NCBI GenBank assembly: GCA_963969365.1
Contig: OZ017754.1
Coordinates: 1,054,001 to 1,118,000 of the forward strand
Length of the DNA: 64,000 nucleotides
DNA from: Asterochloris sp. CNOR1
Lineage: Eukaryota; Chlorophyta; Trebouxiophyceae; Trebouxiales; Trebouxiaceae
Direction of reading: 5' to 3'
The notes beneath the pieces were generated by a model, which was given only the letters and a program-made list of their open reading frames with translations, ran no database searches and had not been told where the DNA came from. Made by a program: the position numbers and the translations under genes. The first letter of the stretch is position 1, and each line of letters starts with the position of its first letter. Shown here one piece after another: positions 1-64,000 of this stretch.

Positions 1-152
1 AATAGAGTCCTGGCAACATCTGCTGCATGTGGCTGCTCCGGGCGCCAGGAGCCTGCACTGTCTGCATGAGCTCTCATTTTGGCCCAGCTGTCACGTCAAG
101 CAAGCACCGGCTGGCTGCTCCTCACCTTCATGTCTACTCTGATGATGGTCAG

Positions 153-3100
153 CCAATTGCAAGCCTTGCAATGCAGGGCGTGCGGGACATCATCATGCCG
201 GCTCGCAAGGCCAAATGCCCAGACGCTCACCATCTGTATGTAGTGCTGGTGAAGGCCGCTGCAGCAGCCCTGAGCCCAGCAGATGCCAGGTTTGACGCAG
301 CCTGTATGCCATGTCCTTAGCGATCTAGACACTGTGCCTGGCACACTATCTCTTGCTTGCTGACCACAATCAGGCACAATGCTCATTGCTCAGCCCTTCC
401 TGCTTGCTCACCACAGTCTGTGATGCAGGGACGTCCTGCTGAAAGAGGTGCCTGCAGCGGGCGTGGACCTCAGGATTGTACACTGGGCGGCACTGGCAGA
501 CATGCACGCTGCCCGCACGCCTGCCACCCTGTTTGTGCGTAGTTGCTGTTGGCTCCTCTGTGGAGTCATTTAGCAGTGCAGTTGTTGCCTCTTGAGTACT
601 GATGTACAGCTGATCATGGGTAGCTGTTCTCATGTGTGCATTGTTCCTGAGTTCAGTTTGACTCTGCAAGAAAACTGCATTGTCTCAACCTTTGGAGAGG
701 CTACACCGCCACTAACCTCATGGACTCTGCCTTCCTTGCTGTCAGACAACGCTGGAGCTCATGCAGCAGGCTGGCTTCAAGCTAAGGGAAGATTTCAGGA
801 CTGAGATCATCATGCGCTGCTATCTTATGGCGCAACAGCCCAAAATGGTGCTGGCAACCCTCCAGGACCTCGTTGACAATGGTGGGCAGGTAAGCAGCAG
901 GGTGCCTCAAGACGCTGAGCATTGCCACTAGCAGGTGGGCTTGATGGGTGGCGGAGCAAACAGGCTGCCTTGTGCACTGCCCAGCCTGTGCATGCCAACC
1001 TGCTGCTGTGACGGAACAACCAGGCCAGCTCAGCTGCGCTGCCAGGCTGTGTACACCCAACTCCTGCAGCCAGCCTTCCTCCTGTTGCCTCCTGCCCTCG
1101 CCATCACAGCTTTGGCACTGCCGGGCATGTGCAGGGCATGCATATGCATTTGTGGTGCTGACAGCCTGGACTCCACATGCCCCTCATTGACGCAGGCTTT
1201 GCTTTCTGGTGATGAGTCCACCGCGCTGTTGGAGCTGCAGGGAGCCATCAAGGGCGTGTTCACCTGGACGCGTGCCTTGCATGGGCTTGGCCTTTCTGCC
1301 AGTCTCTGAGCTGCTGTTTTTAATGCATCTTTTCTTTATAGGCATGCCGAGCCTGGGCAGCTCCCAAGCTCTTGTCTGCACCTGCAGGCAAACTCGTATC
1401 AAATCAGTCTCGCAGCCGCTGCCTGTGCTAAGGCCGGGCAGCCGGAGGCCGTGCGCGCCCTGATGATGCAGCTAGCTAAAGTTGCGCATCCGATCAGCCA
1501 CAGCAAACTGCTGTGGAGCGCACTGGTGTCTGCCCACATATCGGCAGGGCAAGTCTCCCAGTGAGTCAATGTATTCACAGATCAGGAGTGTGTTGGCTGA
1601 TGCCTCTGGCAGCGTTTCATGTGCATCTAGGCTGTGCTTTCAACGTGCGCCGCTGCCAGGCCTTTGAAGTGCTTTGCTGGATTTTGAGGCTGCATGCCTG
1701 CCAGGTCTCCCCAGGGTTGTCTGGTTTTGTGGGTGACGTGGGTGACTTTGTGCACTCAAGTGTCACGGCCTGTCAAGCCCTGAGTAAATGTGCTGCAGTT
1801 TAGTTCTACAGGGTGCAGTCCATGTATATAAAGCTGGGAGGCATGCAAATGCCTCATTGCGCATCGTGCCCTCATGCTGGTCCCTTTGCCCAGGCTCCTG
1901 CCTAATGAGTCTAGCCGCCAAGCCTGCCCAGATGGTGAAGGGCAACTGACTCAGATCTAGGCTGTTGCTTGCAGGTCAACACTGAGAGCTCTCACATGAG
2001 AGGTCCTCTTTCTGTACAGGGCGCTGGCTGTCAGGGAAGAGATGGAAGGCACCCCGCACAAGTTCACTCAGATCGAGTACAACAAGGTCATGACGGCCTT
2101 TGTTCGCCAGGGCGACCATGCCGGCGTGTGCCGCGTGTGGGCGGCCATGCAGCAGGAGCCCTGGGTTCTGCGGCGGCGCGACTACGGCGTGCTGGTGGAG
2201 AGCTGCTGTAGGCAGGGAGACATCGAGGGCGCGGAGGTGGGGTCAGCTGTCTTGGGACTGAGGGGCCTGTCTCTGCAGGACATCAGGGCAGGTAGGGAGG
2301 GAGCAGCTGCAGACAGGAGACTCACTTGGGAAGTGTCTACTGTGCAAGTCTGGAACCACGCATGCTCTGAGGCTCACTGTGCCAGTGGTTTGAATTGTTC
2401 AAGGCTGGATGCACCAGAATTGGGCAGCAAGGCTGCTCTTCAGGTGTCGCAGTGCCCAGTATAGGCTGCCCCCAGTGAGCAACTGCTTCCCTGTACTCTG
2501 CAGCAGCCAGCAGAACTAGCAACAGCGGCGGTGCTGCTGAGGCTGTGCATTCTGATCAGACGGCGACGGCTGGCCAACAGAAGCAGCACTGGGCTGCACA
2601 CCCCTACCCCTTGCTGGTCGTTGTGCTTGGACAGAGCAGCCCCAGCATGCTGCTTGTGCAGGCAGATGCTCACGACACCTGGTAGCCACCTCGAGTTTGG
2701 CTGGCTTGAATCAAGTCAGTGCTGAGACAGGCTGTTGCAGGCTGGCAGTTAGCTGATGATGGCAGAATGCAGCAGCAAGGCCTCACCTCTGGCCTCGAGC
2801 AGCAATGCTGGCCGTCGGCGCTGCTGGGGCTAAGCAGCATCTGTGCTGGTGCAGGCTGTCATCAAGCAGATGCATGATGCGGGCCTGGACACAGACTTTG
2901 TGGTGGAGCTGCACATGCTAGAAGCCATCATGCAACGCTGGGCCAGGCAGGGGCGTCCCGAGGGCGCAGAGGCCCTCAATGCAGCACAAACGCACCTGGC
3001 AGCCGCCCTCAAGTCCCCAAGTGTCCCCCGCAAGTGTGCCCTGCACGAACAGAGGTGTGAGTGTGGAAGGATATGGCATGCTGAGCAGGGGCGGCCCTGC

Positions 3101-3644
3101 TATGAGCCTCTGGCCCTCCCGCATTGTGGGACCAGCTGCCTGTGAAGTTGCATCCAAGGACACTATGAACCTTTTGACCTGTTTGTGTGCAGGCTGGCAG
3201 GCAGACTCTGTACAGTGGTAGACCTACATGGCTTTGCTTGCTGGAGCTCCCAGTTATTCATCCTGCTCTGCTTTCAAAAGCTCATGGAGGAATGGCGCGA
3301 GACACGCCAAGCCCCCTCCCTTGTGGTGAGAGACTCTGCGATCTAGTGCTGCCCTTTGTGCAGGCGCCTGTCACCAGCCATCACTGAGCCCTCCTATTCC
3401 CGCACAGATTGCTTTTGGGGCAGGGACCCATAGAAAACCATCTGGCGGGTCTCTGCGCCGTGTCGTGGCTCCATTCTTGAGTCAGTTTGTGCACCACACA
3501 CCTTACCTGTATTATGAGGGGGCCGTGTTGATCAGCCAGAGTAGCATGCAGAAGCTGTTTTGCAGCTTCACAGACCAGGACTTCAGCTTTGATCCCCAGA
3601 CATTCACCCTTTTTTTGCAGCAGGACCATCCTGCCCGCAGCTGA
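153..3644 (+). CDS. PPR-SMR protein (pentatricopeptide repeats plus C-terminal Smr domain), 5' truncated
   Basis: Likely organellar RNA-binding protein; PPR-SMR proteins act in plastid or mitochondrial gene expression. Phase-consistent exons: about 153-289, 429-534, 746-889, 1196-1255, 1388-1560, 2020-2236, 2855-3054, 3193-3325, 3408-3644. The early and middle exons encode helical pairs typical of PPRs, such as TTLELMQQAGFKL, YNKVMTAFVRQGDHAG and AVIKQMHDAGLDTDF. The last two exons encode an Smr domain: VDLHGFACWSSQL matches the conserved LDxHG start, followed by PSLVIAFGAGTHRKPSGGSL, where plant PPR-SMR proteins have the TGxG-type loop; here it reads FGAG, so the Thr is missing. The stop at 3642-3644 follows an in-phase acceptor. 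The start lies left of the window. Donors and acceptors are canonical. Other alternatives for the exact edges of the 1196-1255 exon exist. The family assignment is firm; the RNA target cannot be told. Confidence 0.85.
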
Positions 3645-5536
3645 GCACATTCATTTCAGTATCTTGTTCATGCATTTCATTGTTCTCTCTGCCTGCCCTG
3701 TATATCATCCCAGGTCTGCACATGCATTTCATTGTTCTCCCTACCCTGGCCATGGCCTGTACATGTATATGGTTGCACTTTTGCAGCTGTTGCCGGGCAT
3801 CATCAGATCACCTGCATACAGTTCATGCAGTCAAACAGGTGTCAGATCACCCACTGTCAATAGGACAACAGTGCCTGCATGAGCTGACATGAGGAGGCTG
3901 ATGACAGCGCCTGGTCCATCGAATGCCTATCCTCGAAACTGCCCATGATGTCATTGACATTGCTGTGACCCTGATAAGCACCTGAATGCTGGCAAGGAGT
4001 CAACAACCAGCATTTGATATAGCCCTAGCCATCAGCACACCCTTGCAGCAGGCTGGCCTCTTGCTCTTCGCACAGTTTGCAGCAGCATTTATGTCAACTT
4101 GGATATCCTCTAAAGCTGCTGGACATGTACGCAGCAGACTGCCATCGGCCTAGGTACCATGCGCATGCACTTAACACTGCAGCTCAGAAGCAAGAAAAGG
4201 ATCCCAGGTGCGTGGCAGTGCAAGTCAAGCATAGCAGCTGATGGCTGGAAGGCAGCCCTGCCAGTTGGCACTTCATCCTAAGGCATTGCCCAAATTGTGG
4301 CCTGGTCGTTTGGCTGCAGAGCTCATGATGTGCACGCCTTTGATGGAAGACGTGATGTGGAGCTGGAATCTGTCCTCTCAGCTTCTAGCTCCACCGAGCC
4401 TGGCGTCGACCAGCCACAGGAGCTTGCACAGGCACTGGCAGGCATGACCATAGGTCAGCATGGCCTCACTTGCCAGGCTGCATGGCAGAAGTGCTGCAAT
4501 CGGTAGACCCTCATCTCAGCTTAAAGAGCTGTGCTGCTGGGCCTCACCCAGCTGTTGAGTGTGAGGCGTGATTGTCTCCTTGCCTATGGCGCAGAGCAGC
4601 TCGCCAGAATACTCTGCACAACTGCACAGCAGGCTCACAGCATCCACAGGTTCACTGCCACACAGCAGCTGACACTGTAGCATTTCAGTGCACCACACAG
4701 CACCCTCAGGTCCCCCATTCCTCACAGCAGCCGTGACTGTGCCATCGCAGGGCAGGTGAGCACAGGTTTCAGCTGCTGGAGTGCGGCGCCTGGCCATCAG
4801 GCTGGTGGACCATGGCAGCGTGCCATGGCCCTGCCGGCGGCCTCGCCCACCGCCCTGCAGCAGCCTCTGTTGTGCTCACAGCCCCGCAGGCAGCGAGTGC
4901 GCGCCCAGCAGCTCTTGCTGCGCCCAGCTCAGAAGCTGCTGCACCCTGTGCGCCGCCTGTGGCAGGCTGCCGCCCAGACTGTCGGCCGTGAAGCCTGGAA
5001 GGGCCTGTATTGCAGCAATGGGCTCAACACACAGCACCTGCATGAGTGTAATGGCAGCATGCAGCGAATGTCTTGTGTAGCTCACAGCTCTTTCACCATT
5101 GTCTCATGCTCATGTAGGCCCTACCATGACGCTCCAAATGAGTGTCCAGTATCTTTCTTCAGAAGTTTCGATGGGCACAAGCACCAAGACAAATTATGAG
5201 CAAGCCTCTGATGCAAGCGTCCCCGCTGTATTGCAGGGTGTTACTTAGCTTACTTCAGTTCATCATGCCCCACACGCTAACCCCGCTCTTTTGAGGACCT
5301 TGCCGCCTGGGCAATTTGGCTTAAGAGCTGTTACTGGATTGTGGAGGACCTTGGTGCACTTTGGCAATCTTCCGGCATCTGTCGTCAATTCTACGAATCT
5401 ATCAGGGCCTGGGTGCCCTATCGGAGCATTCTGCACCCTGTGGCCTCAAACCAAGCATCCGTGACCTAGCTTTGGCAGCTGCAAAAGGCAGCCCCTGCAG
5501 TGCAGCCCCCGACCAAGCAGCTGCCTCTGGGGCACC
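3645..5536. other. Unresolved gap between PPR-SMR and NHX genes; candidate exons on both strands
   Basis: Three stretches look coding but cannot be joined. On plus, about 4316-4452 begins after a CTGCAG acceptor and reads AHDVHAFDGRRDVELESV then a Ser/Gln-rich tail, ending at a GT. On minus, 5037-4876 begins after a TGCAG acceptor, reads VLCVEPIAAIQALPGF and ends QQELLGAHSLPAGL followed by a stop. The same DNA is also open on plus (about 4890-5199, RVRAQQLLLRPAQKLL). On minus, 4797-4516 is open and ends GEAQQHSSLS. I could not choose between a small plus gene and a minus gene divergent from NHX. No family was recognised. Confidence 0.25.
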
Positions 5537-8500
5537 ATGGCAATTGATGATGGAGTGTATCCGCCCACACCCCCTCCTGTAACACAGCATACCACATCTT
5601 CATCACATTCCAACAACCCAGGTGGCTGCATCCCTGGCTCTACATGGCTAGCAACGCTTCAAGCTCTGCTTCTGCCCAAGGCTGAGTCAGGCATGCTATG
5701 TGCAGGTGTAATTGTCTTTCTGCTGCTGCTATGGGCCACCGTTGGGCACAAAGTGGCTTCCAGGTCAGTTCTGCCCTCTTGTGTATTGGCTGCTACCTGC
5801 AGCCTACTGGACGCCACCCTTTTCTGTGAGCTTGCAGCCTGCCAGCCTGAAGCTTGAAACAGCGGCCTGTGTCTGGCAGGCTTTGTACCTGCATCAAGTC
5901 AACAACCCGCAGGAGCCCTGCTGCAGGCAAAATTACTTTGGCGAGGGCAGCATGGCCTGCATCATGGGCCTGATGATGGGCACCATCCTCCTGGCCTCCC
6001 AGGAGCTTCTTGGGAAGGCCACCCTACACTCCATGCTCACCTTCAACCCCGGCAACTTCTTCACGTGAGGCAGCTTGCATGGCAGGATCACTGCATTTTG
6101 GCAGATGCTGACAGCAGCAGTCGACACCACAGGCATGCAGCTGCACAAGCACAGCCAGCTCTCGGCAGCCCATCCAGCTGTGCCCACCACAACCTCCTGG
6201 GGATGAGATGGAGTGCTGTCTGAGTTCAGACAGCCTCGTGACTGCCTGCCACCCTGCAGTTGCTGAGTCCAGCTAATACTCTGCAGCCAGCGACCTGCAG
6301 CCAACCCCCTGCGCTGTCTCCCTGCAGGTACTTCCTCCCCCCCATCATTTTCTTCGCGGGGCTCTCTGTCCGCAAAAAGTCCTTCTTTCGCAACTTCATC
6401 ACAATTGCATCCTATGGCATTGTGGGCACCTACATCTCCTTTGCCATCATCGTCTGCTGCCTGCTCATCTTCAAGACCACAGTTGGCTTCCTGACCACCA
6501 GGGTGAGCCTTTCCTGGGTTGGCGCACGGCTCTTGTGGTACAACATCACCATGTGATGTGGGTGTGCTCTGGTGCCCTGGGTGGACTCATGGTGAGGTCC
6601 CTGCCTTGCACTAGGATGAGCCTGGCATGCAACTGGGCCCAAGGCATGACCACTGTTCGGCCACTCTTGGTGGTGGTGAGCCTGCTCTGCAACTGGCGCC
6701 CAGGGTGAACCCTGCTCTGGGCCTGGCCTAGGCTTGGTGAGTTTTCATAGCCCATATCTTGCACAAGACGGAGCCTTCTTGAGAACCAGTACCCAGGTTC
6801 AACATTTGATTGCAGGCTCTGGTATCATGAAAATGCTCGTGCAGTGTCCCTGCTGCCCAAGGGCCATACACTATTGGCCCTGCAGCCAAGCAGCGACCAA
6901 CGTGCAACCCACTGTGGAAGCCAGTCCCACCACGGGCTCCTATTTGCGCATGCACTTGCCTGTCCATGAGCCTGAGCAATGTACACCCTTTAAAGTTGAA
7001 AGAGCACATGATGCCAGCAACCCCTTGGGGAAGGCATTTTGCTTGGAGTGTAGCAGGGACCTTCACTTGAGGTGCAGGCAAACGAACTCATGTAGCAACA
7101 ACCTGCCGACAACTAGCAAGCGCCAGTTGGCAGCTCTGACCAACTGCCCTGCTGCAGGACATCCTGGCCATGGGGGCCATCTTTGCCACCACAGACTCGG
7201 TTGCAGTGCTGCAAGTGCTGAACCAGGACCGCTGCCCAATCCTCTTCAGCCTGGTCTTTGGGGAGGGAGTCATCAATGACGCTGTGGGCGTAGCGCTGCT
7301 GAGAGCCATCCAGGTATCAACATGGGGACACCCTGCAAATGAGCGCTGAGAGTGATTTATGTGCTCGAAGTGATGTGCTTATGACTCTGGTCAGGGCCGC
7401 CCAGAGCATATGTTTCTCCCACAGTTGGCAGTCTATGCTTCATGCTGCGGACAGGTGGGAGTGAGCAGGTCACAAACGCGCCTGTGCCAGGTCATTTTGC
7501 GACCCTCAGCGGTGGTTAGCACAGTGATTTCCGCCGCAAGGCAACGTGTTCCTTGGCTGGAAAGCCAGAGAGAGCATGCCAAGCAGGAGGCTGGCAGCTT
7601 CAGGTTCAAGCAACCAGCCTGCCTGATTATCTCAAAAGGGTGGCTGTCTTTGTCTGCCATGTTAGTCAGGCACTTCACCTCTTCAGATGCCGACCTATCC
7701 CCCTGCTGCCAATGCAGGAGCTGGGTGTGGTGCCTGACATCACAGCAGCCACCTTCATTCTGATCATACTCAACTTTGTGTACCTCTTCATTGCCAGCGG
7801 CATGCTGGGCCTGGTGTTTGGGCTGGCTACAGCCCTGCTGCTGAAGGCCTCTCCTTCGAATCACGTGCATCAGGTGGGCTTTGTCGAAACACCTCGGCAG
7901 CAGCACAAGTCTTCTGAAGCAGCTGCTATTCACCTGTTATGACACTTCATGGCCCTGCAACTCCACAAGTGGGCATGCCTGGGCAGCCTGCATCTGCAGT
8001 CACAGTGCGCCGTCCACCTCAGTACTGAAACCTAGCCGTGAAAGCAGCAGTCTCTTTGGGTGGCTTAGTCAAGCAGCAACCCTGCATGTGGCTCGTCAGC
8101 CTCCAAATGCTCAGACAGGACTGCTGCTGTCACCACATTGCTTCTTCAATCCTGGCAGGAATTCCTTGCTTGCTGCAAGAGTCTGCCAGCTGCCTGACCT
8201 CCCCCCTGCCTTACAGGCTGTCAGCATGGTCATCATGCTGGCCTACCTGTCCTACCTTGTGGCCGAGCATTTTGGTTGCAGCGGCATCGTGGCCATCTTC
8301 TCCTGCGCAGTTGTCATGTCGCACTATGCAATGTACAACATCCCCCGCGCCACCCGGCGGGCCACCCGCCACACGGCCGAGGTGTTCAGCTACCTGTGCG
8401 AGGGCGCCATCTTCCTGTATGTAGGGCTGGACACCATTGACCCTGTCACGTGGGAGGTGGGTGTCTTGTACTGGCTTTTGGTGGTGTGTGCTCAGCCGTT

Positions 8501-11500
8501 GGCCTAGTGTCATGAGCTGTCAGTCCTGGCTTCTAGGACTGGACACCATCTACACCGGGGGATGGGGATCCTGTCATGTCTGTCTTCCAGCTGGCCGCTG
8601 CTGACTCTGTGAGTGCAGCCACAACCAACTTGTTACGCAGGAAGGGCAGTGACAACGGTGCCCAGGCCCTCATCCAGTCGGATGGCATCCTGACCACAAG
8701 TATGTGGGCCTGGGCACCGTTGATCGCCACCTGAAGCAGTTGTCAGCAGGTGTTGGCGCATCCTGTCTATGCTTTCTGCAGCTTTGGCACCGGGCCTGAG
8801 GCCTCCCAGGGTGCCGTCATCAGATCTCACACTGCCTCGCCACGGTTGCCCGCTTCCACATGGGAGGTGCTCAGATGCTTGGGTCATGCTGACTTCTACT
8901 GTTGCAATGCTGCAGGTCTAGGTGCCCTCTTGCACAGCTGGTAGATAGGTTGCATCCAGTGCTGCATCTGCCAAGACTTGCAGTCCTCCAAACCCAGAAC
9001 CGGCCATCCCTGCCGCCTGCAGAACAGCGAAAGCACCAGGATCTCTTTCAGCTTAGCAGCCATGGTCATTGTGGTGTGCCTGGGGGCGCGTGCCACCTTC
9101 ACATTTGCGCTGGCTCGGCTGCACAACAGGTGGCGCCCAGAGACAGTCAGCTGGAAGGAGCAGGTCATCATCTGGTGGGCACCATTGCTAGACTTCTGCT
9201 GCTGGTGCACAGCCCTACCCCCTTTCACTGCAGATGTGCCATTGAGCTCTCATGTGGCGCAGCCTGCCACAGCCGCCCCTGGAGCTGCCCGGTGAATGAC
9301 GCCCTGCATACCACCACTGCAATCACCCTGCAGCAGGCGGCGCCAGAGTCTTCTGCCTGGTGGCATCACCATGTGCACTGCAGGTGGTTGGCAAGCACCT
9401 GGGGCTCAATGTCTGCAGTGTTGGTGTACACCAGCAAGCATTGCTGCCTGACAGCTTGAGTGGCTCTATTTTGTGCACGTGATTGTAAAAGCCCTTTCCA
9501 TGCAGGGTCAGCAGGCACGTCCTTGACCAGCGCCCTTAGGGTGCTGCAAGCTGCAGCAGCAACTGCCTGCAAGACAGCAAGCAGGTGCTCGCATTCGGCA
9601 GGCAGTACCGTACCCCATGGCCACTGCAGGTGGTCTGGCAGCATGAGGGGCTCCGTGTCTGTTGCGTTGGTCTACCATTTCTTTGAGGATCCCGAGAGCG
9701 ATCCCCACGTGGCCAGCATCATCGCCATGACCATCATTGTGGTGGTGACCTCCACCATCCTGTTTGGAGCTGCCACCAAGCCACTGCTGGACCTCATGCT
9801 GGGCAAAAGTGAGCCAGGGTGCCCTTCAGGACTGCCGCCCCCATGGTCAGCACTGCTCATCAATGAGCCTAGGCTGGGGCGGATGCTGATTTCCAGTGCC
9901 AGACCAATTGTCATTGTGTGGGAGCTGCCACCCAGTCGCTGCTGAGTCTCATGCCGTACCGGCATGAGCAGAGCTGCAGAGGGTGTCATTTCGGAAGCCA
10001 CTCACAAGAGGTGCAGCTTCAAGAGCACAGCTGCCGGGCTCACCTTATACTGGCCACAGCTACGAACGAACCTCTGCATGCAGTGCCAGCAGCGCCTGAG
10101 CATGGAGCGCTGCCGCACCACCAGCCGCCCCCTGCAGACAGCAGCATGGAGCTGCAGCCCCTGCCCCACGAGGTCGACGGCTTTGGCCCCTCCAGCTTTG
10201 CAGCTGGCAGGCGCGACGATCGTGCCAGCCCAAAGATCGCTGCCCAGGGGTCCAGTGCAGCAGCCCTGGGGGGCTTGCTGCCCACCAACAGCAAGATCCC
10301 GCTCAGCAAGCAGACCAGCCTGACCCAGGGACGTAGTGCTGGGCAGGGGCAGCAATATGGGAGGTCAACTCTGGAGGTACACACAGACGACGAGGCTATC
10401 CAGTTTGCAGACGAGGATGAGGCCGATGAGGACACTGGCCTGATCAGCAGGACGCCACGGCCTCAGGTGACGCCTATACATGGCTGCCGCTGCGGGCAGA
10501 TGCTGCTTGATCGCATGTGGCAGCATGGCTGCTGCTCAGTGGGACACAGCAACAGCACGTGACGCCTGGGCATGGCAAGTGGATGCTGCCCGCCCGCATC
10601 TTGCTTGATCATGGGCAGGACACATAGCCTGAACAGTACCCATTGCCTGGATGACCTGCTGAGTACCATCTATGCCTGCAGCTCGCAGCAGGTGGTAACC
10701 TGCAGTGCGTTTTGCTGGAATTTTGCTGGGCTGTTGCAGGACTTCCTGAGCAGTATGCACTATGCCAGGTCTGCATTGTGATTGCTCCTGTCTGGCAACA
10801 ATGCTGCCTGCACATCTTGCGGGGGCCGCCCTGAGGGGCTGTGGTGTTTTGTGTCGTGGAGTCCAGGTCATTATTGCCTTTGTTGGTGACACCAGCCTGA
10901 CTGGACCGCTGCAGGACTTCCTGAGCAGGATGCTGAGCGTGGGCCGGTATGCAAAGGCGCCTGGCAGCAGCTGGGATGCAGGCAAGGAGCCCCCCCACCC
11001 CTCAGGATACCCGCCTGCCATCAGGACGGGCTACCCTGCGCATCCCTCAGGTGCCGTACTGGCTGCCAGGCTGCCTGCAGGTGCCTGCTGCATACAGCGC
11101 TGCATGCCAGAACGCCTCTGCCAGCTGTGCACCCCTCAGGTGCAGCGCTGGCATTCACCCTGGGTGGGGGTGTCATGCGCAGCTAGGCTGAGTGCTGTGC
11201 TGCCCTTTGCAACGTGCTGCGTTGGGCTTGACCAGGAGGGGCACAACACTGGAGCATAGCTTCCAGGGACTTGCAGCCTGCCTGCAGCATAGCAGCAAAG
11301 CAAGCGCTGCCTGTTCTTTGCCGCCTCAGCAACACTGCCATGCGGCATGAAACCTCCCACACTTGCACTCAGCTTGCTTGCAGAAGGCATTGACCCGGCT
11401 TCACAAGGCACACTTTCCAGGCCCCAGCACATGGACTGCTGGTTGCACCGGGCAATGAGGGGCGCTTGTGTTGCCTGTTGTGCCGCCTATGATGCAGCCA

Positions 11501-12203
11501 GAGGGACCCCTTCATGTGGCACGCACACACTTTCCGCACTTACTGAGCCTGCTTGCGGCAGGCACTGACCTGGGTCCACATTCCACCCTGGTGGTAGTGG
11601 GTTGTGCCTGCTGTGCTGCCTTTGTTGCAGCCAGAGGTCCTGCTTGCTCAATGTGGCACGAGCACATCCCCCACACAGCCTCAGCCTGCTTGCAGCAGGC
11701 ACTGACCTCGCTCCTCCAGGCACTCAGCTTGGGCCCCAGTACGCCCAACGCAGCCCCAGAGGGACAGAGGAGGTGGAGGAGCCTGACATCGTGGACACCC
11801 CCATGCACCGGCGGATGCACATGTGGTGGAGCGCTTTTGACACCAAGTATATGCAGCCTGTTTTTGGTGGTGAGTGGCTCAGTAGCTGCCTGCCAGCCAG
11901 GGAAGCGCCGCATGCGGCTGCATGGTCTCAGAAGCATGGCAAAATGTAACCATGGGCTGCCTGGAATCCACTGCATGTGGCTGCATGCTCCTGGCAGCTT
12001 GGCCAGGTCATGTGTGTCGCGGCTGCTTCTGTGGTAGAGTGCTTGGACCCAGATTGCAACACCGACACTTAATGGCAGTAAGTGCCGGGGGTGGCTTCTG
12101 CATTGACTTCTATGTGCCAGGTTCCTGTCCACCCTATTGCTGCCTCTTCGGATGTGCAGAGCCTGCAACCTGCTCAGAAACGTCCTGTGCCAAGGGTTGC
12201 TAA
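5537..12203 (+). CDS. CPA1/NHX-type Na+(K+)/H+ exchanger
   Basis: Electroneutral cation/proton antiporter of the NHX/NHE family, expected in endosomal, vacuolar or plasma membrane. Thirteen phase-consistent exons give 651 aa: 5537-5621, 5706-5763, 5927-6064, 6328-6502, 7158-7313, 7718-7873, 8217-8456, 9023-9174, 9630-9808, 10084-10466, 10867-10946, 11760-11869, 12160-12203. Residues 29-47 form a first hydrophobic helix. FLPPIIFFAG (about 95) is the amiloride-site region. ATTDSVAVLQV and FGEGVINDAVG (about 162-196) carry the Asn-Asp pair of electroneutral CPA1 members. SMRGSVSVALVY (exon 9) is the conserved Arg segment. The cytosolic tail (about 447-651) is Ser/Gln/acid-rich, with WWSAFDTKYMQPVFG matching the NHX C-terminal signature. 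The start Met at 5537 is the first in frame. Exons 11 and 13 are the least certain: an alternative last acceptor near 12238 would end the protein in SMWP. The introns hold several decayed exon copies. Confidence 0.9.
8532..8740 (+). repeat. Two decayed copies of the 3' edge of NHX exon 7
   Basis: The end of exon 7 (about 8418-8456) encodes YVGLDTIDPVTWE. Downstream in the intron, about 8532-8560 repeats the GGACTGGACACCAT core, and about 8700-8735 reads YVGLGTVDRHLK in the same register. Both follow the real donor. They are open only over short stretches and have no clear coding role. Confidence 0.7.
9384..9433 (+). repeat. Duplicate of the start of NHX exon 9 (ghost or alternative exon)
   Basis: It is preceded by a CACTGCAG acceptor like that of exon 9 (9630). 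Joined in the same phase to exon 8 it reads WLASTWGSMSAVLVY, against WSGSMRGSVSVALVY in the real exon: same length, no gaps, 8 of 15 residues identical. After the Tyr the two diverge, and this copy reaches a stop about ten codons later without an obvious donor. The conserved Arg is a Trp here, so a product using it would probably not transport. Confidence 0.75.
10731..10770 (+). repeat. Decayed copy of NHX exon 11
   Basis: About 10731-10770 repeats the 3' half of exon 11 (10867-10946), including CTGCAGGACTTCCTGAGCAG with one or two changes, and a GT at the equivalent donor position. It lies about 180 bp upstream of the exon. Confidence 0.65.
11345..11760 (+). repeat. Tandem repeat of about 140-160 bp, roughly 2.7 copies, before NHX exon 12
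   Basis: Each unit contains a CTTGC(A/G)GCAGGCA(C/T)TGACC-like block, a GTTGTGCC-rich block, a CAGCCAGAGG-like block and a GTGGCACG block. The last partial unit runs into the real acceptor of exon 12 at 11760, whose CAGCCCCAGAGGGACA resembles the CAGCCAGAGGG of the earlier units. The copies differ by many substitutions, so the array is not recent. Confidence 0.7.
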
Positions 12204-13022
12204 ATTTTCGAAGCAAGCCCATCTGCTTTGCTTTGCAGTGAGTATGTGGCCCTGACCAGGACAACATGTATCTGTGCAGGTCCCCTTTACAGAGTGACCA
12301 GCTGACTGTGCCAGAAGTGATGCCTGTAGTTTGAAGTAGGAACAACTGAGTTCTGTCATATGAGTGACTTCAATAGTGCTTTGAATCTCTGCTTGAATTG
12401 CATTTTTATGTGCCGGCTTTGAACTGTGTGGTGACATTGGGCTTGTGACAGGCAACCTTTCCTGCTGAGCTCCAGAGCATCAGTCCAGGAGGAAAGGATC
12501 GCGCCATGGGTGCGATGGATGGCTGTGTTGTGCCCCTAGACCCCTTGCCTCAAGCCCTAGTGGCAATCCGTGCCACTTGCTGCTGGCATCAGCCTGCCTA
12601 TGGCAACCTGTTCAGAGCCCAGATGAAAGACAGCGATGCAGGTAGACTGTGGGGTCCATGCCAGAGGACAGCAACAGTGTTTGTGTGTAGATCTGCCTGA
12701 GCTGACATCATGCAGGCAGCTGCCAGCACAATGACTACTTCCTGCTGCTGAGGTGCAGCAACAGCCCTTATTAGGGCAGGAAAGGAGATTCTGGATGGCG
12801 TGGGCTCATGCATGTCTGTCATGCTAACACAACTCCAGCCGGCTGAGGTTGTTTCTGCTGATGACTGCTGGCCTAAGGCGTAATCAAGAGTTCAAGATGC
12901 TGTCGATGAGGGCAGTCTTCAGCCAATGTGGGAGCACAGCTTTGCCACTACTCCTCTTAGCTGATCCTCCTTTAGAGGGATGCCACTGCGCCTGCATGCT
13001 GCTGCACACTGCCTCTATACTG
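12204..13022. other. Convergent intergenic region between NHX and the DUF952 gene
   Basis: Expected 3' untranslated DNA of two convergent genes. Short open frames here (for example minus 12822-12598) show no family signature and no supported splice structure. I see no RNA gene or element. Confidence 0.5.
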
Positions 13023-13556
13023 TCAGAGCCCTTCCACAGACAGGAAATCTCCATTCATGCTTCTCTTGACTGGCAGCTTGGCCACCACTGCATCAAAGTC
13101 AATGGTGCCATACAGGTGGGGAAACACTTCTGCTGCATCTGAGGGCATAGCATGCCCGGCAGGGGCAGCTGGTTCAAACTTGACCTGCACAACAGGAGAC
13201 TAGGGCTGCTTGATGGCTGCTGGCGATCAAGACAGCCGCCAACAACATCCAGCTGGCTGCCAACCTCAGATGAGAGCTTGCTCGGGTCCAGCTTAAGCAC
13301 CACAAAGGAGTTGGCAATGGAGCGGTAGAAGTTATTTCCAATGGGGATCAAGGTCGCTGGTCGATGAGACAGATGGATGAAGCCATCCTGCATGTAGACG
13401 CACCAGTCATAGGCCCTGTATAGCTGCATGTGCGATGCTGTGATCTGTGACCTCCGCCGCGTGTACCTGCTTGTAGGTGGGAGGCCAATATGGAGTGCCT
13501 GACTCCACGCAATGTTTCCAGCGGTCAGCAGGCACCAAGTGGTAGAGCCACTGCAT
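13023..13556 (-). CDS. DUF952 family protein
   Basis: Small soluble protein of the DUF952 family, whose function is not established. Three phase-0 exons on minus: 13556-13467, 13387-13265 and 13184-13023, giving 124 aa, the usual size of the family. It starts MQWLYHLVPADRW, continues GFIHLSHRPATL (the family's conserved GFIHLS block), then FVVLKLDPSKL, and ends with FPHLYGTIDFDAVVAKLPV, which matches the family's FPHLYGxLxxxAV signature. The start is the first Met before the conserved YHLV. The second donor is GTTGGC, weaker than its neighbours. The gene is divergent from the stress-protein gene with only 223 bp between the two start codons, so they probably share a promoter region. Confidence 0.85.
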
Positions 13557-13779
13557 GTAACAGATAACCGAGTTCAGCGGTTGCTCAATAAACCATCACA
13601 TGAGTGCAGAATGTTCCCACTTGTCCTTCTGGCACCGAGAAGCGGAGTTGGAAGCTCAACATAGCTGAGTTCTGAGTCGTCAACCAAGGCTTGATCCGCA
13701 TGTGATTTACAGACTGCCCTGCTTCCAACAGCATTTGTCACACAGCTTTGAAACAGTACAGAAGGGGGTTAGAGCTGTG
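13557..13779. promoter_or_regulatory. Short divergent intergenic region, likely shared promoter
   Basis: The start codons of the DUF952 gene (minus, 13556) and the double-USP gene (plus, 13780) are 223 bp apart. Both 5' untranslated regions and core promoters must fit here unless the transcripts overlap or start upstream inside each other. An upstream in-frame Met at 13702 would shorten it further. No TATA motif stands out. Confidence 0.5.
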
Positions 13780-16700
13780 ATGACAGAGAGGCGGATAGCA
13801 TTTGCTGTGGCCCAGTGGAGCAGCGATGCTACTCTGTATTCCTGGACATGGACCAAGCAATTTTTCTTGCGGGTGAGGCCACGTTAATTGCTGGCAGTGC
13901 TGCTGCATCCCGCACCATGCAGTTCAGCATTGCCATGGGACACTGTGCAGCCTGCCAGCACGCTTTGTCATAGGCAGCGCACCTACAAGCTTGGCAGCAT
14001 CTCAGGTGGTGCCACCTCTACCAGCAGCAGATGTGCCTGTGCTGCCTCTGCAGCACAGATTGTCAGACCTGTTCAGCATGACAACCCTCAGCTCATGCTG
14101 GCGTTGCTGCATGATGCTAAGATGCTGCGAATAGCTGAGCAAGGACGCCCTCAGCTTCATGCTGTGCCTTGCGTGAAATCGTGCTGCTGACCTGCAGAGG
14201 CAGTCCGACCAGCTGGGCAAGGACGCCTTGAGCCCCCTGGACAACCTTTTTGTGGTCCACATCAAGCAGGGTCGGGACAAGGACACCACCCGCCGCTGGG
14301 ATGCTGGGGGCCCGCTGCTGCCCAGTCTGCAGACTGCATTGGCCAACTATCCTCACCAGCTGGTGGAGTTGGAGGTGAGCTCTTGTGTTCTGCAGCTGTG
14401 TGCTGGTGGGGTGGCAACAGCTGGGTTCAAGGGGTGGAGACGCTCCCCTGCTGGCATGCACAGCCTCCCAGCCTGCACATTGCTGGGTGCCGGCCAGCTG
14501 TGTTGGGTGCAGCGAGACAACGAATGGGCCTGCTTCCTAGACATAATATCACTTTGTGCCAAACATGAGGCTAGTGGGGCCAAAAGTAGGTCCTATGTCT
14601 TGCAGCCCTTGCAGTGAATAATGGGGGGGACCAAAAGCGTGCTGAAAGTGTTCTGAGAAGATGAGGAGCTGCCTGCTTGCTTGCACAGCTCCACACAGTG
14701 CACCAGCGTGGTGTGGGCCAGCTGCATCACGGTGCAGGAGGATGTGGGGGAGCCCGTGACGCCTAGCCTCAAGATGCTGTCCACCAGCTGGTGCAGCTGG
14801 AGGTGGAGGCAGGCCTCTTACACTTCTGCCTGGGGCAAAGGCAGGGGATAGGCTGTGCCTGTTCCGGCTTGCCGACCTTGGCAATGTCTAGCATGGCGCG
14901 AGCAAGTGACCTGCTTGCCTTGCCTCTCACTTCGTGTTGTCAATGGGCCTGGAAGGGCAGCAGATTAGCAGCCACAGCTCAGCCTTTACACCAGCTCGTA
15001 CTTTGCGCTGCCAGCACCCTTGTGCGCTGTCACCTCCATGTGCTGTGCTTTCATGCAGCAGCCACCTCCAGCTGCAGCATGTGTTTGACCAAGTGAGCTG
15101 AGAGTGACAGGCCTGTCTGCACTGCTGCAGCAATCCCAGTCCGTGCACGGCACTCTGCTGGAGTTCTTTGAGAAGAACAACATGGACATCATGATCCTAG
15201 GTAGACTGTAAAGCTTGTGGCAGCCTGCATGAAACCTGCAGTGCCAGCGAGACTGCCTGCGGAGATAGCAGGCCTGTGGAGGCCATTGTCATTGCAGACC
15301 ACCGGGGTCCAACGTCACAAATTTTGCTGCACACATCACCCTGCTTGGAACCTGCGCTGTCTAGCCAGGCCGCTCGCTCAAACAGCAGGCTGGAGCAGTT
15401 TCGCTGCTGTGCCTGCATGTTCAGCAGTCAGCTGGCTACACACCTCCTGCAAGCGCCACTGCGCCTCATCTTGAGCCCTGGTGCCCTGCAGGCAGCAGGG
15501 AGGACAAGAAAGCGGTCAACAGGATTGTGACGGGCAACTACATTGGTAGTGTGAGCGCGCACCTCTACTACAAGGCTGCTTGCCTCATCGTGCGGCCTGG
15601 GGTGAGGCCTGCTGCAATAGTCTCATCCTGCCAGGTGGCCTCAAGGCTGCCTGCCCCTGTCTCATCTGGGATAGTGTTCCGGGTCATTCACAATAGCTTG
15701 GTCCATGAAATCTGGCAGATCCATCCTTTCTTGCAGGGCATGTGTGGATGTGCTTGCCTAGACGTGATGTGCATTTGTTGCGTGTCCGGGGCCGACCAGC
15801 TGAGCAACCTTCATCAGAAGCAGCAGCAAGATTGACATTGCTCTCATGAACACTGATGTGCCCTGCCCCTGCCCTACAGAGCGCCCGCACGGACAAGATG
15901 CGCATCAAGAGCGAGAAGAGCCTGACTGCACTTATGGAGGAGCACTTGGTGAGCAAGGTGGCCCCAGTCTGCAGATACCGTTTTGCAGACTCTGCTGCGT
16001 ACTGGCACCACAATCCAGCCTAGGTGCCACCCAGCTTCCCTGTGCCTGGGCGCACGGCCAGTGCTGTGTTACTTAAGATGTCTGTTCAAGTTAGCGAAGA
16101 ATTGGCCAGGAGACCAGATCTCCAGGGCTCTGCAGGGGAACATCTGTGCTGTGCGCAGTCCAGAGGCCATGATATCACAAACTGGCGTGTGTTAGACTAG
16201 GGCAAGTGCCTGCTTGCGGGCACATCTGTGCCCTGCAGTCTGCAGGTCTATGTGGAGTGTGCTGCTGCCCAGGGGCTTGAAGCTCCTGCTGCTGATCACT
16301 GGCTGCTGCACCTCATTCCTGCAGGGGAACAACTCGCTGCCGTACGGCTTGAAGGCCTCTATGCTGGGAGCGATGCGCACGGAGGCTCCCCGCAAGGTGG
16401 CTGTTGCCTACGACACGCTGGAGGCGGGGCGCCAGATGCTGGCCTGGGCTGCGCGCTTCTGCCTGCAGCGCAACGATGAGCTGCACCTTGTTCAGTACAA
16501 CAAGGTGGGCCAGTGTCGACATGACGTCTATAGGGGTGCAACGTGTCGCAAAAGGGTACTCACGCTTGTGGGGAGAGATGCTCGCTGGGGCTGAGTGTAA
16601 AAGGCAGAACATTGCACAGCCGCATGTTGCTGTCTGTGCAAGGCAGCAACTGAGATAGCACAGTGCCTCAGGCTAAGTGCGGCAACACTGACATCCTGCA

Positions 16701-19130
16701 ATGTGGCCTCTCAATTTGCTGCCTGGCCTTCAAGCGGCTGGACCTTGCGCAGATGATCCGATCACTGAGATGATGTTATCATGCCCTGACAATTTTACAG
16801 TCTGCGGAGGTGGGCATACTTGCAGGCTTTCAAACAGAACGACCGCCATCTCATCCAATTCCTCCTGTCTGGCACATCTGACGAGGGGTGCAACTGTCCT
16901 GCAGTCGCTGGACAAGAAGATGAGCATCAAGCAGATGAGCATGACAAAGGGGCGGCAGAGCTCTGAAGGGGAAGAGCGTGAGATAAAGCTGGCGGCCGAG
17001 GACCTGAGCGACCTGTCCCTGCTTGTGCCTGTAGCAGCATCAGTCTGTGTCAAGGTGAGGCACACATTTCTTCACCTGCAGATCGGCCAGGCCTTTGAGC
17101 AGTACCTTGACCATCAAGGATGCACAGCAGCCTTGGAGTGAATGAAATCCCTTGTTCTGATTGAGGCAGTTGGCATGCATCTGCTCCTTGCAGATGCTCA
17201 AGCTTGCTCTTGGTGGTGGACCACCTAGCAGCAGCTAGCGTGCGATCGTGACAGCTTCTCGGTGTGTGTGTGCTGCACGGCACGCTTTCCAAGAGGTGGC
17301 CCAGGGGTATTGCTTGAATCCCTCTCAGCAGCATTGGCAGCTGATGCTGCACTGCTGTATCATCGTGAAAGGCAGCGTTTCTTTTGTGTTTGTGTTGTGG
17401 CCAGAGGGGCTCAATAGCAGGTGATGGAGCGACTTGAGGCAGAGCTGCGACCTGAAGCTGCTTGTTGTGCCCAGACTGACTTCAACGAACCTCTCATCAT
17501 AAAGTGCCTCACTGGCTGTGTCCCGCTGCCTGCTGCCATCATCTCTCTCTGCTGCTAGTGCACGAAAGCTGATTGCCACCTGCCTCCTGTATGTCATTGC
17601 CAAGCATCAGGGCATGGAGGGCAATGGAGCAGGGTCCAGTCATCTCACTAGGCTGCCGGTGACCAGCAGCCTGTGTTGCGCCCTGCAGGGTGACGCCAAG
17701 CAGCATTGTGCCTCAGGGCCAACTTCATCGGCGGCTGCAGCGCTGCTGTGCCAAGTTTGAGGGGCCGCTGGTGCTGTCTGCAGGGTGATGCCAAGGAGCA
17801 GGTGATGGAGTACCTGGAAGCCGAGTCCATCGACTTGCTGATGGTGGGTAGCGCCGTCAGCAGCCGCCTCAGAAAGGCTCTGGGCGGGGGCGGCGGTGTG
17901 GGGTCCCACTTGGTGCACCATGCAGCCTGTCCGGTGCTGGTCCTGCCAGTGCATACATCAAGTGAGCCGACCTTCCTGCATGCTGCTGCCATGGGCTGCC
18001 TGTGTTAATGCACATCTCAGGTGAGCTGGCCCGCCTGTAAGCTGTGTCTGTGTCCTGGCCTCATGGGTGCCAAACCTTCTAAGGGAGCTGCCTCCTGTTG
18101 CTGCAATCCGTTGCTGCATATCCCAAGTCCACCGTGTTGCTTACAATGCCTGAGGCTGCCTGTTGCTCTGTTTAGGGTCAGACTATTGGCTGCCCACCCC
18201 AAGCTGGTCCTGGCAGTTTGCCCCTGCTTCCTGTCATGGACACTATGCAGCCTCCTGCCGTGAAGCTTCCTCCTTATGGTTTTTATCCTGCTATTGGTCT
18301 TTGGGGCATCTTTGAGCCATCCCATGGCACCTGACACAGTAGCTGGCTCTGCAGGCTTCATGGAGGCTAACTCCCTGACAACCAGCCAAGAGCTGGCTGA
18401 ATTGGAGCAGGGAGGGGGCTCCCCACCTGATGCAAAGAGCGTCAAGCCAGCAGGTGGGCATGCTTACCACCAATGCCGCTCATGTGCGGCCCCACATCAG
18501 GCATTGCTGCTCCTGTGTGTCATGTCTTGGGCAGGTCAAGCGTTCATCGTTTAGGATCTGAGGATGTCTTTGACCTACAGGCAGCAGCAACAATTCCACT
18601 TTGAGGCGGTGGCCCTCCTCAGGGATCTCGAGACATGTGGGTTGCTGCTCCACTTCGCTGCTTGTTGCCGGAGGGCACTTCTGCCCGCCATGCTAGTTGT
18701 GCATTCCTGACATGCAGTCTGAGCCAGGCCCCATGGCTGCCACACCGTCAGGAGTCCTTGGGAGGTCATCGGAACAGTCGACCCGGACTTCAGACGGTGG
18801 CGACTGGCGGCCCACTAGCCCACAGATTGAGCTGGTGGCAAAGTTGCAGCGGCAGCTGCAGAGCAAAGATGCAGAGATTGCTGCCCTCAAGGTCAGCTAT
18901 GCTGCAGAGAGGGTGTTTCTGAAAATAATGCTGACAGCTGTCAGACAGCTGTCGGTTATGGCTGCACTTGAACACATTCTCCAACCCATGGCTGTTTGGT
19001 CGCCCTGCTGCAGGAGCAAATACTCCAGCTCCAGGCGGCCGCGCAGCACAGCACCGGCCAGGCCCATCTTGATAGCAATGATCCCATATTCTTGCCCCCA
19101 TCCTTTACAGAACGTGCATCCTCAGCATAA
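13780..19130 (+). CDS. Tandem universal stress protein (two USP domains) with coiled-coil tail
   Basis: Twelve phase-consistent exons, 490 aa: 13780-13872, 14198-14374, 15131-15200, 15492-15601, 15880-15948, 16325-16504, 16905-17054, 17784-17961, 18355-18453, 18581-18636, 18718-18891, 19014-19130. USP domain 1 (about 1-173) opens RRIAFAVAQWSSDATLY, has DNLFVVHIKQG and ends with the nucleotide-loop strand IMILGSREDKK and TGNYIGSVSAHLYYKAACLI. Domain 2 (about 195-365) opens RKVAVAYDTLEAG, then GDAKEQVMEYLEAESIDLLM and VGSAVSSRLRKALGGGGGVG, ending HHAACPVLVLP, close to the classical GxxG(9)G(S/T) ATP motif. The tail (about 366-490) is Ser-rich and then helical: LVAKLQRQLQSKDAEIAALK followed by EQILQLQAAAQ, likely a short coiled coil for dimerisation. 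The start could be 13702 instead. Two intronic ghost copies lie at 14741 and 17688. Confidence 0.85.
14741..14815 (+). repeat. Decayed copy of the 3' end of USP exon 2
   Basis: DVGEPVTPSLKML here matches DAGGPLLPSLQTA in exon 2 (14198-14374). After a frame change CACCAGCTGGTGCAGCTGGA matches the exon's CACCAGCTGGTGGAGTTGGA, followed by a GGTG donor-like position. It lies about 400 bp downstream of the real donor. Confidence 0.7.
17680..17705 (+). repeat. Decayed acceptor-side copy of USP exon 8
   Basis: GGTGACGCCAAGCAGCA after a CCTGCAG acceptor at 17688 copies GGTGATGCCAAGGAGCA at the start of the exon at 17784, which encodes GDAKEQ. The similarity stops after about 17 bp. Confidence 0.65.
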
Positions 19131-20022
19131 CACTGTTTCCCTCCCTTGTGAATTTTCACAGACCACTCGACATACCATTGCCTGACCAGCCATGTGAATG
19201 TATGCTGTACAGCCTGCACATCTCAAGAAATCATGATGCTGATACATCCTTTTACCAGCATCAAATGCTGAGGCAAAGGCGGTTTTCATGTATTTCTGTG
19301 TAACCTGGATGCTTCTGTCCTGACAGCTTGCTTCTGTGTGACAGCAGTCAGCAGGTTTCTGAGTCTCATTGCCATCTGCGGGCTAGCCTGCGCCTGCAGA
19401 GCTGCCAGCTTGGGCCTATGGGCTGCAGCCTCCCCATGCCCTGCCTCCGGCACCTGCTGTGGCTGCACATGGGCCAGGCAGCAGCAATTGTGCAAAGCAC
19501 TGCCCTTTCAGCCCGACTCTACCGTGCTGCAGTGCCCGATTGCCACATAGACTGCACTCATCGGCACTCGCCTGGTCTCAAATGTCTGGATCAGGGTCTG
19601 AGAGCTGGCCCATGCCAATGCTCATGCTGCAGCCGATAGGGTAACACTGTGCTGCCTGCTGAGGTTTAGATTCCTTCCTGCTCCGATCTCTCAGCGCGCC
19701 GGGCAACTCCTGCTCGCCCTTGGAAGCCATTGATCAAGTCAGGACGCACTGCAGTGTGGCTTTCGTGTAACACACAGCAGCCAGATCAGGTGAGAGAGGG
19801 AAGTCTGCCCGGGCATGTCTCTCCCAAGCCTGTTCAGCTAGCCGAACGGCCAAAGGAGCTATACAGGCTGCAAAAGAGGCATTGCAGGCAAACTTGATGG
19901 CATTCTTGGCCAGGCCTCCCATGGTTTAATTTGCGCCGCTGTGAGGGTCTCAAGCCTTGTCAACAACAGGCACAGGCGCAGGCTTGCTGGCTTTGCAGGC
20001 ATGCTAGATCTGTTGTCTGCAG
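19131..20022. other. Gap with a small minus ORF and possible 5' exons of the next gene
   Basis: A minus ORF at 19922-19734 (62 aa, MGGLAKNAIKFACNASF...) has an amphipathic or weakly hydrophobic N-terminus and a charged middle (WERHARADFPL). It is small-protein-like but matches no family I can name. On plus, about 19345-19640 is open in two frames (one reads LRLQSCQLGPMGCSLPMP). I cannot tell whether either belongs to the unrecognised gene that follows. A TGTAA near 19299 may serve the stress-protein transcript. Confidence 0.3.
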
Positions 20023-22454
20023 GGCCTGAGCTTCTCGCCGAGGCACGATGGAACAGAAGCACAACAGCAGTGGCTCCTTCAAGCCAAGCAAGTACAAGGC
20101 AAGCCCCTAGAGCAGCACTCTGCAAGCGCTAAGCCTGCCTTGCATGCTGCGAAATGCCTGCTTGCTAAACGCAGGCTGCTGCTGCTTGCAGGAGCTGGAT
20201 CCCACTACCATTGACAACCTGGTGCAGCACCAGGGAGACAAGGTGCGTCAACAGTCCCGTCAGCTGGCGCTTCTGTGCGCAATCAGCTCTGGTATTGCCA
20301 CCTACCAAACCCAGCCTGACCGGATGCCCCTGCCGGTGCAGTACAAGGCGCTGCCCCAGTCTCTGGTGGAGCACTTGATCAGGGGGACTGCAGGTGGGGT
20401 GGCCAATGCACGCTGTCAATAATATCTTGCATGAAGTACACATGTGCTGCTGCTGGAGCTGCTCACTTGTGCTCCAGGCGGTGCACAGCTACAGGGAGTG
20501 TTCTGCAACTGTCCAGGTGTACAGGACTGCTGCATGTGCAGCTAAAGGCCATGGACAATGGCTTGTACAGATGTGTCACAGCGTCAGCTTCTACTGTTGC
20601 ACAAATATGAGCACATAATGCCTGGTAGGTCTTAAGCTTGTTCTAGCCTTAGGTGGTCTGCACAGCAGCGCACAGTCCTGCGGCTGCCTGCATGTGGTAC
20701 CGCCCAGCTGCAGCGGTCACTGGCATCCCATATATATATATATATACACAATGACTTGCTTCTACACAAAACCAGGGCAACATCTGATGGACCTGCCATG
20801 CTGACGTGTCCTGCCTGCTGTGCGCTGGAGATCCTCCCACAGGGACGAGGGCCTGCAGGGATGAGGTGTGATCAACCCATGCAACAGCGCTGCACTGCTC
20901 GCAGTGCAAAATATAAGCAGTGCATTTTCACATCTAGTTAGCTCTGCGACAAGGGGTTCAAGCACAGCAAAATTGCCAAAGACAGTCTTGTGCCTATGTC
21001 CTGCCTGCAGTGGCAGTAGGCTTGGAAGCCTTGCTCCTCACACATCTCTGTGGGGTGAAACAGCCACATTGCTTGCAAAATGGCCAGACCTCCTGCCCTG
21101 TCCTGCCCTGCCTGCAGATAAAGTGGAGCTAATTAACAATGGGCAATAGGCCGTCATGATCAGCCATGCAGCTGCAGCTTGTATACTCATATTGTGTCGC
21201 GCCGATTGAGACAATCCATCCCTTGCCTCCCTGCCTGCAGTGAAGGTGGTTTTCATCAACAAGGAGGAGCTTTGGGTGGAAGTCGATAAGACAGATGTGG
21301 TTGACGAGGACCATGCCAGGGAGGATGAAGCCTTCTGGACGGTGAGCAGGGGCTGCATTCATGTGCAGGGCTGCTGTGTGCAGGGCTGGTGCACACACAG
21401 ATTTAGGTGTGTGCGAAGGGCATCTCATAGCAGTGCACCCTTTCTCCAGATGAGTTGGAGCCGTCACTGGCTGTGGGGGACCGGCTGGTGCTGTGACAAT
21501 GTGAAGATCTGCGCAAAGGGACCAGAAAATAGACAGCTTTTGGACGAGCAGGTGCTGAAGTCAGTATACTGTGTGGCTGGCCTCAATTTGCCAGGGGTAG
21601 CAAGAGCAGGAACATGGGCCTTTGCAAGTTGAGCTGTGGGTGGCAGACAAGCTTCACAATTGTGCACAGATTTTTCCACTCAATGTGGTGCACACAGCGC
21701 ACCTTCAGGGGAGCTTGGGCTGTAGGTGAGCAGCGCAGGGTGCCAGGGAGGTAGCACGTCCTGGCAGATGAAGAGGTGCCTTGACTTCAGCTGAGCAACG
21801 CAGGGAACATGCCAGAGAGATAGCAGCCTTCTGCCATGTGGGCTGGGGCTGCAACCATATATAGGTGAGCAAAAGTAGGCCAATGACAACGCGGCCTCCC
21901 AGCATTGCAGGCCTGCTGGGCAACGGCAGGCCTTAGGCACCAACTTGCAGACAGGCAAAGTACATGGTCCAGATCAAGAGCCAGCTGGCTGCTAGCAGAA
22001 AGGCTGGCAGGCCATGCTCAGAAGGCCCAGCCAGCCTTGCCGGGCTGTGTAGGGGTTTTCAAGCAAACCTTGTTCACCGCCTGGTGCTGCTGGAGACTCA
22101 AAAGGTTTTTGAAATGGTGGTGCCCTGCACCTCAGGAGAGCGGAGCTCATCAGACATTGCGACTTTCTGCCCTCAGTGCACTCCCTGCAGAGCAAGGTGT
22201 ATGGTAAGCTGCTGTCAACCCCCAAGTACCCCCTGAAGGATGCTGACGGCCACACACTGAAGAAGGGTCAAAGAGTGCAGATCAAGGTGAGGTCAGCTGC
22301 AAGCTCCTACAAGCGACTGTCAATGGTTGTTGATTCTACTACACAGCTGAATGCTGTAGGGATGCCACACTGAAGCTCACTCCTGGTGTTGCAGATGTGC
22401 CACATAGTAGAGGCTCATGACCCAGAGGATGATATAGAGGGTGATCACTGGTGA
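20023..22454 (+). CDS. Unrecognised protein-coding gene (partial model)
   Basis: I do not recognise this family. Supported exons: 20023-20091 (ends EAQQQWLLQAKQ), 20192-20393 (ELDPTTIDNLVQHQGDKV, then ALLCAISSGIATYQTQP and LVEHLIRGTA), 21241-21341 (VKVVFINKEELWVEVDKTDV, DEDHAREDEAFWT), then after an unresolved interval 22177 or 22191 to 22286 (VYGKLLSTPKYPL, LKKGQRVQIK) and 22395-22454 (MCHIVEAHDPEDDIEGDHW, stop). The first three junctions and the last junction are in phase. Between 21342 and 22176 I see two candidate pieces (LEPSLAVGDRL near 21454 and YMVQIKSQLAASRKAGRP near 21961) that I could not connect. The first exon and start are missing. The visible parts are soluble, charged and end in an acidic tail. 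Confidence 0.55.
20730..20750. repeat. Short (TA)n microsatellite
   Basis: An alternating TA run of about 18 bp lies in the intron after the 20192-20393 exon. Confidence 0.8.
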
Positions 22455-22848
22455 AGCTCAGTGCAGTGGTTTCTCATGCAGCATGGTTCCCTCCGATTGG
22501 GCTGTGTACACACACACATGTGAGTCGCAGAACAACCTGGCCCCACCGCCCTGCTGATGGTATGACCGGCTCACTGACTCAGTAGCATGCAGCATCTGTG
22601 GGCACATCGTATATGGACAAATGTGCCATGGCCTGACCAGTCTCCAATGAATGCCTGTTGCAATCCCCCTGCTTTTACATGTTCCATCCTTCAACAGGTC
22701 AGCTGTGATCTACTTTGTACATGTCAGCAACTTATCAACAAAGCAGACCATCGCTTGTTATGTATGTTTGCCTGAGAGGTTTGCAGCAAAGGACAGTGCC
22801 AGGTAAGCTTCCAAGAGCTGTCTCAATCTATAAAGCTGGATGTCATAA
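22455..22848. other. Convergent intergenic region
   Basis: Expected 3' untranslated DNA between the unrecognised plus gene and the minus ANK-HECT gene. Short frames only; nothing recognisable. Confidence 0.5.
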
Positions 22849-24077
22849 TCACAACTCTGTGGCAATGTCATCAGGCAGCTCCCCTGAGGAGACTGACCAA
22901 GCAAGAGAGTCAGCACTGGCTAACAAGTGAGCCAGACGTGGCATTACAGAATGTACACTTGTGTTGCGCACCCCGGCGGCACCTGTACCCTGCACTAACC
23001 GCTGTGAGTTCAAGGGTTCGACAATGTCCAGTTCAGATGGCATGCTGCTGGCCTGCTGTATGGCCTCGTGCCTCCCAGCACAAGCCAGCGTGCCTCCCCT
23101 CAGTCTGCTGGCTGACTGAGGCACAACCACTCCTGGTTCCTGGGCCGCATACTCATCATCAGAGCCTGGCTCAGCGTCAGCAAATGCCGAGCGCAGTGCT
23201 GGGATGGATGACACAGCTTCCACAACATGTGGCAGCGAGCCCACATCACAGCGGGCCGAGCCCATTTCAGGGCCGCCAGCTGCCCCAGAGCCAGCCTTAG
23301 CATGCAGTGCAGCGACGGTGGCAGTGCTTGCAGCCTGCCTGGCCTCAGCACAGTGGCGCCAAAGGCTCAGCAGCTGTTGGTCTGTGGCCTTCTGACATGT
23401 AATATGCTCCTGCAGCTCAACTGCCATCTGCTGGACAGCCAGGCTGCGGCTGGCTCCCAGAGCAGGCAGTAGTGCTTGCAGGCTGCACAGGAGACGTCTA
23501 CGGTGGTACCCAGGTGTACATGAGGTGGCAGTGACAGTACTGCGCTGCAACTGCGCAGCCCTCTGCCTCACTCGCAGGGCCCTGCAAGGCTGGGCAAGCC
23601 AGGCTGCTGCGCATAGCTGCCGCATTGGGAGCTCTCCCAGAGAGCTGCTGCCCTCTGCATCAGGGGCTGGACTGTTGCTGTGCCCCTGCCCAGCACGTGC
23701 TGGACCAGCAGCAGATGTCTCGGGTGTGGGTGGCGGCAATGTCGACGGCGGCTGGTGACCCGTTGACATTGTTGCTGTTGCCCCCTGGGAAGGCCGCCTT
23801 GGCTCTGCAGCCCTTCTCTGCGGCTGCTCCGCAAAGCTTGCTGCCTCAGCCGCCTGCTGCCTGCTCTGGGGTTGGTCAGCAGCGCTCGCTCCCTCAGCTG
23901 ATTGCGTCCGGCCGTGTGGCTGTTCCACAGTATCTGCTGCCTGAACAGGGCGCTGACCGGAGGGTGGGGCTTCCAGGTGCACCCGCCCCGAGCTGCTTGC
24001 CAATGCAGCTGGCAGCTGTCGGGCAAGCACCCCCAGGCGGCTCGCCCTGATCTCCTGAGCCAGGTCACTCACAATGC
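22849..24077 (-). CDS. 409-residue exon downstream of the HECT domain (extension or separate gene)
   Basis: A single open exon reading GIVSDLAQEIRASRLGVLAR, then a long Gln/Ala/Pro-rich low-complexity middle (about residues 25-170), a more ordered helical part (CSLQALLPALGASRSLAVQQ and neighbouring residues), and an end rich in Ser and acids (SGELPDDIATEL, stop at 22849-22851). It joins the HECT exon in phase (GAG G to GC ATT) across a 275-bp intron with a good GTGAGC donor and CTGTGCAG acceptor. The open frame extends upstream to an ATG at 24261, but that stretch translates the acceptor tract as HCCCFCAG, which argues it is intron. A one-in-three chance of phase agreement means a separate gene remains possible. 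Confidence 0.6.
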
Positions 24078-27000
24078 CTGCACAGAAGCAGCAGCAATGG
24101 GGTGGGCCCTGGGTCATCACGACAATGTTGAGAATGCAGTGAATGTGAGGAGGCTGCACCACCCGCACTGCAGCAGGCTCAGGTTTTGGCAGGCGCTGTG
24201 CACCTGCCTTGCCTGGAATGCAGCAAGCCAGACAAACTTGTGATCTGGACGATCTGGCCATCTGATTTGAGCCATGATTGAGTTGACTTCGCGTTTGATG
24301 GGGATAATGCAGTGTCTGTCACAGCACAGTCATCACAGAGCGTGGCGCTCACCCTCATCAAAGATCTGGCTGTGCCCAATGGCGTGCAGCAGCTTGCGCT
24401 CCAGCACTGCTTGGGAGCTGTAGCCTGGCAGGTACATTACATTGAAGCAGGTTGCAGCCCTTGGCAGCCTGCAGGCCCGGGAATGTAGTGTTGGTCTCCT
24501 GGCATAGTCCAGGTGCGGGATATCTGTGCCGTGCTGCAGCCCAAAGCAGGCAAGCTGCCTTTCAAGCGGCCATCCACTTGCACAGCAGCAGCTTATGCTG
24601 AGACGTGCTGCAGCGCCAGCCGCACAATTTGTTCCACACTGTGCATGGTGTTTGCTTGATGTCCCGACCAGGGTTATGCAACTACTGCTGTACTGCCCCA
24701 GAGTGTTTCAGGCAACTACGAGCTGATATGGTAAGCTAGGCCCAGCAGCAGAGTCTCACACAGTGGACTTGCCTGCCATCACCCTGGGAGGACACCAGGT
24801 GGATCTCAAAGGGGTGGCGGGCTCCATTGAAGCCCCTGAGATGGGCAAATCCGCCAGCTGGGGGGGCGCAGCTGCTGGTGACAAAGGCCAGCACCTGCGA
24901 GCGCTGGCCGTCTGTCAGGGCCTTGACGGTGTCCCAGAACCACTGCACCTGCCGGGTCTCCCTGCAGCAGCAAATGCTCAGACTCATAGGCTTGTGGGAA
25001 GACCCCAGCAGGCTGGAGACTGCATCGACAGAGATAGGTGGGTTGGGATCGTGCCTGCCTCTTGATGCACTGCTGATGGGTGGCAGCCCCAGTCACAAGT
25101 AAGCCTGGCGGCAGCAGCAGCGGCACAGAGTCGCACAGTCCCGTGCACAACAGACTGCCACTTCTGGGCCCACCTGGTGCAGGAACTGTAGCTGGTGTTG
25201 GCCATCCAGTCAGCCAGGTCGATGGCAGGACAGCCACCAATAAGCAACCCCAGCTCTGCCACACTGACATGCCTGCAGCAGCGACCGTTAGCGGGTCCAG
25301 TCTTGTCAAATGGATCTGGTTACTGTTTACAACACAAAGGCAAGCAGGTGTCTCTGTGCAGCCCAGTCTCCAGCTGACCAGCAGGCCACAGGACCTTTAA
25401 CCCAGAATGCAGGCCCCCACCTGCGCAGCAGCTTCAAGGCGCTGTCATTCAGCAGATGTCCCATCCCCTCCAACACTGCTGCCAGCTCTGGCTGAAGGAC
25501 ACCAGCCAGCCTGGACTTGACCAGCAGGTCAATGTATTCTGGCACCCTATCCGCCGTGACCTGAAGACCGCATGAGGGAAGATGTGTGAGTCCTGCACCA
25601 ATGCAGTGCTTGGCAGACCAATGTGTCGAGGGTAGATGAGGGGTGCCTTGAAGTCAGGGCTGCTCCTCAGGCAGTGGGTGAGCACTTCATCATTGCTGCA
25701 TTGCAGATTGTGAGAATGAGCAGAGCAGCAGGGGAGCCACTATCAAACAGTCCACTGTGGGCACTGCAGCCCCAGCCATGTGCAGCCAGTGAGCAGGCAC
25801 ATCGCTTGCGCAGGCACATTGCCACAGGTCCCTCACCTCCACATTGCGCCCATCAGGCACGAGGTCCACCACAGAGTGGGCACAGCCAACTTCATAGCTG
25901 AACGTGAGGTACAGGTCCTCCGGGCTGCAGGGCACAGGACACAGGGGTGGCGCTGATGCATCAGCACGGACATGCTCAGATGCCGCACTGGCAGCATACT
26001 TGATGTGACAGTCTACCCAGACGTGGGCTGGTGGGGGTTCCCCAGGGCCACTGAGCAAAGGACAGGGCGGCACAGAAGTACGCGGCACAATGCCACAGGT
26101 CTTGCAGGTGGTCTATCAGCACCAGACAGCTCCAGAAGTGGTGCTCCATGGCCAAGCATGCCTGCGACACCCCAAAAGTCTGGGATGCAAGACGGTGAGC
26201 ACCTCATGTTGCAGTCTCACCTGTAGAGCCCTTGCTGCAGCCCCACCAGGCTGCGGTGTAGCATAATGTCCACGCCTGCCAGGTCCCCAAGGGTGCAGGG
26301 GAGCCCAAGCAGGGCTTTCAGAAAGGTCGGCGTGAAGTGAGCGCCCGGCAGCGTCTCCCCGTGCAGCAGGGCCAGGCCAATGGCACGACCTGCAACATGG
26401 GGGCAGTGCAGGCGCCTGAGTGATGGTCCGTCGGCAAGCAATCTGAGGTACCCCTCCCTTTCTGCCCATCAGCACAGGGCAGGGCAGACTTTCAGCCCCC
26501 TGCTCTTGCCCTCTGTGTGAAACACGCATGAAGTGCAATCCCCACATGGGGCACCTGCAAGCTGAGTGCCAGACTCACCCCAGCCCAAATCATGGCAACT
26601 CAGACGCTGCAACGCACCACCAGCAGGGGCCAATGCAGGTGCTTGTGCAATGGTCTGCTGGCAACTGATCAGGCCGCACCTGCAGCCAGCCCCCCTCCTA
26701 AAGGCGGTCATGCAAGACATCAGGGCGTGTCTGGGCAGGGGCATCTCAGCAGCCGTGGCGTCACTCACTCACTCCCTCATCGACTGAGTGAGTTCAACCC
26801 AGCCGCAGCCTGGCAGTGCGCAGATGCAGGCATATCCATGCGAGACTCGCATGCACAACAGGTGTCTGGATCGACAAATGACTTTGGCATTCACTGTTAG
26901 GACCAGCCCTGTGGCTCAGCTTGGCCCCCAAAGAGGGGCAGGTGTATGCCCCAGCAGGACAGCTTCGCGAGTCATTGACATACTAAGACCACAGCCACCC

Positions 27001-28762
27001 TGGCGACACCAGCTGCTATTGTGACTCCTTCTGGCCCTGAGGTGCTAGCCATCCTCTCACGTCAATGACTGACTCTTCCAAGCCAGTGGTCTCACCCAAG
27101 ATGTGGAAGAAGGTCAGGTGGTCTTCCTGGAGGCGCGCGTCCACGCTGGGCTGCCAGGTGCGCCCACCATCTGCGGAGGCCAGCAGGCCGCTGCGCCCGT
27201 CCAGAAAGTGGCCCATCAGCAGGCGCAACCACTCGCGGCGGACCCCCGACCCAACGCCGCTCTCGCCTGCAGGTGCCCAGGGGCAGTGGGCGTCTGAGGG
27301 AGTGTGCCGCTGCTGTTGCCAATCACGAACCGGCTCGCTGCACAACCCCCCCAACCCCATGCCTTCCCCGTCTGCCTGGGCACCGCGTCACAGGGCACCG
27401 TCGAGGATGCATGACATTTGGCTCTGATGCTGAAGGCAGGCCCTTAAGCATAGAGTGCTGGTACCCTCCACAGGGCAACCTGAGCAGCACATCCACTGCA
27501 CATCCACTGCAGCATGCACAGCTGCTGGCAGATGCCTGGCGGCCTGGGCCCCACCTGCAGAGCTGCGGGTCCCCAGGCTGTCCACTGCAACCCGTTGGGC
27601 CGCTAGAAGCTGGAACTGCCTCTTTCAGACAATGCCGCTGCAGATGGTCTCTCAATCCCAGGCCACCAGAACCAGTGCTAAACAGCACACGCCAAGGCAG
27701 CCAGCCCCGCCTACACCTGCAGGCTGACTTTGGCGACTAGCCCAAGTTGTTGCTGCCCCACCTGTACCCAAGGCTCCTGCCCAGCACTGCAGTCGGCCCA
27801 AGCAGCACTGAGCTCGCCAATCATTGCAGCCCACCTGCAAAGCGGACCTCCAGGCCGCCCGAGATGTCGGCTGCGAACCCGTCGCGCTGCTGGAAACTGC
27901 GGCACATGTCCTCCAGCATCGACATGCGGGGAACCAGCATGGTCATGCGTGACGCAGAGTTGGCACCGGCCATGGCCCCCTGAAGCAGCAGCAGCTTGCT
28001 GCTGGCTGGCAGGAAGCCCTCCACCTGCAGGCAGGGGGATGCCGGGTCAGCAGCTGGGACTCCAGGTGCCTCATGCGGTGGGTGGTGGAATCTGGCTTTG
28101 GGCTCTGCAGACCATGCACCTCCTGCTGGAGCAGAGACCGATGAGGTCTGCTGTGTATTGAAGCCTCCTCCTCTGAGCAGTGAAAGCTCGCAGGTCAAGC
28201 TGCCCACATCAACGTGCAAGGGCCCTCCTCCCCTTCTGAGCAGCCTGAGCTCACATGCCACAGCCAGCTCCCCACCAAAGATGCCCGACAGGCGCCTAAC
28301 CCACAGACCCAAGAAGTCACACAGCTGTTCCCCTAGGCAGCCTGGGCTCACATGCCAGGCTCACATGCCAGGCTCAGCTCTGTTCCAGGACACCTCTTGT
28401 GCTCGAGAAGTTCTTCCAGTTCCACAGCTGCCCCACAGGATGACCTTCACAGCAGACTGGGCTCACATGCCATGCCCAACTCCAGACAGCAGACGCCCTT
28501 CTGGCATCTGCCAGGCACGCCGCATCCAGTGCAGCGTTGAGCGGCCCAGCCAGGCGCAGCACCTCTGTCTGCAAAAAGGCACCCCGCTGGAGCAACCGAG
28601 CAAAGGGCGACCGCTCTGCATTCTGCTGGACGTCCAGGATGGCTGCTGTCATGAAGGCGGCCATGCGGGCTGCGTGGGCATCTGCGCCAGGGCCTGTAGA
28701 AACATACACCCCACGACAGCTCAGACAAGGACAGGAGTCATTGCTGACTGTGTGTGTGTGTG

Positions 28763-28825
<63 letters not shown>

Positions 28826-31800
28826 ACGTGCGTGTGTGTGTGTTTCTGTGTGTGTGTGTGTTCAATTGGCTGCAGCAGGGCATTTAGCTGTTCAGGACCC
28901 ATCTGCAGTCCTATGCAGCCCTTGGCACGGCGAACACAAGTCGGCCTGGCAGAGGCAGGCACATGCAGAGCGCTTGGCCTGGGTGTGCTCACCAGCCATC
29001 AGCAGGCTCTCTGCCTGGGACTGCTCCTTGCTTAGGGGCTGCCTGCCCTGGTGAGACTGCAACACAGCTGTTGCCTGCAGGTGGGTCATCACTGCAGTGA
29101 CCATGGCCGGCACCACCCCGCGCGCGACAGGCCTGCAGGGTGAGCAGACACTGCGTGAGCACGGGCTGGCACAGCATCTGCTTCTCAGTGCTGTGTGTGT
29201 TCATGCTGCCCTGTTGTACTGGCTCAGCTGCACAGCACAACTGTGCTTTTAAGACTGTGAAGAGAGCTTGTGCGAGGCTGGGGCAGCCCTGGCTGTCGTC
29301 AGTGTGATGGGGCATGCCTGTCAGCACCTGTTCTGCCATGCCCGCACACATGCACCACAAGACATTGCAGGTGTGCACGCACACCCAGTAGTGGCAGCAC
29401 ATGCTGACCAACACCAGCTCGTGCACTCCGCACTGCAAAGCAACTGGCCTCTGGATCCAACAACTGCCTGCAGCCCTCGTGTGTGCTGAACTCTGGCAGG
29501 ACAAGCGTACAATGCTGCAAGCGCATGCAGGGTGGACCTCGCTCTGCAGCTAAAAATCCCTCAGGAATGGAGCTAGCTGCCTGCTCACCTGAAGGAGCAA
29601 AAGTCCAGCACCTGCTCGTCCAGCTCCCCTGATTCAGCCACTCCTGCTGCAAAGCTGCAGAGGGTGGCCAGCGCACAGGCTGCTGCCTGCCACCGGTCTG
29701 CTGGTGCGCTCATGTCAAGGAGAGTATCGATGTTTGAGCTAGCCGCCTCCCTGACGAGGTACAGGCAGCGCGAACAGGTGCCTGGGTGAGGCAGTGCCGT
29801 TGCTGACGTACCCAATGGGACAGCCATCATGTGGCCTGCAGAAGGAACTGAGGCTGTAAGCATGTGAGAGGCATGCTCAGCACTTCTGCCTTACACTGAC
29901 GTCCTGAGGGGCGGCAGGGCTGTGGCGGGGCGGTCTCTAAAGTGCAAGATGGAACGACTACCACGCGGCAGATGTTGAGCTGCGCTTGTATGCGGAGCGC
30001 TTGTAAGCTGGGCGCTGTGCTGCCTGACGTTTGGTGCACTGATACATGGCTAGGTCCAGCAGGGCTGTGATGCAAGTGCCCAACAAAACAGCCAGCATAT
30101 GGCCTGCAGCAGGCTTGCCCCCACATCTTGCTATTTTACGCCATGCCAGCCTCTTGGCACTCGCACAGACTCCCAAACCTAAGGCAGGTTGTCAGGTGGG
30201 CTGCAGTCCTCAAGCAGCCATGGCCACTGCAATGTCAGTGCATGAGGCAGCGGAGGACTGAGTGTCAGTCAAGGGTGACATGCACCTCTCGGCTGCAGCG
30301 TGGCAGTCAGCAACCCAGATTGTGGAGCTGGCTGTGGCGCCGTGCCTGGGGCTGCTGTGGGACTCACCGGTCTGTGCCAGCATGCTGAGCTGTGAGGCTG
30401 AAGATAGCCGCCGCAGCACCTGCCACTGGGTGGTGCACTTCAGGACGCGGAACACGTCCGACGCAGCCCTGCAGGGGGCCCGCAGCTCACTCAGAAGCAG
30501 CGCAAACATGGCTTCTGAGACGATGACTTCTTAAGTGCAGCCCCAGGCTACAACAGCCACATGGCTGCACAGCATGTGCATTCCTCAAAGCAGTGGTCGG
30601 CTTGTTCAGCTCAAGGGACAGCTGATGCTGCAGCATCTGCAGGCGCCCCCGTGCAGGCAGCAGGCCCTGTGAAACACCCAGTGCTTGATCATCGCAACCG
30701 GCCAGGACAGCTGAGCTGCGGCACCTGGGCGCGCCCCTGCACACCCTGAGGTGCTGCAGCAATTCCACACATGCAGCAGCCCTCTACATGACAGGCGGGC
30801 TCTCACTGCTTATTCAGCGACGCTCCCCTGGACAGCAGATGCTGCACCACCTGCAGGCGCCCGCGGCAGGCGGCAGCGTGCACTGCGGTGGAGCCCATTC
30901 TGTCTGTGAGGTCCAGGTCAGCCCCGGCGTCCACGAGGATGGCGACCGACGTCACGTCGCCCCTGCCCGCAGCGCACATGAGGGCGCTGATCCCCTGCAG
31001 GCCAGGCATTTTGGTGAGCGGCCGGGGCATTGTCATTGCTCTGCTCAAGGAGCAGCCATGTACCCCTCTCTGCGTGGGAATTGCGTGGATCCCCTGCAGG
31101 TTCGGTGACAGCAGGAGGCGCATGCAGACAGCATGCCTGAGCCTGTCGTGCCCGTCAAGCTGAGGCCTCTGGACTGGTGCTGATGCAGGGAATCTCTGCT
31201 TCAGCACCACAGCTTCAGGCAACAACACCTCCGCAAACAGGCCGCTCTGATGCCATGCATCTGCACCACCATTGCACAAAGTCAAGGGGCGCTGCACGTC
31301 GGTCCTGGTGCAGCCTCACGTTTGCATCTGGCCTGTTGGGGTCTGCCCCGGCTTGAAGCAGCACCCTCAGGCTCTCAGCCTGCCCCGCCACGCAGGCAGC
31401 AATGATGGGACTGGATTCCTGCTCCGGGGCAGCCTCCGGGCTTACGCTGCAGGCCAGCATGAGCTGCAGCATGGGCAGCAGCCCGTGATGGGCTGCCAGC
31501 ATGGGGGCTGACATGCCGCACTCATTGGCCAGGTGGGACGTGGCACCAGCCTTCAACAACACCTGCAGCGGGAGTGAGTGAGGTGAGCAGGGGACTCGGC
31601 CTGGGGGCTGACCTGCCTGCACTCATCGCCATGCCAGGTGGGGCATGGCATCAGCATCAGAAGCAGGGCAGTTGCTGTGGGAGGGCAGAAGGGGACGTTC
31701 TAGAACCCTGCAGAGTTGCTTGTTGAGTGGGGAGCTGCTTGTTGGCAGAGCAGCGTGGTGAATGGAAGCAGCAGACTGCTGAAGCAGCATAGCTGTGGAC

Positions 31801-34800
31801 ACCAACCAAGTTTACAACTGTGCAGCAGGTTGTGTCTGGACCAGTGCTTCGCACTGAGTGGGGCAGGCACTCACCTTGAGGCAGTCATGCTGCTGTCCCA
31901 TGGTAGCCACCATGAGGGCGGTGGTCCCCTTCCTGTCTGCAGCGTCCAAGGCGGCGCCACCCTCCGCGAGGGCAGCCACGACTGCAGCATGACCTCCCCT
32001 GACAGCGTGCATCAAGGCTGTGGCCCCATCCCTGTCCGCGGCATCCAGGTTGCACCCTGAAGGGGAGCAGCAGACCGCTGTGATCATGACTTTGGAGGCC
32101 TGCTCGATCAAGCTCTTCTCAAGCTGCTTGTTGCAATAACAGGCTGGCTGCATGGATTGTATCTGGTGACAAGGCCGGGCTGCAAGGTGAAACATCCTCA
32201 GGCCCATGACTTAATCTCTCTGCAGGGCAAGCACGCCACCATGACTGCAGCACATGCACTGATGTGTGATTCAGGCGCAAATGCATGGATGGGCCGAGAT
32301 GCTGCCCTGAACACAATCTTGAATCCAGCCTGTGCAGTGCTTTGGCACTCACGCGCACTTATGAGCACGTTGACGATCTCCAGGCTCCCCAGATGAGCAG
32401 CCTTGGTGACTGGATAGACACCATTGCGGCCTGAGGCATCAGCGTCAGCACCTGCCCTCAACAGCTCCAACACAGTAGCGCAGGCATCAGCTGCTACAGC
32501 CTGCGGCAGGGCATCAGTCATGCTCTGGAGTGCCCTGTGGGGTTTACCCAAAGCAGGCAGCCTGTAAAGCTGCAGCACCTTGCACACGGCCTCACAGAAC
32601 TCTGACGAACAATGAGTTGCCTCACCTGCAGCAGAGGGGTGCACCCCTGTGCATCCCGCGCCTCGGGGTTAGCGCCTGCTGCTAGCAGGACAGCTGCACA
32701 GCATGATTTGCCAGAAGCCACAGCCCACCACAGTGGCAACCGCTGCAGCCTGTCTGCCTGGGACACCAGCTGCCTTCCCCCTGGCAAAGCCAGCAGAGCT
32801 TTCAGAGTCGCAGCATCCCCCAGCGCTGCTGCCAGTGCCAACAGGGAAGGCTCAGCTTCCTGAAGCTCGTGCAGCAGGGAGAGCAGCTGAGGGCGCAGCT
32901 GGGCAGCTCGGGCCAAGGCAGCGGTGTCGTGGCTAAGGTCTGCAATGCTGCAGCTGTCTATCAGGCTGAGCAGAACTGTGCTTGGGGTGGCCCCTCCTGG
33001 GAGGCTGCAGGGCTGTGCGCCCAACATGGCATGGAGCAGGGCTGGCTGCTGTAGCAGGACTGCATAGGTGCACCCTGCAGCAGTCCAAGAACCATGATCA
33101 GATGAGCCATGTAGCACGTCTAACTGAGGGTGCACCACATACTGCAGGCAGAGCACATGTGAATGAGACTGCACAAGCAAAGGGAGCCCACTGACCGAGC
33201 TGCAAAACATGATGGGCACTGCAAGCGCAGTGGCTGCCTCATGCGGTTGCCACCGCATGCGCTTTTGGGCCAGTCAGCCCCGCAGCCACAATCATCTGGG
33301 CTGCATGTCATAGATCGAGCAGAAGCCTTTGTGCCTGTCGCTGAAAATTTTTGGAGGGAGTGCCGAAATGTATGGCTGCAGATGACGCACTGCCTTGTTT
33401 CACAGGACAAGACTCGACATGGGCGACAATTGTTTGAGCAGCACCTCAGCCACCCTGCTGTCACACACAGTGCTTCGTATGCAGTGGCGAATCCTGCAAA
33501 CCAAGCCATGCCCTGCCAACTCATCCCACCCACAAGGCCACAAGTGACAGACACGGTGCCACCTGACACAGCAGGCCAGACATCACAGTCCATTGCAGCC
33601 TCTGCCGCAGCTCACCCTGTTTCAGCGCCGCAACGCCCTCAGTGCCCAGGCACAGGCCCACAGCTGCCAGTAGGCGGATCACCTCCTCCCAGACCGCCCA
33701 CTGCTCCAGTGCTGCCAGCTGCGCAATGGCTGGTGCCGTGCAGCCCCTCAGGGCACTCTGCAGCTCCCTTGCAGACGGCTCCTGCCTCTCTTGCTGCCCA
33801 CAGGGCAGCGGGCTTGGTGGCGCCAGCCACACAGCATCTGCCAGTGGTGTGCGGGCATCGCTGCCGGCTTTGAGGATACAGTGGCAGGTCGTGGCAGCCA
33901 GGCAATGGCTGAGAGCGAGTCGAACACACTCCAGAGCACCACACTGGTCCCCTGCAACACCACAGGCACCTGGTTCAGACACATCAGCAGTCATGAAAGT
34001 GGTACTCAAGAGCCATGCCGGTCATGTCGAGGGTGACTTTGCCTGTGAAGGCAACATCTCTGTCGATGGCAAGCTCCAGCAATGACTGCACCAACCTGGA
34101 GACGCTCTGCAGCTGCAGCGCGCTTACCAACAGGCACCTACCTCTGCCGCCCAGGTGCCAGGCAGCCTGCAGCCCTGCAAGCGCCGCATGAAGGAGACCT
34201 CTGCCCTGGGCATCGCACTGGTCAGCTCTGCAGCCCGCCTCAAGTAGCAGCTCCAGGCACTCTATGCGCCCATGCCTGCAGCAACAGATCGGGCAGGCTG
34301 GGACTGCTGCTTGGTCCGCCGGCCAATGGTCTGAAGCGGGACTTTCAGGGCTCCTGGACGTGGTGCCCAGTGTTTGGAGACAAATGGATCTGCCATCACT
34401 GTGTGCCTGGCAGGTATTCTGCGGTTGGGGCCCAACTGCAGCTCATGCTTGAAGGCATTCCCGTCTCATGACTCATAAGCTGCTGCACAGCTTTGTAATG
34501 GGTGGCACCTGGCAGCCGCGAGCAGCGGTGTGCTTCCCACAGCGTCTGCCTCATCAAGTCGGCAGTCAACTGAAAGTAGTAGTCGCACACAATCAGCAGC
34601 GCCGGCTGCTGCAGCGCATTGCAGCGCACAGGCCAAGGAGCCACTGCCATGGCGAATGTCGGGGCTCGTGTCGCTGCATAGTGCAGCCCTGGCGGTGGCA
34701 CACAGGTTCTTCTTTGCAGCCCAGGTGAGGAGAGGCTGCAGCAGGCCAGGTTGGGTTGTTTCAGCCCCATGCCACCATTTGAGATGACATGACAGATGTG

Positions 34801-34962
34801 AGGCGGCAACAGCTGTAACTCACAGTGAGTGCTGTGTTCAAGCACAGCCTCACAACGCCGTCAACTTCAACTTCATGAAGAGAGTGGGTAATCAGGTGTT
34901 GCACCAGCTCTGTCCCATGCTGCATGAACAGGGATTCATTGTGGTGTGCTGCACCCTCCAGC
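22849..34962 (-). CDS. Ankyrin-repeat HECT E3 ubiquitin ligase (HACE1-like) with long C-terminal extension
   Basis: E3 ligase: the HECT Cys takes ubiquitin from an E2 and passes it to substrates bound by ankyrin repeats. Minus exons: 34962-34824, 34735-34509, 34275-34142, 33951-33616, 33074-32626, 32500-32353, 32056-31875, 31562-31320, 30994-30807, 30514-30368, 29835-29589, 29132-28993, 28693-28467, 28024-27835, 27266-27096, 26389-26221, 25924-25837, 25560-25421, 25272-25174, 24961-24773, 24468-24353, 24077-22849. Ankyrins: GRIECLELLLEAGC, CCAAVLLAAGANPEA, DRDGATALMHAVRGGHA, SLRVLLQAGADPNRP, VAILVDAGADLDL. HECT: GVRREWLRLLMGHFL, DHLTFFHILG, GRAIGLALLHGETLPGAHFT, EYIDLLVKSRL, AELGLLIGGCPAIDLADW, VQWFWDTVKALTDG, and catalytic RAATCFNVMYLPGYSS (Cys codon 24447-24449). 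HACE1 is the closest architecture I know. Phases agree except 30807 to 30514, where a mini-exon is probably missed; the 5' start is not found. Reading past 24353 ends at 24333 (EGERHAL). Confidence 0.85.
24762..24772 (-). other. GC-AG intron donor in the HECT C-lobe
   Basis: The exon ending at 24773 is followed on minus by GCAAGT after AG. Only this GC donor keeps the phase needed to reach RLPRAATCFN. Confidence 0.75.
28748..28862. repeat. (GT)n microsatellite, about 110 bp, in an ANK-HECT intron
   Basis: A nearly pure GT/CA run with a few interruptions (GCATG, GCGTACGTGCG). It lies between the exons at 29132-28993 and 28693-28467. It makes long artefactual open frames of Val-Cys or Thr-His on both strands. 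Confidence 0.95.
30030..30112 (-). repeat. Decayed acceptor-side copy of the ANK-HECT exon at 29835
   Basis: On minus, after a CTGCAG acceptor, it reads GHMLAVLLGTCITALLDLA against GHMMAVPLGTSATALPHPG in the real exon (29835-29589). It lies about 275 bp upstream of the real acceptor. Confidence 0.75.
30601..30662 (-). repeat. Decayed donor-side copy of the last ankyrin exon
   Basis: On minus it reads RGRLQMLQHQLSLELNK, against RGRLQVVQHLLSRGASLNK at the end of the exon 30994-30807. It lies downstream of the real donor. Confidence 0.75.
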
Positions 34963-37241
34963 CTGAAAGGCGAGCAACCAGCTACACAGCAGCCTTGCCT
35001 GATCCTGCTTGTCTCCAGAGGCCGTCATGGCTGCCAGCACGAGCCTTTTAGGGGGCTGGCGGTCCTGCTGGGCGACGCCTGCTCAAGGCACGGTCTATCC
35101 AGGCAGAGGAGATCTCCCACGCTATAGTCAATCCTGCTGCATGTGCAATGCTGCACGGAATGAGCACATCACCAAATACGCGGTCTTGATGCAACTAATG
35201 CTCGCCATTTATGAATCATGACATTATTTTCCTTCGCTTATCTATTGGAGCTGAGGAAGCTTGTTCAGACATCACTCGCCTGCAACTATTTGGTGGCCTA
35301 CAAGCAGCGGGCAGGCTCTGCAGCCTGGACTGCCGGATGGCAACACACACTGTGCCACATGTCCATGAACTTGTAGCCAAATAGACGTGTGGTGAGAGTG
35401 CCGTCAACACTTGACCTGGCCAGAGGACTTCACGCTGACATTGCTGTGGCTGCTGTTGGGGCAGCTCTCCCAATGACGTCTGGCCACCCAATGCGGCCAC
35501 ACCAGGGGTATGCTGCTCCTCCCTGTGAGCTGCAGTTTGACATGCCGCCCTGGTGTCACCCCTACACCAAAACTGAAGCAGCACCAGTGTCTCAAGCACA
35601 CCTTCTGCGGTCTGCAGGCATCAGAGCGTTCACTCTGCACCTCAAGCCAGCAAATTGGGTGCATTGCATTGCTTTGCCACATGTCACCTGTCAGCGATTC
35701 TGCTGGGGGCCCTCTGGAAGCATGTGCTCTCCTTCAATGGGTCAGACTCACCTTCAAAGCATTCTAGATGTTGGCCTTTGACTGCTGCAGGCTGCGCCTG
35801 TACAGTCCTGCTGCAGGAGTGTGCTCTGCGCTGTTGCACGCCCTGCTGAACGCAGCAGCACCTCCACACCCGCAGCACTGCATGGCTCAGCCTGATGCAG
35901 GGCTACAGCTAACCAGATCTCCAGCGACGACAAACATCCCCTGGCGAGGGCCGCTCACCTGTACCCTCAGCTGCCCCGTCTGCTGTACTCGCACCAGGCA
36001 GCTGGGCGCTTGCTGCTGTGGCTAGTGGCTTATTAGTTGTTCAGACTTGACCTGACATTGTGTGAGTGGGGTGTGGATGTTGACGAATCATCCTGATGAT
36101 CCTGAGCCAGAATTGCCGACGCACCCCCCATCTGCAGGCAACAGGGCACCATCAGGCAGCCAGCAGCCATGCTGCTTGGCTGCTAGCAAGCAGCCTCAAG
36201 CATGCTGCCTGCATGTGCAGTGAGGTATGCAGGGCACTCAGCAGCTGCAGCCAGAGAGACAACAACAACCCCATCTGCTGCACAGGCTGCTGCCCTCCAT
36301 TGCATTCATCTAGCACTAGGACGACCTGCAGCAGTATCTTCACCCCTTTGGATTCCTCGAGGGCGTGATGATTCACTATTTCTTAAACTGGCTACTTCCT
36401 GCATTGCCATGATGTGTGACAGTAGGGTGAGTGAAATGCTGCTGTTTCTGGAGCAGTTGTCAACCATTTTGTTTGATCTCTCTTCCAAAGGCGGTGTGCG
36501 CAGCCCCAAAGTCCCATCACTCGCTGCCAAAGCCAGCAACCAGGCACGCACAGCAAAAGAAGACAAGCTGACTTCCTCAAAACACCTGGAATTGAGTACA
36601 GATCAAACTGATCAGCATGCAGGACTCTAACCCTGTAAACGGGCTGTTAAATGGTCATCAGCAACTCCTGCTGCTCGCCACAGGCAGCATCGATGCACTT
36701 GAGCTTGTCACAGCACCAGATGCTGCCTCTGGTGGGCACATGATGCCGGCAACCTGAGCTGCGTGACACCTAGCGTGCGGGGCTAGTCTTTTGAGCGCGG
36801 TGCCGTCCCGTTAAAAATCCACAATAGGACTCTGAATGCTGTCCCTCCTTGGCACTAGCTTAGGCAGCTAGCCAAATCTCAGCAGTTCTGCCCAGTAACG
36901 GCCCTCTGCTTTAAGGAAATGATTATGAAAGCCTCTCCCCCCCTGGGAAAAGTCAAAATATGTGCATGCAGCCCAGATGAGCGTGGCTGATGTGCTGGAT
37001 TAGCCTCAGATTGCATGTTGGGTTGATTCATGCAGGCCTGGCGGTGCTGTTTAATTAAATCCTGGTCAAATGGCATGCTGCATGTCGCTGTGGGGGTGTG
37101 TCACACTTTATTTGTTCAACCTTTGAGGCAATCTGACCTATCAGGGTGACCCAGGCATCAGCACACTCCAACACAAAGGTCACTTCACCCCTAGACTCAC
37201 CCAACTTTGCACCTGCCGTCCCTCCACGGACTTCCTCTCCC
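34963..37241. other. Region between ANK-HECT and methyltransferase genes; contains unresolved coding-like frames
   Basis: It must hold the missing 5' exon(s) of the ANK-HECT gene and the methyltransferase promoter. A minus frame at 36376-36152 reads VLVLDECNGGQQPVQQMGLL and looks helical. Overlapping plus (36202-36630, including EMLLFLEQLSTILFDLSSKG) and minus (36566-36306) frames are both long and neither can be excluded. A minus frame at 35599-35216 ends ASSAPIDKRRKIMS. From about 36630 to 37200 the DNA is less G+C-rich (ATTAAATCC, TTTATTTG) and has no convincing coding frame. Confidence 0.3.
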
Positions 37242-40200
37242 ATGGACGCTCTCAAGCTCTCCAAGGTGCGCCGTAAGGCTGACCGTCCTCAAAAGATCCC
37301 TGTTACCGGAGCCACCTAAAACCTCACAACCCTGGTCAACTCGCCCAGATCCGTCCTGCCTACAGAGCTCGCAACGGCGCTGCGCTGGCTGCATGCTGAA
37401 AGTTGAGAGGCCTTTTCTCGATGACTGCAGGCATTGGCTCCCTGCAACCTGCCACAGGGCGCACCCCGCTGCCCCGCCCCAAGGAGGCCCCTTCCATCTC
37501 TGCGACCCATTCTGGTTCCTAGGGCCACCTCAACTGCACAGGCAGAGGCTACACAGGACCCCCAGAGCCCACAGAGATCAGCCACAGCCAATGTTCAGGG
37601 CTCACAGCCCCCAACCCAGCATGCAGCCCAGCCCAGGACCACCAGGCTGCTCAACAACGTCGTTGCATTCCCCAGGAGAAAGGCAGCCAAGGAGCCAGCG
37701 ACCATTATTAAAAATGACACCAACCCCCTTGGCATCATCTCTAGTGGCAAGCTCAAGGCAAGTCTGCATCAGCACACTGCATTGCTGCAGGTGCCAGGCT
37801 GCCATGCGTCGACCAGCCTTGTTTAGGGTTTGCACCCTAGTGATGTGGCGCTCTAGTTGCACACCCTGGTGTGGCAGTCTGTGCACAGAGCTTGTCATAT
37901 TCAAGCACGTTCAGCATGATCCGTGTGCTGGCCATGAATGCAGCCCGCAGCGGTTTGCCTCCCCTGAGACCCTCCATCGCACTTGCACAGGTGGAGGATC
38001 TCCTCACAGGTGAGAAGCCTGGCGAGGCTGACAACAGGCGCTTCAAGATGCACCCCAGTGTAGCCTTCTGGCAGAACTGGGCAAGCGAAGGGGACAACCA
38101 GACTGAGAAGTGAGCCTCTTGACATGTCTTTTGCTTGTTGCCTCCTCAATGCGCCACATGCCACTTGCCTGTGCCTGCCTGCCTGCCCGGTCAAAGTACT
38201 CCTGCCTACCATGCAGGCTGCTTGTGTGTTCACTGATGCGTTCCCACCTGCTGCAAGCTGCACCAAGCCCTGAGCTGCTGGGTCCGCCTGTTGATTCATG
38301 CCCCCCAAGTTGTAGGCTACAGCAAGCGCTGAGGTTGGTGGGCCAGGCCCTGAGCAAGGGCGGCCAGCTGCCAACAGCGCACAGTCTGGCCTACTGGGCC
38401 TACCACTTTGGGCGCAGCACCTTCTTCATGACGCAGGGCATTGCAGGTCAGTGCTTGTGCTTCACATCCGTGTGCTTAAGAGTCCCTGGGCGTGCTGGGC
38501 CCATGGCGAGTCCGGGCAGACACAGGGCAAGCCTGGCAACCCTCAGCTCTCGCTCTGCTTTCTGGTAGTGCTCAGGACTTTGCAGCCAGTGAGGGGCGAT
38601 TTTCTTTCAAAGCTTGCACTGTGGGGCTACGGCTGTGTTAGGAAGCCAGCCGCTGCAGAAGACACAGCTGGTGGGCGGCTACATCAAAGGTTGTCTGCCT
38701 GCAGGCCTGGCCGCCACCCAGATGGCTGCCTCCGCACAGGGGTCAAGCGAAATGACAGACCAGGTCAAGCTGGGCCGCATGTTCAAGGCAGGGGCACTAT
38801 TGCCCATTGTGGAGGCCATTGTCACCTACCAGCAGGTGAGAAGTCACATGTGGGGGCATGCTTCCAGCTGGGGCCTTGTCTTGGATCTGTGAAAGATGCA
38901 CCGCACTGTGAGACTTCGTGTCACAGTCTGCACAGGCTGCAGTCCTGAGCCGCTGCTGTCTTTGGCATTCACAGATTGCTGCTGAGGCCATTTGCCTCAG
39001 TCCACCTGCTTATGGGGACAGCAGCATGGCTGCTTCAAGTTCGCTGACTCAGGCTCCCGGGCTGCAGGACTTCAGCAACATCCAGGCCGGCGCCTACAAG
39101 CTGCCCTATGACATGACCTCAACCACCCTGGCCAACAAGCAGTACAACCCCCTGCATGTGCTGCGCAGTGGCGCCACCTTCATGCAGGCAAGTCGTTTGC
39201 CATGCTCAGTGCACTGTGCCACTCAGGCCTCAAATTCCTCAAGGCATGTGTGCCTGTACATCAAGTACAGGCACGGCATGCACTGCACTGGGCCCCTTAT
39301 CTCCTCAAGCATCTGCTTGCTTACTCCTGATGGCACAGCAGAGCCATGGGGCTGCCACCTCGCACTGGCAGCATTGCAGCCAAGCCGCAAGCGTGGCACT
39401 GCCTGTGTGCACCACGCTCTGCCCTGATGAGGTGCAGAGCAGGTAAGCTGACTCCAGCGTCTGTGTTGCAGGAAGCTGCCAACACCCTGCAGCGCCGTTT
39501 TGCCAACAAGCCGGAGGAAGTGTGGCTGCAGAGCGCCATGTACCCAAGCTGTGAGCCTGCAGGGCCTGCCTGGCACTGCTTCTCCTGCATGCTGCACTGC
39601 ATGTTGGCTGGAACACCAAGGCCGCAAACAAGCTTCTGCAGCCAGTCATCACTGCTGCGTGCAAGGACTGCATCAAGCTGATTCTTGTTGGCCCAGCTGT
39701 GACGCCTGCATGCTGCCTGACTGCTATCCAGCAAAGCTGCACACCTGCACCGCAACTTGCAACCACGCTGCAGCTGCACTCGTGTGGCTGAGCATGGGGT
39801 GCATGCTGATAGCCTCCATTGTCTGCCCTGCAGATTACATGAACACCTTCCACTACCAGACTGATGGCTGGTTCTCCCAGCACTCCGCCAAGATCTACGA
39901 GGTCTCCACAGAGACCCTCTTTGTGGGACGCCAGGATGCCATGCAGCGGCAAGCACTTGTCCCCCTGTCTGGCTTCATGCGGGAGCAGGCTGCCCATGGG
40001 CGGGGCACCAGCATGCTGGAGGTGGCCTGCGGCACTGGCAGGCTCGCCACCTTTGTGAAGGTGGGTGCATGCAGCAACATGAGGGCAGCTTCCCTTCTGG
40101 TTTGTCCCTGCATCTCCAGGAGAGCTCAGCTGAGCTAGGCATCACAGCGCAATCAGCCTACCACCAGCAGTTGAAACGCTTGAGGTCATACGGCAAGCAG

Positions 40201-41634
40201 GCCCCTTGCAAGTGCGGTTGTCACAAGCAGCAGCTCTGTCCCTGGATGTCCATTGCTCTGCTGCCATTTCAGGCATGCGGTGCTGCTTATCATCTACCCT
40301 GCAGCAGCCAGGCTGGCGCTGAGTGCCCATGTGAATCTGGACACCCAGTATCACTTGTCACCCGCAGAAGCTCACAGCAGTTTTGCCACATACTGTAGGG
40401 GACTGCAGCTTGGCGAGGCAGAGCAGGGCTAGTCATGTTGTCCCATCACTGCCCGACCTTCCTCTCGGCTGTGCAGGACAACTGGCCAGAGCTGGCCTAC
40501 ACAGCCTCAGACCTCTCTCCGTACTACCTACACGAAGCGCGGGACAACATGTCCCGGTGGCGTCAGATGAGGCAGCCCAACCTGTCCATGGGTGGCTGGC
40601 ATGGGAGCGGCACCCGCTTCCTGCAGGCAGCAGCAGAGAACCTGCCCGAGCGAGATGAGTCCCATGATGTGGTGAGTCCCCAGTCTGCAGGCAGTGCCAA
40701 CTGTCACATCGTGGCCTGGGGTTAATTCTGGTCTGGAAGCGCTGCCTGCTCTTGGATTGATCGAGCACAATGGTGTGGTCTACATATATGAAGTCTGGTA
40801 TTTGTGGCAGATGCCCTCCAGCATGAACATGTTGACTTCAGACAATACCTGCCTGAAAGACGCTGCACAGCACTATCAGGTGGGCATGTTCAGGTGGATA
40901 TGGCCATTGTGCATTGGACCTGCACCAACAATCCCAGTCTCAGCAGTACATCAACCATCATTCCCTCCCCACTTGCAGGTGCTGTGCATGTACCTGTTTC
41001 ATGAGCTCCCTGAGACAGCGCGCCGCAACGCAATCTTTGAGTTTGCTCGCGTACTCAAGCCTGGAGGCATAGTGGTGCTGGGAGACTCCTGCCAGCTTGG
41101 CGACCGGCCAGCGCAGGACCAGACCATGGGCACCTTTGGGGACTTCAACGGTGAGCTGCAGCTTGGGAATTCGCTGGCAAAAGTTCTGTCTTTGAGCTTC
41201 CTTGCGAACTGTGTGGTATGAGCTGTTGTGTGCTCATCTATGCCAATACATAAGCAACCAGGAATGTAGCTGCTGACCCCATGTGCACACAATCATCGAA
41301 TGTGGGAGGTTTCAGAAAGCAGAGTCTCAATTTGTCTGAGCTGTATACACCTCTATTGCAGAGCCCTTCTACCGGAACTACATTGCAACCGACCTGGGGG
41401 CTATTTTCGAGGAGGCAGGGCTTGTGTGCGACCAGAAGGTTCTTGGCTCCAGCACCAAGGCAAGATTCTGCAGTGCTGCAGTCAACTGTGCAACATCGCA
41501 TTGAGCCGGTGGCAGTGCATTGATGTGAGAAGCATTGCTTGATCCAGTTGTGCAAGCATTGTTTGCCTTGCACAAGGACTGACTTGTGTCCCCCCAACCT
41601 GCTGCAGGTGCTTTCGTTCCGCAAGCCCCTGTAA
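37242..41634 (+). CDS. SAM-dependent methyltransferase, plastid-targeted type
   Basis: Class I SAM methyltransferase; substrate unknown. Twelve phase-consistent exons, 614 aa: 37242-37265, 37431-37757, 37889-38109, 38316-38446, 38705-38835, 38975-39187, 39472-39550, 39834-40060, 40477-40671, 40979-41150, 41362-41459, 41608-41634. The N-terminus (about 9-60) is rich in Arg, Pro and Ala without acids, up to VPRATSTAQAEA, like a chloroplast transit peptide. The middle (about 160-375) has conserved-looking segments such as MHPSVAFWQNWASEG and LAYWAYHFGRSTFFMTQG. YYMNTFHYQTDGWFSQHSA and TETLFVGRQDAMQR lead into motif I, LEVACGTGR (about 440). Later motifs are DLSPYYLHEAR, LCMYLFHELPE and ARVLKPGGIVVLGD. 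It resembles uncharacterised methyltransferases shared by algae and plants. Three of the eleven introns are GC-AG. A TGTAA overlaps the stop. Confidence 0.9.
37757..37764 (+). other. GC-AG intron donor, methyltransferase intron 2
   Basis: AAG followed by GCAAGT. Phase 0 to the acceptor at 37888. Confidence 0.75.
38256..38290 (+). repeat. Decayed acceptor-side copy of methyltransferase exon 4
   Basis: GCTGCACCAAGCCCTGAG here copies GCTACAGCAAGCGCTGAG at the start of the exon at 38316. It lies about 60 bp upstream, after CTGCAA where the real copy has a TGTAG acceptor. Confidence 0.65.
39187..39194 (+). other. GC-AG intron donor, methyltransferase intron 6
   Basis: CAG followed by GCAAGT. Phase 0 to the acceptor before 39472. 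Confidence 0.75.
41459..41466 (+). other. GC-AG intron donor, methyltransferase intron 11
   Basis: AAG followed by GCAAGA. Phase 0 to the last exon, VLSFRKPL then stop. Confidence 0.75.
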
Positions 41635-42199
41635 TGTGCCTCCCAGCCCTCCCAAACACCCTGCCAGTCTTGTCTATCAGCTTGTCAACACAACTTGATG
41701 CCAAACATCCCCACCACTCAGGAATTTGTCAGCTGACCCAATACCATAGATGCACCCCAGAGCCATGGTCCCCTACGTCACTCCAACCTTTCAGCTAGCC
41801 ATCGGGCTGGTTTCAATATTTGTATAAGCAGTGATGGGTTGCAAGATTACACCAGACATTATGTCAGTCCCACCTGTCGAGCATTGAGACTCTTGTGAGT
41901 CCATGCTCACTGTAGTTCATCTGATTTTGTCGACCCTTCAGTCAGCTTCTGTTGCTAAAATATGAGTGCTTGAGGCTCCTCAAGTTGATACATATGTTTT
42001 TGAAATGTTCCTGAAACTGTATTCACTGAACTCTTGTGAAATTTGCTAGACACAAACAACAAGAGGAGAGAAAGCATTGAGCAAGGGAAAACTGCAGCCT
42101 TCCTGACATGGCAAACGTGCTGCATCAGTGTGAAGCATGGGAGCCAGCAACTTGCAATTTGTGACTCATGGTGACTGCAGTGCTGGGGTGGCATGTGAG
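41635..42199. other. Convergent intergenic region
   Basis: 3' untranslated DNA of the methyltransferase and PAF1 genes, more A+T-rich than the flanking DNA. No coding frame is supported. Confidence 0.5.
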
Positions 42200-45100
42200 T
42201 TATTCAGTGGCTTCAGGAGACTCTGCTGCGGCGCCATTGGTTCCCGCTGCAGCTGGTTGGCCACCTCCTGCGGCCTCGTGCCGAATCGTGATCTGCACAA
42301 ACAAAATGTCAGTGAGCAAACATGACAAAACAAATGCCCATCATGTCAGAGATGAAGCACCATCAGAGCTGCCAGCCAGGAAGCGTCACCATTGCTGCAA
42401 GTACACTGCAGGCCGCCACTGTTGCACAGCGGCCCCACAGCACTCCCTGCCCCCACTGCCCACAACAATGTATGGCTGCAGCAGCGCACTGCATTCAGAC
42501 CCTATGGAATCCGGCCTGGCCTGCCCCTGTGGCAGCCACATTGCCACTCTGCCGGCCACACGAGCAATACCAGGACTGCAGCACGGCATCCTGGTGCACA
42601 TTGTCAACCAGTTCCCCTCATGCACCCTGCTGCCTGCGTTCACGTTGCTGGGCCCTAAGCAGGCAATTCTGTCGACCTTCCCTGAGCGGTCAACTGCTTG
42701 CCCTCATCTGCTGTCCACAAACTGTGACGCTCCAAACGTCAATCTGCCCTTTTGTCTACAATGAAAGCCCCGACTTGCGCCCGTCTTGTTGGGCTGCAAC
42801 ACGACAGGCTCATCCGTTCAGGCCACCTTTCTAGCCACAAGCTGCCTATTCTCTGCTGTCCCCAGACCCTGCAAACCCTGCTGGTTTGCAAACCAGCAGG
42901 ACTGCATGCACAGCACAAGCTGTGCTCAACTCTGCCTGAACCCTTCAAGAACCCCGGGCCCACCTTGCTAGGCCGCAAGAATGCAAACTCGTCATTCCGT
43001 GCCCTCTTCCCGAGACGCTTAAGTTGCTTGCCCCGCTTCTGCAAGTTGAGCCGAGTGTCCAGCGTGAGGTATCCTGTGTACTCAGGCCGCTGATGCAGCA
43101 CAAAAGTCCGCTTGTGCTCCTCTGTCTTGATGTCGTAGATGTATTCCCGTATCCATTCATAGTCACGCTCCTCAGCATCCCTGCAGGGCACAAAAACAGC
43201 AACCGGTAAGCGAGGGGCGCAGATCCAGCAATGTCCCTGCAGGGCACAACTTCAGCATGGAGGGTGCAGGACACTGTTTCAGCAACAAAGTAGGATGGAT
43301 GAGTGCTAATCTGCAGCAGCCGTCTGCATGGCAAGCCACGTGCTGCTGTCACTGTCAAGCTGCCGTCAGCCACGCTGGGGTGGGTCCACTCGTGCTCATG
43401 CTACTCGATGTTGCAGGGCAAGCCAGGTAAGCGCTAAGCGGGGCGGCACAACTTAGTGCTGAATGATCCTGCATCTAACTAGCACTTTGTCTGCAGAGCA
43501 TGCAAAGAGCACACGGCACTAGCACTTCTGCTCGGCGCCAGGCTGCTACAGGGGCCCTCAAGATGCCCAGGGAACAAGCGTCCAACCTGCCAAACGCTCA
43601 ACATCACAATCAAAGACCCAAGCTCTCAGCCTCCACCCCACCTGCTGAACACTCCTGCCTTATTTGGTAACTTCTTGGGGGTGGTGCATGGTGCAGAGTG
43701 CTGCAGGGGGTATGGCGCTGAAGACCACAGTACAGATCCTGTTTCACAAAGTCCCCCATACCCAGCCCGCTGGAGCTCAGGCGTGGGAGGCATGTTGAGG
43801 GAGGTCCACCTGTTGAGTGGCGGGTCTCGCCTTGTCTGGGTCATGCTGGGCCACAAAGTGCCTTTCAGGTGCAGGGGAGGACCACTCACAGTCAAGATGC
43901 CCATCTCACCTGCTAGACGGTCCCGCCTCTTCAGGGTCATCCTTGGGCACCAGGAAGGCTACCATCTTGCTTTGGCCCTTGCCAGCATCAGTTTGGACCA
44001 CATATGACTTCATGTACGATGACTCTGCAGCACATCAGGCAGCTTATTTCTGTGTAGTGCAGAACATGGCTGCTTTAAGCCTGGCAGATCTTGGGAGGGT
44101 GGCATGGGCACCCAGCACCATGCGCGGTGCACACTGTACGAGGGCTGAGGTCCAAGCACCAAAGCAACTTCAGAAGTGTGCCCCGCCATCTGCATGCATA
44201 GCAGGGCTGCAGACGCTTATGAGTATCGATGCAGCTGTGCACACCTGCTGCCTTCTGCCGCTTCTTGGGCGGCATCTGGGTGAGCATGGGGTGGTCAGTC
44301 ATGGGGTCATCGTCAAAGGCCATGTTGACAAAGTTCATGACCCGGCCATCCTCATCAGGAAGCACTGCAGGCAGAGGCAGGGGCTCAGCCCAGTGAGTGC
44401 TGGCCATACTGGTGGAGCCCCTGCATCCATGCAGCTCAAGTCCCCTTAATGGGACATGGGGTCACCAGGCACAGATAGAGCTGGAGGGCCGCGAACTGGG
44501 GCCCATGCAGCTCAAAGCCAGCAATCAGCACTCACCAGGCAGCACTTGCACGGGCTTCAGGTGTGGCTTGGTGGGGTGCACAGGCGGGCGCTGGGCAGCC
44601 TTGAAGCTGCTCTGCAGAGCAGACAGGGGACTTGGATCAGCAGCAAGAACAGGGGCCCAGTCTGAGAGCCTCCAATCATTAGGCAGGCCCTTGGACTGAG
44701 CTGCTGATTGGTCACTTCAGGCTCTGCACAACTGACCCAGCAGGCCGCAGGGCTGGCTGCTACCCTGTGCAAGCCCACCGCACCCTGCTGCAACGCCGCA
44801 AACACAGCCATGCCCACTTCAATGGTGTCCACAAGACCTCAGGTTCGTCCCCCGTTCCAGCAGCCAACTCCCCCTCACAGCAGCAACTCACATGTAGCAG
44901 CCATGTTGGACAGCTCCTGAAGCAGGAGTGATTGCCTGCCAGCCTGTAGGTTGGTTGCTCCGACCTCCAGGAACTCCAGCCAGCCTACCTCTATGGAGTC
45001 CAGCAGAGCCTCAGGGTCGTCGGCCATCTCCTGCTCCTCTTCTAAAGCAGCCTCCAGGCGCTTGACATCCTTCTCAGTCATGCCCCGCTCCTTCTGGTTG

Positions 45101-46569
45101 GTTGCCTACAGCAGTGTGATGCAGGGCTTGCTATGTGTATGTGGCCAACCACGGTGAAGGTAGTGGCGGTGTCATGCCAACTGTGCCCTCATGCATGTTC
45201 CGAGTCAACCCCCGCCCCTCCTGATTGAGTCGCTGCAGGGATGACGGACAGCACCTGCTCCTGACAGGGGCTGCCTGACACCAAGGCTGCAGTGCCCTGC
45301 TCAATCTTGCCTGACAGCATGGCAGAGCGTCGATGACCTGCAGCAGTGCCACCCAGGCACTGCAAAGAACAACTGCGATCAACCATGCCACACTTTCTTG
45401 GCTGGCGACTTGCAGCAGACCCATTCAGGGCTTGCACAGAGCGGTGTGTAGCAGGGAGGTGCTGAAAGTGGGAGCCCAGCGTGCAGGAGTTTCAGGCCTC
45501 CCTTCATGGGAGCGTTCTGCTGTGGGACATGGCTGGCAAGCAGAAGGAGCGCACCAGGCACATGTACGTAGGTTGATTGTGCAGGCTGAACACGTCAAGC
45601 AGCTGGCTGCTGCAGAGACAGTTCTCATGTCAGAGCACCCACTCGGCTGCTGAACAGGGCTTCTGTTGTCACCACCAGCTGGCAATTCACCTTGCTGTCA
45701 GTGGATATGTAGGTAGTGCGAATCAGCCATGACAGCTGGTCCCGAGCTCCACGCACGCCCGCCCGCCCTGGTGCAGCCCCAGGCAGTGGTGATGAGGCTG
45801 TGAGAGCAGCTGCATCATCCTGCAGCACAACCCAAGAGCAGCATATCTGTCCTGCACCCTTGGCCCATGCAAAGGCATACTGAAATGCCCGCAGCAGGGG
45901 CCACCAAGTTGTTTGATGCAGCATGCGTGAGACGTGCCCCTCACCAGCTGCACCAGCAGATTTGCGCTCAACACACCTCTGACGCTGTGCAGCACAGGTG
46001 GAGGTCTGATGCAGAAGGTGAGCTCAAGCCCACCAGCGGCCTGACCCCAGAGATCAGGTGCTGAAGCGTCACGCATGTCGATCAGCTTCTGAAGCAAACA
46101 GGAGACAGAGGACAGGCCCAAGGACACGCCGGTGGGAGTCAGATCACCCCCAGGAGCTCTCTGTCCTCAGGGGCCAGCTGCTGGGGCCCCCCGGGGTGGC
46201 ACCAACGCTCCATGTCCATCATGCTGACGGGGCAGCAGCGCATGGGGTCCAGCATCAGGGTGTGCCGGGGGTTGCGCTCCAGGGAGGTCAGCTTGAAGGC
46301 TGCCAGCTCCTGTTCGTCCAGGTCCGGCAGCATCATTTTGGGGTCTGCAGGGACCTGCGCACAGGGAGAGAGGTCTGCAGCCTGGACACCCACAAAGTGA
46401 TGCAGCAAGCAGCAGGTATGGGAGAGAGCTGCGGCACAGTTCAAGCTGCTCTTGTATGGTGCAGAGAGCAGTAAAACCAGCTGCCCGGGCCGCTTACTTC
46501 AGGCAGAGTGTTGAAAAAGCGAATCTGACATTGGAAAGGGGTCTCGCGCTTGAGGTGGTTCTCCCCCAT
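42200..46569 (-). CDS. PAF1: PAF1 complex subunit Paf1 (ELF7 homologue)
   Basis: Core subunit of the PAF1 complex, which rides with RNA polymerase II and promotes elongation-linked histone marks. Ten phase-consistent minus exons, 429 aa: 46569-46498, 46354-46148, 46088-45945, 45819-45691, 45105-44989, 44611-44536, 44364-44245, 44024-43910, 43180-42964, 42292-42200. It starts MGENHLKRETPFQCQIRFFN, followed by NTLPEVPADPKMMLPDLD and LTSLERNPRHTLMLD, the Paf1 N-terminal signature. WLIRTTYISTDSK is the conserved RRTEYIS-like block. Then KDVKRLEAALEEEQ, KPVQVLPVLPDEDG, FDDDPMTDHPM, and in the C-terminal half DYEWIREYIYDIKTEE. It ends ITIRHEAAGGGQPAAAG to a short Ala/Glu tail. It is shorter than human or plant Paf1 because the acidic C-terminal tail is minimal. 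The last intron (about 670 bp) is the longest. The introns hold three ghost exon edges. Confidence 0.9.
43215..43245 (-). repeat. Decayed acceptor-side copy of PAF1 exon 9
   Basis: On minus, GTGCCCTGCAGGGACATTGC here copies GTGCCCTGCAGGGATGCTGA at the acceptor of the exon starting 43180, about 50 bp upstream of it. Confidence 0.6.
43815..43868 (-). repeat. Decayed donor-side copy of PAF1 exon 8
   Basis: The plus-strand text GGTCTCGCCTTGTCTGGGTC and the following 20 bp match GGTCCCGCCTCTTCAGGGTC and what follows in exon 43910-44024, with a one-base gap. It lies downstream of the real donor in gene orientation. Confidence 0.65.
44806..44852 (-). repeat. Decayed donor-side copy of PAF1 exon 5
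   Basis: On minus, GACGAACCTGAGGTCTTGTG then GACACCATTGAAGTGGGC copies the exon end that encodes DDPEALLDSIE and its donor (44989), with one base lost. It lies downstream of the real donor. Confidence 0.75.
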
Positions 46570-47389
46570 GGCTGCACCAGTCACAGCAGCACTGCAGCCA
46601 GCTGCCTCCTATCAGATGCACATGCTCACAAAGCACATCAAAGAGCTGGCATCCTGTACATGGTCTGCGATGCTCTGGTTCTCCACAACGTGTTGCAGCT
46701 TAGAAGCGTTTCAGCTGCATCGCCGAAACGACCCAAGAACGCAAAGTGGCACCAAAAATTCATGCAGAAACAGAAACTGCGCAGCACATGCCGGGAGGAA
46801 TGGTCTGATCGGCTTTGCGGATTTCATGGAAGAGCCATCTAGGCAGAAAGCAGTGTCCAAGACCCCCTTCTAAAGTTCGCCCAGATTGTGCCTGCAACTA
46901 GCTGCCCACAGGTGACGGTCTCCTCAATGGGTAGCTACCCAGTGCCTGGAAGGAGAGGGCAACAGCAACTTTGACCGTACCCCTCCATGCCTCAATGGCC
47001 CTGGCTGTGAACCACGGAGCCCAGTGGTGCTCCTCATATCAACCAGCTGGGCTTCTGTGCCCAGGTCATGCTGGGAGCTCAGGCTTTGCTTGCCATGCTG
47101 TGCAGGTTTTCACAAAACCCATGTCAGTTATGGCCATGGAGGAGAGGCCACTGATGCCATTCGAAGTTGGAGCCTAGCCACAGTCAGCGCCACGTGAGCA
47201 CATGCGCCGTGAGACAGCACAAGGCAGCAGCCCAACAATCAGCTGCACCATGCAATGCTGTGGCTAGGCTGCCTGCCAGCAGAGAGCCCCCTCCCTGCCA
47301 CACAGCATGTACATGCAGAGGCTGGATCTGCAGCTGCCCGTTGGCGCCAGCCTGCCCTGAGCTGCAGGTCACAGTGTCTCCAGCAAAAC
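46570..47389. promoter_or_regulatory. Divergent intergenic region between PAF1 and the Tudor/SANT gene
   Basis: The two start codons are 820 bp apart and point away from each other. Open frames inside (for example plus 46550-46873) are shadows without a family signature. Possible shared control of two transcription or chromatin genes is an inference. Confidence 0.45.
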
Positions 47390-50300
47390 ATGTCAGCGCC
47401 AGACCACAATCAGATACGTATCCAGCAGTCTTTTCAAGGAGATGAGGGCCTGGGAAAGCAGGTAGCTAGGCCCCAGTCTGACCTGAAAGGCAGAGGCTCT
47501 GCTGATCGGCCATCCTTATATGTCTCGAAGGTCTGGTGGTGGCAGGAGACTTTGCACACACACAGCAGCACGAGCTATCATCTCAGGAGTGGCCGGCACA
47601 GACGCTATGTCATTTTGATGGCTGCTGGATGCTCATGAAGCTGCATTTTGCCGCATGCAGGGAGAGCCAGTGACACAACGGCATCTGGCTCTACCCGAGC
47701 AGCCGGAGCGGCATCAGCTGGGTGCTGCCCCCAATTCCCAGATAGCGGGGCTGCATGAGCCAGAGAATGGCTTGGAGACTTCACCTCCGCTGGGAGCTCT
47801 GCGATGCAGCCTGACGGGTCAGGTAAGCTGACTGCCAGGCTTTCGGGAAAACTGTTGCAGAGGTGAGCTTGCCCAAGCTGTTAGTAACCTGCTGGGCCTC
47901 AGAAACTTGGTGCCAGAGCATACTGTAGCTGACCCCCACCAGTAGAAAAGGCATGCTCCACAGCTACGGATGCTGGGCACAATGCTGCTGTGCGCTTGGA
48001 AGATGTAAAAGGCCACATCAGACCGTCGGCATTGGCCTGCGCCCCAGCTGCACTGTGGCGTACTGCGAGAATGGCTGTGAGCAAGAATGCATGTTTCCTC
48101 AAGCCAGCGCTTGCTTCTTGCAGGCAGTTACGCAGCAGCAGGCCACACTGCCAGTGGCGCTGCACAACTATTGCAGACCGCAGGCCAAGAACAGTCGCAT
48201 CATCACAGGCAACGCAGTCAGAGTAGAGCCACTGGCTGCAACAGACATGGCCCCCTCTGCGGCGTCATGTCTGCACTCACAGGCCTGTGCTGCTTTGGAG
48301 CCCCAGCTCCTGGCCGCATGTCCTGGCTCTGCAGTGCTGCCAATGCTGGGCCAGGCCCAGCAGAGGCCTGCAAACCTCGATACTATTCTCCTGCAGCAGC
48401 AGATGCAGAGACTTGGCTCACGGCAGCAGGCCGGCCTGGGACAGTCTGCTCAGGGACAGTGTGAGCAGCCAAAGCTGCCTCACAACGCTGTGCCTCAAGT
48501 GCCGGGGCAAGATGCAGGGTGGCAGCACACTGCCCAGCTCCAGCTCGCTGCTGAGCACCAGGGCCATTCTGCACCGCTCAGGATTACAGAGCTGTCTGGC
48601 AACCAGCCGGCAGGCGCTGGAGCTGCTAGTAGCTGCTTGTGTGCTGCTGGGTTCAGTAAGGAGGCTAGCCCTGAGGAGGAGGAAGCAGGAGCTAAGGAGG
48701 CTAGCCCTGAGGAGGAGGAAGCAGAAGCTGAAGATGACTTGGCTGCTCCTGCCAGCAGCGGGGCAGTCAGAGAACAGGCTGCAGCCGCGCCTTGTGCGGA
48801 TGCAGCAGCAACTGAGGGCGTTGCTGCCCCTGGCGGTGCACCAGGCGGTGAGGCATCAGCAGCTGTCGAGGATGCCACAGCTCCCGACAGCAGCAGAGCG
48901 CACTGGGAGGCGGCAGCAGCCAGGGAGGCTGCTGCTGCAGACGGCAGCCCCACTGGAGCAGCAGGCGCAGGTGCTGCTCCAGGAAGCAGCAGGCAACATG
49001 CGGCTGCCAGTGCTCGCTGCTGCAGCTTCACTCAGGTGACGGCAGCAGCAGCGGACATGGTGGGCGCAAGTGCAGAAGCAGCTGTTGAGGAGGAAGAGGG
49101 CCGTGGCCCTAGTCACAGGCGCAGGCGGCGGCGGCAGGTGCAGGACGAGCTGGCTCCAGGCGCGACCCTGGAGGCCAATCTGGGCCTGGCTGGCGGCCGC
49201 ACAAAGCGTGTGCCTGGGGGCGACCCGCTGGCGGTGAGCTTTGCAACGTTTGCTGGGGGCCTGCAGCATCAGCAGCCTGCCAGCAGCACCCTCCTGGCAG
49301 GCATGGCCCTGACTGGCTGTACACGCAGTAGCTCAAATGCATCCAGTGGTGTTTGTGGTGGAGGCAGCCTGCCAGCGACTCCCTGATGTCAGGACTGATT
49401 TCTGGCGCTGCTTGCAGGGAATGCCAGGGGCTTGCTGATCCACTTCTGCTCTGAAGCCCCACAGTTGCTGCCTGTGTGTCTGAACATGGGTTGCATGAGC
49501 TCAAAGTGAGACTTGTCAATGCACAGAAGGACGCACTGCTCTCTGCTGCGCCCTAGTGCATCCTTGCGCTCCCTGCTGCCAACCCTCAGCCCTTGGCCGT
49601 CAGCATAGTGTCTGCACAGCTCACTGGTCCTGCCAGGAAGCCTGTGCGGCATGGTCCAGCATCGCTCTGCATCTTGGAGCTTTTGCTGCAGAACCCGCGC
49701 TTCAAGGGCTTCTGCGACATGATCCGTAACAACAGCGAGGAGTTTGAGGCGCAGGGGCGCGTGCTGCGTCTGAAGCAATTCATCCGCGCAGACGCCAAGC
49801 AGGCCCAGATCGATGCAATTCTGGATGCGCTGGAGGACAACACGCGGGTGGAGGCGCTGTACATCCAGAACTTTGAGATGGTGAGCATTGCATCGCCTGC
49901 CATCGTCCTTGGGATGGCTGAAACAGGGCGGGGGGTCAATTTGCAGTTCTGCTGCATTTGGAGTGAGCAATGGCTCCTGCAGGTCACGACTGTTGTGGGG
50001 TTGGGTGCTGATTGTGTTCTGTGTTGGAGGGCTTTGTCCTGCTGCTGACTTGCTGTGCATTAGGGAACAGCACGCACATAGAGATGCTGTACAGTCAGAG
50101 GTCTGACATGAGGGGGCGCATGACTGCTGCAAATTTCCTTGTTGATGTACAAAAAAAGTCAGAGTGTTACAGCTGACTTGATGTCATGTCGTGGTGTCAG
50201 TAGAGGCCTGTACAAACAGCTTCACGCAGCGGTGGGTGCTGTTGTGTGCTCTTGTATTGGAGAAGGGAGTGTGGCCTGCTGCATGTCGTGATGCAGGAGC

Positions 50301-53300
50301 ACATGCAGGTAGAAGCAAGCTGCGCCTCTGCTGTGGTGTCTGCTACGCCTGCAGCTCAAGTGGCACAGCAGCACCTGCCGAGAAAGTATATATATATGTG
50401 TGTAATTCTATGTCAAGGCCATTGTGGGACCTGTCCCCCCAGGGCAGGGCGGTGTGCCTGCCAGCGCCTGTACGTCGAATGCTGCTTTGCCTTCAAGTCC
50501 TGCGTGCTGCGCGGATTTGTATGTGATAACATGGCTATCTGCATGCTTGCAGGGCATGCTGGAGCCTCAGCTGCAACATCTGCTCAAGGTCCTGCGGAAG
50601 AAGCACATCTGGGCTCTGAACGTGAGTATTGCTCTGCTACCTGCTCCACCACAGTATGTGGAGCATCCCGACAGCCTCCTCTGGCCACTTGTGCACCCAG
50701 ATTGGCCTGCCCTCAAGTGCTGTACATCCTGCAGCAGGTCAAGACACCACCTGGGGCTTGCTGGAGATCGCCTCCTCACTGCACATCTGTGGGGTGGGCT
50801 TCTTACCTTGGCCTGCTTGAGGGGTGTTGTCAAGAGGCCCTTCTGCCTGACGATCTAGAGAGGACTCCTGGCTTCAATTCTCAGGCCTTGAAACAGCCCA
50901 TCTGCATGATCTGCCTGCAGCAGCAGTTGCTGAGAGCTAAGAGCACACTGCAGGTCGGGGAGAACTTCAACATTGGCATGGATGCCTGGGAGGCCTTCAC
51001 TGCGGCGCTGCCAGAAACTGCGGTGGCCTACTTGTACGTGAGTGAGCACCACCTGCTCAACACGTCGCTGAAAAAGCGCATGCGCGATGCCATCCGGGAC
51101 AACAGAAAGTGAGCCTGCTTTGGCGCTGTGAGACCACTCTGGCAGGTGCATGGCTATGCCAGGCAGAACAACAACTGTGTGCCTTGCTTGGCGTTTCCAT
51201 GCAATTGTCTGAAGAAGAACTCAGCCTGGCTTTTCTTCGCACTCGGAGTCAAGTTAGTCTGGCTTTCAGCCATGTGGCAGCCTGTTGGACACTTTAGAAG
51301 GCAAGCTTGACTGGGAGGCTGTAGCGCGTGAGTTCCATGCTGTCCGGCTTGCCTGCTCAGCCGCCAAGGTGTGCCCAGCTGGGCCAGGCAGCAGAGGCTG
51401 TGAGCCCTCAGACATCTAGGGTCATCTGCTGCCTGGTGTGGAAGCCTTTGACAGTGCGCGTGCTTTGAGTGCAGGAGGGACTCGCGGCGTGACCCAGAAG
51501 TGATTGTGCGCATTGGCAACATGTGGTACAACCCCAAGGTGAGCGTCTGCCAGTGTCTCCCAAAAAATGCTAAAGGTGTGGCTGAGCATCTTTGAGCAGT
51601 ATGCATCCTCGGGTCGAGACTGCCCAGTGGCCGCCATACGTCCCACTGAGAATAGTATGCATCTTCAAATGCCGATTTGATGAAGCCCGGGCTGCGCTGC
51701 TCCGCTTGCCACTCAGTTGTGGCAATCTTCACTGAAAAGCATAGAGAGGCTGCTAGGCAGCGCTGGCAGGTAAGGGCCTGTCAGCATGCCAGCACGCCTT
51801 GGACCGCAGCCAGCAGAATTGCTGGCACCCCCGTCAGCAAACTGTTCTGGGTTGCTGCTGCCAGTCTGAGCATTGCAGAGGGCTTGCGGGCATCCAGGCC
51901 CGCGGCAAAATATGTGCTTCACTGCTCCCTGCAGCTGCCTGCGGAGCTGGAGAAGAGCGCGAGGTTCAGGGCGGAGCGCCAGGCAGCTGAGGCACAGGCT
52001 GCTGCTGAGAGGGTGCATGCTGCTGTGGGCGCCACGCAGGCTGTCATGTAAGCAGGCGGCATGCCTGCTGCCTTGACATCTGCAGCATGCTGCCTTGCTG
52101 CAATCGCCTGCATACAGGCGCACCTGCCCTGTCTGGCTGTGCAGTTGCAGCATGGGGGGCCTTCTGGCATGCGGCTGGCATATCTGGTCGTATGCTTGGG
52201 CTGGAACACAGTGAATAGCTACAGCACGCCACAATGTCCAGATGCATGTTGATCTCACTGCCTGGCCCATGTGCAGTTCCCCTGACAAGGCACTGCTGGA
52301 TCGCACCAGGGAGACGACGTTGAACTGCGAAGGTGAGCCCCCAGCCCAGCGACAGCATCATGCCTCTTTGGTCCCACCAACCTAGGCACCCATCCTGCCG
52401 AGCTTGCAGGCCCATTCCATTCCAACAACCGGGCAGCGTTTGCCCTGTGTATTCCTGCCTTCAAGCCTAGGCACAAGGCTGGCTTGAGAGCTCAAGTAGA
52501 TCAACCACTGTGCTGGCCAATGCTTTGTGCTGAGTGGATGGATTGCATCGAGCCCAAGCGCCCCATGCAACAAGGGGTCGACACTTTGGCAGGGGCTGCC
52601 AGCCTATTGCATAGCTGCAGCCAGCACTGTTCAAAGTGTGGTACCTGGAAGCTCATGTGAGGCATGACTGCTTGCATCTGCCACTGCCAGGGCTTGGCGA
52701 CTCTGCAGACAAGCACAGCTTTGGTCAAGTGCCATGGGTGTACATTGCAGCTGCAGCCACCCTGCTGTACATTGCTGCTGCAGCCACCCTGCTGCCTCCC
52801 TGCCTTCAGGGGAGCTCCACCTGGGCATGAGCTGCCGCTCCATCCTGGTGGACCACGAGGTGCAGCAAGCTGCAGGCACAGACCTTGACAAGCGTATGTG
52901 GCAAACTGATGCCCTGCAGCGCATTACCTACGAGTCGTCAGGGCTGACCCTCCAGCAGCAGCTGGCCATCATGGATGCTCAGCTGCAGGGGCCCAAGGCT
53001 GCCAGGGGCCGAGTGCCCAAGACGATGCGAGTTGAGGGTCTTACCAGGTGATAGCCCTGAGCTGCCATCTTGTAGCCCCTTGCCTGTCGCACCTTTGCTG
53101 CAGCTGGGGGTCTCGCACGGCTGCGGCTGCAGCCCCATGTGTGCGCTGCTGTCTGTTGCCTGCCTTCACCAGTGCGTGCTGGCCTCACGAAAATGGGAGA
53201 ACCCCAATTGCCTGAGCCACCAGGCCTGCAGTGGTGCCTGCTTGGAGCATGTGCTTTCATGTCCATCTAAGGGCATCCCTTGCTGCCACTGACAAAGCAG

Positions 53301-56300
53301 GCTGCGGAGCTGAACTGGCTCAGCTGTCCAGTGGCTACCATGCCAGACTTCCTGCATGCTGCAGATAGCAGCCTGCCTCGGGGTTGTGTTTTCTAGGTGA
53401 CCACAGCTGCTTCATTTTTCTTGATTGGCCCATGTCTTGGAACGACATGTACACGCTGCAGGGCGCAGCGGAATGCCCTGGAGGTGGCTGCTGACCGCAT
53501 CCGCCAGCAGATGAAGAAGGCACAAGAGCAGTCCAAGAGGGCTGCCCGCATGGCTTGCCGCATGGAACCAGCCGCAGCCCCTGCAGCTGCTGCTGCTAGC
53601 GCTGGAAATGCAGAGGATCGCGTTGCAGATGTCTATTGGGAGGGGCCACGGGCTATAGGCTGGCGGCTGTCGGTGCTGTGGCCGGACGACCAGCAGATGT
53701 ACTCGGGCAAGGTCACTGCCTGGTGCCGCAAGCACAACTTCCATCTGGTCACCTACGATGACGGTAAGCCCCTGGTGCTGTCTTGGAACTGTGTCATGCA
53801 GCAGCCAAAACATCTATGCATGCTCCAGATGGTCACATGTGACAATGGTGAGTCCTGTGAGCTCTTGGCACAACCCTGCAGCAATGTCAGGCAGAAAGCC
53901 ATACGGGCCCCTACAGTGCATGCGAGCTGTTGTGCCTCTCGCTGCCAAGCGCTGCTCTGGGATCCAGTCCTGGCCTAGCAGTGGCAAGCGCAGGTTACCC
54001 TTGTACCCTTGTTGATGGCGAAAATTGCTGTGCAGGTTGTAGGCGTGCATCGCTGCTTTACAGCTGACTCATGACATCTTCAGAGCTGCTGTGCTGCTCT
54101 CTATGCCTTGTGAGCTGTGCTGCATTCTGCTGTCTCCAGGTCTGTTGGCAGGCAGAGTGCACTCATGCTTGTTCTGATCTGTGCCAGGCCAAGCCGCTTC
54201 CTGAGCAGCCCTGCTCAGCCTGGCTCAACACACAGAGCTAGCTCAACAGTCATCTCAGCAATCCTGCTCAGCCTGGCGGTGCAGTGATGGTAAAGCAAAA
54301 CCTGTTCCACAGGCCTTGGCCAGCACTCTATCATATATGTATAGTCTGTGTGCCACTGACTTTATCTTAATGCTCTGTGCAGGGCAGGTCGAGACCCTGG
54401 ACCTCAATGAGGAGGTTGTGCAGTGGCACCAGGCTCCCAAGCCTTCACAGAAACGGGTGTTGCACAAGAAGGGCGCCTCAAGGGCACAGCGTGCACCGCA
54501 TCGTGCCACAGCTGCGGCTCCTACCTTGCCAATTGCGACAGGGCGCAATGCTCTGGTGGTGGCAGGTGAGCTGCGGGTCACCCTCAGTGATGCCTGCTGC
54601 CCTTGCATACCTGAGCATTCAGCTGTCAGCATGCAGTCAACAGCCTGAAGGGCAGAGCAGCATGAAAGGCAGCAGCCATCATAGAGTGCGCCTCATACCT
54701 GGCTTACCAGCCATGCAGTGCTGCAAGTGGTTCTTGACATCATGCTGCCTGCGTGAGGTTGCATGCTGCTGCAGTCTGCTTTGCTTTAAGGGTTCTTGGA
54801 TTGTCGCCCTGTCCAGCATGACCTGCGATTTGTCTTGTGAGCTGTTTTGGCTTTGAATGCCAGCCTGTCCTCTTGCAAGCTTCTGGCCATGGGCATGCTC
54901 TGGCCAGATGCCTCCTATGTGTAACCATATGGCTCTCCTGCAGATCATGTTTCTGAGGGTAAGGACGTCCAGTCGTTCCAGCGATCCCTGGCAGCAGGCA
55001 GAGAGCAGGGTCGCATGCTGGCAGCCACCGTAGCGCAGCGCTTCAGCCTGCTTGTAGCAGAGGCTGAGACAGTGCCCGCTCTTTCGCCGTGTATGCCTCC
55101 CCACAATGACCTGTCTTTCGACAAGCTGCCAGCGCCAGCAGATGGGCAGGGTGCCTTTGCGGGAGCAGACCTGCCACGCGTGCGCGCTGTCTGGCTGGCT
55201 GAGGCTTTGTACAGCCTGCTGGGCCCTGATACAGTACGCATGGCACTGCCTCCGGCAGGGCTGGCATGGAGGGGATCTAGCAGCAGGCCTTTGAGGCTGC
55301 CTGCCTCCAGCGGCCCTCCTGGCAGCAGGGTGGGTGCGCTGCAGGTCAGGCCTGGGGCAGACGCCTCGTCTGAGTCCCAGCAGGCTGCAAAGAAGCCGCG
55401 CAGGTAGGCTGCAGCCATGCTGCAATCTGACATAAAGCTGCATGACGCACAGGCACAGGGACCTGCTATGCACTCCTGTGGCAGCATTTGATGCTGTCTC
55501 GCGTGAAGGTGAAGCGGCAATCAGGCTGAAGGTGTTTGGCAGGCAGTCACATCAGCACAAGCCTCCCTGGAACAAACCAGAGTTCTCGAAGCAGCAGAGC
55601 ATGGGGCTGTCTGCCGTCGTCTCCAGGCCCCTCCCCCACGCTCTTCCGCTACGCCCCAAGCTGCCCTTGCCAGCATTGCAAGAATGCTCGACTTCCCTGC
55701 GCAGGTGTGGCCTTCCCTGCAGGTGCTGCAGAGCGCCAGATTACAGAGCTGTGCCACAGCAGCCGCTGTGAGCTGTGTCAGAGCGTGGTCCCAACATCTG
55801 AGCGCTCCAAGGTTTCACCCGCCATGGTGACTGTGCAGGGGCGCATCATCCCCCAGGGGTGCTGACAGCCAGCCATCCACCACCAGCGGCGGCCAGGCAG
55901 GCACCGGCTCTGCCGTAGGTTCGCCCCACAATGCCTTCCAGTGCAGGAAGCTGCCCCGCCTGGCTGTGGCAGCTGGTGGCCCAGAGGTGGCCAGGCCGGG
56001 AGCAGGCAGCCGCTCAGGGACCAGCAGAGCAGAGTTGCCTGGGGCCAATCATGCTTTGGGGTCCATGGGCTCTCGTAAGAGGGCCTCACTGCAACACCGC
56101 AGCAGCACGCCCGCCCAGGAGGGGGGATGTGCGCTGGCCAGTACCGACATGCAGGAGAGCCAGTCTGGAGGTCAGCCCACATCGATGCATGGCATCTGGT
56201 GTCAGCGTAGGCACTCTCACGAATGGGTGAAGGCAGCCTGTAGCCGTCCCTGATGCTTGCAGATTAGGCAGAGCGTAACCTCTTTACAGGGGCTTGCCAT

Positions 56301-59300
56301 AGTGCTGCTGTGTTCTGCAGCAGGTGGGATGTGTCTCTTCCAGCATGCAGTAGGGCCTTGATGAATATGTGCTACAAACTCCTGCCTTGCGCACGGTAGG
56401 GCCTTGGGAAATGCTGAGCACGTACACATGCAGTTCATGACAGGCAAATGCTGCCACATAAGCTTCTCTGCATGTGCAGAGGAGGCGGACATGCGCCGCG
56501 CCAAGCGCCACAAGCCACGGGACACTGCAAAGTTGGTGCTGGCACGCCTCTGTAACTTGCCGGCTGGTGCTGAAGGCAGCCAGCAGCATGGACGCAGGGC
56601 CAGCAGGGGCCAAAGGGCGGCCCCACAGGCCATGCAGGAATCCAGCGATGCCGACAGCGATTCCACAGCAGCCTCTGGCTCTGATGCCAGCTGGCTGCCG
56701 CCAGGTGCCATGCACGTGTGCAGGCAGGCAGCGCAGCAGAGCAATGCTGCAATGAAGCCTGCTGGGCCATCTGGCGCCTCTGACACAAATGGATACTGTC
56801 CGCCAGCAGCACATGAGGCGCTTGAAGGAACGGGGGGCCAGAGGCAAGCGCCACCGGTGAGACACAGGCACCGCAGCATACTGCAGAGCCTCTACGGGCA
56901 TCACAGGATGCAGCAGAGGACCCTGCTGTCCTGCACGCGTTGATGCAACATGCCCTGTGGCTGCTGCTGTGGTCTCTGAGGCATGCTTGGCAGCCTTTGT
57001 GTGGACTGGCAGCCGTACCTTATTCTGGTGTGGCACCTGACCAGTACGCAGACACACTGTACCTGCAGCCTGTGCAGTAACGCACTAGATGTGCTGTGTT
57101 TAGATTGGCACTGGAAAGCCCAGAATCGCACCTGCTCAGTGTGTTTTTGATTATGTCTGATCTGGCTGCAGGCCAGTCAGCCCAGGCACCGCCTGGCGCG
57201 CTCATCGGCGGCAGTTGCGCGGCGTGAGGGCGCTCGCCTGCCATCAGCTGAGCTGCCAAGCAGCCCGCCTGGCTATGGGCCCCGCCGCGGCGGATGGGCG
57301 CCCAGCGTGCGCCAGCCTGAGGCTCCCGGCAGCGCCCCTAGCAGGAAGCGTTGCCGGAGCCAGGCCCAGGCCAGTAGTCGTGAGCTCAAAGCTTCTGGGA
57401 CCCTGCTTGGCAGGGCAGCTGGCAGCAGCAGGGGCCACTGCAAAGCTGTCAGCCACGCCACTGTGCCAACCTCAGGTTCGCTTCCAGAGTGTGTGTGCAC
57501 GGGTGCATTGAGGGCAAACTCCCATTTCAAGTACCCCAGCGCAGGCCGACTTATGGCAGCTTAGCTGCTCATGTGCTGAAGCACAGGCCACTTATTCCAG
57601 TCATCACATTGAGAAGGAGCTGCAGATGCTGTGCCCGTGAAACTTCAAGAGCTACTGTGACCTGCAGCTGCACTGCACAGATCCTTGAGTTTTGCCCTTA
57701 TGGTCTGGGACTGACAACATTGCTCATCTCTCTTGTGGATGTCCTTGTTGGCAGCGGTGTTGTGCAGGGCTGGGGTGACATGACATGGGCTGCAGCACTG
57801 TGTGTTGGGGACCAAGCCATCTGAAGGATTACACTGGCTTTTGAGGAGTTGACTGGCACCTCACAATGTGCCATGCTGCTCTGAGGATAATGATGAGCGT
57901 GATAGCGACAGGCAAATGAGCAGCTTGCATAGGGGTTCGCAGCATTTGACAGTCTGCACATGCTTGACATGAAGACAATTCCACTGCTATGCCACGCAGG
58001 TTGCCTAGCTGCCCGTCTGATGTCAGGCCTACTGGCATTCCTGCTGATGTGCCACACCTCCACAACTCAAACACCGGCTCTCCTTGCATCTGCTTGGCCA
58101 ATTGGCCTTTCAATTGTGCCACAGCTCATTATGCACTGATGCCTGTCTACACAGCCTGCTGGCCCTGGCAACACTCCTGCTGCACTTGACTCAAGGAGGA
58201 CCTGGGCCTGCAAGGGTGGCACACATGGGGAGAGCCACTGCCACTGCAGTTGTGGTCGCACTGCCGTCTGGGACGCCACTTTGCTGGCGGTTTGGGACGA
58301 GGGCACCCTTGGCTGCTGCTTGAGTCCAAAGTGTGGTTGGCGCCTGCAGGTGAGGCCCCAGGCACAGAGGAGGAGGTCGGTGAAGTTGAGGAGGGCTCTG
58401 CTGGCCCTGCTGCTAAGCAGTTCAAGAAAATGAAGTGGGCAATTGGGCCATGCAAACAGGAGGACCTTTTGAAGGAAATTGTACTGGCCTCTGGGTTCAG
58501 CCTGCAGGCCCTGCAGGTGGGCAGGCGTGAAACAGGCAAATGCATGTTGCTGATGTCGAGGCATGCCCCAGCCAGCATCGCTGCTTCAGCAGTGGGTACT
58601 GCTTTGACTGCGTCAGCACTGGGAGCTGCAAGAGTATGCAATGGGTGCTGCCGTCAGAGACCTGGGTGCCATGGAGCAAAAGCTGAAGGCCTGCTGGCAG
58701 CTTGGCCACAGACACACTTTGCATGTTGACCCTGCTAGCACAGGCTGTACGCTGCGTTGAGGTCTGCAGCCCTCTCCCCAGTTTGCTCACTAACAGCCTG
58801 CAGCTGCTTCATTTCAATTGCTGTGCTGAGCAGCAGATGAGCCGTGCTCGCTCTGCAGGCCATCTTCCCGATGCGAACCTTTAGCTTCCTCAAAAATACT
58901 TGGCAGAAGAATGTCGAGCCATTACTGACTGCTGCGGAGCGTCGCAGGGTGCGGCAGATGGGTGGCGCCAGCAGCTCTGCTCCTGCAGAGCAGCTGCCTC
59001 AGGTGAATGTCAATGACGACGCCACTGATGGCTGTGAGGGTGCAGCAGGCGAAGCTGATCCTGTCAGCCAACAACACATAGAGTTGCACCAAACAGGCGT
59101 GCTCAGTGCCCAGCTGACCTCTGCCAGTCACCACCACCCTCATGCAGCAGACCCAGTGCTACGCTTCATGCAGAGCTCTGCACCAGCAGCATGTGGGCTG
59201 CATAGGGGACTGGGCCCTTGCATGCAGTGCCAACATTGTTTGTCCTGACACACACAGCAGACACTTGCCTGCAGGGGAAGTGTTCCAGGGCAGGGGCAAA

Positions 59301-62300
59301 GCCCTGGGAGGAAGCAGAGGTCCAGCTGTTCAGAAGACAGCTGCGCCAGCATGGTCCAGATTGGGCGGCAATCCAGGTCGGTGTGGCCCACTGATGGGTT
59401 GGCAAATGACTCCAATTTGGTATGGCCAGCTGAGCGGGCATGATTGCATGCAACCCAACCCAGATTGTCATTGGCACAAAGCATGTTTTGCCATGGCTGC
59501 ATTGGCTTCCTGGCTGCCTCACCTGTAGAGGAGCTCAGTGCTCACTGCTAAGCCTCCTGGTATGCAGGTTGCCATGCCCCAGCGCAGCTACCTATCCCTG
59601 GAGTCGTATTACATCAAAAACAGGAGTAAGCTGCTCAGGCATGCACAGCGCGGGTACAATCGCCGTGCAGAACATGTGCCCAGCACAGCAGGTGTTGAGG
59701 CAGCTGTGGCCGGAGATGACACTTCAGGTGAGGCACAGGGTAGCACAGCAGAGCTTGGCTCACAGTCAAGCAGCAAGCCAGCGTGCTTGTTGAAGGGCGT
59801 GTACCCTGCTGAGCTATGCACAAGGCGCACAGCGCCTAGCACAAGGGTGGCAGTTGCTGCGCAACGATGCTATCATGAGCCGGGCGATGTGACCTGGCAC
59901 TTGCAGCGCAATGGCACTGCCAGCCTGTTTCGTGATGGTGCACCCGTTCATGACAACAATCAAGCTGGGGCCTCTGACGGGATTGCCCGTTTGAGAGACA
60001 CAGCTTGTGTGGCTTAAGGCAGGCATATCAGGTTGCACATACTGGACTGCTTGCACACCAGTTAACTCTCACTTTCAACACTTGAAATGGACTACCAATG
60101 ATGAATTGACAAACTGCAGAAGCATCAGTGGGGGGAAAAATGGTAGTGACCTTGGCAATGCCTTGTTAGAGGTGACTGGCCTGGCCGCGGCGCCTGCCAC
60201 TGGCCCTGTGAGCCTGCTGGCCACCAGGCTGCTGCTGCTGGCCCCTGCCGTTGTTAGCAGGTGCTGGCTGAGGCATCCTCCAGCCGCTGCCAGGGCGCTT
60301 CGGCAGGCCACACCCAAACCCTGCGCTGGTTGGCGGCACGGGATTTTGTCTTGATCGCTGTCCTGTTCGCTGTCCTGGTCACTGTTTGGAGCAGGTGTCG
60401 TGGCCTCTAGCGGCAGGCAGCCTCCAGATCTTATTGCTGGCAGCATGTGCTGCAAGCCTCTGGCCAGTGCGAGTCCGTTCTGCAAAGTCCCACCCCGCAA
60501 CGGCCGCTGCCCTGCTGTGCCAAGTTGGACCCACCACAACCAGCATTGGCTGCAGCGCAGGAGCCTGACACTTCAGCCCTGCTGATCCGAAGTTGCCGGT
60601 CCCTGACGCTGATGGGGGCCATGCTGCTGGGAGCTTGGGGGCGGCTCCTTGGGTGCTTGCGCAGAGCCCCTGCTGCCATGCTGTTTGGTGGTGGTGGGGC
60701 TGCTGAGAGGCGCTGTCCTCACTGCTGCCCCTGGGGCTTAGGATTAGCCTGGCGGCCCTGGGGGCACCTGCTGCAGGCTGGACAGTGCCATCGGCAGGAG
60801 AGGCTGATTTTGTCAGGCCAGCTAGCACTGCTGCATGTGCATTGAGATCCTGCAGGTGCTGCCACATGAAAGGACTGTGCAGTGGCTGTCTCTGACGCAG
60901 TTGGACCGGGTGACTCGTGCACGTGCACCAGAGCAGCCATGCCACCTGCAGGTACTGTCATCGCCAAGGACATTGATAAAGAGGCTGGCTCAGCTGAGAC
61001 CTGCCGGAGCCTGTCATGACTGGCAGCTTCACCCGCTCCTGTGCCATTTGTAGGTGCTACCACAGATGAGGAGGATGAAGATGCTGCAGCCGGCACAGTG
61101 GGTGGCGAGGAGTCTGAGAGTGAAGGGCCTGTTCCAGACAGAGACGGCGAGGAGCTTGAGGGCAGTGCTGCTCGGGGAGGTGACACAGGTGTCCCAAGAC
61201 AGGTGCGGTGCGGGCACTGCAGTGGCCTTTTCACTGTTGTTGTAGGCCCGGGACTCACATGCAGGCTCTATGTTGCACCTTGCAGTGGTGTACAGCCAGG
61301 CTGCAGCTCCATTGGATGGACTCTCTTCGAGCCGCAGAGCACAGCACGGAGCCTGCACACCTCCATGCAAACATCTGCTGTGAGGCTGCAGCATCCTCAT
61401 GTGGGCCCTCTTTTGGGCTGTGCAGCAGTGCACATCGTCACAGCCACGGCCTGGCCACAGATACTGCTCCATGATGGTGGTCTGAAGGCACCTTGCACTC
61501 TGCTCACGCAATGAGGGCGTGCTTGCAGGTTGTGGGCAAGGGGTTGCGCTGGGAGGCAGCAGAGCACAAGCTCTTCCTTCAGCAGCTGTCCCTGCATGGT
61601 ACGGACTGGGAGGCCATCCAGGTCAGCTTCCTCCTCTGTGCAGCATCATCCTGGCTCCAGAGCCATTGTCTTGTAGGGCATGGTGCTTCAGTCAACTCTG
61701 CAGTGGCATGCACTTGCAAGACGCCAACAAACTTGCAAGACCAGAGCATTGTTGAGATTGCCCATGCGCTCTGGTGTCCCCAGCTCTGCAAGCTCCCTGT
61801 GCAGGCTGTCCTCCCACACCGGACTATCTGCGCACTGAAGCATCAATCCAGGAACGTAGACTTGATGCTGCTCAAGCATGCGCAGCATGGCGAGGCCTCA
61901 GTTGCGAAAAAGGAGCGCCCTGCAGCTGCAGGACACGGTGTCGAAGGTAGGCCTGCCCACACACTCGCTGGCCCTGTGAGCAGGTGCACCTTCAAAGTGT
62001 TCCTGTCTGTCGCACGCTCGCTGGGCATGTGAGCAGGTGCACCTACAACGTGTCCCGGCATGCAGTGAGGGCACGGGGTCCTCCGGCAGTCGTGCGTGCC
62101 CAGTCAGCCACACCGTCAACAGACACCCACAGCAGCCTGGTGCCTTTCGCGAAGCTGGCAGCTGCCGCCACCCACAGCAGCACGATGCCTCTGGCCAGGC
62201 TGGCGTCGGCCCAGGGGCACGAGGCCACCTCCCCTATACGCCGCAAACTTCAAGTGAAGGGCTCCATCCGCCCGAGGCCTGGCAGCAGCAGATCTGGGGC

Positions 62301-62337
62301 TCGGGCAGCATCCAATGGCCTGGCAGGTGGCAACTAG
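47390..62337 (+). CDS. Large chromatin-type protein: leucine-rich-like module, Tudor-like domain, two SANT/Myb domains
   Basis: Phase-consistent exons: 47390-47461, 47661-47822, 48124-49233, 49692-49880, 50553-50621, 50954-51108, 51475-51538, 51935-52047, 52277-52332, 52810-53047, 53462-53763, 54383-54565, 54944-55403, 55453-55704, 55839-56170, 56480-56856, 57172-57475 (or 57379), 58350-58516, 58859-59002, 59275-59376, 59568-59727, 61054-61202, 61529-61621, 61805-61946, 62066-62337; 1888 or 1856 aa. Residues 79-448: low complexity, acidic KEASPEEEEA repeats, then RRRRRR. Residues 449-607: LRR-like (RVEALYIQNFEM, HIWALNVGENFNIG, VAYLYVSEHHLLNTSLKKRM, IVRIGNMWYNP). About 805-870: Tudor-like (GWRLSVLWPDDQQMYSGKVT, FHLVTYDDG, VETLDLNEEVVQW). 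SANT1 at 1584-1640 (WEEAEVQLFRRQLRQHGPDW, RSYLSLESYYIKNRSK). SANT2 at 1721-1775 (WEAAEHKLFLQQLSLHGTDW). Likely nuclear, reading or organising chromatin; no catalytic domain is seen. Exons 17 and 19 have alternative donors. Confidence 0.8.
48658..48729 (+). repeat. 36-bp in-frame tandem duplication (acidic coding repeat)
   Basis: Two adjacent, nearly identical 36-bp units each encode KEASPEEEEAxA, within exon 3 of the Tudor/SANT gene. The copies differ at one position, so the duplication is recent. Confidence 0.9.
53818..53850 (+). repeat. Decayed donor-side copy of the Tudor exon, with intact donor
   Basis: It reads LQMVTCDNG followed by GTGAGT, against FHLVTYDDG followed by GTAAGC at the real exon end (53763). 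It lies about 85 bp downstream of the real donor, and the resemblance continues into the following intron bases (CTCTTGG against CTGTCTTGG). Confidence 0.75.
60379..60945 (-). other. Long minus-strand open frame inside a 1.3-kb intron
   Basis: It is 188 codons, open from an ATG, Ala/Ser/Gln-rich (for example SPADGTVQPAAGAPRAARL). The plus strand is also partly open here. It lies in the intron between the two SANT-domain parts of the host gene (59728-61053). No family is recognised. It could be a nested antisense gene, an exon I did not place, or chance in G+C-rich DNA. Confidence 0.2.
61950..62060 (+). repeat. Two-copy tandem repeat of about 55 bp in the last intron of the Tudor/SANT gene
   Basis: CACTCGCTGGCCCTGTGAGC and CACGCTCGCTGGGCATGTGA head two units, each followed by AGGTGCACCT. 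The second unit runs up to the acceptor of the final exon. Confidence 0.65.
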
Positions 62338-63500
62338 CTGGGGCCACAGATCTGCAGGAGACCACAGCCTGATGGTGCAGCAGCAAACAGGTGGCAGAGG
62401 GGCAGCTGTCAGGCTGGCAGGTGTTCCACTCATCCATAGGTGAGGATGCCCTGCAGGGCAGCTGGCATGTGCAATGACTGTCCATCAGTGCTGTGAGCGG
62501 CCGCACTGACCAGCGAGCCAACACCTAGAGGTGCCTATGTGCGCAGCTGGGGCAGCCTCAACGTATGTGAGCAAACTTTATCATAGCAATGTTTGAATAC
62601 ACGTGCTATTTCCAATAATCCCCTACATGAAATTGAGTGATCATCACAATTCTTGTGGTTGTTCAAGCCACAACTGGGGGCCCTTTGACTGTGAATTGAA
62701 AGTGCGCTTATCGTTGTGATAGCCCATTCAGCTCCCACTCTGCAGGTGGGTGCTGCAAAAGCAAGAGGTGATCCTGCTGCTGGACAGGAGGGCACTGCAT
62801 GTATCGCTGCAGCTTGGGCATGCCTGGAGCCAAGCATGGCCAGCAAAGCTGAGCAACTAGTGCGCAACCCTGACAGCACAGCAATCTCCTGCTGTTAACG
62901 TCAGGACCCAGGGCCTCAGAGCTCACCTCTGCCCAAGCAAGGCTGAAAACGCAAAGGAAGGGCATGATGCACGATTGTCGGGGGCTGTAGGGATGCGGTG
63001 GGTCAAAGGAGAGTTAGGAAGCGAATCCTTACTGCTTTGCTTGTGTGTGCAACAAAGCCATGGGGAAGATCGATCTCATCAGCAAGATTGAGCAGATGGG
63101 ACTCTATCAGAGGCCTGCTGACTTGAGTCGCTGGTTGTCAACTCCTCCAAGCATGCACCCCCGCACATCCTACTTAGCAGCACCTGGACACTCACCATCA
63201 AGCACACCTATCTTTACGCATTGGTTCTTCTGCTGCAACCTGACAGACAGGTGCCCAAGCTAAGGGAATGCTGCCACCCCCTGTGAACATTTCTAACATC
63301 TCACTGTTACATTCTCACGCTGTAACCTCCTGTGACTGGTCTTGCCGGCAGACAAAGCCTCCCCGCAGATACGGCACCCCAGCGATCCAATTTTAGCGGT
63401 GCAGAAGCAGGGGGAAGCAAGAAGCAGGGGGAACACTTCAAACCTTTTATGAATTTAGCAGCTGATGAAGCACCCAAGGTAAAGCAGTACTTGTAGATCT
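62338..63500. other. Intergenic or unresolved region
   Basis: 3' flank of the Tudor/SANT gene. One plus stretch after a CTGCAG at 62746 reads WVLQKQEVILLLDRRALHV to a stop near 62862 and looks coding but cannot be joined. A plus frame from 63060 (MGKIDLISKIEQMGLYQRP) is short and unsupported. Nothing else is recognised. Confidence 0.3.
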
Positions 63501-63842
63501 TCACCTCCCCGTCTGCACATCCCGCACGCTGCAACTGTCATCATCAGTCCACAGATCATAACATTCACCAAGATCCACTCGCGCTTCCAACACCGAATCC
63601 ACTGCCCCTTCCATTTTAATGATGGCTAAGTTTATCACTTTAGCGCTTGTGGGCTTGAGCGGCGCCATGGGGCAGCTCAGCTCAATCACTGAGATGGCAG
63701 CAAGAGCAAACTCCACTTTGAGGTGTGTGGCAGTTGAAGATTTTGGTGGAGATTGCCACCTCAAGGCACATGCTGACACTCTCCTCCTGCGCACCGTCCT
63801 GCATAACCATTGGCTATCGGTGGCTGTAAGCTGCAAACTCAC
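63501..63842 (-). CDS. 3' end of an unrecognised minus-strand gene
   Basis: The open frame ends at 63501 with ARVDLGECYDLWTDDDSCSV then RDVQTGR and stop. The C-terminal 80 or so residues (from about VEFALAAISVIEL) read like a real protein: mixed charge, AKVINLAIIKMEGAVDSVLE. The upstream part (RTVRRRRVSACALRW) may be intron, so the true exon probably starts somewhere near 63725-63760, and the rest of the gene lies beyond the window. I do not recognise the family. Confidence 0.4.
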   Translation of the reverse strand: MSLQLTATDSQWLCRTVRRRRVSACALRWQSPPKSSTATHLKVEFALAAISVIELSCPMAPLKPTSAKVINLAIIKMEGAVDSVLEARVDLGECYDLWTDDDSCSVRDVQTGR

Positions 63843-64000
63843 AAATGCCCCTCTGCCTGCAGCTACACATTGGGCCCCCCTGGATCGGTGAGATTGCCTG
63901 GCTGTGCAGCGGTTTCCCAGACCTTCCTGTTCATGTCACCTTGTTCCATAGATCCCCTGTGATCTGATGTGAAGCTTTATGTGATAAGCAATGCCCCCTG

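Follow-up and report, generated by a model that had tools for sequence, protein, structure and literature searches.

Introns of Asterochloris sp. CNOR1 carry short, decaying same-strand copies of neighbouring DNA, including their own exon edges

In the genome of Asterochloris sp. CNOR1, introns contain numerous short copies of neighbouring DNA, on the same strand and in decay, among them copies of the introns' own exon edges. The study covered the window (the whole 64-kb stretch of DNA presented here) together with two further blocks of this 56.4-Mb genome, each 100 kb long, in which a self-trained gene finder predicted 445 introns, 442 of them with both exons. The gene models are computational predictions and some exons look false, e.g. 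8591–8703 and 8782–8866 in NHX. Junction z tests and dinucleotide-shuffle tests were performed on 312 introns (intron at least 150 bp, both exons at least 40 bp) and the search for local repeats on 379 introns of at least 100 bp.

When exon edges were compared with their own introns, direct likeness at z≥4 was found in 41/624 junction tests compared with 3/624 for inverted likeness. The excess over dinucleotide-matched sequence that the earlier note called for was present at both ends of the intron: 28/312 donor edges and 27/312 acceptor edges reached p<0.01 against dinucleotide-preserving shuffles in direct orientation, and 2 and 5, respectively, in inverted orientation, with 3.1 expected each. 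For the window by itself the counts, out of 80, were 5 and 7 in direct and 1 and 2 in inverted orientation. In a stricter subset, consisting of 193 of the 312 introns and requiring strong splice sites as well as at least 60 bp of exon on either side, z≥4 was reached in 13 and 12 direct and in 0 and 1 inverted cases. A significant local repeat was direct in 105/379 introns and inverted in 2/379 (control with other genes 19/1895), bearing out the claim of one orientation, and direct repeats occurred in all three sampled blocks (27/96, 33/144 and 45/139 introns), i.e. also beyond the window. Matches were found in 21 of the 49 genes having tested junctions. Inverted matches are rare yet present (4/201 intron windows at E≤0.01 and the 5/312 acceptor edges above). 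A blast of the introns in the 264 kb gave 44 near direct matches, no near inverted ones and 21 weak far ones. Paired near copies on the same strand exceed both inverted copies and chance, as in local direct duplication ('doublet' or tandem). Introns were richer in repeats than intergenic DNA (39/201 against 8/110 windows; Fisher p = 0.0045, odds ratio 3.07), and those with exon-anchored copies were longer (median 444 against 281.5 bp), although long introns also offer more space for copies.

Each position named in the earlier note was compared with the donor and acceptor windows of its own intron; segments of equal length, at most 1000, were drawn as control from other genes' introns, so that the lowest attainable p was ~0.001; the copies given below with E values are among the matches listed by the local-repeat search, with matching bases as fractions. 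In NHX (+ strand) the donor edge at 8456/8457 has two copies, 8524..8583 (source -44..+22 around the donor; p=0.001) and 8674..8733 (source -64..-4; p=0.001 with the intron taken as 8457–9022, whereas with the overlapping predicted exons there was no donor test). The second copy overlaps the predicted exon 8591–8703, which was judged false from the predicted exons of an NHX paralogue; exon lengths of 156/156/240 recur in the same order in this paralogue although matching protein stretches are only 39–79% identical. Further along NHX, acceptor edges are copied at 9369..9429 (9367–9429 in the own-intron test; source 9615–9675, 46/61, spacing 246, E 7.8e-8) and 10726..10758 (source 10901–10933 with the acceptor at 10914/10915, 29/33, E 1.1e-5), acceptor regions at 11472..11577 (source 11605–11714, 83/106, E 3.7e-15) and 11340..11430 (source 11651–11742, 65/91, E 1.1e-8), an exon end at 9921..9954 (source 9766–9799, 28/34, E 6.9e-5) and a donor edge at 11125..11172 (source 11036–11083, 34/48, E 1.2e-3). 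The USP gene (+ strand) has an exon-start copy at 14128..14155 (source 14206–14233, 23/28, E 2.3e-3), a weak exon-end match at 14782..14805 (source 14354–14377, 22/24, spacing 428, E 1.4e-3), an acceptor-edge copy at 17669..17705 (17665–17705 in the own-intron test; source 17764–17800, 29/37, E 6.3e-4) and a donor-edge copy in adjacent tandem at 17986..18044 (source 17927–17985, 38/59, E 6.9e-3), and another acceptor-edge copy on the + strand lies at 21091..21139 (source 21215–21262, 36/48, E 4.2e-3).

The ANK-HECT gene (- strand) carries two copies of the donor edge 28444–28505, at 28232..28293 (45/62, E 8.9e-7) and 28337–28363 (E 3.0e-4), an acceptor-edge copy at 30047..30113 (source 29779–29845, 46/67, E 1.4e-5), two copies of one exon end at 30616..30663 (30616–30646 in the own-intron test; source 30830–30876, 42/47, E 2.3e-8) and 30679..30736 (source 30804–30862, 41/58, E 1.1e-3), and an exon-start copy at 31633..31655 (source 31528–31550, 20/23, E 4.1e-3). 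Acceptor-edge copies are also found at 38227..38284 (+) in the methyltransferase gene (source -27..+29 around 38315/38316; p=0.001) and at 43226..43257 (-; source around 43180/43181; p=0.001, E 3.3e-3) in the gene earlier named PAF1, where a donor edge is copied at 43823..43858 (-; source 43919–43950; p=0.001, E 1.2e-3), and the gene earlier named Tudor/SANT has an exon-end copy at 50056..50110 (+; source 49826–49880, 37/55, E 2.7e-3). Nine of the 13 positions named earlier hold, eight (8532, 9384, 10731, 17680, 30601, 38256, 43215 and 43815) reaching the lowest attainable p in the own-intron test and 8700 doing so with the intron 8457–9022. Two are near misses, 30030 (p = 0.52 at the place itself) having the copy 30047–30113 nearby and 14741 (p = 0.16) the match 14782–14805, and two fail, 44806 with p = 0.49 and 53818 by falling within the predicted exon 53462–53847. 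The copy at 10731, previously regarded as an exception in direction, is an ordinary acceptor-edge copy. The earlier observation is partly confirmed and largely holds.

A directional rule had also been proposed, with donor copies downstream and acceptor copies upstream; it is a tautology for any copy inside its own intron. The informative test of direction is the intron across the exon, on the wrong side, where z≥4 was reached in 0/54 and 0/54 cases compared with 20/146 and 18/147 for own introns. Among 63 exon-anchored alignments 46 cross the junction. When the source was moved stepwise into the exon, with one set of 224 junctions throughout, shift matching and a threshold of z≥4, the copy rate was 16.1% at 6 bp, 10.3% at 24 and 6.2% at 42, then 1.8% at 60 and 78 bp, 0.9% at 96, 0.4% at 114 and 0 at 132, while inverted matches amounted to 8/2016 across all nine positions. 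Sources at least 60 bp inside the exon (centres 60–132 bp) gave 11/1120 direct and 3/1120 inverted. Segments from the intron interior are copied too, with z≥4 in 10/181 (5.5%) direct and 1 inverted. Exon-edge copies can still be recognised since the exon does not change and decay affects only the intronic partner; in simulation a frozen partner increased detectability 1.89-fold, which would bring the interior rate from 5.5% to about 10%, compared with 11.5% and 13.5% for junction-centred queries (18 and 21 of 156), although the paired test, reaching 16.1% at the junction, lies above this prediction. The junction peak would, for the most part, be an effect of detectability since one partner is frozen, and with interior segments copied as well a junction-specific mechanism is not needed. 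The directional rule itself is a product of geometry plus purifying selection.

Copy anatomy was analysed using strict gap scoring, permissive scoring being discarded as its alignments ran through whole introns. The aligned length has a median of 50 bp, exon-anchored spacing is typically 60–290 bp and the usual layout is repeat, unique spacer, repeat, sometimes a direct tandem, with a spacer of at least 20 bp in 52/63 exon-anchored pairs. Given the observed excess, orientation, junction overlap, spacer and decay without coding constraint, introns here probably gain DNA through frequent, short, local duplications on the same strand that are mostly spaced, neutral and not intron-creating. Segments some tens of bases long would reappear nearby in the same orientation; such events would be spread over the whole intron and those in coding sequence would be purged by selection, and at exons they would be visible only if the copied stretch overlaps the junction and the DNA is added on the intron side, giving the directional rule. 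The duplications probably stem from error-prone repair at breaks or stalled forks, which could act by fill-in of staggered ends or by short synthesis templated by nearby sequence, and the spacer may be filler or ancestral intron. A uniform mutational process alone does not predict the higher repeat content of introns than of intergenic DNA.

Growth by local tandem duplication, as the earlier note put it, is sustained for local same-strand duplication and not for simple tandem units. That junction-spanning units equal in length to the spacing were duplicated in plain tandem and then decayed appears unlikely; it agrees with the almost exclusively direct orientation, with some clear arrays (the C3 block 43679–43968, spacings 72/142/212, and the NHX intron 11051–11695) and with the 10/63 exon-anchored pairs whose aligned length is at least 0.8 of the spacing, but similarity rarely continued through the spacer, which was repeated beyond the second copy at z≥4 in 4/44 pairs against 32/44 simulated tandems (19/63 exon-anchored pairs were too tight and omitted), a 40-bp continuation test gave p = 0.12 (n = 40) and the exon parts are too short, with 11/1120 seen 60–132 bp into the exon against ~47 expected from the spacings. 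These simulations assume modest indel rates, and heavy intron turnover would weaken the case against tandem units. Among the 50 best intron-intron pairs 38% likewise looked like plain tandems, and with this tandem-looking minority more than one process may act. Identity correlates weakly and positively with spacer length (rho 0.27, p = 0.035, n = 63; with aligned length of at least 40, rho 0.10, p = 0.55, n = 38), at odds with spacers that lengthen as copies age. Insertion templated freely by neighbouring DNA, i.e. repair-mediated duplicates or 'doublets' with a random source position, is possible but doubtful. The spaced copies and spacers unlike local DNA (z≥4 in 3/44 direct and 0/44 inverted) favour it, as does the vertebrate process making closely linked duplicates described in the available part of PMC2671141, whereas exon interior within reach is rarely a source (the same 11/1120, inverted 3/1120), so that the free source position by which we understand SDSA capture is not seen, and inverted copies are rare here while the single duplicated exon with a stated orientation in that part of PMC2671141 is inverted.

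A junction-linked process, with splice-site regions as preferred templates, e.g. by way of RNA or of breaks that accompany transcription or splicing, would explain both why the rate peaks at the junction and why intron windows are richer than intergenic ones; one-sided decay accounts for most of the peak, however, the intron interior is copied as well, and similarity continues past the exon into the donor (0.76 at the first and 0.79 at the second intron base), so that spliced mRNA is not the template. We regard it as improbable, and the same low probability is given to a mainly intronic process preferring splice-junction DNA and leaving one-orientation repeat-spacer-repeat blocks, perhaps coupled to transcription or splicing; if true, each intron would lengthen at its own edges, with decoy splice sites as a by-product. 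Selection for the copies as alternative exon edges or regulatory decoys is very unlikely. Splice dinucleotides are kept in 37/54 copies (GT/GC 20/29, AG 17/25; 9/63 exon-anchored pairs without alignment near the junction were left out), slightly above the neutral 0.60, and splice scores of at least 4 occur in 23/54 against 15.5 expected, but mismatches by codon position (0.216, 0.221 and 0.290) show no coding constraint in the copy and shifts divisible by 3 are not favoured (17/54; 15/37 with intact core). Nor was preferential loss of splice sites seen in the 54 copies, contrary to the idea that one site is used and the other inactivated by selection, and the outer ends of copies showed no enrichment of splice-like motifs; judged by codon positions and splice cores the copies are unconstrained after the event and look neutral. 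Introner or transposon copies would be a most improbable source, as a dispersed intron family is absent in the 264 kb with its 21 weak far matches and the resemblance of repeat-spacer-repeat to a long target duplication is all that speaks for them. A separate candidate, intron enrichment of CTGCAG (399 against 36, 11-fold by single-base composition), was rejected with a third-order expectation of 386.5 against 409 seen.

The copies do not appear to create introns, and growth can be separated from birth, the two having been merged in the first reading. In the birth register (shift = intron length), a test that reveals only births as recent as detectable copies, mean identity was 7.73 and 7.68 of 30 with controls at 7.67 and 7.74, none of 375 reached 18/30 on either side, and a gapped 60-bp test rose above the 99% level of the controls in 4 and 3 of 239 cases with 2.3 and 2.1 expected. 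The suggestion that introns arise by junction-spanning duplication found no signal, and the exon lengths shared with the NHX paralogue speak against it as well; the earlier interpretation is partly supported. The Rogers model reportedly involves an interplay between splice sites and local tandem duplication; unlike in that model, birth of this type (exon end = intron end, intron start = next exon) was not found at a shift equal to the intron length.

Studies of intron growth usually rely on close relatives, since intron DNA changes until it can no longer be recognised. Exon-edge copies record how introns gain DNA, and with the exon as a frozen reference, copies overlapping its edge can be located, assigned an orientation and given an approximate age within a single genome. 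This makes local duplication and intron turnover measurable in species for which no relative has been sequenced.

Several known systems resemble these copies in part. Introner elements, as far as described in the available text of PMC9860276, add intron DNA through inserted copies, unlike the case here, where a dispersed intron family is absent within 264 kb. In Drosophila, the gain of introns from duplicated proto-splice sites (PMC2891723, available part) likewise depends on local tandem duplication in interplay with splice sites but differs in that no signal was seen here in the birth register. In potato RdRp, according to the part of PMC4974935 at hand, an intron was gained by tandem duplication across an intron-exon boundary; the duplicated segment spans the boundary with its splice signals as here, while a new intron was formed there and only added intron DNA with decaying copies, and no birth signal, is seen here. 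Staggered breaks processed by CST/Pol alpha-primase give small tandem duplications, with induced overhangs down to 43 bp in the accessible portion of PMC8355091, and share with our copies direct repeats of tens of bases for which homology is not needed, although most pairs here have a unique spacer. Repair-mediated duplication by proximal DNA capture (Pace et al. 2009, PMC2671141, part of the text) yields short, closely linked, non-tandem duplicates, many of them intronic, with a median of 147 bp for proximal copies, 753/1136 within 3 kb, one inverted duplicated exon and 4/824 sources carrying partial exon/intron. The copies here are likewise short, closely linked, intronic and mostly non-tandem, but differ from those in that part of the paper by a median aligned length of 50 bp, a spacing mostly below 300 bp, almost only direct orientation and a source that overlaps the junction.

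Introns of the alga carry copies of their own exon edges in excess of chance. Alignments of exon ends (up to 57 and 59 bp) with their own intron were set against alignments with 100 size-matched stretches from the introns of other genes; donor edges reached z≥4 in 22/312 cases in direct and 0/312 in inverted orientation, and acceptor edges in 19/312 and 3/312 cases. The similarity of junctions to intron interiors in direct orientation, proposed in the earlier note, also exceeds dinucleotide-shuffle controls, and a stricter subset of introns is concordant. Among 13 places in six genes of the window where such copies had been described, nine stand, two are near misses and two fail, and the NHX copy at 10731, taken to be an exception in its direction, is a plain acceptor-edge copy. 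Beside the second copy of the donor edge in the NHX intron, a 16-bp inverted repeat (8653–8668 and 8707–8722) can be read from the sequence.

The analysis covered 264 kb (the window, C9:1054001–1118000, and 100 kb each of contigs C1 and C3) of a genome of 56,383,464 bases in 21 contigs, with gene models from a hidden Markov gene finder self-trained on this sequence and given no outside data. The finder predicted 64 genes with 506 exons and 445 introns, and a consensus of CAG|GTGAGC for donors and CTGCAG|G for acceptors, signals whose uniformity self-training may overstate. With the same reservation, T, G and C occupy acceptor positions -5, -4 and -3 in 94–97% of predicted introns, and GC donors make up ~5–6%, across the whole sample. 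The motif GTGAGC is scarce on the sense strand of predicted exons (15 observed, 45.8 expected, second order), a depletion far weaker in introns (56 observed, 66.1 expected, second order). A Pfam search backs the submitted window models for four of the six genes, NHX (Na_H_Exchanger, 2e-46), USP (Usp, 8.1e-19), ANK-HECT (HECT, with ankyrin repeats, 1.3e-60) and the methyltransferase (Methyltransf_25, 4.6e-14), while PAF1 and Tudor/SANT are putative names from a first reading. The predicted NHX exons 8591–8703 and 8782–8866 seem false, since nothing in the predicted exon set of the NHX paralogue corresponds to them; gene finders may be misled by exon-edge copies within introns.

Local repeats are not confined to exon edges. 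A scan of 379 introns of at least 100 bp, extended on either side by at most 100 bp of exon, found direct repeats in 105/379 introns, inverted repeats in 2/379 and matches in 19/1895 other-gene controls (E≤0.01). The share of introns with a direct repeat is roughly proportional to length, rising from 7/85 at 100–200 bp to 20/33 at 600 bp or more. The 169 matches, 80 of them wholly intronic, have a median aligned length of 50 bp (5–95%, 24–124 bp) and a median spacing of 104 bp (34–293 bp). In 300-bp windows the direct, inverted and control counts were 39/201, 4/201 and 3/402 for introns, 8/110, 1/110 and 2/220 for intergenic DNA and 21/250, 6/250 and 12/500 for spliced coding sequence. Introns are richer than intergenic DNA in direct repeats (Fisher p = 0.0045). 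In the ANK-HECT intron 28694–28992 a short-period array at 28749–28861 aligns to itself at numerous offsets between 26 and 60 bp.

The directional rule of the earlier note, with donor-edge copies downstream and acceptor-edge copies upstream of the real sites, is uninformative alone, since a donor-edge copy in its own intron necessarily lies downstream of the donor. What does inform is the intron across the exon, on the wrong side: at z≥4 it gave 0/54 and 0/54, and the own intron 20/146 (inverted 2) and 18/147 (inverted 0). In a shift-matched profile the copy rate falls with the depth of the source in the exon: it starts at 16.1%, has dropped to 1.8% by 60 bp and is 0/224 at 132 bp, and an unpaired profile reproduces the fall. 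The profile shows that the source of a copy has to overlap the junction, and this overlap together with purifying selection on exons accounts for the rule. Simulation, assuming uniform age, showed that freezing one partner of a pair raises detection 1.89-fold over pairs in which both decay. Queries of 50 bp matched in 10/181 cases from intron interiors and 4/209 from intergenic DNA; the interior rate of 5.5%, with this detectability, therefore predicts ~10% at junctions. The observed rates were 11.5–13.5% (unpaired) to 16.1% (shift-matched), and a small true preference for junctions may exist.

Taking the best exon-anchored pair for each of 63 junctions (36 donor, 27 acceptor), the spacing has a median of 123 bp (5–95%, 60–289) and the exon part one of 34 bp; the alignment spans the junction in 46/63 pairs and a spacer of at least 20 bp separates the copies in 52/63. 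The proposed tandem duplication, with the whole spacing as unit, predicts that the spacer recurs after the second copy. It did so in 4/44 cases, against 32/44 in simulated tandems of equal divergence, and spacer-like DNA was found within 2.5 kb in 3/44 cases in direct and 0/44 in inverted orientation. Typically, then, two repeats flank a unique spacer, although tandem arrays occur too, for example in the C3 block 43679–43968.

The copies diverge by 8–34% from their exons, with mismatches of 0.216, 0.221 and 0.290 by codon position, so that the copy drifts at every position and the exon contributes synonymous change. GT or GC is intact in 20/29 donor copies and AG in 17/25 acceptor copies; as raw counts both lie slightly above the neutral expectation of 0.60, giving no sign of the selected inactivation implied by one site being used while the other decays. 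The suggestion that introns arise by such duplication likewise found no signal in the intron-birth register, in which exon and intron partners decay like copies, so births of equal age should have been visible. The NHX introns flanking exons of 156, 156 and 240 bp seem older than the gene duplication, since the paralogue (L002, C2:9411–9633) keeps these lengths in the same order; the intron lengths differ.

We infer a repair route as the source of the copies. Repair of a staggered break by fill-in, with captured filler, would leave two same-strand copies, each a few tens of bases long, on either side of a spacer, and junction overlap would follow naturally. If a stalled fork briefly copied nearby sequence, a same-strand pair with a spacer would also result, but the junction overlap would stay unexplained unless junctions were preferred templates. 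Related processes are patch-mediated repair, in rice, and paired-nick duplications, in plants. Breaks with overhangs of ~50 nt are documented to yield tandem duplications (PMC8355091). Among the open-licence papers listed, titles and abstract openings gave no description of decayed exon-edge copies as a general intron feature; the closest of those listed are PMC2671141 and PMC4974935.
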